Assembly (NCBI GenBank): GCA_963978545.1
Contig: OZ021731.1
Location: forward strand, 28,244,593-28,308,592
DNA from: Linyphia triangularis
Taxonomy: Eukaryota > Arthropoda > Arachnida > Araneae > Linyphiidae
Length of the DNA: 64,000 bases
Reading direction: 5' to 3'
Position 1 is the stretch's first letter. Every line of letters starts with the position of its first letter. The position numbers were made by a program, and so were the translations under genes. Shown here piece by piece: positions 1-64,000 of this stretch. The notes under the pieces were generated by a model that was not told the DNA's origin, made no database searches, and saw nothing but the letters and a program-made list of their open reading frames with translations.

Positions 1-118
1 AACTAAAAATGTTTGAAATATCGATATATTGGTGACTTGTATCAATATTTTAACTATCGATATTTAAAAAAAAAATATCGATAATAAATGTATCAATATA
101 TCGCCGACCTCTGAAATC
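1..118 (+). mobile_element. fragment of hAT-type MITE end (TATCGAT-rich)
   Basis: Nearly identical to the right end of the element at 7424-8106, with repeated ATATCGAT and the terminal CGCCGACCTCT. It is truncated at the window start. Confidence 0.7.
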
Positions 119-120
119 TA

Positions 121-1072
121 TGCTAATAGAATCTTTTCTAAAACTCGAATTTGCGGAAAGCTTAAACGTTTTGTTTTGTTAGACCGATGCTGCTCAGTTT
201 CATTATAAAAACTATCCCTGACATATGTTAATTCTGCACACAGTTAATTTAATCCTTCAAAATCACAACCAGTTCAAAAACGTCACCATCAGCAACTAAC
301 TCCGACTTATTGTTAAATCGCAAACATCTTGATCTCACAAGTACTTGCCGTTTTACTTCCCAAGTGTCCTTGTTGCGGAACGATTCTGACGTCATCTTTT
401 CATCATGACAAATCTGACGTCATCTTTTCAGGAATATATTGTAGCACGTGAACATAGAATTTACTGTGCATTTATTTTAGATAGCGGTACATTTATGTGT
501 GTCTTTCATTAATATTTTATTAAGCTTCGGATGGCAATATTCGTACTGTTCTATTTGCTGTTTTAAAAAAATTATTTTGTCTTTTTACTTTCAATGGACA
601 AATGTCCTCTCGTTGGTGCGGTGGGGTCGGAGAGAGGGGTTTACACTAGAAGATTTCGATCTCGTATTCTTCTAGATGCTCAAAATTACGAGACGTATTT
701 GGCTGTGTTAAGCACTTTATAAGTGGCAGAAATAGACAGTCAGTTGTTCCAAAAAAACAAAACAAAAACAAATCAATGGACAATTCCCGCATTTTTTTTA
801 TTCGATTCTAAATGTCACGAAATGACCATTTACACAAAAATGTCTATTCTCTCTCCCCCCCCCCCCTTTTTTTTTTTAAAGTTTGCCGTTAAGATTTTTG
901 AGGGAAAACGGACCTTTTTTTTTTGCGACACTATTGTTACGTCATTGCTTCCTAAGTAACTGCATAGGTCACGAGGCGGTTGCGGCTGTTAAAACGTTGT
1001 TATCATGAAAATTTCAAATTCTTTTCTTTCGCCATTTTGTGTTGAGATTATTTAATTGATTTTTTTCTTAAA
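121..1072. other. 5' flank of the first THAP exon, with duplicated CRE
   Basis: No gene is seen. A local duplication contains two TGACGTCA sites (387-394 and 415-422), each followed by TCTTTTCA. The stretch near 773 resembles one end of the TTAA-type repeat at 59961. Poly-C/T tracts occur near 855-875. It may hold the promoter of the exon at 1073. Confidence 0.4.
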
Positions 1073-1273
1073 ATGTTTAACATTTTCTACAAATATTGTA
1101 TCGTGCCAATGTGCAAAAGCACGACCATAACAACTCCTGACAAAATTTTCATTCACGTACCACGGAATGAAAATATTCGTAAAAAGTGGTGCCAAGCAAT
1201 GAAGAGGGAGAAAGAAAAGTATATGCCACTGTCGACAAAGTCTGTACGTTATGTTTGTGAAGATCATTTTGAA
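1073..1273 (+). CDS. THAP domain, N-terminal half (alternative first exon)
   Basis: This 67-codon exon starts at an ATG and encodes the first half of a C2CH THAP zinc finger, a sequence-specific DNA-binding fold. Visible elements are YKYCIVPMC (first Cys pair, about residues 6-14), the conserved P in IFIHVPR, KKW, and CEDHF, which supplies the last Cys and His. It ends exactly at a GTAAGT donor (1274-1279) after GAA, in phase 0, so the in-frame stop further on is intronic. No matching second THAP exon is seen before the next module at 3139. The shared exon at 4701 starts in phase 0 with the expected continuation, so this looks like an alternative first exon of the same gene. Family is confident; splicing partner is inferred. 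Confidence 0.8.
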
Positions 1274-1389
1274 GTAAGTTACATTTATGGTAATTTTTAT
1301 AAAAGGAAAATTAAAAAATGTTTGCCTTTTAAGTTTAAAACAAGCTATATGTTAGGAAAGCTATTCTAAATTTTTGTAAAGGGTTAAAA

Positions 1390-1543
1390 TTCAAAGTCCG
1401 ACACGGATTCTGCGCCAAGAATTGTTTACATAAAACCACGCCAAATTAAATTCACTTGTCATTAAAAAAAAAATGGCGGGGCTGCCATTTTTGGGCAAAA
1501 ATCACTTTGCCGCAGAATCCGAGCCGTAGTTGGATATTGAATT
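1390..1543. mobile_element. small MITE, CGGATTCTGCG ends
   Basis: About 155 bp with imperfect inverted ends (CACGGATTCTGCGCC and GCCGCAGAATCCG). Similar sequence recurs at 31255-31410. It lies just inside the intron after the first THAP exon. Confidence 0.5.
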
Positions 1544-1548
1544 ATTGT

Positions 1549-2096
1549 TGATATTATTATTCCAAGCACAACAAAACCATTCAATTTAATTAAAGCAGGA
1601 AATCTTACCAATTGGCTTTTACACCATGGGCTTCCGCTGTTCCAAAATCCACATTATTGATGAAATAGACAGCCATCATTGTAGAGTCAATTTTTAGCAA
1701 ACTGTCCGATTGTCCTCTTACAAAACCAGGCTCCATTTTCGCAATTAAATAAAAAAACAAATACTTACAAAATAGGGGACCAAAAATATTTGAGAAACGC
1801 CAACTACTAAGTAGAAACTACAGAGTATAACAGACAACAAGACGGACATAACAATAAGACGGAGCGAAGGGATTACGTCGTCGAAGTGAAGGATCTCTTG
1901 ACGTCATAATCAAAATCGGCCCATTTTGAACGGATCACAATTTGAGGGTTTTTTTGCGCATTTTCTTTTTTTAATATTTAAATAACTGATTTTTTAAAAG
2001 AACTTTTATTTGAATATTTAGAATTAGAAAGAAATTCTTTATAAAAAGAAATCAATTTTATTCGTTTTTAAAAAATGCGGGAATCGTCCATTACCA
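1549..2096. other. intergenic/intronic, TE-like end
   Basis: No gene is seen. 1946-2093 is related to the right part of the TTAA-type repeat (59961-60472), ending in ATGCGGGAATCGTCCATT. Confidence 0.35.
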
Positions 2097-2138
2097 TAGG
2101 GTAATGAAAGTATAGCATTCGGTAAAAAAAAAAATTTC

Positions 2139-2177
<39 letters not shown>

Positions 2178-2690
2178 CATTTCTCCACGTTATGGAACAT
2201 CCTGATTTCAAAAAAGCCGTCTACAAAAAATATATGTGTGTCTGTGGTCAGCATAACTCAGGAACAAATTGACCTAGGATGTTCAAATTTGGTGTGCCGG
2301 TGAGTGGTGACCACGAAACCTACCATTAAGGTTTTTGTTTAAATCGCGCATGCGCATAAGGAAAAATTCATGTTTTTCAATGGCAGTTACCTTAAGCGCA
2401 TGCGTGATTTTCACAAAAACCTTAATGATAGGTCTCGTGGTCACCACTCACCATTGAACATTGGTTAGTGGTGACATTGAAAAATTCATGTTTTTCAATG
2501 ATTGTTAAAAAACGGCTCTAATGATTTTAATAAAAATCGCTGTGGTAATGCCTCTTAAGGTGTTCTAAACATCTCCACCTCCAAAATTCCCGTAAAAATA
2601 CTTAAATGGCTTAAAAAGTTGAAAAACGAATGCCTTTAACACAGAGTTCTGTTTCTTTGAGTATCAAAAATCATTTTTTCTCCTCTCGTC
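2097..2690. repeat. dispersed repeat C, with T tract and hairpin
   Basis: Copies also lie at 26870-27115 and 41213-41840 (interrupted by a SINE); all share GTGGTCAGCATAA-type sequence and AACGGCTCTAA. This copy has a T run of about 38 (2140-2177) and an inverted repeat with arms near 2297-2350 and 2396-2452. Its class is unknown; the wording resembles non-coding parts of Helitrons or DNA transposons. Confidence 0.6.
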
Positions 2691-3138
2691 CGTTTTACTT
2701 ATAATAAGAAAGGATAATATAATATTTATTAAAAAGTAAATCGCAGTAAGTTTTTTTTTTTTTTAAGACATACAAGAGTTATGGTACAAAATATTGCCAA
2801 ACTGGTAATTTTTTTCTAAATGAATGAGGAAAATATAAAAACGGTAATTGACACAAATTGGCATCGGTATTATAGTGTAATTGAAAGTTGTGCGATGTTC
2901 CACACCCCTAGTTCATAACGTTAACGTTTTTTGTAATAAAATATAAAAAGCTTAAGCGCGTTTTCATTTTTAATCAGCCATCCCTCTACATTCACCACAT
3001 CCTATTATTCTTCAATCCGAATCAAACCACGCCCCTATTCAACCTTCAAAAGCGCCACCTAGGTCGATCTACGTCACAAGCGCCCAATTCCTTCCCTTCC
3101 TCACTCCTCAGTACTAGTAAACAAAAAAAACACGCGAA
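2691..3138. promoter_or_regulatory. 5' flank/promoter region of THAP exon 3139
   Basis: Mostly AT-rich with no gene. The last 80 bp has more balanced composition, with TACGTCAC (3070-3077) and a TCAGTA initiator-like site near 3107, suggesting transcription starts about 30 bp before the ATG. Confidence 0.35.
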
Positions 3139-3351
3139 ATGTCTGCCGATTTGAAGAGGACCAGGTACAAGTACTGCATTGTGCCCCTGTGTACCAGCAC
3201 CACAATCAGTACTCCGGACAAGGTGTTTGTGAGTATTCCCAGAGAAAGAAAAAGTCGCAGAAAATGGTGCGACGCCATGAGAAGAGACAGAAAGAAGAAC
3301 GTAGTTCTTTCCGACGTTAGCGCTCGGTATTGTTGCGAGGATCATTTCGAG
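3139..3351 (+). CDS. THAP domain, N-terminal half (alternative first exon 2)
   Basis: This 71-codon exon encodes MSADLKRTRYKYCIVPLC and continues as a THAP first half: the CxxxxC pair, the STPDKVFVSIPR segment, KKW-like RRKWC, and CCEDHFE at the end. It stops at a GTGAGT donor (3352-3357) in phase 0. It is clearly paralogous to the exon at 1073. The 5' flank has a TACGTCAC site (3070-3077) and a TCAGTA initiator-like motif near 3107, so it probably has its own promoter. The rest of the finger (LETDVENY through GVIPHIFECQ) is supplied by the exon at 4701, also in phase 0. Confidence 0.85.
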
Positions 3352-3357
3352 GTGAGT

Positions 3358-4199
3358 GGTTGGTGGGGGCTTGCAACTCTAGTAAAAGAAGTTGTTGCAT
3401 CTGATTTTTCATGGCGTAAGATCCTACTCGAGAGCTATACTCTGCTCGGACATTGTTACAAAAGATTTGCTTATAATGACTTGGTAGGAAAGGTGTTTCT
3501 CGAGGGGATTTCCGCGTCCAAAATACGAAATTTGCCTGTTACGAATATTTCGGTTTTTCTCCCATTCGAGACTAAAATGTGACAGTTTCTCTTGAGAGAC
3601 CTTCGCGAAAATCGTTGATACAGAGCCCCCCCCTTCCCCCTTCCCCCAGTCGTCGTTGTGTAATCGATGCTTGTGGCATTAACCCTATGACGGTGTCATC
3701 CGAATCCAGTTCCAACAACCCATCCACGCTAAATTTGGAATGCCCGAGCTGACTTCTGCCAGGAGAAAATCAGTGTTCATTTTCCGTTGATCGACGCGAT
3801 ATGACCCTAGAGTTGCCCTTGCTTCAATTAACTCAAATAAAATAAACCAAACTATTCCCTCAACCCGAATTGAGTGTCGACACTTTTTGGCTGAGTCATA
3901 CTGTACAGATAAGAGATTAGAAATACCAAACAATAAGGTATCCTCCCATACGGGATGCAAATGCGGGCAGTGTCCCTTGAACGACCTGTTATAAGACGTT
4001 TTCCTTTTTGAAATTCAATATCTCTCGAAACACCTCCCGAACGGCGTTCTTCCTCTACATGTACCTTGATCTGAAAATTCATAAAATATAAATGACACAC
4101 TTTTCCATTGTTGCGCCATTGTTTGAATCTCAAAAAAAAATTATATTTTTAATCACACTTAAATAATCGGACTCGTCATTTTGAATGCCTCGCCGTAAC
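3358..4199. other. intron, nothing recognised
   Basis: Intron between THAP halves 3139-3351 and 4701. It is less AT-rich at first, then contains a C-rich tract (3626-3648). No exon or repeat family was recognised. Confidence 0.4.
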
Positions 4200-4332
4200 T
4201 GTGTGTAGCTATGTGCGCTAACCGGAGTCGAACCAGAGACTCCTAGATCCGTAGACAGATACTCTACCGCTATGCAAAGGAGTACTCCAGTGCATAGAAG
4301 TTTTATCTGTTATTTGTATACGAGACCGCTAC
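4200..4332 (-). mobile_element. tRNA-derived SINE, family C
   Basis: On the minus strand it reads as a tRNA-like head with A-box-like TAGCGGTAGAGTATCTG and B box GGTTCGACTCCGG. A second copy lies at 4542-4672. It is not a functional tRNA because no acceptor pairing is evident. Confidence 0.6.
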
Positions 4333-4541
4333 ATAGCCACTTCCCAGTGAGTCGCGTAGTGAGTTGAGTTGCCTGCGCGTGAATTGAGAGCATGGAACAG
4401 TGAGTCGCTGGAGGTTTTGCTTGCTGTTTGGCGATGAGTCGCCAAAGATGCTGAGATGATAGTGTGGATGTCGTGCAGTAATTTCAGAAGGTGCCGATAG
4501 ATGGCAGCATGATTCAGTTATCCGATAGTTACCAATGTAGC

Positions 4542-4672
4542 GATGTGCGCTAACGGGAGTCGAACCAGGGATTCCTAGATACGTAGACAGATACACTACC
4601 GCTATGCAAAGGAGTACTCCAGTTCATAAAAGCTTTTTCTGTTATTTGTATACGAGACCGCCACATTGTACG
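4542..4672 (-). mobile_element. tRNA-derived SINE, family C, second copy
   Basis: About 85% like the copy at 4200-4332 over its length, including the B box GGTTCGACTCCCG. It ends 28 bp before the THAP exon at 4701, so SINE sequence supplies part of that intron's 3' region. Confidence 0.6.
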
Positions 4673-4700
4673 ATTCAAATGCCTGTGTTTTGAATTTCAG

Positions 4701-4912
4701 CTCGAAACTGACGTGGAGAACTATATGGTGTGGAAGATGATGGGCGGAAAGATAATGCTCAAGAAAGGAGTTATCCCTCATATTTTTGAATGTCAAAACA
4801 ATGCCCTCGGTCAATCCAAGAAACCCAAGAAGAAAAGCAAGGCTTACTCCTGCGCGGTCATGGGTTGCACCAGCAAACAGGAAAAAAACAACACAGGCGT
4901 CTCCTTTCACAA
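4701..4912 (+). CDS. THAP exon: end of first finger plus start of a second THAP finger
   Basis: The exon is preceded by a good acceptor (TTTTGAATTTCAG) and opens in phase 0. Its first half (LETDVENYMVWKMMGG, then GVIPHIFECQ) is the C-terminal part of a THAP finger with the AVPxxF-type ending. A lysine-rich stretch, KKPKKKSK, could serve as a nuclear localisation signal. It then begins another THAP domain, SCAVMGC, and the reading reaches VSFHK at a GTGAGT donor (4913-4918) in phase 2. The split codon is completed by the G at 7028, giving the hallmark HKFP. The product would carry two THAP domains in tandem, likely a nuclear DNA-binding protein. Confidence 0.85.
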
Positions 4913-5045
4913 GTGAGTCAAAGTCCATTAGCGTATTGTCTGTCTATTCTAAGAACAGCTCCCGCCAAGTCATCTAGCGTTGTATGTTGGCGTGGAAAGA
5001 AGATTAGTTCATGAAGGGACCCCCAGGGGAAAGACTTCACATTTA

Positions 5046-5695
5046 GTTCGAGAGGCGATTGCAAGTTTGGGAACCTTATCCAATATCATTCTAAATTTTT
5101 TTTTTGTAGAGAAATGTTAGTAGATCACTTGAATTCACTGGTCTGCCGGAGCAAAAATGGCTGAAACGATTAAAAAATCGACTTGGAATGAGTTGAACTA
5201 AATCCGACTTCTAAATAAGTCATAACTTACCAAATAATAAAAATTCTTTTTTATGTGGTAACCTACTGCTCTGAAATTTTCAATGAGGAAGAGTACAGAT
5301 GATATTTAGTTTTTGGCGAAAAATACTTTTTATCTTTTAAAAGTTAACCAAGTTGGCGATAAACGATAACAATATTTATTGTTAACTTGGCTGACTTTTA
5401 AAAGATGAAAGACCTTGGCGCCTGGAAAGGCAAATCGTCTGCACTCTTCCTCATTGAAAATTAAAGTGTGGTGGGTTACCAGACAAAAAGGATGTTCATT
5501 TTTTGGCAAGTTATGGCATATTTGGCAATCGTATTTTAGTTCAACTCATTTAAAGTCGATTTTTGAATAGCTTCGACCAATTTTGTCTCGGCAGACCAGT
5601 GGATTCATGATCTACTAACATTTCTCTACATTTTATAAAAAAAAATTTAGAATAATGTTCGATGAAGTACCTTAACTTAGGATCACCACTCAGCC
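5046..5695. mobile_element. palindromic MITE family E, copy 1 (diverged)
   Basis: A ~650-bp foldback element flanked by TA, with ends GTTCGAGAGGCGATTGCA and its near complement. The two halves are inverted copies of each other. This is the most diverged of eight copies; its centre (AACAATATTTATTGTT) lacks the CRE-like pair found in the others. It lies in the intron before 7028. Confidence 0.8.
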
Positions 5696-5761
5696 TAATT
5701 GGCTTGTTGAACGCCCTGATGGAGTATCGGCACTATTTCATAGTAAACGATTTCTCGACGA

Positions 5762-5895
5762 ATGCCGTATTGTAATATTTTTGGCCGCCAATATCATGCA
5801 CGCTTACCCCTATTCTAAATCGACCAGTCTTGTTTCCATGGTGATAGATCCTCGCCAGATAGTCCACCAAACTATCTGGATAGAGTCAGACTGTT
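5762..5895. repeat. short dispersed repeat I
   Basis: Related sequence occurs at 14050-14150, 24660-24790 and 39340-39420 (inverted), sharing TCTAAATCGACCAGTC and a GTTTCCATGG core. It probably represents the outer part of a palindromic element best seen at 24268-24800. Confidence 0.45.
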
Positions 5896-6214
5896 AGACA
5901 GACACTAGAAAATGAGCAGCAAATCGATGACCTCTGGCTGATGATGAGCAGGTCTCGAAGGCCGATTTGAAAGGTTTTAGTGCAAACCGTTTGTCAAATC
6001 TTGCATAATTCGCTAACGGCTAATTTGGCGGGATTTTCTTAGAAATAATGCATTGCAATAAAACTTTTGCAGCCTTAACTTTTTGAATGGCGCAATTTCG
6101 GAAACTTCCGTTTGGTTTTTGATAGTTATTTACTGTTATTTAGTAGAGGCTTTCATATGACCTATCGCTTGTGTTTGCAGCATTTTTCATTTATCGGTTG
6201 CCACTTCCGCAAAT

Positions 6215-6393
6215 GCGCCGACCAAATGGTATAGTGGTTAGCGTGCTAGCTTCTAGACTGCGAGGTTGCGGGTTCGAGTCTTGTGTAAAGCATGGGTGTT
6301 TGTAAATGCATGTTGGCTTGTAAAATGACGAATGTTTCGGCACATTATAGCCCTCGTGTTGCTGACGGCGCCAGATAATCTGAAAACAACCAA
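6215..6393 (+). mobile_element. tRNA-derived SINE A
   Basis: The family begins CGACCAAACGGTATAGTGG (A box in TATAGTGGTTAGCGTG), has a B box GGTTCGAGTC, then a unique body containing CTCGTGTTGCTGACGGCG and a tail GATAATCTGAATACAACC. About eleven copies are in this window. This copy is full-length with substitutions. Confidence 0.9.
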
Positions 6394-6424
6394 TCACACA
6401 CAAGTGCCAAAGTTGTCGGGTTAG

Positions 6425-6545
6425 GCAAGGATGCTCGCTGTGGTTCGGAATCCACGTTAAACTGTAGGTCTCGATCTGAATAATCGTTACTGCGTACAGC
6501 TCGAGCTTACAAGCCCATCACATACACAAGAGAACCCAGAATTTC
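6425..6545 (+). mobile_element. tRNA-derived SINE B fragment
   Basis: Carries the GTGGTTCGGAATCCACGTT segment and a tail like the copy at 46492. The tRNA-like head is missing because SINE A precedes it. Confidence 0.55.
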
Positions 6546-6654
6546 GCCAATATCGCCATTTAAATTTGTGCCAGTTATAGCCTTGATTGATTAGTTTGTA
6601 AGATCAACGATCTATATTTAAGCGCAATAACGTCTAATCAAGCCCTGACATACA

Positions 6655-6763
6655 GCTTAAAGTGGATTCCGAACCACGACGATCCTCCATCCCTAACAGG
6701 TTTCGGACCCGGCACCTTTTGGAATGTGAGGCCAGAGTGCTAACTCCACAGCCATCAGGTGGG
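6655..6763 (-). mobile_element. tRNA-derived SINE B, interrupted by SINE A
   Basis: Reverse-oriented SINE B with GGATTCCGAACCACG and the tRNA-like head running into GCCATCAGGTGGGCTT, where the SINE A at 6776 has inserted. Confidence 0.6.
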
Positions 6764-6775
6764 CTTAAAACCTTG

Positions 6776-6944
6776 GTTGGTTGGTTGTATTCAGATTATC
6801 TGGCGCCGTCTGCAACACGAGGGCTATAATGCGCCGAAACATTCGTCATTAGACAAGCCAACATACATTTACAAACACCCAAGCCTGTCACGGAACCCGC
6901 AACCTCGCGGTCTAGAAGCTAGCACGCTATACCGTTTGGTCGGC
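6776..6944 (-). mobile_element. SINE A inserted into SINE B, with TSD
   Basis: Full-length reverse copy flanked by a perfect 12-bp duplication CTTAAAACCTTG (6764-6775 and 6945-6956). It contains a small deletion of the A-box region (CTATACCG joined directly). Confidence 0.9.
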
Positions 6945-7027
6945 CTTAAAACCTTGAGGTTTCTTGATTAAACACCCTATATATCAATCGTATTCGATAG
7001 TAAGATTATTTTGTGTCTTCATGAAAG

Positions 7028-7211
7028 GTTCCCAACACAGTTCGACTTGAAGCATGCTTGGCTTGAGGCATGCGGAAGAAAGAATTTGAGGCGCAACGCT
7101 TGGGTGTGCTCCAACCACTTTTCCGAAGACCAGTTGGACAGGACGAGCTTTCCACTCACACTGCACGAGAATGCAGTCCCGAACGTCTTCACTGCCTCTT
7201 ACCTAAAGAAT
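7028..7211 (+). CDS. THAP exon: body of the second THAP finger
   Basis: The acceptor ATGAAAG precedes a G that completes the split Lys codon, followed by FPTQFDLKHAWLEACG. The exon carries the conserved FP, the tryptophan of HAW, the CSNHF motif (last Cys and His of C2CH) and the NAVPNVF ending, so a complete second THAP finger is assembled with 4701-4912. It ends LKN at a GTAAGT donor (7212-7217) in phase 0, again with no stop codon. The remaining C-terminus must lie downstream; the common exon at 61162 is phase-compatible. Confidence 0.85.
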
Positions 7212-7423
7212 GTAAGTACTTATTATTCAATGTTTTTTTAATCTTGGCAGCACTAAGTACTAATACTTGAGGATTATTTACACGTACTGGCAAAGAGCGT
7301 AGAACTTCAGTCGCTCAGTTGATTGGAAGGACACTGCCACGTGGTGATCAGAACGGTGCTAGTTGTTGAGTGAGCGTTGCGCCTCCTGTCGGTGGTGAGA
7401 GGTATTAAATTATTGGAGTTGAC

Positions 7424-8106
7424 TAAAGGTCGGAAATATCGATCAAAATAAATATCGATACTATATCGTTGGATAGGAAAAAAAAAATCGATATATCGAT
7501 ACATGATTTTTTGTATTTGATTTGATTTTCGATTTTGCCAGAAATGAAGTTTTACAGGGTAAATTTCTACTTATCATGAATTCATGCCAAAATTGTTTTA
7601 ATAAATAAATTATAAAAATTGTTTTAATAAATAAATTATATTATCAATCAGAATAAATAAAATACATTTGGATGTCAATGCATAAATTCGCATTTATTTT
7701 TAAAGAAGAAATTTTGAAAAGTAGTTTACCGCATATTTTGCTGATAGAGATGTTTTTAATATTTAAAATTAGATGCAAATTCCAGGCACACGTTGGCAAC
7801 AGAAACGGCGCTATGTTAATGACTACTAATAAATGATCGTATCTTTCCATTACATTACGTTTTCTTTTTGGTTAGGGTGCCATTTTAACTGTCTCTCAGC
7901 CAAGTTCAAACTTTAGCTTTGAAGTTTTTGAAAAGGGAATAAAGAAAATCGAAAAAACACATAGAACTACAAAATGATCTTCAAAAAACTAAAAATGTTT
8001 GAAAATATCGATATATTGGTGACTTGTATTGATATCTTTAGTATCGATATTTAAAAAAAAAAATATCGATAAAAATATTGTCGTATCGATATATCGCCGA
8101 CCTCTA
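7424..8106. mobile_element. hAT-type MITE with 8-bp TSD
   Basis: Ends TAAAGGTCGG and CCGACCTCTA are inverted repeats, with TATCGAT-rich subterminal arms. They are flanked by the perfect 8-bp duplication GAGTTGAC (7416-7423, 8107-8114), as expected of hAT elements. The interior is related to repeat H (16740-17010). It encodes no transposase. Confidence 0.85.
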
Positions 8107-8114
8107 GAGTTGAC

Positions 8115-9147
8115 GCGTCAGTAAATAGACAATGTCTGAGCGACTGGAGACGCCAGTCACTGTCGACAAACTGGCATCCTGGGATCAATCGCTGTCCTGG
8201 GACTGGACCGTTGCGTTTACGCGTTGCTAGAGTGACTGGAGATCTCAACTGGTATGCTGGCTGGTGAAGTGTAAATAAACCTGCAGTGATGGGACTGGCA
8301 ACAGGTTTCATTTTCAATGCTGGGTGTTATTTATGAGGTAAAATGACACGCAATGTACCATCTAGTTAGTGAACGCGAGTGATGCTCAGATTCCTACATG
8401 TATGGTTTTTCACTCCTTGTAGTATTAGAAATATGGGAAAATTCGTATTTACCATTCCCTTGAAGTCACTTGATGTCTTGCTGTTGCAAGCTAAGTATTC
8501 TTCCGAGGAAGTTTTTGCGTTGGTATACAATCTTATTTATTTCGGGTTCCATTCTTTGGTTTTTTTTTTTATTTTCGTGGCGTAAAGGCAACTTAAGGGC
8601 CAAACTGTGTCTGTGTTCTATTCGAATAATATGAGGACACTTATACACCTTTTTAAAATCGCACAAAGATACACAACGCAAAAAAATTAGCAGAAATATA
8701 TCCATACTGTACGCATTTGTTTTTGTATCTGCTTTTCAAATATCGACCAGTCAAGTCAACCACATTTAGCTCCACATTTAAAACAAACATTATTGTATGA
8801 CTTCGCATATGAAACTATGCTGAAATACTTTCGGAAGCTTCACTAAATTTTTTATTTTGAACAAAATCCATAAGCCATTTTTCTAAGAACTAACTTTCTT
8901 TCCACAAAATAAAACTCATTCATCGATTCCATCGTTTGCAATCTTTCTCCCGTACATTCTCACTGGAGACAGAATTTCTCACCAGGCGGCGCTGCATGTA
9001 TACGAAAGAAAGCCGAAGTGACGATCCATTTGAAGCTTTCGACAACGGCGCCATATTGGATGAACCACTCAACCATTCTTCAATGCGCTGCGTTTCAATT
9101 TCTGTTGTTTTTAAGTGATTTTAGGAATATTTCGAAGATTCTCCAAA
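8115..9147. other. 5' flank of the 9148 THAP module
   Basis: No gene is seen. 8115-8330 is more GC-rich with CTGG-rich sequence and a TAAATAAA, possibly an old LTR together with 7285-7415, which the hAT MITE splits. The final 200 bp (8936-9147) has balanced composition and may be 5' UTR or promoter. Confidence 0.35.
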
Positions 9148-9218
9148 ATGGGATCGTGCGTGGCCTTCAATTGCACCAATAGAGCTTCGAAGAAGATACC
9201 TGGAATAACTTTTCATGG
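9148..9218 (+). CDS. THAP domain, exon 1 (start of a THAP module)
   Basis: ATG at 9148 with an AAAATGG context begins MGSCVAFNCTNR, a typical THAP N-terminus with the first CxxxxC pair, and reads to GITFH at a GTAAGT donor (9219-9224) in phase 2. The split Gly codon is completed at 12986, giving HGFP. The intervening 3.8 kb intron is made almost entirely of a nested transposon (9420-12209) and a palindromic MITE (12255-12902). Confidence 0.85.
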
Positions 9219-9419
9219 GTAAGTTCACTGTTATTGTAATTATCCTATCAATCTCAAGGTCATATGAGTTTTATGTTCTGGTTTGAAAAAAGCTGATAAC
9301 ATATGTTATAGTAACACAAAATTAATCGGAATTATAATGATAGTGAAAACAATTCAATCATTAAAAATTTTCCACACCTAGTTTTTATGAGATTTGTATC
9401 AAAATTAGTTTATACACAT

Positions 9420-12209
9420 TAGGGTGCGTCTTATATGCCACTAAAAATTAATTTTTAAATTTTAACGTGACACCCTTTCAAATTATTTCTTTTGGGGAGA
9501 AAATACGTGTAAAAATTTTGGGTAATTTAAATAAAATTTTGGGTAATTTAAATAAAATTTTGAGGTTGCTACCGGCAATTGAAATTACCACTATCGTGGA
9601 AAAAATCAAGTTTTTTCACTTTCAAGTATGAAAATGTGAGAAAAAGAAAAATCTCCATTTTCAGCTTTTTTATTACAAGTAATCATGAATAAACTTATTA
9701 CAAACATATGTAGTGTTTACAATGTACTTTGTGTACATATATTTTATCATGAAATGCTAATAATGAAACAAAACTGTGAGGTCGTTAATTTTTGTTTTGA
9801 AAGAAACTCGTGGTCATTGAAAAGTCATGGAATTTTTTTATTTTTTTTGTCCAAAGAGTACGAACCCTGATAGTTGGCCTTTGAGTTATATCAGGGTTTG
9901 TTTTCTTGTAGTAGGTTTTATCATTGAAGACAATGAAGTGTTGCCATGATGAAATTGATGATTTAGAAAACGTGTAGGTAATTTAAATTAATGTCACAAA
10001 TAGTGAGAAGGATTAAAATACATCAGTGGTTGGTTGGTCAAAATACCCATCAGTATGACACTATACTAAACTTCAACTTAACTAGACATCACTTAGACGG
10101 TAGATCGTCACAGTGCTCATAGGTATTTAATCCATTTTGGCGGCGTGAAAGCATAATGTTCGCCAAACCACAACCCTGTAGAGAACATAGATTAAAGACA
10201 CTTATAGATATGACACTCTGATTGGATTACCATTAAGGATTTTCTATATTGAAAGCGCCATAGAAACCAGCGCCCCCAGTAGTTTCGGTTGGAACTACAT
10301 TTGACGGCAACGCAACGCATGGTCGCTGATTGGCTGATTCGTTGCCATGGCAATGCGCATTGCTTGGATTGATGTTAAAGCTTCTTGTTTTTAGACTCCG
10401 AATGGAGACTTAACACACCCTCTTATGTTTCGTAACTTTAAATTTTATTCAACCAGCAGATTGGAGTTTTTTTTTATTAATTATAAAGTTAAAGTTGCAG
10501 TCGAATTTATTTGCTAAATTAATTTTATTTAATGCGCAAATAAAATTAGTTTTTTTTTAAAATTCTTATTAGGTTGTGTTAAAGCTTTGTAATAAGAAAT
10601 TAGCAGCAGAAAATATCACCAAATACCTTTTTATTTATTTTGAACGAACTTTTTCAATGGATGAATTACTGAAACATTGCATTTTGAAAATATATCAATA
10701 TATTTTTACAAAACTGTATTGACGTAAGAAATTTTTTTATACATTATTATTATTATTATTATTTTTTTTTACAAGTAAGTTCTTGCTTGCTTTTAACTAC
10801 AGGTAAAGTTTATATTTCAAATACAATTTTACAAATAAAGTTTAAATGCTTCATTAAATACTAAAAATAATGATAATAAAATTAAAAATATAATATTACC
10901 AACAATATTAATAAAATATCGACAACTTTAATATAAAAACAACAACAAGAAGAATATAAAACACAATAATAATAATAATAAAGGAAGACACACACAGCAA
11001 TCTCAATAAATTATTACCAAGAAATAATTCGTTGTTATTTTTTCATAAAATGAAATGAAATCTCAATTAGATATGCAAATAACGTAAGTGCATGAGAATT
11101 TTAACTCGTAATTAGCTTTTAATATAAATTGAATCAAAATATTAAATCTTCCAATTAAAATCAAACGATAATCTAACAAATAAAATTAAATCTTCGCTAT
11201 GTCGTTAGAATAACAAAAATAGAATTTTTTACAATTCTATTTTTTGTTAACATTTATTTCGCCATGAAAGCATTTTTAAATATTTTAAATATTTTTAAAA
11301 ATCATAAATTTTATTTTTTATTATTTAAAAAACAAAAAAATGTGATACAAAATGTAAAAGCATCCAAGATTCCAATCAACCAATCAATCTTTGAAGATAT
11401 ATTAGTTCGTTTAGTAACTACTGGGGGCAGAATCGGTCAGAATGAGTTGACAGTCTAGAGAATACTTAGTCTATGGTAGAGAACAAAAGGCTATAAGGTT
11501 TGGCGAGAATTATGTCTTCACTCCGCCAAAATGGATTAACTGCCTTATGAGCACTGTGACGATCTATCGTCTAAGTGATGTCTAGTTAAGTTGAAGTTTA
11601 GTATAGTTTCAATAAACAGACAGCTGATTAAAATCATTAGAAAGCAAAGAAAAGCCACATGCAGTTGCATCAGAAAAAAAGTGAACATAAATAAGGAAAT
11701 GGTTGTGTTTACTCTCAAGAAACAGTTCAATTATTACGATTAATGCAGTTTTACAGAGCGTGGTGTAGCTTTTTTAATTACAAAATTGAGGTTGGAAATT
11801 ATAAAGAGAAGATAAATATTGAAGTAATGATTGTTAAAGCCCATCAATTAAAGAAATCTTTTCAAAATGTCAACTTTAGTACTTTTTAAAATATTAGTTC
11901 TTCAGTTAAAATTGATATGAATTACTTGGACTAAAACCCATATAAGCTACTTGAAGCATAATATATGTAATGATTCAATAATTACTGGCTGAACAATAAA
12001 ATATTCTTATAAATACATGAAACACATTAATTGCAATGCTTGCTTAATGCTAAATTTGTCACATTTTGCAGAGCTGGTAGCAACCTCTAAATATCATTTG
12101 ATTTCAATAAAAAAAAAATGTGATTTTTTTTTTCTCTCATCAAATGGAACACAATGAGAGGGTGTCCCGTAAAAAAAATTAACGCCTTACGAAAATAAGA
12201 CGCCCCCTA
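9420..12209. mobile_element. 2.8 kb non-autonomous element, TAGGG ends, 8-bp TSD
   Basis: Inverted ends (TAGGGTGCGTCTTAT and its near complement GACGCCCCCTA) with subterminal pairing; target duplication ATACACAT at 9412-9419 and 12210-12217. An 8-bp TSD fits hAT or P superfamilies. No transposase ORF; the interior is AT-rich and hosts the mariner-type element at 10064. It fills the intron of the 9148 THAP module. Confidence 0.8.
10064..11603. mobile_element. Tc1/mariner-type non-autonomous element, long form
   Basis: Terminal inverted repeats of about 80 bp beginning TACTAAACTTCAACTT, flanked by TA. The ~1.3 kb interior is very AT-rich with no transposase. It is nested in 9420-12209. The short form at 30367-30607 has the same ends. 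Confidence 0.85.
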
Positions 12210-12254
12210 ATACACATTCGAGGTAGACTCAGTAAAGTTCTTTCTTCCTTTATA

Positions 12255-12902
12255 GTCCGAGAGGCGACTGCAATTTTTGGACCCCATCGAACATCATTCT
12301 GAATTTTTTATAGAAAAGTGAGTAGATTACGAATCCACTGGTCTGCCGTGGCAAAATTGGCCGAAACTGGTCGAAAATCGACTTGGAAGGAGTTGAACTA
12401 AAATCCGATTGCCAAACATGTCATAACTTGCCAAAAATAGACCAAACTTATTCTTCTGGCAACCCACTTCATTTTGATTTTCAATGAGAAAAAGCGCAAA
12501 CGATTTCTGATCTTTGGCTCGGAAAACTTATATCTTTTAAAAGTAAGCCAAATTGGCGACATCAGTTACGTCATAAGTAACGTAATATTTTTTGCCAACT
12601 TGGCTCCCTTTTAATAGATGCAAGTAGACCGTCGCCAGATATCTGAATCGTCTGCAACCTTCTTAATTGAAAACTAAAGAGTGAAGGTTACCAAATTAAA
12701 AAAATGCTCATTATTTGGCAAGTTATGGCGCATTTGGCAATTGGATTTAGTTCAACTTATCAAAAGTCGATTTTTGACCAGTTTCGGCCATTTTTGCCAC
12801 GGCAGACCAGTGGATTCGTAGTGTACTCACTTTTCTCTAATTTCTATAAAAAATTCAGAATGATGTTCGATGGGGTCCAAAAATTGCAGTCGCCTCTCAG
12901 TC
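12255..12902. mobile_element. palindromic MITE family E, copy 2
   Basis: TA-flanked foldback, ends GTCCGAGAGGCGACTGCA and TGCAGTCGCCTCTCAGTC. Its centre has TACGTCATAAGTAACGTA. It ends 84 bp before the THAP exon at 12986. Confidence 0.9.
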
Positions 12903-12985
12903 TATTAAACTTGCTTGCATTTGTCGTTGCATAATTTGAATACTTTCCCATGAAACACTAAATCGCAGCACTTCCTTCCACGCAG

Positions 12986-13178
12986 GTTCCCTAGGGACAA
13001 AATTCGCCGCGATTCGTGGATACTCGCTGTTCGTCGCATGGACTGGATGCCCACCAAATGCAGTAAGCTCTGCTCGGCACATTTTCCGGAAGAAATGATT
13101 GACAGAACGTCACTGTCATGTGTGAGACTGAGGGACAACGCCGTGCCATGCATCTTTGATTTTTCACCTCAAGAGAAG
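12986..13178 (+). CDS. THAP domain, exon 2 of the 9148 module
   Basis: A strong acceptor (CTTCCTTCCACGCAG) is followed by FPRDKIRRDSWILAVRR, then CSKLCSAHF (zinc Cys and His) and LRDNAVPCIF, the AVPxxF-type terminus. With 9148-9218 this makes one complete THAP domain of about 85 residues. The exon ends QEK at GTACCC, a weaker donor, in phase 0. It is sandwiched between two same-orientation palindromic MITEs (12255-12902 and 13372-14028) that share private variants. Confidence 0.83.
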
Positions 13179-13371
13179 GTACCCGACCCTACTCCAATGC
13201 TTGTACTGGTTGTGTGATACATGGTCATAAGTAGAGCTGCGTAATGTTCTGTTCGTCCGTCCCTAGAATACCCCCCGATACTTTTTGTGGCGTTGTCCGT
13301 TGCTATGGAAACATGGTAGCCCCATTTTACTTAAGAGATTCCAAGAGAAAGAAATCGACATTTGCCGTATA

Positions 13372-14028
13372 GTCCGAGAGGTGACTGCAACTTTTGGACC
13401 CCGTCGAACATCATTCTAAATTTTTTATGGAAATTGGGGAAAAGTGCGTAGATTAGGAATCCATTGGTATGCCGTGGCAAAAATGGCCGAAACTGATCAA
13501 TAATCGACTTGGAATGAGTTGAACTAAAATCCGATTGCCAAACATGTCATAACTTGCCAAAAATAGAACAAACTTATTCGTCTGGCAACCCACTTCATTT
13601 TGATTTTCAATGAGAAAAAGAGCAAACGATTTCAGATCTTTGGCTCGGAAAACTTATATCTTTTAAAAGTAAGCCAAATTGGCGACATCAGTTACGTCAT
13701 AAGTAACGTAATATTTTTTGCCAACTTGGCTCCCTTTTAATAGATGCAAGTAGACCGTCGCCAGATATCTGAATCGTCTGCAACCTTCTAAATTGAAAAC
13801 TAAAGAGTGAAGGTTACCAAATTAAAAAAAAGCTCATTATTCGGCAAGTTATGGCGCATTTGGCAATTGGATTTAGTTCAACCTATTAAAAGTCGATTTT
13901 TGACCACTTTCGGCCATTTTTGCCACGGCAGACCAGTGGATTCGTAATCTACACACTTTTCTCTAATTTCTATAAAAAATTCAGAATGATGTTCGATGGG
14001 GTCCACAATTTGCAGTCGCCTCTCAGTC
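13372..14028. mobile_element. palindromic MITE family E, copy 3
   Basis: Same orientation and same private central variant (TACGTCATAAGTAACGTA, CTTTTAATAGATG) as copy 2, the two lying on either side of the THAP exon. Confidence 0.9.
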
Positions 14029-14537
14029 TAGTATTGTAACCTTTTTGAGTTCCAATATCCTGCTTCCTCTCTCTTCTTAATCGACGAATCTTGTTTCCAT
14101 AGCAACCACCACCACGCAGACTGTCTGACGAGAGCCATTCTTTTGATTAACCGACTATATGTTCATAACTGTAGATGCGTGATATATATGCTTATAACTA
14201 TAGGTGTGCGATACATACTCATAACTAGTTATGTGATACATGCTCATGAATGATTATGTGCGACATACCCATACATATTTTGTGAAATTTATTCATACTT
14301 GTTGTGTGACTAATGCTCATGAATTCTTGTGTGAGATATGGCCATTACTAATTGTACCACACTCCCATTACTAGGTGTGTCACATATGCTCCTCCTATAT
14401 GTAGCATTGTATGAACATATTTTTAAAATTATTAATGTGTTTCGCAAATTTTTGTCAGGGAAGGATTAATTGCCAAAGAGTGCAAATCCATATTATTTCT
14501 AAATGTTACTTGGTAAATAAAAATTTTCCCATTTTTA
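14029..14537. other. intron/intergenic, low-complexity TGTG(A/C)TA-type repeats
   Basis: From 14157 to 14400 there is a degenerate array built on CATACTCATAACTA and GTGTGATACATGCTCA. No gene is seen. 14050-14150 is a copy of repeat I. Confidence 0.4.
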
Positions 14538-14880
14538 AATCCTTTATATTAACTTCGATTTTGTGTGTATATATGTTTGTGTGTATTTTTGTCGATGGCG
14601 TGCAAATCTGCGAAGGCCTAATTAAATCCCTTGCCATCATCCAATCAGTCTGAAACGTGGCGGATAGATTCGATGTCGATGACAACGCATTCTATCAAAT
14701 TTTGGAGCAGTAACTGTCATTAAGGTAGCTTTTTACAGAATACTAATCAACCAACTTGCCGTCATCCAATCGCGCTAAAATAGTATTTAACCGACCAATG
14801 AAAAAACGCTTTTCTGTTGCCAAGTTTTTTTAATAAATAAATAATAAAATTGTTTTAATCAGAATAATTAAAACCAACAA
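14538..14880 (+). repeat. dispersed repeat H, copy 1
   Basis: Contains two CTTGCCGTCATCCAATCG units, each followed by a GCTGAAACTTGG-like sequence. Other copies: 15529-15622, 16494-17010, 18566-18812, 46143-46830 and 57813-58260. All copies have the same orientation. The class is unknown. Confidence 0.6.
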
Positions 14881-14947
14881 CTGGTCAGTATTGTCAAAAT
14901 TCGTCACGAAATCGTTCCTACAATACGTACGGTAGTTTGCCCTTACT

Positions 14948-15122
14948 ATATGGGTTGGTTTGTGCGTACAACGACCTATTTTTTTTACACAATAACTGCT
15001 AACCAGGCCGGAACTTACAACTTAACGTGCATTCTGAACCACAACAAACATCTATGCCGAACCCAGGATTTGAACCTACCTTTGGCATGCAAGGTCAGAG
15101 CGCTAACCCCACAACCATCAAA
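14948..15122 (-). mobile_element. tRNA-derived SINE B
   Basis: Reverse copy with head GGATTTGAACC (B box) and tail CAACGACC, closely related to 46492-46668. Confidence 0.7.
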
Positions 15123-15528
15123 TGGCCGTTACTGTATGGGAAGTTGACATCTTGGCTCCAAATAGAAGCAATGGGATTAGAGCTTAGATATTCTGTGACA
15201 AGTTATGCAAAAGTTGGCAACCTCGTCGACATTTTTATTTTTTTAAGAAACTGGAATTTGGTAGGTGTTTTGTCATCATATATTCTATAAAGGTTCCATG
15301 TGGATACTCTTTAGTTTTAATACCATATATATATATTTTTTTAAAGTAATTAAGTTTTGTTTCACTCTATTTGTTGTGCATTGTTCGTTTTTCGGACCCT
15401 TCATTTTTTTTCTACCATTTTAGAAAACAAATATTTTTAACTCACTAACAAACACTCATAAATAAAATGTGGGATTCCTTTTTAAATTCTTTACAAATGA
15501 TTTCTTGTGTATATTATTCGTTTTCAGC

Positions 15529-15622
15529 TCGAAAAATAGCACATTTGCCGTCATCCAATCGAGCTGAAACTTGTCTGATAGCCTCGTTGTCAATGTCGAT
15601 GCAAAAAAAATAAATTAGTCAA
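15529..15622 (+). repeat. repeat H fragment
   Basis: Single GCCGTCATCCAATCGAGCTG unit with the following ~70 bp. Confidence 0.5.
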
Positions 15623-16255
15623 TGACACGGAATGGATGTTTTCTTAGTACTATTTAATCACTAAAAAAAGTTGATCAGAGCTCTAAATCATTTAAATAAA
15701 TTACAATTGCTCATAAAAGTTGGTAATGCATTTAAAGTAGTTATATATAAAAAAAAATTTATGGATTAATTTTTTACTCCTATCGTTAGGTCTGATTTTT
15801 TTTTTTTTTCCTTCTTTTTTTTTGTTCAAAAGAAAAATTTATTGTATAACACTAAATTAAAATGTTTCAATTAAATAAGAAATCCCATTCTTAAGATATC
15901 TGAGAAAAAAATTACTTTTAATAAGAGTTAAAATGAATAAAACATACGCGAGAGGGATTGTGACATCAACGGTTGAACAACCGCCTTCAAATCACTCACT
16001 CCTCTTTCGGCCGTGACGTCATCGCTGCCATCAGCGAAGCAACCAATCAAAGTGCACCATTACCCTCCGCGTCGTGTAAGCGAGTACAGTTTGATAACCC
16101 CGCAGTCGGGATTCGAATTTTCAAACCCTACTCTCTTAGTCAACGCTTGGCTCAACGGATCTTCATTTCCTTCGTGCTCGTGGTTACGACCTAAAGTATT
16201 GATTCGTAACATCGTTCGTTCTCGAAAGTGTTCTTTCGCATTTTTTCCTCAAACA
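15623..16255. promoter_or_regulatory. 5' flank of the FAR1/MULE-type module
   Basis: AT-rich until about 15950, then balanced sequence with TGACGTCA at 16014-16021 and CCAATCAAAG (16041-16050, CCAAT-box-like). An upstream open frame is continuous with the CDS. It probably contains the promoter and 5' UTR. Confidence 0.35.
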
Positions 16256-16443
16256 ATGGAGATGGAACTTCCGGAGTCTTTCACCAATAAAATTATTGAA
16301 ACGAAAAACAATGCTATTACAATACGCAGCAGTGTTCGAAATATGGACGAGATAAAGCAATGGGTGAGTGAATATGGAGAAGCTACGAATACTAATTGGA
16401 ATTCGAGAACTTCAAAACCTGCTGGGCAAAGGATTGTGTGTAT
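16256..16443 (+). CDS. FAR1/MULE-type DNA-binding module, exon 1
   Basis: ATG at 16256 (context ACAATGG) opens MEMELPESF and continues through MDEIKQWVSEYG and NTNWNSR to QRIVC. This matches the N-terminus of the DNA-binding region found in arthropod Mutator-like transposases and their domesticated relatives. The reading reaches a GTAAGT donor (16444-16449) in phase 2. A CRE (TGACGTCA, 16014-16021) lies about 235 bp upstream. The open frame extends further 5', but the ATG with best context starts here. Confidence 0.72.
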
Positions 16444-16493
16444 GTAAGTATCGAAACCTTATTATTATTATTATTATTTTTTTTTTTTTTAAT

Positions 16494-17010
16494 TCTTTGA
16501 ATAAACATCGATTTTGTATGTTCTTCGATGGCATCAGAATCAGCGGAGGCCTAATTTAACCCCCTTGCCGTCATCCAATCGGGCTGAAACTTGGCAGATA
16601 GATTCGATGTCGATGACAATGCATTCTATCAAATTTTTAGGGCTGTAACTGTCACTAAAAGGTCGATTTTGTGGAATACTAATAAACCAACTTGCCGTCG
16701 TCCAATCGCGTTAACATAACATTTAATGAATCTCCGAAGAAACCCTTTCCTGTTGCCAATTTTTTTTTTTAAATAAATTATAAAATTACTTTAAATCGGA
16801 ATAAATGATTTTTGAATGTGAGTGCATGAATTCCTATTCTTTTTTAATAAATTTTGAAACGTAGTTCGCCGCACATTTTTCTGATAGAAATGTTTTTGAT
16901 ATTTAAAATTAGATGCAAACAATAAGAACACACTGTTTGAAGAATCGGCGCTGTATTAATGAATATAAAAACTGGCAATGCATATAAAGGATTTATATTA
17001 AAAACTTTAT
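16494..17010 (+). repeat. repeat H, copy 3 (long)
   Basis: Includes the two CCAATCG units and the downstream block (CGTAGTTCGCCGCACAT and onward) shared with 46440-46830 and with the interior of the hAT MITE at 7424. Confidence 0.6.
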
Positions 17011-17085
17011 ATTTATAAGCTATATTATTTGTTTAATTTTGATTGTTAGTATGCAAGCTAAATTAATAAATAAAAAATAATTATT

Positions 17086-17525
17086 GAACATTGACAAATT
17101 CAATATTAGGCATTAATGTTAAAAATTTAACCTTACCAAATTTTTATTTGTTTTTTAATAAAATACTTTACTTCAATGTTGACGTGAAAATATCACGCCA
17201 AGCAAATTTGGCGACATTTTCTTTTTCTTAATTTTCTTTCTTAATTGTTTAATTTTCATAGTTGCTTATTGATTATTTGCTTACTCTTTATGTTTTCAGT
17301 CTTAACGTCCCCTTTGAGTTAGCCGCCATTTTGAATGGGCTGGACGCCAACTTTTCAAAATCGCGCCAACCCATTTACGTAAATTAGAAATTTACCAACA
17401 TAAATACTAGACATAGAATGAAATATGCTAAGTTAACAAATTTAATATCAGACATAGATATGAAAGGTTAAACGTTGCCAAAATTTTATTTGTTCGATAG
17501 CAAAATACTTTACTTCAATGTTTTA
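17086..17525. repeat. local direct duplication
   Basis: About 100 bp around 17086-17185 (AAATACTTTACTTCAATGTT) is repeated at 17420-17520. It lies in the intron before 17593; nothing coding. Confidence 0.45.
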
Positions 17526-17592
17526 TGATTCTGTAGTTATGTAATTTTTTCGCAGTACTAATAGATTTTTCTTCATGTGATGTAATTCTTAG

Positions 17593-17746
17593 GAAGAAAT
17601 ATGTTTGTCACCATAGTTCATTTTGTAAAGTATTGCCAGAGAAAAACAAAAGAAGCTTTTCGAAAAATTCGTCTTGTCCTGCAACAATTAACTTCAGAGT
17701 GAAACTAGAGACAGCAAAGACGAAGAAGAGTGACAGCTTTTTACAA
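17593..17746 (+). CDS. FAR1/MULE-type DNA-binding module, exon 2
   Basis: The acceptor AATTCTTAG is followed by a G that completes the split codon, then KKYVCHHSSFCK, SSCPATINFRV and a lysine-rich tail to SFLQ. The two cysteine-bearing motifs are the central zinc ligands of the FAR1/WRKY-GCM1-like finger. The donor GTTAGT (17747-17752) is in phase 0, matching the next exon at 19986. Without exon 3 the zinc site would be incomplete. Confidence 0.75.
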
Positions 17747-17777
17747 GTTAGTATGCAATGTTTGTTTTTTTAAACAG

Positions 17778-18271
17778 GAATGGCCGCATTTTTTAAAAAC
17801 GAGTCAAATTAGTTTATATTTATGAAGAATTTCTTCCTGATTCCAAGTATTCAATCAAAAGTTCTTTTAAATAAAAAATTAGTTATTTAAATATTAAGAA
17901 AAGAATTTACCCCCGATCAAGACGATCCGCTATAGCTGTGACGTCAAAACATCCTTCCATTTCTATGGTTATCGTGAGGTTTCTGCCAAATTCTTGGTGT
18001 ATGTTCGGTAGACAATTGCTTTATCCCGTACCGGTTGGCGCGATTTTCGAGAAATTTGCAAAACTGGTTTCCGTTGCTGCGTTTCAAGCCAAGTTGTTTC
18101 AGATCAAGTGACGTCACATTCGTTACGAGCCGAATGTATCATTTTCCCCGCCAAAACTAACCACCGAACTTAGGTTGCAAATTTAAAAAAAAAGAGCCGA
18201 AATTTTTGTGTTTATGGCCCTTTCGAAACATTTAGAATTAAAAAAAAAATCAATGCGGGAAATGTCCATTG
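17778..18271. mobile_element. repeat F (TTAA-type element), copy
   Basis: Ends resemble GCAATGGACAATTCC. The interior matches 21313-21871 and 59961-60472 (TTTCTGCCAAAT, CAAAACTGGTTTCCG). The ends here are degraded. Confidence 0.65.
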
Positions 18272-18565
18272 ACCAGTTTGAAAAAGAAACTATTTTACCA
18301 GAGTTCAATAATCGACCACCCATGATAAAATTAAAAAAAAAAAAAAAAAAAAAAATCGCGGTTTTAACTTTCGTAGCTCCAATATATGTACTCTAGACTA
18401 AAATCGTTTTATGCTTTTGTTTTGATATTTGACCAGCTGTGGGTTTTGATAAATCAAGAATTAAGTGTAAAATAGACAACATCTGCTCTTGTACTACATT
18501 CGAAACGGTTTCATCTCTTTCTTATTTAATTTGTTAAGGATGAACTGTTAGAGGAACTTTTTAAT

Positions 18566-18812
18566 AGTTCCTTTATTTTAACTTCGATTTTGAGTGTGGC
18601 TGGGTGTGTCGATCGCTGGCAAATCTGCGGACCCCTAATTAAACCCCTTGCCGTCTTCCAATCGGTCTGAAACTTGGCTAGGTAGATTCGATGTCCATGC
18701 ATTCTATCAAAATTTGGCGACTGTCACTGTCATTAAAAGGTCGCTTTTACGGAATACAAATAAACCAACTTGCCGTCATCCGATCACGCTAAAATAGCAT
18801 TTAACCGTCCAT
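18566..18812 (+). repeat. repeat H, copy 4
   Basis: Two GCCGTC(T/A)TCC(A/G)ATC units with the intervening block; truncated downstream. Confidence 0.55.
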
Positions 18813-19111
18813 CTTTTTTATCGGCCAGCATAATACAAGCAGGAAAAGAGTTGGCGATACACGGTCGATACTAGAACACAACATACCTTAAGCTCATTGA
18901 ATATGCTGTAGGAACCGGTTCTTCCATTGTTGTAGACTATTCAGTGAGATGTTGTAGTTTAGTCGTGAGATTTCGCGATCGTTCTGCGTGTTCTGATTGC
19001 AAAATCGTTTGCACTAGATTTTTCGTGAAACTTCGTCGGCTTGTAATAAAAGTGTCACCGATTCACGAAATGAATGAATTAGATTTTGAGCGTTGTTTTG
19101 AAAAGAGCTAA
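18813..19111. other. unexplained balanced-composition stretch with a 13-codon ORF
   Basis: Composition is like that of module 5' flanks, with a TTCAGTGAG initiator-like motif at 18949. Near the end CGAAATGAATGAATTAG opens a 13-codon frame that stops where a family E MITE is inserted. It could be an old first exon. No domain is visible. Confidence 0.25.
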
Positions 19112-19113
19112 TA

Positions 19114-19773
19114 GTCCGAGAGGCGACTGCAATTTTTGGACCCCATCGAACATCATTCTGAATATTTTATAGAAATTGGAAAAAAGTGAGTAGATTTGGA
19201 ATCCACTGGTCTGCCGTAGCAAAAATGGCCGAAACTGATCAAAAATCGACTTGGAGTAAGTTGAACAAAAATCCGATTGCCAAATACGTCATAACTCGCC
19301 AAAAAAGAGAACAAACTTTTTCGTCTGGCAACCCTGCATTTTGATTTTCAATGAGAAAGAGCGCAAACGATTTCTGATCTCTGGCTTGGAAAATTTGTAT
19401 CTTTTAAAAGTTAGCCAAATTGGCGACATCAGTGACGTCATCCGTGACGTAATGTTTATTGCCAACTTGGCTCCCTTTTAAAAGATGCAAGCAGACCGTC
19501 GCCAGATATCTGAATCGTCTGCAACCTTCGTAATTGATAATTAAAGAGTGAGGGTTACCAAATAAAAAAAAATGCTTATTATTTGGCAAGTTATGGCGCA
19601 TTTTGCAATCGTATTTTAGTTTAACTCATTCCAAGTCGATTTTTGACCAGTTTCAGCCATTTTTGCCACGGCAGACCAGTGGATTCGTAATTTACTCACT
19701 TTTCTCCAATTTCTATAAAAAAAAATCAGAATGATGTTCGATGGGGTCCAAAAATTGCAGTCGCCTCTCAGTC
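19114..19773. mobile_element. palindromic MITE family E, copy 4
   Basis: TA-flanked, ends GTCCGAGAGGCGACTGCA and complement; centre GTGACGTCATCCGTGACG carries one perfect CRE. It lies in the intron before 19986. Confidence 0.9.
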
Positions 19774-19985
19774 TAAAAGCGCTTGTTTATTTTTTCGCTG
19801 TCCGAATTATCTTTACGCACTTGAAGTTGTACACACTGAAGCTGTTGTTAAAGCTTGATAATGAGCTCTCTGTTGTTTTAGGAAGTTTTTTGAGCCTCCG
19901 AACAAAGACTAAGTTTTCAGCTTTTATTTTGTAAAAACTGTCATTTCTTTTGAGAAAATTCACAACAAAACATCCAAAATTTCAG

Positions 19986-20285
19986 GAAGGATTGCCCTGC
20001 ATCATCCGAATAATCGACAACCACAACCACAGCATAAACACTGCCGAGTCTCTGAGATTTCTGCCAGCTACCGCCGAGTGCAAAGACAGTTTCCTGAGGT
20101 ATTTCAACGCCGGCATGGGCACTGCGGAAGCTTGTAAACACCACGAAGAGGTATTGCGACTGAAGGCTGGCTTCGACGAAATGATGGTGGCCAACAAGCG
20201 GTTCAACCCATCTCCCCGCGCCGTACAGCACTGGTTTGATCAGTGGCGTATCGGAAACTTGGAACCAAGATCTGGTACGAGGGCG
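19986..20285 (+). CDS. FAR1/MULE-type DNA-binding module, exon 3
   Basis: A good acceptor (CAAAATTTCAG) opens EGLPCIIRIIDNHNHS, whose HNH supplies the His ligands that close the FAR1-like zinc finger. AESLRFLPATAECK, EACKHHEEVLRL and NPSPRAVQHWFDQWR follow, as in the region after the finger in MULE-like proteins. It ends SGTRA at GTAAGT (20286-20291) in phase 0. No transposase DDE core or terminal exon follows, so the module appears to be a DNA-binding region only, either domesticated or a truncated transposase. Confidence 0.78.
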
Positions 20286-20471
20286 GTAAGTCAAACCGTT
20301 GTGTCCATTTTAGGGGTTGAAATCATTCAGGAATATGATGCCACGTACGTATTCTCCTTCAAACCGGTTACTACTTGTTCCCCTGTAATAGGAAAATCCA
20401 TAGACTTATTATAATCAATAGACTGCGCTCTCGCCCTTCAATTATACAACAATGGTAAAACCAAAATAAAA

Positions 20472-20510
20472 TATGCCGACCAAACGGTATAGTGGTTAGC
20501 GTGTATGTTA
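20472..20510 (+). mobile_element. SINE A fragment (5' end only)
   Basis: GCCGACCAAACGGTATAGTGG through GCGTG, then cut by the start of composite repeat J. Confidence 0.6.
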
Positions 20511-20690
20511 ACTTAGGGTAATGAGAGTATTGGATTCAGTTAAAATAATTAAATTTGTGGTACTCTTCCGTTATCCGGGAGTAAGTGTCGCCAACCAAAC
20601 ACGAGGGGTCGCCAACCAAACGCGAGGGGTCGCCAAGCGAAGCGAATGGAAGGAAAACATACTTTGTTTTGAAAATGAATTCAAAGAATA
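20506..20690. repeat. composite repeat J, copy 1
   Basis: Matches 26396-26559 nearly exactly, including GTGGTACTCTTCCGTTATCC and the AATTCAAAGAATA sequence beside a SINE A. The two loci therefore share an older element already carrying that SINE. A CGCCAACCAAACACGAGG unit is duplicated here. Confidence 0.65.
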
Positions 20691-21005
20691 GGCCGATCAA
20701 ACGGTATAGTGGTTAGCGTGCTAGCTTCTAGACCGCGAGAGTCCCGTGTTAGGCATGGGTGTTTGTAAATGTAAGTTGGCTTGTCTAATGACGAATGTTT
20801 CGGCGCATTATAGCCCTCGTGTTGCTGACGGCGCCAGATAATCTGAAAATAACCAATAATCTAGACCGCGAGGTTGCGGGTTCGAGTCCCGTGTTAGGCA
20901 TGGGTGTTTGTAAATGTATGTTGGCTTGTCAAAATGACGAAATGTTTCGGCGCATTATAGCCCTCGTGTTGCTGACGGCTCCAGATAATCTGAATACAAC
21001 CAACC
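20691..21005 (+). mobile_element. two SINE A copies head to tail
   Basis: The first copy (to ~20860) has lost the segment between GCGAG and AGTCCC, including most of the B box. The second, starting at CTAGACCGCGAGG, is 5'-truncated but keeps GGTTCGAGTCC. Confidence 0.85.
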
Positions 21006-21310
21006 AAAATAAAACGTATGAGAAGAGAGTTTTTGGAAGCAGGGTTGCAGGTTTGACCGGTTTCGCCTCCTTTTGGCGCGGTCCTAGTTACATAAAGGAA
21101 TAATTTTATGGCGTAGTTAACTTTTGTGTTAAATTGTTGGTTGATTGTATTCCTCTGGAACAATAGGTATAACTTTTCCGATCACGTGTGTTTTAAAAGA
21201 AGCTTGTGAAGTTTTACTCGGTTTTCTTGATAAAATTTCACAACTTTAAACGAATTGTAAATAAACTACGCCCAGATGTCACTAGCAGTTTTGATCATTG
21301 TAAACAATGG

Positions 21311-21871
21311 GTTCAATTCAATGGACAATTCCCGCATTTTTTAAAAACGAGTGAAATTACTACATATTTGTTAAGAATTTCTTTCTGATTCCAAATATTT
21401 AAACAAAAGTTCTTTAAAAAAATTAGTTATTTAAATATTAAGAAAAGAAAATGCCCCAAAACCAGCCCGATCAAAACCATCAACGAAATTCGTGACGTAA
21501 AGAGGCGCTAGCGTTTCTATGGTTAGCGTGAGGTTTCTGCCAAATAGTTAGCTTTAAAAAAGTTGGCGTTGATAGACCATTGCCACATTCCGTACAGATT
21601 GGCGTGATTTGTGAGAAACTTGCAAATCTGGTTTCCGCTGCTGCATTTCAAGCCAAGATGTTTGGGATCTCTGTACGTCATGTTCAATGCCAATGAAATT
21701 AGTCGTTTTCTCGCCAACCTCTAACAAGGTAATTTTGATCGCAAATTAAAAAAAATAAAAAGCGCATTGAGCAGAAATTTTTTAGGTTTATGGCTTTTTC
21801 GAAACATTTAGAATTGAATTAAAAAAAAAAAAAAATTAAAAAAAAAAAAAAAAAATGCGGGAACTGTTCAT
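21311..21871. mobile_element. repeat F (TTAA-type element), copy
   Basis: Starts CAATGGACAATTCCCGCA and ends ATGCGGGAACTGTTCATT, inverted ends of the family described at 59961. It has long A tracts near its right end. Confidence 0.7.
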
Positions 21872-22746
21872 TCCCCTTATCACGTGATTGTTTATTTATT
21901 TAGTATAATTTTATTTGAAGTATTAATGGGTTATTTTTGGTAACTTTTTAGTTGGCGTGAATTTAGAAATTTGGCGACAATATCCAAATTATTCGATTTC
22001 GGCTCAGGTCCGTAAACGGGGGAGGGGGACACCGGGACAAAAAAAATAACGAAATTGTGTGAAATCTTGTTTTACCACTTCTCCTTTTTTGTGTGTGTGT
22101 GTGTAACTTCGCGCCATTACCCCCCCCCCTCCCCCCCAAAAAAAAATACTGGCTACGGGCTTGATGTATGGGTAATTTTTTCCCCAATGCGTTAACCTAA
22201 TTTACTGTATTTTATGTTTAATCTACTTCGGAATACTAGAAAAATAAAAAGCATTTTACTCTTTGATTTTACTGAAGAAAAATATTACTGAAAAACTTGA
22301 CTGAACTTTTTTTTTATTTTATGTTTAAAATAACATTGCAATGTTAACCAACATACACGGGGGTAGAGGGATTGCATATGGCCTACATTATGTAGAAAAA
22401 TGAATAGCTTAAATTTTTTTTAAATGTAGATTTTGAACGTTATAAAAATTCTTAAATTTTCTTCAATAAATGTCAGCTTTTCGCTTACACAAGGATTTCT
22501 TAAGTTAAAAGTTCGTTAGCTTGTTTTTCTGGAGGGTCGCCTGGTGCTTGGCGAGCCCCTCGGCGAGAAACCCTAGAGCGCTCGGCGCCCACAAGCCAAA
22601 GTGGTTACCACGGCAACAGAATATCGATCTTGTCATCTTCCTTCCCTCTGTCGCCTTGCTGTCTGGAATAGCACCTGGCTCGGAACGCTCGCTCGACTTC
22701 GAAGATTGCCAGGATATCCCGATTTCCCCCGGATCTTGAAGAAAAG
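21872..22746. promoter_or_regulatory. 5' flank of the 22747 MADF exon
   Basis: 22000-22170 is a C/G-tract element with TACGGGCTTG and CCGTAAACGGGGG ends, MITE-like. The last 230 bp is GC-richer with an RFX-like GTTACCACGGCAAC (22604-22617) and is likely promoter plus 5' UTR. Confidence 0.4.
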
Positions 22747-24171
22747 ATGGAGGAGCTAGAAGATCTCGACTTCCTCGAAAGCCTGGACATGATACAGAAT
22801 CTGGAAAATCCCGATTCTGATGAGGAATGGGAGCCGGGAGACGACGATTTCGACTGCGTAGATGTCGTCAAGAAGAAGGCCAACAGAAAAAGTTCCCGTC
22901 AAAGGAAGCAGACGGAAAGATGGAAGCCGGAGACCTCGAGCATAAGAACCCGAGCCAAAAGAGCCGCCAAGAAAGTCATCAAGAAGAACTCTCAACTGAA
23001 TGCCCTGTTCCATATCGAAAAGGTGAACGATGTGGTACCTCCTGCAGAGATCTTTGAGAATGAACTTGCCACCAACTCGGATGATATCTCCGAACCTTTG
23101 GAATCCTCTGAAGCGTCCGATTACGAAAACTTCTGTGACGATGCAGAGTACAGACCTACTTCAAAGTCGCCATCGTCGCCCAAGAGTTCTTCAGAATCCA
23201 CGAGCAAGGCAAGTATCGATGTGGACTCTCCCGAAGTCATTGATATCGAACCAGTAGACCTTGAAGTGGTTTTCAACTCTGGCGATAAAACGAGCACTCC
23301 ATCACCGCAACCCATCGATCCCAAGATTGCAACTAGCGCTTCCGCACCGAACTGCAAAGTCAACAGCATCGATCTTGAAGTCAAATTAAGCCCTCCCGAA
23401 TCCGACTTCTGTGCTAACAAACCATCTATCGATTCCAACGCCGAAACGACGTCCCTACCACCGAATTCTGACGTCAACGAACAGTCCATCGATCCTGTTA
23501 CGAAAATTGCCACTCCCAAACCAAGCGGCGTCGTCGATGAACAATCAATCGATTCGCATGCCGAAATAGCCTCTTCCAAATCCAATTGCGACTCCAGAAA
23601 ACGATCCATGGATCCCGACATCGGGATAATCACTCCTAGACCAGATTGCGACGACGTCGAAATAACCGCACCACCACCAAACAGCGACCTCAAGAAGCAA
23701 AAACCCAAGACTAACATCAAAACCTCGACTCCCCGATCGCAAGTGGACAAAGGATCCGACGTCAAAACGTCCGCTTCGAAACGTAAAAACGACGTCGGCA
23801 AGGAAAACGTCGCCAAAACGACCGCCGGAAACGACAACTGGGTGGACTGGACTGACGACTTGATCCTCCGCTTCATAGATGAGTACAGACAGAGACATGT
23901 TCTCTGGGATTTCAACGACCCTTACTACAAATCGAAGGAGAGGAAGCGCAAGGCGTGGCTGGAGTTGGTCGAGATCTTCCAGATGGACGTCGTGGAACTG
24001 AAGCGGAAGATGAGCTGTTTGATGGCGAGCTACAGGAAGGTCTATAAGAGGATTCGGCAGTATAAAGCCAAGACGGGAAGGAGCTACAAGGTGACTTGGT
24101 TCGCGTTCAAGAGCTTCGCTTTCTTGAAAAGGAAGTACAAGCCGGAGGGACCAAAGGTCAAGTTGATGAGG
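22747..24171 (+). CDS. MADF-domain protein, long first coding exon
   Basis: A 475-codon exon. The N-terminus is acidic, followed by basic KKKANRKSSRQRK-type sequence (possible NLS) and a low-complexity centre. Residues about 189-330 consist of roughly seven degenerate ~20-residue repeats built on SID...I.TP.P. The C-terminal ~95 residues (from about 368, WTDDLILRFIDEYRQR) form a MADF domain, a Myb/SANT-related DNA-binding fold, with WDFNDPYY, RKAWLEL and WFAFKSFAFLK. The donor GTGAGT at 24172 ends it in phase 0 after LMR. The open frame continues to 24459, but that tail lies in a palindromic repeat and is most likely intronic. A GTTACCACGGCAAC RFX-like site lies at 22604-22617. Confidence 0.88.
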
Positions 24172-24267
24172 GTGAGTTTTTGCATTATTCGTTGGTTCAA
24201 ATGGATTTGTCCTGGTACAAAAGATTTAGATTGGATACTGTCTATCATAGAGATAGCTCCCACCACA

Positions 24268-24800
24268 AAGTCTGGCGTTGTCCGTTGCCGTGGAAACAAG
24301 GCTAGTACCATTTTCCAAGAGAGAGAACTCTTGACACATTTGCTGCCGATCACGTATCAGCGCGGAATGGCGGGTTGTTCCCCAGTAGCCTGTCCTGATC
24401 AGACTGCACCCGATCAGTGTTGCCTTTCTTTGCTGGAATTACCTGAAACTGTGTTTTAAAAACACAAGCTTTCAGGCTAACCTTATGGAGGAAGACAAGA
24501 TGTGTCTGATATTTATATAACATGGCAAATATTATTTTGTTACTTCATTTAATTCCAGCATAATCGGAAACTCCGATCTGGTGCAGTCTGATCAGGACAG
24601 GCTACTGGGTAACAACCCGACATTCCGCGCTGATACGTGATCGGCAGCGAATGTGTTAATTTACCGTATTGTTATCTTTTTGGACGGCAATACCAAGCAT
24701 GCACAGTGCACACCTCTATTCTAAATCGACTGGTCGTGTTTCTATAGCGACCGCCGCCATTCGGACTATCTGGCGAGAGGCTATTCTCTTGATAGACGGA
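24268..24800. mobile_element. palindromic MITE after the MADF exon
   Basis: Arms near 24331-24450 and 24545-24660 are inverted copies (both read TGCCGATCACGTATCAGCGC in one orientation). The open frame from the MADF exon runs through the left arm, which is why it looks longer than its exon. Confidence 0.7.
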
Positions 24801-25790
24801 CAGTAGTTCTGATTATGGGGCGCCATTGGTCATTTTTCTGAAATTTATTGTTGAATTTAGAGACATACATTTTAAGAAAATCTTGGTTTATTGGAAGGGT
24901 TTTTTTGCCGAAAGGGCAACCAGCACCTTTGACATTGAAGCCAGAGCTCTAATGCCACAGCCATCAAGTGGGCTTGGAGCGAGGCGGGAAAAATAATCTT
25001 ATGTTCCTTCCCTCATTGGTTGGCAGGCACATTAAAATAGCCTTTTTCATCGAATTTAAAACTAATCCTCTTAGTAATTCAACTCATTATAGTTTGTTTT
25101 TTTTAATTTTTAAAATTTTATTTTTTATTTAGTAATTTAGATTAATGTTTAATGACTTTCTAAAACTTGCAATCGCTTCCTTACTTATATGAATACTGTA
25201 ACAACGTCTGACTAATGGCTCAGCGGTACTGTCCACCTCTTTTGTCGTCTGAAAATGTCGCGAGTACACAAGGAGGGGGTCAACTGGAGTCAATAACCCC
25301 TAGAAAGTTCCTTACAGACGTTGCATTAAAAATAATCGGTGGACGTGAGCGTTATTAAAGATGTGCTGTCTGGAATAAGTTGTAGGAAAGTTTGGTGGAA
25401 ATTTCCCTGAGCCATTTGAAATGAACATTTGGATTAGTTTCCTTTAAAAGTTTTCTCCGAAGGCTGTCTTCCTTTGAATTGTTGATTAGTGCTACATCAG
25501 GTTATGCTGTGTTCTAACGTTACAACTGTAGACTATCAGGGGACAACGTCTTTCGGGAGGACTAATAAATTGAAACAGCCGACAGTTAAAATTCTCACAC
25601 CTCCGGGGAAATAGTAAAATACCTCCAGACACCCCGACAATCGTCACGTCGTTGCATCATGTGTTTCTTTGTCACAATCACCGTTGCGTCTACTCATTAT
25701 TTAAGTGGAGCTTATAGAGCGACGACGCCAGTCTGGATTCGATCCATGGACCTATCACATGCTAAAGAAATGCCTGTATTCTAAGACGGC
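24801..25790. other. intergenic/intronic, nothing coding recognised
   Basis: Contains a degraded SINE B head (24905-24975, reverse). Otherwise it has mixed composition without a recognisable repeat or exon. Confidence 0.35.
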
Positions 25791-25793
25791 TCT

Positions 25794-25827
25794 ATACTCC
25801 TGGTGGTGACGTCACCACCAGGAGTAT
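25794..25827. repeat. perfect 34-bp palindrome centred on a CRE
   Basis: Two 17-bp arms, ATACTCCTGGTGGTGAC and its exact complement, meet to form TGACGTCA at the centre with no loop. Confidence 0.85.
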
Positions 25828-25906
25828 GAATATGTCAAATTAAGCTGAGTAAAATGAAGAGGTAGATCAGTTGGAAATCATTAAAAGAATGCTATTCTTT
25901 GTCCGA

Positions 25907-26086
25907 TTGGTTGGTTGTATTCAGATTATCTGGCGCCGTCAGCAACACGAGGGCTATAATGCGCCGAAACATTCGTCATTAGACAAGCCAGCATACATTT
26001 ACAAACACCCATGCCTAACACGGGACTCGGAACCCGCAGCCTCGCGGTCTAGAAGCTAGCACGCTAACCACTATACCGTTTGGTCG
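25907..26086 (-). mobile_element. SINE A with 16-bp TSD
   Basis: Full-length reverse copy; perfect duplication GCTATTCTTTGTCCGA at 25891-25906 and 26087-26102. Confidence 0.92.
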
Positions 26087-26272
26087 GCTATTCTTTGTCC
26101 GAAGAATGACTCTGGGTGACATTATAATCACACTATTTACTTCCCTAGAGAAGAATAAGTCACGAAAGTACCTCTACCTTCGTTAGTCTACGCGTAGAGC
26201 TTCCGTTCAAAAATAGAACTTTCTTTTTTTATTTAATTGCTAATTAAGTTTCACCTGTTGTCTCTGTTCAAG

Positions 26273-26332
26273 GAAACGAGAAGCCCAATCGCAACGAAAA
26301 GGGTTGCCGAAATGTCGTTATTTTCACTCCTG
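26273..26332 (+). CDS. candidate small exon following the MADF exon
   Basis: A 60-bp stretch between a good acceptor (CTCTGTTCAAG) and a GTGAGT donor (26333-26338). It is open in phase 0 at both ends, so it could follow the MADF exon without changing frame, adding ETRSPIATKRVAEMSLFSLL. Alternatively, ATGTCG inside it could start a short 5' exon. No domain is recognisable. Support is splice consensus and phase only. Confidence 0.35.
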
Positions 26333-26395
26333 GTGAGTCTTTCTTTTGGCGATTTGTAATTTTTCTCGACTTTGTATTTGTCGTGTCAATTTCCC

Positions 26396-26880
26396 GTATG
26401 TTAACTTAGGGTAATGAGAGTATTGGATTCAGTTAAAATAATTAAATTTGTGGTACTCTTCCGTTATCCGGGCGCAAATGTCGCCAACCAAACGCGAGGC
26501 GTCGCAAAGCGAAGGAAATGGAAGGAAAACATACTTTGTTTTGAAAATGAATTCAAAGAATAGGCCGATCAAACGGTATAGTGGTTAGCGTGCTAGCTTC
26601 TAGACCTCGAGAGTCCCGTGTTAGGCATGGGTGTTTGTAAATGTAAGTTGGCTTGTCTAATGACGAATGTTTCGGCGCATTATAGCCCTCGTGTTGCTGA
26701 CGGTGCCAGATAATCTGAAAAAAAAAAACCAATTCAAAGAATAGAACACCTGGACCCAAACGAATTTTCCCCTTATGGTTATAAGAAGAAATTTGGCGAA
26801 ATTCTACATTATTTGGCGATTTATCGCGGAAAACGGAAGAGTACCAAATTAGTTAAACAAATTCAGTTAAAAAAAGTAAA
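26396..26880. repeat. composite repeat J, copy 2, with inverted arms
   Basis: An inverted pair (TGGTACTCTTCCGTTATCCG near 26449 and ACGGAAGAGTACCA near 26833) surrounds SINE A 26560-26735. The left part matches 20506-20690. Confidence 0.6.
26560..26735 (+). mobile_element. SINE A with TSD
   Basis: Flanked by AATTCAAAGAATAG on both sides. It has the same internal B-box deletion as the first copy at 20691, so both derive from one insertion. Confidence 0.88.
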
Positions 26881-27115
26881 TTGCCTGTGGTCTGCATAAA
26901 TCCCGAGCGGATTGACTTACGATGTTCAAAATTTTGTGTATAGATTAGTGGTAGACATAGGAGCTCTCATTAAGTTTTGGTCAAAATAACACATGCCGAT
27001 AAGGTAGCTGCTTTGAAATATTTGTTTTTCTTCAATTGCCAAAAAACGGATCTAACGATTTTGAACAAAATCGCTGTGGTGCCGTAAAATAGGGTGAACC
27101 GGAATGCTTTTCAAC
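26870..27115. repeat. repeat C, diverged copy
   Basis: Shares GGTCTGCATAA, ACGATGTTCAAA and AAAATCGCTGTGGT with 2097-2690 and 41213-41840. Confidence 0.5.
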
Positions 27116-27274
27116 TTTCAAAGTAAAAATCGGATTTAATAAGATTGTTAGCGAACATATTTTTGACATTGAAACTTGGGTCTTGCCTTCTTTGAGGATT
27201 AACCCCAAAAATGTTGAAAAAACCATGACTTGCATTTATTTTGAATTTTTTTTTTATGGTGTTCCGATTCACCC

Positions 27275-27440
27275 TGGCCAACCTGATGGCTGTGGGGTTG
27301 GCGCTCTGACCTCCCATGTCAAAGGTGCCATGTTTGAATCCTTGGTTCGGAATCCACGTTAAGCTGTAGGTCCCAGCCTGATTAGTCCTCATTGTGCAAA
27401 AATATAGGTCGTTGAAGTTAGAAACCAACCAATCCGATTC
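27275..27440 (+). mobile_element. tRNA-derived SINE B
   Basis: Head CTGATGGCTGTGGGGTTGGC and body GGTTCGGAATCCACGTTAAG, tail TATAGGTCGTTGAAG. B box degraded (GTTTGAATCC). Confidence 0.7.
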
Positions 27441-27592
27441 ACCCCGCTGAAAGGGGTGAATCGGAAAACTCGTTGCAATTAATGTCTGATCTCATTTAAA
27501 AGTTTTCAGATTTAAACTTTCTGATCTTATGTCAACATCTTTAAAATCTACCAAATTGCGGTGATAACTCCTCCAAACCAACAACCTTCAAA

Positions 27593-28542
27593 TCTATAAT
27601 AATAAAACAAGCTGTGTGTATGTGGATCTATAGAAACCTACTTAAAATTGGAGTAGAACTCTTGAAATTTTTAGCATAAGTAGTTTTGCCTTCTAATTGC
27701 ATTCATGTCAAACAGAATGTTAAAATTTTAATTAGTTTTTTTTTTTTAATTAATTTTTTTATTAATTTATTTTTACAAAGCGACTTCAAACAGAAATACA
27801 GCTCCGAAATTTTCCACATAAGTAGTTTTGGCCTTCTGGTTGTAGTTTTGATAAACTTGATGATTATAATAAATGTAGCGATGAGTTGTCTGTAGTTTCG
27901 AAAAACAGAATTTAACATTTTTATTTAGTTTTTTTTTAATAATTTTTTTTGATTAATTAATAAATATGTTACAAAACGATTTCTAATAGGGCTACAGCTC
28001 TGAAATTTTCAAAATAAGTTGTTTTGGCCTTCTAATTGGACTTTTGAAAAACAGAATTTTAAATTTGTATTTAGTTTCTTTTTAATTAATTAAATTTTCC
28101 ACTTAGGTAGTTTTTGCCTTCTAATTTTGCTTTCCACAAACACGTGTTAAAAGGGATGTTGTATTATTGTATTAACAGGGAATTTTTTTTTTTCCGACTG
28201 GGGAGAGGCTTCCTATGCAAAGGCTTTACGCAGCAATTAGATTTTAGTGAGTGAAGCGAGCTTATACTTACGCAGCAATGAACCTTTCACAGAGCGAAGC
28301 GAGCCTATGCTTGCATAGCAATGAACCTTTCAACGAGTGAAGTAAGCCTGTGTTTATGTGTCAATGAACTTTTCAGCGAACGAAGCGAGCTCGATTTTGC
28401 GTAACGATGAACCTTCCTGCGAGCGAAGCGTCAAAAACTGGGACCAATACACGAATGACAGATTTCCGCAACGCGAGGCCTCACAGCTAGCTAAAATATT
28501 GCACATGTAAAATTTCGTAGCGAAGCACAGGTATTCAGTTAG
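27593..28542 (+). mobile_element. Helitron-like non-autonomous element with minisatellite
   Basis: Starts TCTATAATAATAAAACAAGC, like Helitron 5' ends, and runs to GCGAAGCACAGGTATTC. Degenerate direct repeats (AAGTAGTTTTGCCTTCT) occupy 27680-28130. A ~55-bp minisatellite of GCGAAGCGAGC units occupies 28220-28435. No Rep/helicase. Confidence 0.4.
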
Positions 28543-29268
28543 TCATTTATAATTCCTATGACAAACCGTAAAGATTTAGGCTTAGCGATACATTTACTTG
28601 CCATTTAAACGTGTAAACATTTAGACTTGACGGCAATACGCTAAACATGGGTGCCGCCAGGAATATTTGCAAGGGAGTGCAAGACTAGATTTTTAGCAAA
28701 ATCATTAATTTTTTTATAAATGTTAATTAATAATTATGGATTATAAATTATATTCTTTAAGAATAGTTCAAACAAATTCATGGTATATATTTTTGAAAGC
28801 GCAACCCTGTTAAGAAAAAGAAAAAAATTAAATAAATAGTAAAAATATTAAAAAATATATTTGTAATGATTTTTTATCACCCAACTAAATCTCACGGCAT
28901 TCAAGAAACAGTCTTTAGAACAAAGGAACACGAAGATGCAAAAATACAGAAGAGTAACCATTTTATTTCTTCTACGTTTCGGAAATAATTTTAATAAATT
29001 CAAAATTGAACACAAAAGTTCAATAGAGTATTTGACAAATTTTCAAAATATGTTTTATATAAAACGTAGGCACAAAATAATAGACACGTATTTTTTCTTT
29101 TTTCAAAATAATGCAGCAAAAAGCTAAATATCGCATTTTAAAATGCAAGCAGAAGCCCCGCCCCTAAAACGCTGCTCAAAAACCCGTCTGACTGGGTGAC
29201 GTCACTACTGCATAAACAGCATCGCATTCAACCCGCAATGTGTTTTTCTTTAGATTTCGTTCCAAGAA

Positions 29269-29457
29269 ATGTCTCAACGGTATCGGTGTTGTGCAGTACC
29301 ATGCTGTACAAGTACTACAATTAAAACCCCAGAGAAGTTGTTTATACATGTGCCCAGGAAAGCAGATGTACAAAAAAAGTGGTTGATTCTTGCAAGAAGA
29401 GAACCAATTAAGTTTTCACCACAGGCTACGATTCACTTCTGTGAAGATCATTTTGAT
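29269..29457 (+). CDS. THAP domain, N-terminal half
   Basis: ATG at 29269 begins MSQRYRCCAVPCC and continues STTIKTPEKLFIHVPR, KKW and HFCEDHFD, the same THAP first-half architecture as 1073 and 3139. It ends at GTAAGT (29458-29463) in phase 0. A perfect CRE (29197-29204) lies about 65 bp upstream of the ATG. The second half is at 31558. Both exons lie inside a pair of terminal inverted repeats (28646 and 32496), so this module may have arrived on a transposon. Confidence 0.87.
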
Positions 29458-29965
29458 GTAAGTAATACTTTATTTAAATCTTTTAAATGTTTTAATTACG
29501 CAATATTAGGTTTAAGTTCAGATGCACTATTGAAATATATATATATATTTTTTTTGGAAAATCGAAACTAAAATAAAACAGTCGAACACTATTTCGGTTG
29601 CTTTAAAACTGGATAAAACTTCAAAGAACGGTGCGAATTCTGCACCAAGACAAAGATACTATAATAACCCTTCGAGTTAAAGATGGCAAGCTTCCATAGA
29701 GATAATGTAAAATAGTTGAGAGCACATGATGTCATTGCAGGGTTTCTACATTGGCAAGCTTATCGCTCTTTTTGGTTTCACTTGGCGATTAAAAGTTATG
29801 GTTTCTCAGAAATTTTTTATCCAAAAAAGTAACAAATCTGCATAGCTCATTAAACTTTCACTTGAAATATTTATACACTCAACCAAATTTATGTTAATTT
29901 ATATTTTTAGCTAAAATAATAGAATACTTTTTAAACAATATTATTATTATATTGAATGTAATGTA

Positions 29966-30058
29966 GTTTAAATGTATGTTGGCTTGTCTAATGACGAATG
30001 TTTCGGCGCATTATAGCCCTCGTGTTGCTGACGGTGCCAGATAATTTGAATACAACCA
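29966..30058 (+). mobile_element. SINE A, 5'-truncated
   Basis: Only the body and tail (AATGTATGTTGGCTTGTC to ATACAACC) remain. It lies in the THAP intron. Confidence 0.8.
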
Positions 30059-30366
30059 AATCCATCCTGTAATAAAATACGAATCCTAATATTAGATTTG
30101 AGTTTTATACAGCATATTCCAGTATTGGTGAACTTTTAGTAAGTTTTAGTAAGAAATATGAACATCGAGAATTAACAAAATTACAAATTACAAAATTATT
30201 GAAACTCATTCTAGAAGAAAATGTTTTCGATAAAGTTTCCATGCATTCTTCTAAGCAGTACATTAGGAAACTAAAAAATATCTAGTTATTGAGTGCAATT
30301 TAAAAATGACTTGCAACTACAAAAACCAATATCATTTAGCATGTACTAGTTTAGAAGAATTTACTA

Positions 30367-30607
30367 TACTAAACTTCAACTTAACTAGACATCACTTAGA
30401 CGGTAGATCGTGACAGTGCTCATAGGTATTTAATCCATTTTGGCGGCGTGAAAGCATAATGTTCGCCATACCACAACCCTATAGAGAACAAAAGGCTCTA
30501 AGGTTTGGCGAGAATTATGTCTTCACTCCGCCAAAATGGATTAAATACCTATGAGCACTGTCACGATCTACCGTCTAAGTGATGTCTAGTTAAGTTGAAA
30601 TTTAGTA
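30367..30607. mobile_element. Tc1/mariner-type MITE, short form
   Basis: 241 bp, TA-flanked, with ~75-bp inverted arms starting TACTAAACTTCAACTT, same ends as 10064-11603. Confidence 0.9.
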
Positions 30608-31254
30608 TAACAGTTGACAATAATCATTTAGTCTTATTAATTCATCAAATAATAAACAAAAATGGTAATTGAGGTTGGCGTCAAATTTCAAAAAATCATA
30701 ATAAACGCATAATAATTGAGTGCATTTAAGCAACTAACAATTGATAAACATTCTTTCAAGGGATGTCAAAGTAAGAAAATAATAAAAGTTTATGAAAAAA
30801 AGTATAATAATAATAACAACATAAATTCTAGCCTGCGGAATGACACGAAAAAATAAAAACAAAAGATTAAGAACACAAACCATCAAGTTCTATTACACAG
30901 CAAAAAATGTCCTTCTGTTAAAATTCCCTAACGAAAATTTTATTATCTTCAGAACATTCCGAAATTTATTGTGCACAAAAGCAAACAATTTGAGCAAACT
31001 GGAATAAATAATATGTTACTTTGTAAAGTAGAATCCTCCATTTTTATTCTGCCATTTAAATCTCCCACGAATTCGACAAAATAAATCTGATGTTCTTATT
31101 TGTTTGTTTAAAAAGCACCATCGCCAAGGTAAGAATAAAGCTTTGCGCATGTCTGGAAATCGGAGCAATTTGGCGAAAGTTTTGTGCTCTCAACTTGGAA
31201 AATCCGCGAGATGGCAGCACTTACGAATCGGCGAAGCTTGCCTTCCTATAGTTA

Positions 31255-31410
31255 TAAGTTCTTTGACCAAGAATTGTTTACAGAAAACCGCGTTAAATTA
31301 TGGCAACCATAGGCAATTCACTTGTTAATAAAATAATGGCGGCGATTGCCATTTGTTGTCGAAAAAATAATTTGGCGCAGAATCCGTACCATACTTGGAA
31401 TTTTAACCTA
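31255..31410. mobile_element. small MITE G, second copy
   Basis: AAGAATTGTTTACAGAAAACC and GCAGAATCCGTACC match 1390-1543. Confidence 0.4.
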
Positions 31411-31557
31411 AAACTGGAGAGGAGGACGAGTTTAAAGGATTATAATTTGAAAATAATTATCTTTGTATAAAACTCAGGAACCATACCAGCATTTGTTACA
31501 AAAATGTGAAGTTAAGTATCAAATAATATTTAATTTTAGACCTGTTTTTAATTTCAG

Positions 31558-31719
31558 TTGCCAAAAGATATGGCGAATTATATGGAATACAAATTGATGG
31601 GTTCCGTCAAAAGAATGCAAATGATAGAAGGATGTTTACCTACCAAGTTTGAATGCCAAATGGATCGAGGAAAAAGGATGTCTTCCAAAAGAATCCCGCC
31701 ATCAAAACATCAATTTCGG
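31558..31719 (+). CDS. THAP domain, C-terminal half
   Basis: A strong acceptor (TTTTTAATTTCAG) opens in phase 0 with LPKDMANYMEYKLMGS and reaches GCLPTKFECQ, the conserved end of this THAP subtype, then a basic tail (KRMSSKR). The donor GTAAAT (31720) leaves phase 0. Joined to 29269-29457 it gives a complete THAP finger. The in-frame stop some 50 bp later is in the presumed intron; an unspliced read-through form ending near 31770 is possible. Confidence 0.83.
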
Positions 31720-32504
31720 GTAAATTCGAACTGTTCTTCTTTACGAATTCGTCTTCCATTGTTCTTATAAAGCTCCTTTAAATAAATATTTCCTAAAAGT
31801 CACCTTCAATAGTCATAATTTATCATAAAGTAGGAAAAGTAGTAGTGAACCAAGCTTTAAAATGAACTTATGAATCTGTTTGTTTACAAATGTGGGCAAC
31901 AATGACGTCACACTCTGCGGATGAGTTTATCCGAGCGTTTTTGATCACGTGACGATGCGCTAACCCCCCCCCCCCCAATTTTTAGAAAATTTGATTTATA
32001 AAAATTTGAGCAATTATTTCGAGTAAAAAATGCTTGTATTATTATTACTTCGTTAAATACTATATATATATGCCGCATTTGGTAATTATTTGTTGATGGT
32101 GTCAAATACCCTATTGTATTCTAAAATCAGATTTCAAGATAGTATATCTGGTGACTTAAAAAATAAAACACTTTCCTAGAATTTTGAGAACTACATATCA
32201 AATGATTATATAATAAAAGGATTAAATATTTGTACTCAGCTTCAGATAATCCTAGACAACAGGCGCCAGAAAATCGTCACGCAAGTAGCTATAAAAAACG
32301 GCATAAAAAAGAATCAAAAGACTAAAATGATAGAAAAACAAATGCTCATTGTAACATAAAAAAAAATTAACGGCATATGTGCTTTTTTTATCTTGAAATT
32401 TACATCTTTTTCCCCTTTTCTTTTTAATTTTCAAAAGCCGGGGGGGGGGAGGGGGGTGCAAGTGCACCTCTTTGCATCCTTCTGGTGGCGCCCATGACGC
32501 TGAC

Positions 32505-33179
32505 TGGTACTCGTCTAACGGAAGAGTACCAGAAAAAGCGTGTAATTCTTTAATTTTAATTGCTTGATTTGAAATGAAATACTTTCAGCATCTAGCTAAT
32601 TATAAATCAGACTGCAGATTTAACGATTATGCATTAATTTGAAAGCAGACTAACATCATCGTCGGAAATAAAGCTAAAATGTTTATTTTGCTTGATGGTT
32701 GAAAAGAAAGTACTTTAACTATTTAAACTTTTGAAATGGCTGATCAAAACTTTATTGAATTTGACTCTTAGACGGGAAAAAGTATCATTTTGCTTTCTCC
32801 TCTCCGAAGTATATCCAAATCGAAACAAATATCGATTATTACTATTTTCAGAAATAATTGGATTAGGCGACATAATCCAATTGTTTACAAAGTTGAAACC
32901 TAACATTGTCAAACCATAAATAGTTAACGTAAAGAAAAACGGATACAATCAGTTACATAAATAAAGCGTTGTAGCTCCTTCGCAATGACGTCAATGATAA
33001 ACTGACGTCATTCCTTCACCCGAGGCAATTTTTCTGTCGTAGTAGTGACGTCACAGTAACTCCTTACGTCAATTTCGATCCGTTGCCGTGGGCGTAGTTC
33101 CATCGTTTGTAAGTGTTACCGTCTATTTATTTTTAAAAATGTTTATAAAACCTTCAGTGTACTATTCTTCTGTGTATTA
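32505..33179. promoter_or_regulatory. CRE cluster region
   Basis: Three perfect TGACGTCA sites (32986-32993, 33003-33010, 33046-33053) and a TACGTCA (33065-33071) within 90 bp, followed by CGTTTGTAAGTG, a donor-like site. It could be a promoter with a non-coding first exon for a downstream module. No ORF. Confidence 0.35.
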
Positions 33180-33183
33180 TTAA

Positions 33184-33886
33184 GGCGTCTTCTCACTTTA
33201 GGCACCTCGAAAATAGGCTATTTTCGCGATTTTTTTTCGAGGATTTTTGCAAACAATTATGGGATAAAATGGATCCTATATAATAAACACATCTTTCAAG
33301 TACAAGCAATTTTTTTTTTTTGAACAATTATTATAATAAAACAGTAGCATCGAAAAACCCGTGTAGAAATGTAATGTTGATGAAATTTCGGAAACTATCC
33401 GGCCGATTGTCATGAAATTTGAATGACATATTCTTCATAGTTATGGCTATAGCGCATATCATCAGATTTTTGATATTCGCGAAAATAACAAAAGGGCGCA
33501 CGTTTTTCGAAAAAGTTAAAAAAAAAAAAAAAACGCGTTTTTTTGCAGATTTTTGTAAAAAAAAAAATACTTCAAATCAAAATTTCAAAAATCTGATGAT
33601 ATGCGCTATAGCCATAACTATGAAGAATATGCCATTCAAATTTCATGACAATCGGCCGGATAGTTTCCGAAATTTCATCTACAAGCCACGAACATTACAT
33701 TTCTACACGGGTTTTTCGATGCTACTGTTTTATTATAATAATTGTTCAAAAAAATAAAATTTTCTTGTACTTGAAAGATGTGTTTATTATATAGGATCCA
33801 TTTTATCCCGTAATTGTTTGCAAAAATCCTCGAAAAAAAATCGCGAAAATAGCCTATTTTCGAGGTGCCTAAAGTGAGAAGACGCC
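33184..33886. mobile_element. near-perfect 0.7 kb palindrome with TTAA flanks
   Basis: Ends GGCGTCTTCTCACTTTAGGC and its complement, pairing over ~300 bp, flanked by TTAA (33180-33183 and 33887-33890) as in piggyBac-type MITEs. The centre has A-rich sequence. Confidence 0.85.
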
Positions 33887-34019
33887 TTAAATGGGCTTTG
33901 CAGTTAGAATCTTGCTCTGGAAGGCATTATCGCCCCTACTCCCCGCGAAGTTATTATAAATCCTTTATTTGCAATGCAAACTTTTATGTTAAGTTTATTT
34001 AACCCTAGAATTACAAACC

Positions 34020-34037
34020 GGGGTAGATATCTACCCC
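34020..34037. repeat. perfect 18-bp palindrome
   Basis: GGGGTAGATATCTACCCC, just outside the hAT-like end at 34051. Confidence 0.8.
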
Positions 34038-34103
34038 AGGCAGGGGCGTACTGGCCATAGGGTTGTTCGGTGCAATCACCGGGCCGGTCAGTGTAGGTAA
34101 AAA

Positions 34104-35016
34104 AAGTGAACTAAAAAGTAGAAAATAATTTTAAATAAGTTTGAAATAAGAATAGAGTGATTAACAAGAAATATTTATTTTATCGTAAAAAAACGCGGGG
34201 TGCTTTTTAAGATATTTTCATAATGGCTCTACTTTTACCAATATATATACAACAATTGACATCAAGCACCCCACGCTTTTTTACGATAAAATAAATATTT
34301 CTTGTTAATCACTCTATTCTTATTTCAAACTTATTTAAAATTATTTTCTACTTTTTAGTTCACTTTTCTATTAAAGCGTATTTTTTAGTTTTTTAAACTA
34401 TTAATTATTTTCTACTTTTTAGTTTGGTTTTCTATTAAAGCGTGTTTTTTAGTTTTTTAAACTATTAATTATTTTTTCTGTAAACTATAAATTTTTTTTA
34501 GTTAATTTTTTTAGTTAAGTGTACAAAACTCTCCAGTTGTTCTTGCCAATAGTCACATGCTTGTCCCAAATTTAATTCATGTGTGAGCCTTAGTACACGC
34601 CGTATTACTATTCACAAAACACTACCTTGTCTCTGAATATGATAAATCACTAATCCTGAAGATCCTGGTAAGGATAATGCGACTAAAAAAAACACGCTTT
34701 GTATAATCGTCATTCCCACGACAAATCTTTCAAATGTCTGCCTTATCAACTGTCGATGATAGGTTCTGTGATTGCTGGGATTGTAACGACACACCAGGGT
34801 TCGATTCCGGAGAAGGTTGGTTGGTTGGAATTTAACGGCGCAAGGGCAACACGAGCTAATCCTTGTGATAAAGCGACAAACTTATTGAATTATTGTATTG
34901 TCATCGGTCATTAAAAAGTATTCCAAATTTCGAGTTAATCCGACGTTTTGAGGAGGGTCAAAATCATGTTCAAAAATTCCGTTACATACTAACATACGTC
35001 TGAAGCTAATAGAAGC
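34104..35016 (-). repeat. inverted duplication, left copy
   Basis: Reverse complement of about 47640-48526. It contains a ~250-bp internal hairpin (GCACCCCACGCTTTTTTAC arms), repeats of ACTTTTTAGTT and ATTAAAGCGTGTTTTTTAG, a tRNA-like B box GGTTCGATTCC and a GCAACACGAG segment like SINE A. A ~98-codon frame is present but has no recognised domain. Confidence 0.75.
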
Positions 35017-35086
35017 GTGTTAAAAATGAACCGGTTCGGCATAGATATATTTTTTTTTAATTTTCATTAATATAATATAAGTAGTT

Positions 35087-36782
35087 GCTTTCTTAAAAGT
35101 ATTTTTAAAAAACCCACTGTATTAAATCCAAATCCATCAGCTTCTTAGTCAGGGGTCAACAGACTTTTCTGCCCTAAGAGTCAAACATTCAATAATCAAT
35201 GCTTTCTTAAAGGTATTTTTAAAAACCCACTGTATTAAATCCAAATCCATCAGCTTCTTAGTCAGGGGTCAACAGACTTTTCTGCCCTAGGAGTCAAACA
35301 TTCAATAATCAATGCTTTCTTAAAGGTATTTTTAAAAACCCACTGTATTAAATCCAAATCCATCAGCTTCTTAGTCAGGGGTCAACAGACTTTTCTGCCC
35401 TAAGAGTCAAACATTCAATAATCAATGCTTTCTTAAAGGTATTTTTAAAAACCCACTGTATTAAATCCGAATCCATCAGCTTCTTAGTCAGGGGTCAACA
35501 GACTTTTCTGCCCTAGGAGTCAAACATTCAATAATCAATGCTTTCTTAAAGGTATTTTTAAAAACCCACTGTATTAAATCCAAATCCATCAGCTTCTTAG
35601 TCAGGGGTCAACAGACTTTTCTGCCCTAGGAGTCAAACATTCAATAATCAATGCTTTCTTAAAGGTATTTTTAAAAACCCACTGTATTAAATCCAAATCC
35701 ATCAGCTTCTTAGTCAGGGGTCAACAGACTTTTCTGCCCTAGGAGTCAAACATTCAATAATCAATGCTTTCTTAAAGGTATTTTTAAAAACCCACTGTAT
35801 TAAATCCAAATCCATCAGCTTCTTAGTCAGGGGTCAACAGACTTTTCTGCCTTAAGAGTCAAACATTCAATAATCAATGCTTTCTTAAAGGTATTTTTAA
35901 AAACCCACTGTATTAAATCCGAATCCATCAGCTTCTTAGTCAGGGGTCAACAGACTTTTCTGCCCTAGGAGTCAAACATTCAATAATCAATGCTTTCTTA
36001 AAGGTATTTTTAAAAACCCACTGTATTAAATCCAAATCCATCAGCTTCTTAGTCAGGGGTCAACAGACTTTTCTGCCCTAGGAGTCAAACATTCAATAAT
36101 CAATGCTTTCTTAAAGGTATTTTTAAAAACCCACTGTATTAAATCCGAATCCATCAGCTTCTTAGTCAGGGGTCAACAGACTTTTCTGCCCTAGGAGTCA
36201 AACATTCAATAATCAATGCTTTCTTAAAGGTATTTTTAAAAACCCACTGTATTAAATCCAAATCCATCAGCTTCTTAGTCAGGGGTCAACAGACTTTTCT
36301 GCCCTAGGAGTCAAACATTCAATAATCAATGCTTTCTTAAAGGTATTTTTAAAAACCCACTGTATTAAATCCAAATCCATCAGCTTCTTAGTCAGGGGTC
36401 AACAGACTTTTCTGCCTTAAGAGTCAAACATTCAATAATCAATGCTTTCTTAAAGGTATTTTTAAAAACCCACTGTATTAAATCCGAATCCATCAGCTTC
36501 TTAGTCAGGGGTCAACAGACTTTTCTGCCCTAGGAGTCAAACATTCAATAATCAATGCTTTCTTAAAGGTATTTTTAAAAACCCACTGTATTAAATCCAA
36601 ATCCATCAGCTTCTTAGTCAGGGGTCAACAGACTTTTCTGCCCTAGGAGTCAAACATTCAATAATCAATGCTTTCTTAAAGGTATTTTTAAAAACCCACT
36701 GTATTAAATCCAAATCCATCAGCTTCTTAGTCAGGGGTCAACAGACTTTTCTGCCTTAAGAGTCAAACATTCAATAATCAGA
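35087..36782 (+). repeat. 113-bp satellite array, 15 copies
   Basis: Units begin GCTTTCTTAAAGGTA, with period 113 bp (first unit 114). Variants (CCAAATCC or CCGAATCC; CCCTAGGAG, CCCTAAGAG or CCTTAAGAG) recur as a three-unit pattern in units 10-12 and 13-15, indicating higher-order amplification. Each unit contains CAGGGGTC followed by ACTTTTCTG, like a hAT 5' end. Confidence 0.95.
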
Positions 36783-37448
36783 ATTGCAATGTTTTTAAAG
36801 AGTCTTAAAATAAATATATGCAATACCAATATGAGCTTTTAACTACCCACATTTTTATGGTACAAAAATGTTTTTATGCCATTTTTTGGGACAAAAATCA
36901 TTGCAGATGAGACAGTTTGGAAGTCCTTTTCTCTTTGGAATGAACGCATACAATTCATTGCATTCTTTCTTAAATTCACGTTTTTCTTCATCGACTTCTC
37001 TTTTTATCTTAGACGAAGTCGATGTCATGTGTTTCCAATATTGGAGATCAAAAATGCAAAATGCATTTTAACAGTGCGCAGCTGTGAAAAGTCTACAGTG
37101 AAATTTACTCTATATCACAGTTAGAGACGAGATAACAACGAACGTCAACAAAAATTCGATGCAACGGAGACTAGAGACGCACTATTTTGAGCATTCTGAT
37201 AGTTTTGTGTTCAGTATTTCGACTGAGAAAGTACCAGGGAGCACTGTGGACGCTGATTTTAAATAACAGTGTTAAAAGTCCTCCCTACTCTCTGTGTTTC
37301 TTCGCGCTTTCCTTATTTCTCAAGAATAAAACGCACATTTATTACCGCATATTTCTTATTCAGTTTATTCTTAGGTTGAGTTACTTAAGAACTTAAAGAG
37401 TCATGAGAAGTACCTTATGCTGCTCCGGACCCGCGGTTCACCGACCCC
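36783..37448. pseudogene. possible hAT remnant
   Basis: Follows the satellite and ends GGTTCACCGACCCC, which could be the partner end of the CAGGGGTC unit. Short open frames (36868-37124) are too broken to assign. Treat as non-coding remnant. Confidence 0.3.
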
Positions 37449-38306
37449 AATTTCTTCACTGTTGAATTACAACTTTTTAATTTTATTTTATCACTCTTAA
37501 GGTTAAATATATAGCGGGTCTGCAATTGAAGTTTAACTTAAAAAAAAAAAAAAAAAAAAAAAAAAACTGTAAAAACACACTGGTCAGAATACGAACTGAA
37601 ATTTTACGTGAATACATACTCAAAGAAGGGTCAAACTTTATGGCATAAAAAATATTAAATTTTTTTTTTTCTTATAACATAATTTTTTTTTTACCGTTTT
37701 CACGTATACTTAACTACAATTTTGGGAATTCTGACGTGTTTAATTATAATCACTCAGGTGTAATTATATTAAAAGTCAAAGTTTCAAAAAAATGTTTAAA
37801 AAAAAAAAATTCAACTCTCAAAAAACATGATTTCAAATGCATGGCATTATTTCTCATGCCTAATCATGGCTTTCAGAGAGCGATGGTATGACATAAGAAA
37901 AATAGTTCGAAATAGTTTTTATTATTATTATTGTACCTCACTGCTTCCCACTGCTTCGAGTATTCGAGTATATCAAATTTCTATTTTCTTCGCTTCTGTC
38001 TAAGTAGTATCTTTTTATACCTCTTCGAAATTTGAACTTTAATTGTGGACAACCTACATACTATAATTTTGGTTGTCACATATATACGACTTTATCTACT
38101 TCGCAATTTATATTTCGTTTTTAACAACAAACTGTTGAAAACAATAGTTTACTGAAAGGAAGTATAACTATAGTTGAGACATAGAAAAATTGATTTAATT
38201 AAAATTATCATTACAACAATTAAATTATTAAAATTAAATTAATAAATAAAACCATTTAGTTATTGCCATTGATCATTAATTACAAATATTTAAATTATAA
38301 AATATA
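37449..38306. other. AT-rich, nothing recognised
   Basis: A tract of about 25 A (37541-37565) and several ATT runs. No exon. Confidence 0.4.
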
Positions 38307-38537
38307 TGTGGAGAATGGGGGGCGCACCACTAGAGAACCCCTCGTGGCGACTCCTAGCGGCAGAGGGAGGTATTCCTCATTCTGATGAGAGAGACAGATC
38401 ACTGAACATTCGCGATGTGAATATACGTAAGAAAGGCGCTTGTGCCTAATGTAGTACGAGATAAGAGGCAGTAAGGATTCATTAAAGCTGGATTCTACAC
38501 TCAACAAGTGTCCCTTCTCTGATCGTCCACTCCCACA
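38307..38537. mobile_element. solo LTR, 231 bp
   Basis: Begins TGTGGAGAATGG and ends CACTCCCACA (TG...CA), flanked by TATA on both sides. It contains ATTAAAGCTGG and a CT-rich 3' end as in small Gypsy or Copia LTRs. Orientation is uncertain. Confidence 0.65.
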
Positions 38538-38639
38538 TATATTAATTATTAAAATTTAATCAAAGATTGTATTGAAAATTTGGGCCGTCATAAATCTAAA
38601 ATCACAGGGGCCAATTTTATGTCCCAGTACGCCCCTGGT

Positions 38640-39706
38640 GTACAAAGAGGTATGTTAAAAAGCTCAACGTCACCTTATTTGGAGTTACGTTTAATGCGAG
38701 CCAATCTTACGACCGGGATTATTACTACTCTACCTTGCATGCAAGAGGTTTCGGGATCGAATTTTTTAAAGTGAATAGACACAGAGGCGATTGCGACTAA
38801 ATAGTTTCGTTTTGGTTGTCGGAGTCTCCTGGTGAGTTGTCACGGTTTTTGTTAAATGGGACCTTAATGCTGGACCCATGCCCTCCCCCATTCCTTTCTT
38901 GACATGGATGATCTAGAGGAGTTCTGGAGCTCTTGTTTAGCGCTTGCACCATAAAATATTTTGATAATGTCTGTGTATCAGGAGAATAGATCTTGGTAAG
39001 GATCAGAGTGACCACAGAACCGGGAAAAACCTGGAAATCCAGGGAAATGTCAGGGAGCTTTCTGATTTTGGAAAAAATCGGGGAAATGTCAGGGAATTTT
39101 TTTTAAAATTTGAGAATTGTGGTAATCGTTAAAAGTTTCATATTACGGTACAATTTAAACTTTTCATTACTGCCAAAACTATTTTTTTTTTAAAAATGGC
39201 ATATTATCTCTTTGACATAAATGATCTATTTGATCTACACTTCTGGAAAAATTGGAGAAATTTAAAAAAAAAAAGTTTTGCCATAAAATCAAGGAATTTT
39301 TTAGAAATCTCTCAGGGAACTTTCCCCCCCGAATTTTGTGACTACACTGTGGATGGTGTTGGTTGCTATAGAAACCATACTGGTCGATATAGAATAGGGG
39401 TGATACATGCAGGAAATTGGTGTCCAAAATAATTAGAATTTGTCAATTAAAGAAGCGTTGCTCCTCCGATCCCCCATGGAAAATGGTTTTGTTTTTACGC
39501 CGCAAACAACGCTACAGACAACCGGAAGTACTTTTGAGATAGACATGCTATACAACCAACAAAAGACAACGATTCGTAAACAAACCAGCCGTGAATTAAA
39601 GAATAAACAAGCGAAAACGAACGCCGCCACGGCTATGCCAAGATACCAGGCGGGACGTATCATCAAACCGCTCGTTCCGTCCCAATCTTATTAGGCTTAT
39701 ATATAG
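38640..39706. other. TE-rich, no gene recognised
   Basis: 39010-39330 carries repeated GGGAAATGTCAGGGA-type sequence like the ends of hAT remnants also seen at 54200-54330. 39340-39420 is repeat I. The frame 39440-39694 has no recognised domain. Confidence 0.4.
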
Positions 39707-40390
39707 TGTTGCGTGGACGGGTTCGAAAGATTTGACGCCAAAGCAGATCAAAACTTGCAGAAATTTATTCCAAAATAACTCTTCACAGTTCTCTTACATC
39801 AGCTCCAGAACTTCTCGTTCTAGTAGACACAATACAGCTCTTTTCACCTCAATAGAGCACAAAACAGCAGTTAAAAACTTGACAAACAACTGCTAAATCA
39901 CTGCAAAAGACAATGCAATACAGTTCGCTCACTGAGACTCAGTAATTCCAGTCAACTAATGGACTCGGCTAACAATTAACTCAATGACTCAAAATCAGTC
40001 AACTAACTCAGTGACTCAAAATCGACAACTACTCCCTAACCCCACTCACGGCCGTCCTTATATAGGGGAGGCTGCGAACCTTCTTGAAACCTCTAGAGGT
40101 CGATATTTGGAGAACTTTCCAGATCGTAGTCGAAAAGTCCTATACATGTACCTGGGGACCGAAAATGTCGCCAAATGGTCGCCAAGTTTGGCGACATTTG
40201 GCGATTTCTCGCCATATTTGGCGACAAAAATTAGTCGCCAAAACCGTCGCCAACTTGGCTATATCTCGCCAATTTGGCGAGATTCCCATTACCATAATGT
40301 TAAATGCCCTGCCCCTTGAAACTCGCTTCCCAGAGTTACCTCTGTAAAACCCGTTATCAAGCATTGAGATGCTCACTGCAGGGAAGCCAA
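39707..40390 (-). mobile_element. probable solo LTR, minus strand
   Basis: Read on the minus strand: a TATA box (CTATATAAGG near 40058), AATAAA near 39765 and a terminal GTCCACGCAACA. Ends are approximate and no target duplication was confirmed. It lies directly upstream of the MADF exon at 40566. Confidence 0.4.
40167..40281. promoter_or_regulatory. cluster of TTGGCGA motifs
   Basis: About ten TTGGCGA/TCGCCAA words in both orientations within 115 bp, inside the LTR-like sequence and about 290-400 bp upstream of the MADF ATG. They resemble E2F half-sites; the function is unknown. Confidence 0.5.
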
Positions 40391-40565
40391 TTTAACGACG
40401 AACTATTGCACTGTCTTATGCAAAATGTACATAAATTTTCCTATTTACAAAATTAACACTATGAAATATTTACAAATATACAAAAATTCGTCACAATAGT
40501 ATAGATTAGGCGTGAGGGCAACAGTCTCGTTTTCGTAGCTCGCTCGGTAAAGGTCGGCCCCGAAA

Positions 40566-40916
40566 ATGTCCGAAGCGAAAAAGTCACGCACATCGGCTCT
40601 GAAGCTGTCCGAGAACAATACCATGCGGCTGATCGAATTGTACAAGAGCGAGCCGTGCCTGTACGACGTGTACTCGGATGAGTATAGGAAACGGGAGATG
40701 CGTACTGCTGCGTTGAAGCGCGTTGCGGCTGCGTTGTCCGTCGACGGATTCGGCCCCAAGGAGATTGCGACCAAGTTCCAGAATTTGAGGAATTCTTTTT
40801 CGCAAGAACTGAAGAAGATTGGGGACAGTAAGAATGGTCATGTACCGAAGGTGTATTGGTTTACTGTCATGGACTCTTTCCTGCGTCCTCAGATGTATAT
40901 TCGGCCATTTAATCCT
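40566..40916 (+). CDS. MADF-domain module, single exon
   Basis: A 117-codon exon starting at ATG 40566. Residues about 19-107 form a MADF domain: MRLIELYKSEPCLYDVYSDEY, KRVAAALSVDGFGPKEIATK, FQNLRNSF and VYWFTVMDSFL. The short N-terminus is basic (EAKKSRTSALK). It ends FNP at GTAAGT (40917-40922), phase 0. MADF proteins usually carry a BESS-type C-terminus, and the exon at 61162 supplies a BESS-like one in the matching phase. Upstream lie an LTR-like sequence and a dense TTGGCGA motif cluster. Confidence 0.88.
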
Positions 40917-41020
40917 GTAAGTATATTCGTGGAATGACGGACAGAAACTAGTTGGTTTTTTTTGTTGGTGTCATTCATCGGCGTATTTTTACTTTCAATT
41001 ACCCATATGTATACATTAGG

Positions 41021-41199
41021 TTGGTTGTTGGTTGTATTCAGATTATCTGGCGCCGTCAGCAACACGAGGGCTATAATGCGCCGAAACATTTCGTCATTAG
41101 ACAAGCCAACATACATTTTCAAACACCCATGCCAACACGGGACTCGAACCCGCAACCTCGCGGTCTAGAAGCCAGCACGCTAACCACTATACCGTTTGG
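41021..41199 (-). mobile_element. SINE A with TSD
   Basis: Full-length reverse copy flanked by TATGTATACATTAGG (41006-41020 and 41200-41214). It is inserted at the edge of repeat C. Confidence 0.92.
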
Positions 41200-41212
41200 T
41201 ATGTATACATTA

Positions 41213-41840
41213 GGTAATGAAAGTATAGCATTCGGTCAAAAACAAATTTTGATTTTTTTTGCATTTCTCCACGTTTTGGAACATCCTGATTTAAAAAAAG
41301 TGATATAGAAAAAATGTCTGTCTGTGTGTGTGTATGTGGTCAGCATAACTCTCGAACAAATTGACCTACGATATTCAAATTTGGTGTGCGAGTTGGTAGT
41401 AGCCACGGGACCTTCCATTAAGGTTTTCGTCAAAATCGCGCATGCACGTAAGGTAGCTGCCATTGAAAAAATCATGTCTTTCAGTAATTGCTAAAAAACG
41501 GCTCTAACGATTTTGTTCAAAATCGCTGTGGTAATGCCTCTTAAGGTATTCTAAACATCCCCACCACCGAAATTCCCGTAAAAGTGCTAACGGTATAGTG
41601 GTTAGCGTGTTGGCTTCTAGACCGCGAGGTTTCGGGTCCGAGTCCCGTGTAAGGCATGGGTGTTTGTAAATGTATGTTGGCTTGTCTAATGACGAATGTT
41701 TTGGCGCATTATAGCCCTCGTGTTGCTGACGGTGCCAGATAATCTGAAAACAACCACACAACAACCCGTAAAAATGCTTTAATGGCGTAAAAAGTTGAAA
41801 AACGAATGCCTTTAACACAGAGTTCTTTTTCCTTGATCAT
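41213..41840. repeat. repeat C, copy 3
   Basis: Parallels 2097-2690 from GTAATGAAAGTATAGCATTC to CTTTAACACAGAGTTC, interrupted by SINE A 41589-41764. Confidence 0.65.
41589..41764 (+). mobile_element. SINE A with TSD inside repeat C
   Basis: Flanked by CCCGTAAAAGTGCT (41575-41588) and CCCGTAAAAATGCT (41765-41778). The TSD is also repeat C sequence, so the SINE is younger. Confidence 0.9.
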
Positions 41841-41854
41841 ACCTCATCAATCGA

Positions 41855-42010
41855 TCTTTTTATATATAAACTACGCGTCACGTTGTTTGTCCGCGATGGA
41901 CTCCTAAACTGCTTAAACGATTTTAATCAAATTTGCACACCGTGTGCAGTTTGATCTAACTTAAAAGATAGGATAGCTTACATCTCAAGCTATAGCCGCA
42001 ATATTATTTT
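41855..42010 (+). mobile_element. Helitron 5'-end-like sequence
   Basis: TCTTTTTATATATAAACTACG, then GTTTGTCCGCGATGGACTCC and a CAAATTTGCACACCG block resemble Helitron 5' termini. A Helitron-preamble-like exon lies ~4 kb downstream. No 3' terminus was identified. Confidence 0.4.
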
Positions 42011-42444
42011 ATTGCAAATTATTTGTTTATTATTTGACAGGCACAATTATCTGTTAGCTCCAAACGATTCTAACAGATGGCGGTATCTGTTGACTAATTT
42101 ACTTACTTTTTCAATTTTCGGCCACGTGTTATTTAGACTGAAGTACAAACTGAATTCATACAATAGTAAAAGTAATACAGTGGCATTCTTCTTGCTTTTT
42201 AATTATTAGTGCTTCATTGTTCAAAAATCTTTAATTAAAATATATACATGTAATGAATTAACCCATAATGATTATCCTGTCGACTTTTGTAATGTAGTAC
42301 TAATCCATTTTAATTAAAGTCATTGCAGAGTGGTCGTGGAGCCGTAGTGAAGAGTCAATTTGTAACAAGATAAAAACATTTATTAAGATAAACGATAAAC
42401 CGGAGAGTGAGAGAGCGTGAAAAGTTACGTCTTTACTACATAAA

Positions 42445-42627
42445 GCTTGGCGTCCATTATCGCTAAGCAGAGCAGAGCAGATCAGTGCGGAGTGGATTAG
42501 AGCCAATTACAAGTCTGCCAACGTCTACTGTAGCACGAGCCTCGAGCTACAATGGACGTTAACAGCCATGTAATTGGCTCTAATCCACTCTGCTCTGCTC
42601 TGCTTAGCGATAATGGACGCCAAGCTT
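42445..42627. repeat. large perfect-type hairpin 1
   Basis: Arms starting AGCTTGGCGTCCATTATCGC pair over almost the whole length around a short loop (CACGAGCCTCGAG). Confidence 0.9.
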
Positions 42628-42628
42628 T

Positions 42629-42798
42629 AAGTTTGGCGTCCACTATCGCTGAGCAGAGCAGAGTGTATTAGAGCCAATTGCAAGTCTGTCAACGTCCATT
42701 GTAGCACGAGCCTCGTGCTACAGTAGACGTTGGCAGCCTTGTAATTGGCTCTAGTACACGCCGCTCTGCTCTGCTCAACGATAGTGGACGCCAAGCTT
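42629..42798. repeat. large hairpin 2, adjacent to hairpin 1
   Basis: Same family, arms AGTTTGGCGTCCACTATCGC and complement, placed head to tail one or two bases after hairpin 1. Confidence 0.9.
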
Positions 42799-42910
42799 AA
42801 TGCTAGGATTTAGAATGTAATGCGTAGTCACTGAGCTAAAGAAAACACTGGAGTGATGACCTTTGCTTCTTTTACAAGTCAGCTTGCGAGCCACGCTCAT
42901 TAATACAGTA

Positions 42911-42950
42911 TGCCCTTAAAAGTCTAGCACCGTGCTAGACTTTTAGGGCA
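42911..42950. repeat. 40-bp hairpin
   Basis: TGCCCTTAAAAGTCTAGCAC pairs with GTGCTAGACTTTTAGGGCA, with one unpaired T. Confidence 0.8.
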
Positions 42951-45784
42951 AAACATTGCGATTTGTCTATTCAAATTATTCTTGGCGGGCTTTGTTGCTT
43001 ACCAAATACTCTGCGTATTTTCTGCAAAATAGTGACGTATTTCTTTTAAAGTTCCATTTTATCTTATTTTATTTATTAACAGCGATAATACAGCTTAGAA
43101 AAGGCTTGTTTACATTTATATAAATCGGGAAATGCCAAGGTTTGAGTGTTTCCGTATAGTGATCGTCAAAACAAAAGTGGATATTTTGAGAAATGTCTCG
43201 TACGTTAATATTGTTGCACAAATTGTCTGTATATAGTGTAAATAGTGACGTATTATTTTAAAATTGTATTGTAATTTATTTTTATCTTATTTTAATTTAT
43301 TAACAGCGATTATACAGGTTAGAAAAAGGTGGCAACACCTAAAGCAGTCGAGACATTTCGGGACGTTTCTTTTTCGATGAATTGGCTGGAAATTTCGGGA
43401 ATGTTCTCACGTGCCTGCTAAATAAAGACCGGCGATCGGGAAAGTTTTCAGATTGGTTTCGGACTTCGATGTGAGCTGATCGCTTTGTTTACCTACTAGA
43501 GTGAACTTCTATAATCGCTGTATTCGAAGTTGTTCTTACTGAAGCTTGTGGGTGATTAAACTGCTGTCTGTGAATACATTTTGTGCCTTTGAAGAGTGAA
43601 TAAATAGTAGTTTTTATTTTAAAAACTGTGCCATCATTGCCTCAGCGGAAAAATTCATAACAATATAAATAATTTTGCGGCTTGAAATCTTCAATTAGTC
43701 GGTGAGCTTTTTACTTTGCCCTGAAAGAATTTCAGATTTGTTTATTTACTTTGTGTTCAATTTCGCGCGATTCGAAGTGTATCCAGCGAAGCTTCTGTTA
43801 AAGCCTTAGAGCAAGTACTATTGTTCCATTTTGCTAGTAAGTACACCTGCATTATTCATACTTTTATTATTGAAGAAGTATAAATTTATCTTTTAATATA
43901 TTAAGAGATTGTATATTTTATAAGCTACTGAAAATGAAATTGTAATTCCAATTATGATATGCTCAAATAGAAACTGAATATTGCTTATGACACAAATTGT
44001 ATTAAAATATTTAGAATATTGCTTCTGACACAAATTGTATTAAAATATTTAGTAAAATAAATTGCAATATCGATATCGAATGTCTGCTATAATTTGGTTA
44101 TGATCCGATTACCATACGATATAGCAATTTTTGCCGTATTCTGAACTCTGTTAAAAAGTATATAATAAATTTTAATAGTAATGTAATAATTTAATAATTT
44201 TAAATTTGGAATCTAAATGCATATATTCAAAATGAACAAGATGACATATAAATGGTTTCTAAGACATTCATCATTCATAAGGATACTCATTACTCAAAAA
44301 GTTATGAAAAAAGAATATGTGAAAGTTCTGTACAAAAATTTTGCAGGTGCAAAATTAACAAAACTTTTTATTTATTGTCTGTCCTTTAAGCTCATTAGTT
44401 TAAAGGTCTATTATATTGTTTTGTATGCAATGCTTGAAAATAAATGGAAGGAAAACAAATTGACTATTAATTTCATCAATTGTTATTTTATGATTCAATA
44501 ATTTATTTTAATGTTTTGACAACCAACATTGTTTTCAATTCTGTAATATAGTAGAAAAATTTATCACAGTTTTTTTCTAATTTTAAAATTAAAGTCATTG
44601 TTAGCTTTAAAAAAAAAAAAAAAAAAAAAAAAAATCCAAAAGTTAAAACGTCCTAAAAAGAATTGAAAACTCTTGGATAACCTTAACACTTTAGGGGCAT
44701 AGGTTGATTGGATTTAAATTTATTTGGTGCAAGGGCAACACGAACATTTGGATATAAGATTTCAAAAAATAAAATAGATCCATGTTACACAGAAATTTTA
44801 TTGTGTATGTAGCTATTGCACTGTTTTGGTGTGGTTCTAAAAAAGCCTCAAAATGCAGTACTGTGCTTTAAAAAGGTGAGATATTTTTAATCCCACCGTG
44901 CCTCAAAGAGCTAAAATATGCATTTGAATTAAATTAACATACTTGGCCCAATTTCCCGAACATCCATAAAAGAATTTCTATCTTATAAACATGGCAAATA
45001 AGTTAGATCCCGTAACCTAAATCTCTATTTTGCTTGATTTGACACATTTCCTTCCTCATATAAACAGTATAATTTCCAATAAAAATAACACCTTAATATC
45101 CTGACTTTGGAAGCAAGAATTGTACTCCAATAAAAAATAATTTGTTCCTGTATTAAAGTCGCTGATTGCAAGTGAAGAGCCAAAACTTCACCCATAATTA
45201 TCAATGCATGAAGCTATGGGGGAGGAACTACTTTTCTCCTTCGTATTCGCACACTCGCTAAAGGGTGCGATTCGGTTTCGGCTCGCTCAGTCAGCACCCG
45301 TATTCTTTAGCTCAGTGTGCGTTGTATTGTCGAACAGAGAGCAGCATCGCGTTAAAATCGTGGTAATCGCTGAGTTAGCACGGGTATTTCATAAACATCG
45401 TAGTGAGAAGGCAAGTATATTGGCGCCAGAACGGAATACTAATCATGGAATTTGACTAACAAGAATGCTGACTCTGCAAAGATCTCACACATCAAATTGG
45501 CGTGGGCCAGTTAACCATAATAAATTGTTGAATGATTTGGTTACAGAGGATTTTGAGATTTGGAAAGAAGAATTAATTTAACGTTGGTTCTAAAAAAGGA
45601 TTTCTATTGCATACATGTAAGTATTATCACATAGTTATATTATTATATATTTGCTATCACACTGTATGATATATGTATTTTGATGGTCATGAGGTACTAA
45701 GGCTCAAAAGTTAATGTGTTATAATAGCACGTTTTTCAGTTTTTTTTATTTTTTATATTTGAACATTTAAATTATTATTTTCAG
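42951..45784. other. upstream region of the Helitron-preamble exon
   Basis: 43028-43108 and 43240-43330 are a local direct duplication. 43370-43650 looks LTR-like (TAAATAAAGACC, later GTGAATAAATAG, end ATTCATAACA). 43737-43837 ends at a GTAAGT donor and resembles 19787-19885, so it may be a non-coding 5' exon. 45130-45616 is GC-richer and also ends in ATGTAAGTATT. Confidence 0.35.
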
Positions 45785-45788
45785 TCGA

Positions 45789-45998
45789 ATGCCACCGAAA
45801 AAATCTAACCTCAACAACGCGGGGAGCAGAGAGGCACGACGCAGTCGTGTTGAAAGAGCTCATCTGTCGGCAGAGCAAATCGCAACAAGAAATGCAGCTC
45901 AGAGAATCAGGACAGCAGAGCGTCGTGCACAACAATCTCAAGAACGTCTGCGACAAACTATTACGAGAACAGTTTTACAGCGAAACAATACTTCTTAC
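45789..45998 (+). CDS. Helitron preamble-like exon
   Basis: A 70-codon exon: MPPKKSNLNNAGSREARR, then HLSAEQIATRNAAQRIRTAERRAQQ, highly basic and helical. This resembles the repetitive basic preamble of Helitron and PIF1-like helicase proteins. An acceptor (ATTATTTTCAG) lies 4 bp before the ATG, implying an upstream non-coding exon; possible donors are near 43838 and 45617. It ends at GTAAGA (45999) in phase 0. No Rep or helicase domain follows, so it is either a decayed Helitron or a captured module. A related fragment is at 56330-56500. Confidence 0.55.
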
Positions 45999-46142
45999 GT
46001 AAGAAATCTATATAATTTTTCATAAATTTATTTCATTTTTGAAATTTGTATGACCTGAAATAAAGTGTTATTTTTTTTATGCACAAAAAATTTGATGAGG
46101 TAAAAATAAATATTTTTTTTTTTTTTGCAAAAAAGAAGCCGC

Positions 46143-46830
46143 AGGTTTGCACGTCCCCACTTGACGTCATCCAATCGGGCTAAAACTTGGTAGATAGATT
46201 CGACGTTGATACGATGCATTCTATCAAATTTTGAGGGCTGTCACCGTCAGTAAAAGGTCGCTATTATGGATTACTAATGAATCAACTTGCCGTCATCCAA
46301 TCGCTCTTGAAATAGTACTTAACCGATCATTGAAGAAACTCTTTCCTGTGGCTAACATTTTTTTTAATCAATAATAATAAAATTGTTTTAATCAGAAAAA
46401 ATAAAAGATGTTTGGATGTGAATGCACTAATTCACATTCTTTTTAATGAATAAATTTTGAAAAGTAGTTTACCGTAAGTTTTTTCCCCTGACAGCTGTGG
46501 GGTTATCGCTCTGGCCTCGCATGCCAAAGATGCCGGGTTCGAATCCTGGGTTAGGCTTGGGTGTTCGTTGTGGTTCGGAATCCACGTTAAGCTGTAGGTC
46601 CTGGCCTAATTAGCCGTCGTTGTGCATAAATATGGGTCGTTGAGCGTACAAACCAAATCAACCAAACCACATATTTTTATGATAGAGGTGTTTTTAATAT
46701 TTAAAATTAAGAAGCAGACAATAAGCACACGCTGGCAACCTAAACGGCGCTTTGTCAATGAATATAAAAATGTGCGATGCATATAAAGGATTTATATTAA
46801 AAACTTTTTTATGGATTATATTTTTACATT
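46143..46830 (+). repeat. repeat H, long copy, interrupted by SINE B
   Basis: GACGTCATCCAATCGGGC and GCCGTCATCCAATCGCTC units, then the GTAGTTTACCG block, resuming after the SINE with TATGATAGAGGTG. Confidence 0.6.
46492..46668 (+). mobile_element. tRNA-derived SINE B, best copy
   Basis: Head CTGTGGGGTTATCGCTCTGGC, B box GGTTCGAATCC, body TGTGGTTCGGAATCCACG, tail GGGTCGTTGAGCGTAC. Confidence 0.8.
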
Positions 46831-47319
46831 TGGAACATTGCCGTTGTTACAGTTGAACACAGAAGAAACATTTTAAATGACCTATACAAGTATATTAATT
46901 GCTTTTAGAAATAATTTATTTTGTTCCTTAAGAACGGAATGTTCTTTTTGAATATTCTGGGAAACTTCACAGACGTAAGCTGTATATTCAAAAGTGGAAG
47001 CTGATGTACAACCAATTGTTTTGACTAAGGAAGTTAAATAATTTCGCGAAAAAGAAATCTACTTGTTTGAATACGTATTTCTTCATCTTCAAGCTACTGG
47101 TCGATAAGATCAATGTTTGTGCCGTACATCTACGTCCTTCGCAGAAATAGCAAGGCGTGGAATATAATTCTCGATTCCAAAACGAAGCGACCGTGGACGA
47201 ATTCTTTCCCTGGTCGAATCGACCCAATTTCGTGGGCGAAGCGACCCAATAGGAAAGACAAGCTTTTTCAACCAATAGAAACGCTTCTCTTATAAGTTCT
47301 CGCATTTCGATACTGTGAA
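46831..47319. promoter_or_regulatory. 5' flank of the FLYWCH module
   Basis: Balanced composition from about 47090, with a TATA-like TTATAAG at about 47290. Probably promoter and 5' UTR. Confidence 0.35.
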
Positions 47320-47529
47320 ATGAGTTTCCGTCCTAGATCCATGGAGCTCTTCTCCACACGCAATGGCCGGCCGTGTCTGGACGGCTACCAGTACCGGCTT
47401 CAGAAGATGTGCGGGTCCAACATCAGGTGGCTGTGCTTGAAGGAGAAATGTAAAGGGAGTGTGACTTCCAAGCCAATGTTGTCAGCAGGAAGGATCATGT
47501 TTGTGTACGGAATGAGTGAAGGACGAAAA
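47320..47529 (+). CDS. degenerate FLYWCH-type zinc finger module
   Basis: ATG 47320 opens MSFRPRSMELFSTRNGRPCL, then GYQYRLQKMC, WLCLKEKC and KGSVTSK: the F, GY.Y, W.C and C positions of a FLYWCH finger, a DNA- or protein-binding fold related to Mutator transposase fingers. The expected C-terminal His pair is missing, so zinc binding is doubtful. A GTGAGG donor at 47530 would end it in phase 0; otherwise the frame runs to a stop at 47571. A TATA-like TTATAAG lies about 30 bp upstream. An inverted duplication begins about 70 bp after the stop and may have truncated it. Confidence 0.6.
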
Positions 47530-47639
47530 GTGAGGGAGGACTACAGGAAGAATGCTTGGCTGCTGTTCTGAGTCGCTTTCAGAAAAGAATAAGCTTCTCT
47601 CAGAGAAGGCGATTTCCGGGGCATCCAGAGGAATTTTTT

Positions 47640-48526
47640 TTAACACGCTTTTATTAGCTTCAGACGTATGTAACGGAATCTTTGAACATGATTTTGACAC
47701 CCTTCAAAACGTCGGATTAACTCGAAATTTGGAATACTTATTAAGGACCGATGACAATACAATAATTCAATAAGTTTGTTGCTTTATCGCAAGGATTAGC
47801 TCGTGTTGCCCTTGCGCCGTTAAATTCCAACCAACCAACCTTCTCCGGAATCGAACCCTGGTGTGTCGTTACAATCCCAGCAATCACAGAACCTATCATC
47901 GACAATTGATAAGGCAGACATTTGAAAGATTTGTCGTGGGAATGACGATTATACAAAGCGTGTTTTTTTCAGTCGCATTATCCTTACCAGGATCTTCAGG
48001 ATTAGTGATTTTTCATATTCAGAGACAAGGTAGTGTTTTGTGGCTAGTAATACGGCGTGTACTAAGGCACACACATGACTTAAATTTGAGACAAGCATGT
48101 GACTATTGGCAAGAACAACTGGAGAGTTTTGTACACTTAACTAAAAAAAATTTATAGTTTACAGAAAAAATAATTAATAGTTTAAAAAACTAAAAAACAC
48201 GCTTTAATAGAAAACCAAACTAAAAAGTAGAAAATAATTAATAGTTTAAAAAACTAAAAAACACGCTTTAATAGAAAAGTGAACTAAAAAGTAGAAAATA
48301 ATTTTAAATAAGTTTGAAATAAGAATAGAGTGATTAACAAGAAATATTTATTTTATCGTAAAAAAGCGTGGGGTGCTTGATGTCAATTGTTGTAAATATT
48401 TAATGACAGATATTGGTAAAAGTAGAGCCATTATGAAAATATCTTAAAAAGCACCCCACGCTTTTTTACTATAAAATAAATCTTGTTAATCACTCTATTC
48501 TTATTTCAAACTTATTTAAAATTATT
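47640..48526 (+). repeat. inverted duplication, right copy
   Basis: Reverse complement of 34104-35016, including the hairpin with GCACCCCACGCTTTTTTAC arms. It begins about 70 bp after the FLYWCH frame. Confidence 0.75.
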
Positions 48527-48660
48527 TATATTTCTGATAATATCTTGTGCCCCATACATTTTGATATTGCGACACAACTCAAAATTCTTCGTTGTTGAGA
48601 ACCCTTTATTTACTGACGGGGCTTATAAGTTCCGTCAGTTTCCTAATGGTACTTCGTTAA

Positions 48661-48915
48661 TTTAAACGCTTTTGAGACCCATTGGGTCTTTGAAATCTAC
48701 TTCTACGAAGTTCGTCCTTCAATTGTTGGGTGACATCACGTGCTTAGTTCTCTTTATTGTGCAAACACATGGGCGATTTTCTGTTTTGGCATTCTTGTAT
48801 AGCTGTCTATAGCAAGCTTCTAAAGAGAAATAAGCATGTGCTGCCATCTAACAGTTGAGGGACGAACTTCATAGATGTGGATTTCATGGTCCCAATGGGT
48901 CTCAAAGCGTTTAAA
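48661..48915. mobile_element. MITE with TTTAAACGC ends
   Basis: Inverted arms TTTAAACGCTTTTGAGACCC and GGGTCTCAAAGCGTTTAAA, 255 bp, directly abutting family E copy 5. Confidence 0.75.
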
Positions 48916-48923
48916 TCATTATA

Positions 48924-49583
48924 CACTGAGAGGCGACTGCAATTTTTGGACTCCATCGAACATCATGCTGAATTTTTTTTATAGAAATTGGAGAAAAGTG
49001 AGTAGATTACGAATCCACTGTTCTGCCGTGGCAAAAATGACCGAAACTGATCAAAAATCGACTTTTAATCAGTTGAACTAAATGCAATTGCCAAATGCGC
49101 CATAACTTGCCAAATAAGGAGCATTTCTTTTTATTTGGTAACCCTCACTCTTTAATTTTCAATTAAGAAGGTTGCAGACGATTCGGATGTGTGGCTATGG
49201 CTTACTTGCATCTTTCACAAATGAACCGAATTGGCAATAAACATTACGTTACTGATGACGTAACTGATGTCGCCAATTTGGCTTACTTTTAAAACATACA
49301 AGTTTTCCGAACCAGAGATCAGAAATCGTTTGCGCTTTTTCTCATTGAAAATCAAAATGCAGTGGGTTGCCAGACGAATAAGTTTGTTCTCTTTTTGGCA
49401 AATTATGACAGATTTGGCAATCGGATTTTAGTTCAACTCATTCCAAGTCGATTATTGATCAGTTTCGGCCATTTTTGCCACGGCAGACCAGTGGATTCGT
49501 AATCTACTCACTTTTCTCCAATTTCTATAAAAAATTCAGAATAATGTTTGATGGGGTCCAAAAATTGCAGTCTCCTCTCGGTC
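48924..49583. mobile_element. palindromic MITE family E, copy 5
   Basis: TA-flanked, left end CACTGAGAGGCGACTGCA. Opposite orientation to copies 2-4 by its internal asymmetry. Confidence 0.9.
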
Positions 49584-50020
49584 TAATATAGTATCTTGAG
49601 AAAACTGACAGAACTTGTGAGCATAGCCAGTAAATAAAAGGTTAAAATGTGTTCAGAATCACAGCCTGCATGGACTTCTTGTAACTGCATAAGTCAGTTT
49701 CAACTTGTAAACAATCTTGGGCCGTTCAGCCAGCTTTAACCCCTTGACATACAATGAAAATTGTCTGGTGCCGAAACATCACTTCAGGTTAGATCATGAT
49801 GCGACCCTAACCAGAACATAGGGTCAGCATTGATTTATTGTAAACAAATACTTAACTGATTTCCTGTCTTTTATCGTCTTCTGTCTTGAAATGAATCAAG
49901 AAAATGCAATATGGAGATGTTCTCATTCATAGTTTTCGGTTTGTGCAGTGAACATACTCGGATTATTTTAGAGATCAACGGACTACCCGCTTTCATTGCG
50001 TTTCTTTCTGTTTACTTATA

Positions 50021-50678
50021 CACTGAGAGGCGACTGCAATTTTTGGACCCCATCGAACATCATTCTGATTTTTTTTTATAGAAATTAGAGAAAAGTGAGT
50101 AGATTACGAATCCACTGGTCTGCCGTGGCAAACATGGCCGAAACTGGTCAAAAATCGACTTTTAATAAGTTGAACTAAATCCAATTGCCAAATGCGCCAT
50201 AATTTGCCAAATAATGAGCATTTTTTTTATTTGGTAATCCTCACTCTTTAATTATCAATTAAGAAGGTTGCAGACGATTCAGATATCTGGCGACGGTCTA
50301 CTTGCATCTATTAAAAGGGAGCCAAGTTGGCAAGAAACATTACTTCACGGATGACGTAACTGATGTCGCCAGTTTGGCTTACTTTTAAAAGATACACATT
50401 TTCCGAGCCAGAGATCAAAAATCGTTTGCGCTTTTTCTCATTGAAAATCAAAATGCAGGGTTGCCTGACGAAAAAGTTTGTTCTCTTTTTTGGCAAATTA
50501 TGACATATTTGGCAATTTGATTTTAATTCAACTCATTCCAAGTCGATTTTTGATCAGTTTCGGCCATTTTTGCCACGGCAGACCAGTGGATTCGTAATCT
50601 ACCCACTTTTCTCCAATTTTTATAAAAAATTCAGAACGATGTTCGATGAGGTCCAAAAATTGCAGTCGCCTCTCGGAC
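50021..50678. mobile_element. palindromic MITE family E, copy 6
   Basis: TA-flanked, ends CACTGAGAGGCGACTGCA and TGCAGTCGCCTCTCGGAC. Confidence 0.9.
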
Positions 50679-51365
50679 TATTATATGCCGATGCGATTTT
50701 TTTTTATCGCTATACTGTTTAGAGGGGGAAAGCATCTTCAACAATCTAAACAAAACAGCATCGATGCATGACCGAAACAGATAATCCAATAATATACTGC
50801 CCGGTGTTCACCGAAGACAGTTCTTGACGTTTCCGTCAAAGTCTACTGAGGCATATGAAATGAATGACGCCTCCGAGACGTCATTGTAGATCAAGGGGTT
50901 AAGTACCTACAGTCTGTGATTCAGTATACACTTGCATTCAGAATAAAAGGTTTGAGTCGTGTTGATTTTGTAAGGGTGCTATGTTTGATACCTAGAGAAA
51001 GGCCGTATAAAGAGTAATTGGTGGGATATGATATTAAAAATAATTGGTTGGGATGAAAAGCGAAGGTTTGTTGATTGACTCAAAATACAATAGATTCCGA
51101 AGGAATATTTTTTTTTAAGATAATTAGAGAAGTATTGTTTTAATTTTGTATATTGCAAACGAAAGAACGATTGGAAGTAAACTGATTATTTCCCCTTTAG
51201 AATTTTCAGCTCATAACTTTTGAACCTAAGGCTTAGAATTCCATGATTTATTAAACTCTCCTAGACAGCCACTTTGTTCTTCACCAGTACCAAACGCTGT
51301 AAAAGTTTCACGCCCCCCCCCCCCCTTCCCCCTTATCCTTCTCTCCCAAAGTTGACAGATTCTTT
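50679..51365. other. nothing coding recognised
   Basis: Mixed sequence with a poly-C tract (51313-51326). No exon or repeat family identified. Confidence 0.4.
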
Positions 51366-51378
51366 CCTATCAATCGGA

Positions 51379-51557
51379 GCCGACCAAACGGTATAGTGGT
51401 TAGCGTGCTAGCTTCTAGACCGTGAGGTTGCGGGTTCCGAGTCCCGTGTTAGGCATGGGTGTTTGTAAATGTATGTTGGCTTGTCTAATGACGAATGTTT
51501 CGGCGCATTATAGCCCTCGTGTTGCTGATGGCGCCAGATAATCTGAAAAACAACCAA
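51379..51557 (+). mobile_element. SINE A with TSD
   Basis: Full-length; duplication CCTATCAATCGGA at 51366-51378 and 51558-51570. Confidence 0.93.
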
Positions 51558-51879
51558 CCTATCAATCGGAATTCATTTGATGGGCGTGGTCTCTGGTGTC
51601 GCTCACCAATTGCACTGGATTTGATGATAGAGTACGGATAGACATCATTTTGTACTTTGGAATCTACATTAAGCAGTAGGTGTCTGCAACGAGTAGTGTC
51701 ATTCTCTTTCCGCCTCCCTTGTCGCCCCTCCTAATCCAACGCTCAAGTATTTATTTGGGGTTTCTTTTCTGGTACACTACATTATGAAGAACCCTACATC
51801 GTATTGAAAACCCACTTGCGCTTGAACACTAATTTCGCATCTAATTGGAGAGTTCAGTTAGCGTGTGTGCATTGTACAT

Positions 51880-54160
51880 TAGGGCGTGTCGAAAAAAACT
51901 TTTTTTGGAAATTCAAAATTTCAAGTTGATAAAAAGCTGTCACTATGCTCACATGTTTACCAAAAAAATTTTTTAGTTCAATCGAAAAATATTTAGGTCT
52001 CCCGGAATGGACCTGAAGTTTGATGTTTTTTGACAAAAACAAAGATTTTTAATTTTTTTTTTTTAAACCTAAATATAAAGCAAATTTTTATTATCAAGAA
52101 TAAAAATGTCGAGTTTATAATACTAATTAACAGTAATAAAAAAATTATATCTGCCATTTAATAATTAGGTCTCCCTGAATCTACATGAAAAACTTAACTT
52201 TTTTTACAAAATACGGATATTTTTCAATTTTCAACTCATTCTTTTGGTTAGTTTCAATTATTTTATTCATAGTCTAGGTATAGTAGTACAGCATTTTGAA
52301 ATATCGGGAATATCATTTTATGAAATGGCGTTTACTATACTCAAGTATTAATTCATATCATTTCTGCACGACTCCACGTTGGTTGGAGTCTCCAACCAAC
52401 AAAGACTCTAGGTTTGAGACATGAAGGTAATGTTATCGAAAATGATTCAATGTCACAGGGTTCGAATGATGAAAGTGTACATGATAGTAAAATTCTTCTA
52501 CCATGGAAAAGCCGGAAAGTTTAATTATTTCAGTGAAATAAGAACTGCCAGAAAATCTATTCTCTTTTTCTAGAGATTGTGACCGAAAAGCCAATTTCTA
52601 TTAGAGTAGAAGCTCTATTAGCAAGGTCTTGGTTATGATAGTGATGAATGAAATACTGAAGTCTCTAATTGATCAATTTCATTCTTCGTAAATATTTTAA
52701 AATAACCAATACAAGCAGTTGTTTGTTCATTTAAACGAATTGCCTCTTAGGAAAGTTATGATAATTCTCGATGTTCCAATTTATTAACGTACTTCTTTTA
52801 CTGTCCATTAAGAAAACGTCTAACAAGTTGTCGAGATTTACCATTTGTTCAATACAATAACATTGATAGGGTTTTTCCAAAATTTGATTTTTTTAAAGTT
52901 GAACACCGACCAGAAATATTGGAAAATATGTCAGGCTGTACTAGTAAGCAAATGCCCCCAAGGTTTAGCAAGCAGAAACCCTGGAAACATCTCCCATTCA
53001 AGATGATTAAAAATGACAAATCCAATTTCATGTATATGTATTGTTTCACTTGATCCAACTTCGAAGTTGAAAAAAATAGCCGAGTTTGTAATAAAAATTT
53101 ACACTCCCTTATGGGTTAAAATATAACGTCATGTAATGATGATATTATGTTTCGTACAGAGCCACTGTCTGGAGTTGCTTTTCCAGAATAGGTTGAATAT
53201 AATTTTTATACCAAAGATGCATGTTCTTATCGTTTATTTATGCGACCACATTTACAACTTACAATTTTTATACTTATTGCTTCATCATTTCGTTTAAATA
53301 AATAGAGTGAAAAATAGTTGAACTAATACCTTGATGATATTTCACCGTTTCACGGAAAACTTTCGATTTATCTATTACCACTGCCTGTTTTTCTTGTTTT
53401 ACAACATTTAAATTCCACGAAAGAGCACTTGCTGATTGAGCTTCTACTCTAATTGAGATTGGCTCTACGGTCACAATCTCTAGAAAAAGAGAATAGATTT
53501 TCTGGCAGTTCTTATTCACTGAAATAATTCAACTTTATAATAATTCCCATGGTAGAAGCATTTTACTATCATGTACACTTTCATCATTCGAACCCTGTGA
53601 CATTGAATCATTTTCGATAACGTTACCTTCATGTCTCAAACCTAGAGTCTTTGTTGGTTGGAGACTCCAACCAACGTGGAGTCGTGCAGAAATGATATGA
53701 ATTAATACTTGAGTTTAGTAAACGCCATTTCATAAAATGATATTTCAAAATGCTGTACTACTATACCTAGACTATGAATTAAATAATTGAAACTAAAAAA
53801 AAAAGGTTGAAAATTGAAAAATATCCGTATTTTGTAGAAAAGTTAAGTTTTTCATGTAGATTCAGGGAGACCTAATTATTAAATGGCAGATATAATTTTT
53901 GTATTACTGTTAATTAGTATTATAAACTCGACATTTTTATTCTTGAAAATAAAAATTTGCTTCATATTTATGTTTAAAAAAAAAAAAAAAAAATCTTTGT
54001 TTTTGTCTAAAAAAAACATCCAACTTCAGGTCCATTCCGGGAGACCTAAATATTTTTCGATTGAACTAAATTTTTTTTGGTGAACATGTGAGCATAGTGA
54101 CAACTTTTTATCAACTTGAAATTTTGAATTTCCCAAAAAAGTTTTTTTCGATACGCCCTA
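51880..54160. mobile_element. 2.3 kb element with ~0.7 kb inverted arms, TAGGG ends
   Basis: Ends TAGGGCGTGTCGAAAAAAAC and its near complement, flanked by the perfect 8-bp duplication TTGTACAT (51872-51879, 54161-54168). The arms run to about 52620 and from about 53430. The ~800-bp centre has only broken short frames. hAT- or P-type by duplication length. Confidence 0.85.
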
Positions 54161-54168
54161 TTGTACAT

Positions 54169-55119
54169 GTAGGCTATTAATACCAAGTAAGAACATATAT
54201 ACAGGGTTTACGCGCATATGAAAAGTCAGGAAATGTCAGGATGGAAAGTCAGGAATTTGGACATTGGGTTAATTTTGTCATGGAAAGTCATGATTTTGTG
54301 CAAAAAAATTACTGTAAGTCATGGAAAAACAGTGAATTTCATGGATTCCAAACATTTTAAGTAAAATCAATTAACTTTGACGTCATAAACGCTATGATCG
54401 CTTTCCAGCTCATCAAAAATTCATCTATGTTTTTATTTACGTTGACAGAAACAACAGTCATAGTTAAAAACTGCAGCTGATGAAAACATTTCTGAACTCC
54501 AAATTTGTGACATCAAAAATTCCAAATTTGAAAATTTATTTTGGAACTGAAATGAACAGTTTTGATGAGTTGTGTTTTCATTTTTTTTTTTTTTTTTTTG
54601 TAAACAAAAATTTCCGTCTTCTTTCTTCTGGTTTGCAATATTGATATCGAAACATTTGATTTTTGATGATATAATTTATTATTATTGACTTATTCTTTCT
54701 TCAAATATTTCTTTATTGTTAAAGATTGATTAGCTTTTTTGACACTGAAATATCAAAGAATGGAAAATTATTTTTCCCTTTTTCTTCTGATTTGGAAGTA
54801 ACTGAAACAAGGATTTTTTTTTTTACTTAATTTAAGATAAAACTTTATAAAAAAATCATGTTATGGGACACCGATTTACTTACTATGTTCGTGGTAGTAA
54901 AATTCATATAGGTTATTATTTTTTTTTATTTGATTTCTTGAATGGGTAGAAAGTTTTAAACTTTTTTTGCAACTCTGGTCATACATCTTTGTTTTTATTC
55001 TAAAATTTGATTTCTTAAGAAGAAACAATGCATAAAGAACTGTAATTTACATTCTACACAATCACGGCTATATTCTTGAATTTCGAAACATGTAATTTTC
55101 TTGTAGATGATTTACCGAC
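54169..55119. other. AT-rich, hAT-like remnant, no gene
   Basis: 54200-54330 has GGAAAGTCAGGAA-type repeats similar to 39010-39080; T tracts around 54580. Nothing else recognised. Confidence 0.35.
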
Positions 55120-55332
55120 ATGCTTAACCAAACTATTATTTTGATAGATAAATCAACTTCACCTCTTGCTGAAAACAGTTACGACCTCGAAGCCGAACAT
55201 TATCCTATATTTCACGAACTCAGCTCGTACCCATATAATCCACTCACCCACATGGACGCACGAAAATCTCTGCAACAACAAAATCGCCTTCGAATTCAAT
55301 GCAGGAGGAATTGCCCCTATTTTTCAGTCACG
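55120..55332 (+). CDS. unrecognised ORF, possible exon
   Basis: An ORF starting MLNQTIILIDK with an internal better-context ATG (MDARKSLQQQNR) and a basic, cysteine-containing end (RIQCRRNCPYF). It meets GTAAAA, a weak donor, in phase 0 like the other modules. No known domain was recognised, and the base composition is more balanced than the flanks. It could be a short module exon or chance. Confidence 0.25.
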
Positions 55333-57617
55333 GTAAAAAAAAAAAAAAAATACCATCCATACCCTAACTTTACGTTGTTACCAACTCGAACGTGCGACAA
55401 TGCATGTTTGGTCAATGATCTCTCTTCAAAAGAAATGGTGGAATAGAACAAACACATTGAAATATATGTATAACCAGGCAGCAAACGATAATATAACATC
55501 AGAGTTGAGTTGTATAAAGAATCATGATCTGGTAGTTAATTTAATCTTTTTTGAAGTGTTCTTTTTCCGAACAATAGATCTTAAGACTCTTAAGTAAATG
55601 TTGCATCTAAAATATCCTTCGCAATAAAGCAAAATATGGTTCAGAATAATTTTGAAGACAATAGTCCATTTAGCGCTTTAAAGAACAAGAAAAGATTGGG
55701 GAAATGGCAATCGGAATTTCGAATTCGATGCTGAATTTGTATCGCAACGGTTTGAAGGAATCTAATCCGATTAAATTACGGCTTCGTAAGAACTGACCTG
55801 AAAAAATTGACCAGGCTGACTCGTTTTGCCTGAATTTCACTTCCTGAATTTATTATCCTTCTGATAGATTACGCGTGTCATATTGTAGCGGTTGCTTATT
55901 TGTCATATTTAAATGCTAGTCGATAAGGAAAGTTGATTGTTTTCTGTGACTGGTTAATGATTTTCCGGTTGAGTCACCGCTTTATTTCAACCGAATCGGA
56001 TCCTCTGGTTCGATATTTGGGAAACCGATATATGAGTTTTTGGCTCGGAACAGGTGTGAAGTGCTTTCTCGTCGGGAAATTTTATTTATTTACTCGAATT
56101 TACGTTTTGCTATTACTCATTCAAAAGTTTGAAATTATCGTTTGAAATTTGTGAGCTTAAAATGAAGCAAAGTTTTTCAAAGCAGTCTTGCTTTTCAGTG
56201 TCTGCTGGGGTTGAATTTCCTTTGTTAATTGTGTACGTTGTTTAAAATCTCTGGTTGGAAGTATTTTTAACTCTTTGAAGCATAGTAGTTCCACGCAAAA
56301 AGCACTTAAATTTTTATTTCTATACCACAGACTGGTTTTACAGCGAAAACACAATCACCTGAAACAAAATGCATTTTTTTTATGCAGAAAAAATTTGATA
56401 AGGTATGTCCGCGTTCCTGTGTTCACTGTTATTTTCGTTGTTGTTTCAAAATGTACTTACAAAAGTTGAAATAAATATTTTTTTACAAAAAGGAAGTATA
56501 CTCCCTCATTTTTCTATACATAAAGACGGCCCATACCAAATGTCATTAAAATCTGAATTAGTGCTTCAAAGTGTTAAAATATAGCTAAAAAGATTATAAA
56601 TGGTATTCAAAAATCCCAACTTTTCTACTTATTTTCAGTAGTCTTTACTTATTTTCGGTAGTTTTTACGAATGTTCTCTGAAACCTACGAAAAAGTCCTA
56701 TGCGGAATATATTTTCTCACTCTTTTGCCAATACTCTTGAAATGCACCAATATACTTTCGCTATTGCCGTGATTTGCGCTGTTTTTGTTACGTGTTGATA
56801 TAATAGTCGCTACTGTACTTCGTATTCATTCACTTGGTAAGAGTGTTGACTATGGGTAAATCGTAGAAATAAGTTAAAATCCTTAAAAACTACGTAATAA
56901 CCTCAGAAAAGTTGATATTTCTTTTATTTAAATAAAACATTCAATAATTCAATACTCGTTGACTAGAAAACTAAGGGAAATAAGCTGGAACTTAGAAAAT
57001 TGTGACTTCGGCTCTAGTACTTTGATTTATATAGTTCCTTTGAATGTATTTATTTTATAGTTTAATTCATATACATTTTACTTGACGGTACTGATTAATT
57101 TTATTCATACGCTATTTTGCTTAATGTATACCAGCTTATTCAATTTCTAAAAATAGAATCACGACAACTACAACAGTTGTTTTATAATTTCATAACATAT
57201 CCGCTATCTTGGTAAATTGAGATGGGGAAGGGGGGGGGGGGTCCGCCTCCGTACAAACTGTAGCGTGGCTTGTACACCTGTCCCTGAAGTATCGTGTTCG
57301 GAAACATCCAACAAAACAAACCAAATCGAAAGATAAATTCTACAGACTACAACTCAATTTACTTCTGCCAAGTGTCGTAAAGTAGTTTCAACCCTAAGGT
57401 CTCAGTTGCAGTTAAAAAAAAGCTTTATTCATTTGTCTCCTGCAGCGTTGTTATTTATGTGTAACTTATGCTATTAAATTCAGTTATGGATGCCGCGTTC
57501 AAGGTTAATTTAATACGTTATTGAAGACGTCCTTGCTTATCAACCTAACTACTTTGATGTCTTAATAAATCGTCCCCTTGTTTTTTTTTTCTTTCTTGAA
57601 GACTTCATATTTAAATC
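55333..57617. other. long stretch without recognised gene
   Basis: 56330-56500 matches the end of the Helitron-preamble exon and its intron (TTTTACAGCGAAA, TTTTTATGCA, AAAATTTGAT) and is a decayed copy. A G tract lies at 57230-57241. The remainder is unassigned. Confidence 0.4.
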
Positions 57618-57801
57618 GGCGACCAAACGGTATAGTGGTTAGCGTGCTAGCTTCTAGACCGCGAGGTTGCGGGTTCCGAGTCCCGTGTTAGGCATGGGTG
57701 TTTGTAAATGCATGTTGGCTTGTCTAATGACGAATGTTTCGGCGCATTATAGCCCTCGTGTTGCTGACGGCGCTAGATAATCTGAATACAACCAACCAAT
57801 T
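57618..57801 (+). mobile_element. SINE A with TSD
   Basis: Full-length; duplication ATATTTAAATC at 57607-57617 and 57802-57812. It has inserted at the start of repeat H copy 6. Confidence 0.9.
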
Positions 57802-57812
57802 ATATTTAAATC

Positions 57813-58260
57813 CTTTATATATTAACTGCGATTTTGTGCCTGCTGGGGAAATTTGTGGAAGTGTATTTAACAAACTTGCCGTCATCCAATCGGGTTGAAA
57901 CTTTCCAGATAGATTCGATGGCGATGACAATGCATTCTATCAAGTTTTGGGCGCTGTCAGTGTCACTAAAAGTCCGTTTTTACACACGCATCGATCTTCG
58001 AGGTACTGATAAACCAATTTGCCGTCATCCAATCGCGCTGAAGTTGTACAGATATATTAGGTGTCGATAAGGTTACATTCTATCAAGTTTTGGAGGCTGT
58101 CACTAAAAGGCCACTTTTACACATGCTTCTATTGGCACTTGATATTTTTAATAAACATACTTCCCGTCATCCAATCGAACTGGAACTTTGAAACATTGTC
58201 GATGACAATGTTTTCTATCAAGTTTTGGGATTGTCGCTTTTACACAAGTTTCTATTGTCT
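57813..58260 (+). repeat. repeat H, copy with four internal units
   Basis: The GCCGTCATCCAATCG...TTCTATCAAGTTTTGG unit is repeated about four times here (57878, 58020, 58145 and a partial), showing that the family's core is itself tandem. Confidence 0.6.
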
Positions 58261-58816
58261 TAACCCTTCGAGAATTATACAATTCTTACAGGGAAAAGAA
58301 ATGTTTTCATTAAAAATGTTTTAACAGCTCTGACCTTACCAATACTTGCCGCTAATCGTAGAACACAAATAATGCTTAATACCTCAAAATTAACCCACAA
58401 TTTTTTTTTCCTGTAAAAATGTCTAAGAATATTTCTTAGTTTATTCCTCAACCTGACGAACTAAGCTGCACGAAACGTAAAAAAAAAACAGCGGGTGGGA
58501 TTTTCAAGGTCGAAGAGCTGACTCATCTAAATCCTCCAAAAATTGTCAACACCACGCAGTGTGCCGCATCTTCCCTGCCAACCGATTCATCACCATGGAA
58601 ACCGTTCTTCAACTTCTAAACCAGATGTGACGTCACCGTAAAATTCGAAAAGCGCGCAACAAGTCGGAGGTGTCATCTTGAGCTATCTCGAAAAAGTATT
58701 TAATGTAAAGTATGGGTTGATTAGGAAGGTTAAAGCAGCGACATCCTATTGGTTTGGATACGGAGAGCGTTGAACCTAAAAGGTATGGTATGTTTTGAAT
58801 TCACGCATAGTATATA
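58261..58816. other. no gene recognised; contains CRE
   Basis: GTGACGTCACCG lies near 58628 in a balanced-composition stretch (58490-58680) that resembles module 5' flanks, but no ORF with a domain follows. Confidence 0.3.
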
Positions 58817-59404
58817 GTACGAGAGGAGAATTCAATTTTTGGACCCCATCCAACATCATTCTGAATATTTTATAGAAACTAGAGAAAAGTGAGTAGATTA
58901 GGAATCCACTGGTCTGCCGTGGCAAAAATGGCCGAAACTGATCAATAATCGACTTGGAATGAGTTGAACCCACTTCATTTTGATTTTCAATAAGAAAAAG
59001 TGCAAACGATTTCCGATCTTTGGCTCGGAAAACTTATATCTTTTAAAAGTAAGCCAAATTGGCGACATCAGTTACGTCATCCGTGACGTAATGTTTATTG
59101 CGGCTTCCTTTAAATAGATGCAAGTAGACCGTCGCCAGATATCTGAATCGTCTGCAACCTTCTTAATTGAAAATTAAAGAGTGAGGGTTACCAAATAAAA
59201 AAAATGCTCATTATTTGGCAAGTTATGGTGCATTTGGCAAATAGGATTTAGTTCAACTTATTAAAAGTCGATTTTTTATCAGTTTCGGCCATTTTTGCCA
59301 CGGCAGACCAGTGGATTCGTAATCTACTCACTTTTCTCTAATTTCTATAAAAAAATTCAGAATGATGTTCGATGAGGTCCAAAAATTGCATTCGCCTCTC
59401 AGTC
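58817..59404. mobile_element. palindromic MITE family E, copy 7 (internally deleted)
   Basis: TA-flanked. About 65 bp is missing after GAGTTGAACC. The centre retains TACGTCATCCGTGACGTA. Confidence 0.88.
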
Positions 59405-59661
59405 TAATAGCTCCAGCTAATTGGCATCTGGTTGTGAATTGGTTACAAAGAAGGGAGATGGGTTGTCACCTCGCCTTAAAACTTAAATAATTGTTATTCT
59501 AAGTCCACTGATCTCTCTTTCTGTAAGCCAGATAGCTATGAGGTCAAACTATATAGTGTTCAATTGTTTTTATCCATACCATGACTTAAGTTGAAACGTA
59601 ACGTATAGGTTTTTTTCTATTGCTACTTTTTATCACTTGATAAATACCAATTTTCTTACAG

Positions 59662-59880
59662 CAATTATGCAAAGCAGGAAATGCTTGCGACGTGAACTGC
59701 ATGGTTGGATTTGTTACCGAAACCCTATGACATACAAGAGTGCGAAACTTCTGAAGAAAAACAGGATGCAAGCTTAAAATTTTTCCTATGTGCCTCTTTA
59801 ATTTAAAATGTTGTGTGAACTATTGTAAATTGATTGAAACTGTCTGCAATATTTAATAAAGTTTGTTACATTGTTGTCTG
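59662..59880 (+). other. candidate alternative terminal exon with poly(A) signal
   Basis: A pyrimidine-rich acceptor (AATTTTCTTACAG, ending 59661) is followed by a short phase-0 reading of 22 residues (QLCKAGNACDVN...) to a TGA, then AATAAA at 59855-59860 and a GT-rich stretch. This is a plausible alternative 3' end about 1.3 kb before the common exon. A phase-2 reading gives a longer basic peptide. No domain is recognised. Confidence 0.35.
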
Positions 59881-59960
59881 CTGAACTGTTAGTTCAGTTA
59901 ATCACTTCACCTCACTCAACTAATCTCTCACCAATCGAACGCATAGGAGGTTGCCTTTAA

Positions 59961-60472
59961 GCAATGGACAATTCCAGCATTTTTTAAAAACGAGTGAAAT
60001 TATTTTATGTTTATGAAGAATTTCTTTCCGATTCCAAATATTTCAACTAAAGTTCTTTAAAAAAAGTAGTTATTTAAATATTAAGAAAAAAAAAAAATGG
60101 CCTAAAACCAGTCCGAACAAAACACTTAACAAAATATGTGACGTCAAAGCTTCCTTCCGTTTGTATGGTTATCGTAAGGTTTCTGCCAAATAGTTGCCGT
60201 TGGTAGACCATTGCCATATCCCGAACATGTTTTGAGATAAACTTGCAAAACTGGTTTCCGCTGCCGCATTTCAAATCAAGATGTTTGGGAAGCTTTGACG
60301 TCACATTCAATTCGAGCCGAATGAATCGTTTTCTCGCCAACTTGTAACAGGGAACTTTGATTGCAATTTTTTTTTTTAAAGCGCATTGAGCAGAAATTTT
60401 TCTGTTTATGGTCTTTTCAAAACATTTAGAACTAAATAATAAATTTAAAAAAATACGGGAATTGTCCATTGC
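59961..60472. mobile_element. repeat F, best copy, TTAA duplication
   Basis: Ends GCAATGGACAATTCC and GAATTGTCCATTGC, flanked by TTAA (59957-59960, 60473-60476), as in piggyBac-type non-autonomous elements. Related copies at 17778 and 21311. Confidence 0.8.
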
Positions 60473-60846
60473 TTAACTGTTTTCATTCAATCACTAGAGA
60501 CTGTCCCATATCATTTATTAATTGGTATATCAAATATCAATATCTCTTGATATGATATTTGTGTGATATCTATGTGATATTAAGAAGTACCCAAAATTAT
60601 GGTGAAAGAAAATTTCATAATGTAAAAGAGGGTTTATTGTATCCTTAAGATTCTTACAACTTACAGATGTAATAATTCAAGATGATTTTTTATTTTAGTA
60701 GGTTTCATTTTAAATAATGCGTTAAAATATAACATGTTTTAAACGTACATTGCGTAAATCATTTTACGAGCGATATCCCGCCAATTCTTACAGCAAGTTT
60801 CCGTATAGCAACCCTAACGAAACTATCTGGACAATTTGGGTCTCCT

Positions 60847-60903
60847 TGCGCATGCGCACTCGCTATTATACAGTGCCTTTTGACGCCACCCTCGCCATAT
60901 AAA
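60847..60903 (+). promoter_or_regulatory. NRF1-like palindrome and TATA box upstream of the common exon
   Basis: TGCGCATGCGCA (60847-60858) matches the NRF1 consensus, and TATAAA follows at 60898-60903. They lie ~260-315 bp before the common exon and could drive a short transcript; no clear first exon is seen. Confidence 0.35.
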
Positions 60904-61161
60904 CTCTCTAGTATTTTTCTTTCTAATTATCTTATCACATTTATATTGCGCTTTGATATTTCCTATGCTGTTTTTGATAACGTTATTTGAATTGTGTGTG
61001 TGGCATAAAAATCTAGCATCTCTCTAAGTTACGGTCGCATCCATTTCATTGCAATTGTTTTGTTCTTTTTCAAGAATATTTTAAAATCGAATGTTCATGG
61101 AAAATAATTCCGAAGTCGGTGTAATTTCTTCCGAGTTATTTATGTCTGGTTTCTTTTTCAG

Positions 61162-61689
61162 AAAGCTGCAGCCGCTGCTTCCGAGAAACCAGCAACCAGT
61201 TTGGAACCCGAAATAATTATCAAGGAGGAGCCCATAGATGTGGAAGAAATGGACATCAACCAGCCATCCACTTCTCAAACCGAATTCATCCTGCCCAACT
61301 CATCCACCAGCCCTTCCACTTCCAGTGCTGTCACCCCTTCGCTGGGAATAGCCTATTCCGTGGCGGACTTAAAGAAAGAAAAATCGACGAGTCCATTGTC
61401 GAACGGGGGTAAGCACGCATCCACTTCAAGCTCAAAGAGGACCAGTGCTCGAAACAAAAAGCAAAGACTTGAAAGCGACGTCGCTGTCGAGACCGTCTCG
61501 ACTTTAGATTCCGCCCTGGAATCCGATTCCGCCAATGACAGACCCAATGATCAGTTTGATGCGTACGGAGAGTACATCGCGGCCAAGCTCAGGAAGTTAG
61601 ACTGGAAGTCGCGTGCTTATGTTCAGAAGGCGATCGGAGATATCATGTTTGAGGCTGAGATGGGAAAGTTTAAGGAGGAGTCGCCGTAA
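61162..61689 (+). CDS. common C-terminal exon with BESS-like motif (terminal coding exon)
   Basis: A strong acceptor (TTTCTTTTTCAG) opens in phase 0; 175 codons follow to TAA at 61687. It starts KAAAASEKPATSLEPE, then IIIKEEPIDVEE, a SUMO-type psi-K-x-E motif in an acidic run. A Ser/Thr/Pro-rich linker and a basic patch (KRTSARNKKQR, possible NLS) follow. From about residue 130 is DQFDAYGEYIAAKLRKLD and then the helix ending FEAEMGKF, resembling the BESS-like C-terminus of arthropod MADF proteins, a protein-interaction region. There is no DNA-binding domain here, so it must be joined to an upstream exon; all modules in this window end in the matching phase. Confidence 0.88.
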   Translation, partial: KAAAAASEKPATSLEPEIIIKEEPIDVEEMDINQPSTSQTEFILPNSSTSPSTSSAVTPSLGIAYSVADLKKEKSTSPLSNGGKHASTSSSKRTSARNKKQRLESDVAVETVSTLDSALESDSANDRPNDQFDAYGEYIAAKLRKLDWKSRAYVQKAIGDIMFEAEMGKFKEESP

Positions 61690-63257
61690 TTTCTTGAGAC
61701 TGTGAAAGGGGACTGAGACACTGGCCGATAAAGTTATTTGTGATAATAGAAGTAGGCCTCAGATCTATTTTGTAAAACTGAACCAGCGACGGGTAAAGTT
61801 ATCCATCAAGGAGATAAATTTTTTCACTAAAGGCATTTTGGACTAAGTATATTTAAACATATTTTTACCTATTGAAATATCAATAATACTTCAAAAAGAC
61901 TTCCCGCTTTTTGAAAAGCACTAAGAAAAAGGCATTATGTCGAAATATAGGTGAGGGAAAAACAACGTAGAATTAAAAATACTACATCTGGCAACGCTGA
62001 CACTAAAGGCCCTTCTACACGAGCAGTTAAACGACTGCGGAATGCGCAGAAGGTAAAGAATTGCCTACTGCGCATCGCAATTGGTTTGTTGCTAACTCGA
62101 TGGGGGTAATGATTTTGTTGTGCCAAATCGTCGCGTAATATGTTCTATCACTATGACCTCTGTTCAATCAAGATAGTATTTATGAATGATAGCAACTTTC
62201 TCGTGATAAGTTTGCGTCTGTTGTGGATTTATCTACAGTTAATTTTTTTCCTTTTGTTCGCTAGCACACGCTGCCTTGGGTGTTTGTCATGTCGTGACAA
62301 AAAACAAAAATGTGATATCACTTTTATTTTCTTGGATGTCACAGCATGTGTCTGTTTATGTCACCAAAATTAGTTCTATATACTTCTAATTTTATCTGCA
62401 GGATAATCGTGTTCCTTGATATTGTCATATTTGGCAGAAAAATCATCCTTGCAGCTACTGTGACATCCTGACTCATAAACAACCATTTAGTGTGTTTAGA
62501 CGGCGTTCATCTGTTATGCTTTTTTGTTGAATTGTATATAAAAAGTGTTCATGATTTATTGAATAGGGAAAATCCTTTTTTTTTTGTTTGTGAAAAACAA
62601 TGATTAAAAGTATTTTATCCCCAAAAAATGTGTTGAACTGTATTCCCACGGTTATTAAAAGTATTTAATCTTTTTAACTTGTTTTCAAGGCCTTGAAAAT
62701 GCTTAGAAGTTTCTAAAAGTCCTTGAAAATGCTTGGAGGTCCTTAAAAGTCCTTAATTTTTGCGGATGTTGTGTGCCCAGCTACAAAATTTATAAAAATA
62801 AGTTTTTATACAGGCATGATGCCTGAAAACAAATTTTCAAAGGTCCTTAAAAACAGGTCCTTAAAAGTCCTTGATTTTCATTCTGTGATTTGAGTGGGAA
62901 CCCTGTAAGAATGGCTGGCTAATTAAATGACTTTTTTTTTTAACAGATCAGGGTTTTCTTCGTGAGCCGATCTTCAAAGCTGAATTATTTTTTAAATAAA
63001 ATTGTTGGGTTTGAACTCCAATTTTTTTGAAGAAAAAAAGACAACGAGCTTTTGTCGATTTTGGACGACACTGTTTAAATTTAACGATTGGATAATTTTT
63101 TTTTTTTATTTAGAAGATGTAAGTTAAAACAGAAATTGAGAATTTTTTTAATAAAAAAAATTCTGTTTTGTTTAAATATCCAACTAGTAATAAAATGGAA
63201 AGTTTTTAGTCAACAGTTCCTATAACTTGTGATTTTCTTAGCATGATACATTCCAAA
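61690..63257. other. 3' UTR and downstream flank
   Basis: Follows the TAA of the common exon. No canonical AATAAA is obvious in the first kilobase. 61980-62100 has a GGCCCTTCTACACGAGC end like a MITE. 62690-62890 has repeated TCCTTGAAAATGCTTGG-type units. No gene. Confidence 0.4.
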
Positions 63258-63259
63258 TA

Positions 63260-63904
63260 GTCCGAGAGGCGACTGCAATTTTTGGACCCCATCGAACATC
63301 ATTCTGAATTTTTTATAGAAATTGGAGAAAAGTGGGTAGATTACGAATCCACTGGTCTGCCTTGGCAAAAATGGCCGAAACTAATCAAAAATAGACTTGG
63401 AATGAGTTGAACTAAAATCCGATTGCTAAATATGTCAAAACTTGCCAAAAAAAGAGAACGAACTTTTTCGTCTGGAAACCCACTGCATTTTGATTTTCAA
63501 TGAGAAAAGCGCAAACGATTTCTGATCTATGGCTCCGAAAACTTGTATCGTTTAAAAGTAAGCCAAATTGGCGACATCAGTTACGTCATCAGTGACGTAA
63601 TGTTTCTTGCCAATTTGGCTCATTTGTGAAAGATGCAAGTAAGCCATAGCCACACATCCGAATCGTCTGCAATCTTCTTAATTGAAAATTAAAAAGTGAG
63701 GGTTACCAAATAAAAAAAAAAAATGCTCATTATTTGGCAATTAGATTTAGTTCATCTTATTAAAAGTCGATTTTTGACCAGTTTCGGCCATTTTTGCCAC
63801 GGCAGACCAGTGGATTCGTAATCTACACACTTTTCTCCAATTTCTATAAAACAAATTCAGATTGATGTTCGATGGGGACCAAAAATTGCAGTCGCCTCTC
63901 AGTC
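63260..63904. mobile_element. palindromic MITE family E, copy 8
   Basis: TA-flanked, ends GTCCGAGAGGCGACTGCA and complement; centre TTACGTCATCAGTGACGTAA, the clearest CRE-like pair of the family. Confidence 0.9.
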
Positions 63905-64000
63905 TATAGTATTTGTTCAATACAAATTGATCCCCCCTGAATGCAAGTTTTTTTGCCAAAAAAATTGGTATACTTTGTTACCGTACCGTTAGCTCGGAAT

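Follow-up and report, generated by a model that had tools for sequence, protein, structure and literature searches.

How does a spider genome come to carry, on one strand, a series of exons encoding DNA-binding domains of several different families ahead of a single strong terminal coding exon? The window analysed here is a stretch of 64,000 nucleotides of Linyphia triangularis (positions are counted from its first base, negative values lying upstream), in which FAR1-like, THAP, MADF, basic and FLYWCH modules and the terminal exon occupy 1073..61689 of the plus strand. Repeats are abundant across the window. The first-pass annotation read this arrangement as one transcription-factor locus with alternative 5' modules and a common C-terminal exon, all of its coding exons being on the plus strand. 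Six-frame Pfam scans of the window, including one frame of 52502-63997 scanned separately, agree with this strand assignment: the plus strand yields matches to THAP, MADF and FLYWCH and a weak match to DUF3475, and coding on the minus strand was rejected, its sole match (Pcf11_C, E=7e-4) being weak. There is no Rfam match in the window at gathering thresholds. The module array spans about -41 kb to +125 kb, and further modules upstream of the window, for which a check had been proposed, are thus present from about -41 kb.

The shared terminal exon, or tail, is located at 61162..61689 on the plus strand, where, as had been proposed, base 61162 opens an exon in phase 0. The exon, of 175 amino acids, has a phase-0 acceptor and encodes an IKEEP SUMO-type motif and a C-terminal helical pair before the stop. 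No other terminal coding exon is seen in the open reading frame lists of the window, the exon has one strong copy in the genome, and a search from -100 kb to +214 kb gave no second tail copy. The claim of one tail holds for the window, but not for Araneus, Larinioides, Caerostris and Oedothorax, each of which has two or three. The SUMO-type motif attributed to the tail is borne out by a K-x-E-P motif that is invariant, but the BESS-like character is not. The window tail has no Pfam match to BESS at E up to 10, and BESS is absent among 25 of the 26 Pfam families listed from 21 members scanned. The same Pfam library detects BESS (4.7e-9) in a neighbouring frame, and a true MADF-BESS frame is found ~59 kb upstream of the window. 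An AlphaFold2 model of the tail, poor overall (mean pLDDT 59), contains the helical pair; at E up to 0.001 it matches no fold, and its single match (E=6.7) is meaningless. A formal BESS domain is therefore ruled out by Pfam, with this positive control, and by the lack of a fold match. A Harbinger-element origin of the tail was also considered because one distant tail-like frame is close to a DDE_Tnp_4 transposase.

The modules at the 5' end of the window are of the THAP and THAP-like types. THAP-like first exon A (1073..1273, plus strand; Pfam THAP 2.1e-11), part of a copy of a dispersed transposon, ends at a phase-0 donor (GTAAGT, score 8.0), and THAP-like first exon B (plus strand; Pfam THAP 1e-8) starts at about 3136-3139 and ends at an internal phase-0 donor at 3351. 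The plus-strand exon at 4701..4912, with a phase-2 end, encodes a THAP-like second half and the start of a classical THAP domain, an exon order shared with Oedothorax P0003, and the classical THAP second exon at 7028..7211 (plus strand, phase 0; Pfam THAP 9.8e-9) forms the outlet of this module. Donors 1273 and 3351 each end half a THAP domain and need the exon at 4701. The next module comprises a classical THAP first exon at 9148..9218, which was missed in the first-pass annotation, as were 4701-4912, 16256-16443, 17593-17746 and 29269-29457, and a second exon and outlet at 12986..13178 (phase 0; Pfam THAP 1.2e-10), both on the plus strand. Further downstream on this strand, THAP-like first exon C (29269..29457), with an internal phase-0 donor, is followed by a THAP-like second half and outlet at 31558..31719 (phase 0).

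The FAR1-like module consists of three plus-strand exons: an ATG exon at 16256..16443, located by tblastn with P0009 (49% identity), a second at 17593..17746, and the outlet at 19986..20285 (phase 0), whose junction agrees with P0009 and P0012. Two MADF modules are encoded on the plus strand, the first at 22747..24171 with a large acidic N-terminus (phase-0 outlet; Pfam MADF 1.2e-15; donor 10.7), and the second at 40566..40916 (phase-0 outlet; Pfam MADF 4.3e-16). These are followed, again on the plus strand, by a basic, arginine-rich module at 45789..45998 (phase-0 outlet; donor 4.1), and by a FLYWCH-type module at 47320..47529 (phase-0 outlet; donor 7.8). Among the labels originally given to these domains, THAP and MADF are upheld by Pfam, FLYWCH falls just short of its cut-off (7.2e-5; 23.3 versus 23.6 bits), and neither FAR1 (20285) nor Helitron preamble (45998) is backed by a significant Pfam match within the window. 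Relatives lend these two labels indirect support, Pfam giving FAR1 at E=0.014 and STPRs at E=3.9e-8 there, but the STPR protein P0012 has no match to the 45789 exon.

All ten donors listed in the first-pass annotation proved to be GT sites on the plus strand, each in phase 0 relative to an open frame. Eight of them (7211, 13178, 20285, 24171, 31719, 40916, 45998 and 47529) stand as module ends, while 1273 and 3351 do not; together with 29457 they were rejected as outlets and are internal donors, since each splits a THAP domain. Donors were scored with a matrix built for this analysis from the donor consensus and by one rule, the best donor between the domain end and the in-frame stop being taken. 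In each of the 11 window exons so scored the best donor is in phase 0; the eight outlets among them match the phase-0 acceptor at 61162, although those at 13178 (5.0) and 45998 (4.1) are weak. The upstream outlet at -41040 also has a phase-0 best donor. Downstream of the tail phase 0 occurs in one of eight modules with a scorable best donor, other outlet phases predominating. Intron phases inside the modules are 2 or 0, which marks uniform phase 0 as a property of the outlets.

On the evidence of sequence, this is very probably one transcription-factor locus of the 5'-cassette type, in which the modules are spliced singly onto a common tail. Every module, one to three exons long, would supply its own ATG, a DNA-binding-type domain and a phase-0 donor at its end. 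A transcript begun at one module, probably from a promoter of its own, would skip the modules downstream and splice into the phase-0 acceptor of the 61162 exon. This exon would then add the SUMO-type motif, a disordered linker and the helical pair, the resulting isoforms varying in their DNA-binding domain and retaining a constant C-terminal tail, presumably with an effector or oligomerisation role.

The modules may instead be for the most part remnants of transposons within a large intron, with just one or two of them (e.g. the FAR1-like or double-THAP module) belonging to the gene, an explanation that overlaps with the cassette model and that we consider unlikely. The window is repeat-rich, and THAP-like exon A lies within a plus-strand copy (793..2092) of a ~1.3-kb element that is dispersed in about 150 copies and bounded by terminal inverted repeats, the same unit occurring in L031 and L032 and at -13286..-11963; the donor-region word of this exon has 154 exact copies. 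The earlier view of 1073..1273 as a plain module of the locus is corrected on this point. Tail-bearing relatives of the large MADF, 45789 and FLYWCH modules were also not found in the searches made. Against this reading, the MADF exon at 40566 (seven genome matches, the next best by score 34% identical) and FAR1-like exon 3 (12 genome matches, the next best 61%) are low-copy, THAP-like exon B has no match above 62% identity elsewhere among 150 scored genome matches, and araneid relatives also have THAP-like, FAR1-like and MADF modules.

The cassette reading draws support from other spiders. The tail is present in gene models of seven other spider genera, where it is preceded by THAP, MADF, FAR1-like, STPR, Tc5/CENP-B, Mutator and integrase-type N-termini. 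The predicted Larinioides proteins P0008, P0009, P0010 and P0018 differ in their N-termini but end in one and the same 191-aa tail, and the predicted isoforms X2 and X3 of Argiope LOC129974965 (P0017 and P0021) have 205 aa in common and likewise differ in their N-termini. The joining of different N-terminal DNA-binding domains to one common tail is thus seen in these gene models, and the interpretation in the first-pass annotation is supported as largely right. Three window modules have a relative with both a homologous module and a homologous tail, the FAR1-like module aligning collinearly across the junction with P0009, the MADF module with P0022 and the double-THAP module with P0003, and two junctions fall within about two residues of the prediction. 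P0022 is no more than a putative orthologue of the 40566 MADF module, only 30 of 103 residues being identical.

Alternatively, each module could be a small DNA-binding gene or relic of its own in a tandem series, neighbours having been fused by annotation to the nearest strong terminal exon. This seems improbable, even though the relatives' proteins are predictions, some models are oddly fused (P0024, with half a MADF after a THAP; P0018 and P0020, with repeated THAP-like second halves) and seven of the 23 proteins have THAP-like or FAR1-like modules but no tail. In all seven genera the tail follows upstream domains, in Argiope under isoform names, the FAR1-like junction in relatives lies within about one residue of the window donor, and the window frames offer the modules no terminal coding exon of their own. 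Trans-splicing, a process reported in mod(mdg4) and lola, might join modules to the tail besides cis-splicing, which would be compatible with the cassette model and could account for an integrase module ~63 kb downstream of the only tail and on the same strand (70% identical to its tail-fused counterpart in Caerostris, and not explained by a simple cis model) and for a Mutator-type stretch, also downstream and on the same strand (39% identical to that fused in Argiope), but it is highly improbable, as gene order may simply vary among species, the window modules are all upstream of the tail, and other putative terminal exons lie further downstream, at 140565 and near 164.6 kb.

Beyond the cassette organisation, the locus may be a domain-capture hub, a tentative proposal to which we give somewhat less than an even chance. 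A single phase-0 terminal exon would have repeatedly recruited six or more unrelated, mostly transposon-associated DNA-binding domains during spider evolution, would still be supplied by the THAP-carrying element, and would have its effector tail re-aimed by each capture; exon A lies within that element, and transfer may have run in either direction. If the cassette reading is correct, the path from transposon DNA-binding domains to host regulators would become directly approachable, with donor domains, acceptor exon and intermediate stages in one locus that can be compared across spiders.

Transposase capture, reportedly described by Cosby et al. in 2021, places transposon-type DNA-binding domains in host proteins. 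Such cases are known as single fusions at separate genes, whereas here one tail exon is common to many types of domain. Transposon-derived transcription factors are also described as host proteins with transposon-type DNA-binding domains (PMC10027918). Domains of this type are found in the tail-bearing relatives, where Pfam detects Tc5 HTH, CENP-B_N, Mutator, Integrase_H2C2 and THAP. MADF-BESS proteins combine a MADF N-terminus with a short helical C-terminal motif; MADF in two modules and the short helical C-terminal motif recall them, but the tail is not BESS by Pfam and most modules are not MADF. Variable first exons and a common C-terminal part are features of the clustered protocadherins and UGT1A, which differ from the present locus in encoding membrane proteins or enzymes and in having first exons that are homologous. 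Alternative promoters are described for the clustered protocadherins (Pcdh) and for the sDscam genes of Chelicerata, the latter having tandem 5' cassettes that are spliced to constant 3' exons, with some cross-cassette splicing (PMC4835542). The present locus resembles sDscam as an arthropod locus with 5' cassettes and constant 3' sequence: tandem variable 5' exons precede a constant 3' exon on the same strand, the acceptor of this exon fits their common donor phase, and, in gene models of relatives only, a single species combines several variable parts with one and the same constant part. It differs in that the sDscam cassettes encode Ig domains of a cell-surface receptor that are paralogous to one another, whereas those here belong to THAP, MADF, FLYWCH and other Pfam families, are not mutual paralogues and encode unrelated, largely transposon-type DNA-binding domains. 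A literature search found no transcription-factor locus of such polarity. In lola and mod(mdg4) of Drosophila, a shared N-terminal BTB domain is joined to variable C-terminal DNA-binding domains. The likeness lies in one locus with one shared domain and many DNA-binding domains, and the reverse polarity proposed earlier is upheld, the shared part being C-terminal here and six-frame Pfam scans detecting no BTB in the window. If the cassette reading is correct, this transcription-factor gene would use alternative 5' cassettes to diversify the end that binds DNA, and would thereby mirror lola and mod(mdg4).

Each of the ten splice donors named in the first-pass annotation is a phase-0 GT site within an open frame, and the proposed shared terminal exon (the tail) is confirmed to open in phase 0 with its first base at 61162 and to end at a stop at 61689. 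When all donors from domain end to in-frame stop were scored by a single rule, using a matrix of our own construction based on the general donor consensus and a threshold of 2, the top-scoring donor was in phase 0 in all eleven window exons. Eight of these donors are outlets, the last donors of their modules, with those at 13178 (5.0) and 45998 (4.1) scoring weakly; the other three are internal. The modules have a more complex make-up than had been claimed. The introns within modules are in phase 2 or 0, and the uniform phase 0 thus belongs to the outlets. THAP-like first exons break off within the domain (HFE or HFD ahead of the donor) and hence require a second-half exon. Two THAP-like modules pair 3139-3351 with 4701-4912 and 29269-29457 with 31558-31719, all on the + strand, and 4701-4912 also carries a classical THAP start that is finished at 7028-7211. 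Another classical THAP module comprises 9148-9218 and 12986-13178 (+), while the FAR1-like module comprises three exons, 16256-16443, 17593-17746 and 19986-20285 (+). Among the original domain labels, THAP and MADF are backed by Pfam in the window and FLYWCH falls slightly below the cut-off, but FAR1 and Helitron find no Pfam support in the window sequence by itself. The assignment of coding to the + strand stands, with six-frame Pfam scans of the window giving a single weak minus-strand match (Pcf11_C, 7e-4). The window also contains a 113-base tandem repeat (35086-36780; 15 copies, 98% alike) and a large inverted repeat whose arms (34243-34989 and 47666-48399) are 97-99% complementary and ~13 kb apart.

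The 64-kb window lies on contig C12 of a 1.35-Gb genome, in which the tail has one strong copy and four weak relatives (one each on contigs C1 and C10, two on C5), and no second tail of the same family was found from -100 kb to +214 kb (negative positions lie upstream of the window). It holds an invariant K-x-E-P motif, IKEEP in the window, which is by consensus a SUMO-type site, and its C-terminus is predicted to form a pair of helices. Pfam makes no BESS call in the tail, although it does so in a neighbouring MADF-BESS frame, so a role in oligomerisation or with a cofactor is putative. Two tandem tail-like terminal exons on C5, 4.9 kb apart and each behind an apparent phase-0 acceptor by eye, are perhaps another locus of this modular kind. 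On C10, a tail-like frame has an opposite-strand neighbour ~120 bases away, a Harbinger-type (DDE_Tnp_4) transposase frame.

Searching with the tail (E up to 1) retrieved 15 proteins, and all 14 that are named are from spiders, of seven genera. A profile search retrieved 23, comprising 16 with the tail, as judged by reading the sequences, and seven matching by their modules without it; both searches combined yield 21 tail-bearing relatives. The FAR1-like module plus tail, used as a query, returned seven proteins, none of them new, and missed the relatives P0009 and P0012, so the protein searches are not exhaustive. In the window tail and 20 relatives (P0007 was omitted as a near-duplicate of P0006), Pfam identified THAP in four proteins, Tc5 HTH and CENP-B_N in three each, MADF in two, and Mutator, STPRs, Integrase_H2C2 and FAR1 (E=0.014) in one each. 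An identical 191-aa C-terminus follows unlike N-termini in four Larinioides proteins, presumably encoded on one contig since the longest contig given for each has an equal length, and isoforms X2 and X3 of Argiope LOC129974965 have 205 aa in common. As gene predictions in other species, these represent the architecture proposed for the window, different N-termini on one shared tail. In the tail tree, the window groups with Oedothorax and two further proteins (support 98/95), and Araneus, Larinioides and Caerostris each have two tails and Oedothorax three. There is moderate support from the tree (85/84 for one pair and 100/99 for the second), to be read with caution given the long branches, that the two Araneus/Larinioides tails predate the split of these genera.

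Window module-plus-tail proteins were aligned with those of the relatives. For the FAR1-like module, the junction and the start of the shared tail in Larinioides P0009 are at most about one residue apart (107/213 module and 64/171 tail residues identical), and in P0012 the two points are close (77/213 and 59/171). For the MADF module at 40566 and P0022, the positions of the join differ by no more than about two residues, at low module identity (30/103). Oedothorax P0003 aligns collinearly with the double THAP (75/177 and 81/156 identical) and has a longer linker. Extra sequence is inserted between module and tail in P0010, where a simple junction fits more poorly, and likewise precedes the tail in P0024, which along with P0015 (35/86 identical) fits the 9148-13178 THAP less simply.

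Further modules also lie upstream of the window. In 200 kb of flanking sequence there are 14 clusters of module matches, of which 13 are on the + strand; the other is a weak minus-strand cluster that contains stops. The clusters span about -41 kb to +125 kb, and the THAP module found upstream has its outlet (-41040) in phase 0. Beyond the tail, 11 exons were scored at a flank threshold of 3.5. Two have no donor above it, the exon at 77.0 kb is internal (THAP-like), and the remaining eight are in phase 0 in one case (weak), phase 1 in four and phase 2 in three. Phase 0 thus occurs in 9/9 upstream against 1/8 downstream (hypergeometric 8/19448, about 4e-4), a count in which some downstream donors are possibly internal and two touch a stop codon. 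Putative terminal exons of another family, with SUMO-type motifs and no Pfam domains, occur at 140565-141395 and about 164604-166097; they are mutually related (shared FCVDQ and LPVDLNLVKKEV stretches) and are possibly the tails of a second modular locus. Given the differing outlet phases and these other terminal exons, the downstream array may be a second, similar locus. An integrase-type module at 125091-125540, ~63 kb downstream of the tail, is 70% identical to a module that in Caerostris is fused to the shared tail. Frames at 113065-113463 and 152019-152795 (+) resemble transposase-type helix-turn-helix N-termini by eye. The same-strand frame from -59076 to -58477 (Pfam MADF 2.2e-5, BESS 4.7e-9) is a MADF-BESS gene adjoining the array.

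The modules differ in copy number. The THAP-like exon type is many-copied (150 scored matches out of 1558 candidates), in contrast to the 40566 MADF (seven genome matches, next best 34% identical) and the third FAR1-like exon (12 matches, next best 61%). One THAP-like exon (1073-1273) sits in a ~1.3-kb unit with terminal inverted repeats (793-2092), with a further copy at -13 kb and, among the dispersed copies, the two examined on contigs C8 and C10. The genome has about 150 copies of this element. The exon diverges less than its surroundings between the two locus copies (3.2% vs 13.7%, p=8e-6) and between the two dispersed copies examined (1.1% vs 9.8%), and is the more conserved in all six pairs of element copies. 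Allowing either base at donor position 1, a genome-wide search for the element's donor word gives 154 matches, against none for the reversed control; among the 100 matches listed, nine have GT and 91 AT. Both locus copies have GT and both dispersed copies AT, which suggests either uptake of an exon of the locus by the element, followed by loss of the donor, or retention of the donor in old copies.

The modules and the tail exon are confirmed as observed, and their interpretation is supported in its core, with the corrections described. The best reading is a set of alternative 5' cassettes, each of which would be spliced onto one constant exon supplying the K-x-E-P motif and C-terminal helix pair to each product. 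Among the papers listed, none matched a transcription-factor locus of the same polarity by title or start of abstract, in a search with most subscription journals outside its range, and the main text of PMC10027918, which surveys transcription factors derived from transposons, contains none of the terms spider, arachnid, chelicerat, alternative or fusion. Surface receptors and enzymes already provide examples of the 5'-cassette layout; within the range of our searches, it is not known with DNA-binding content. The closest functional layout is that of chelicerate sDscam, for which PMC4835542 describes tandem 5' cassettes with alternative promoters, spliced to a constant exon, as well as some cross-cassette isoforms.
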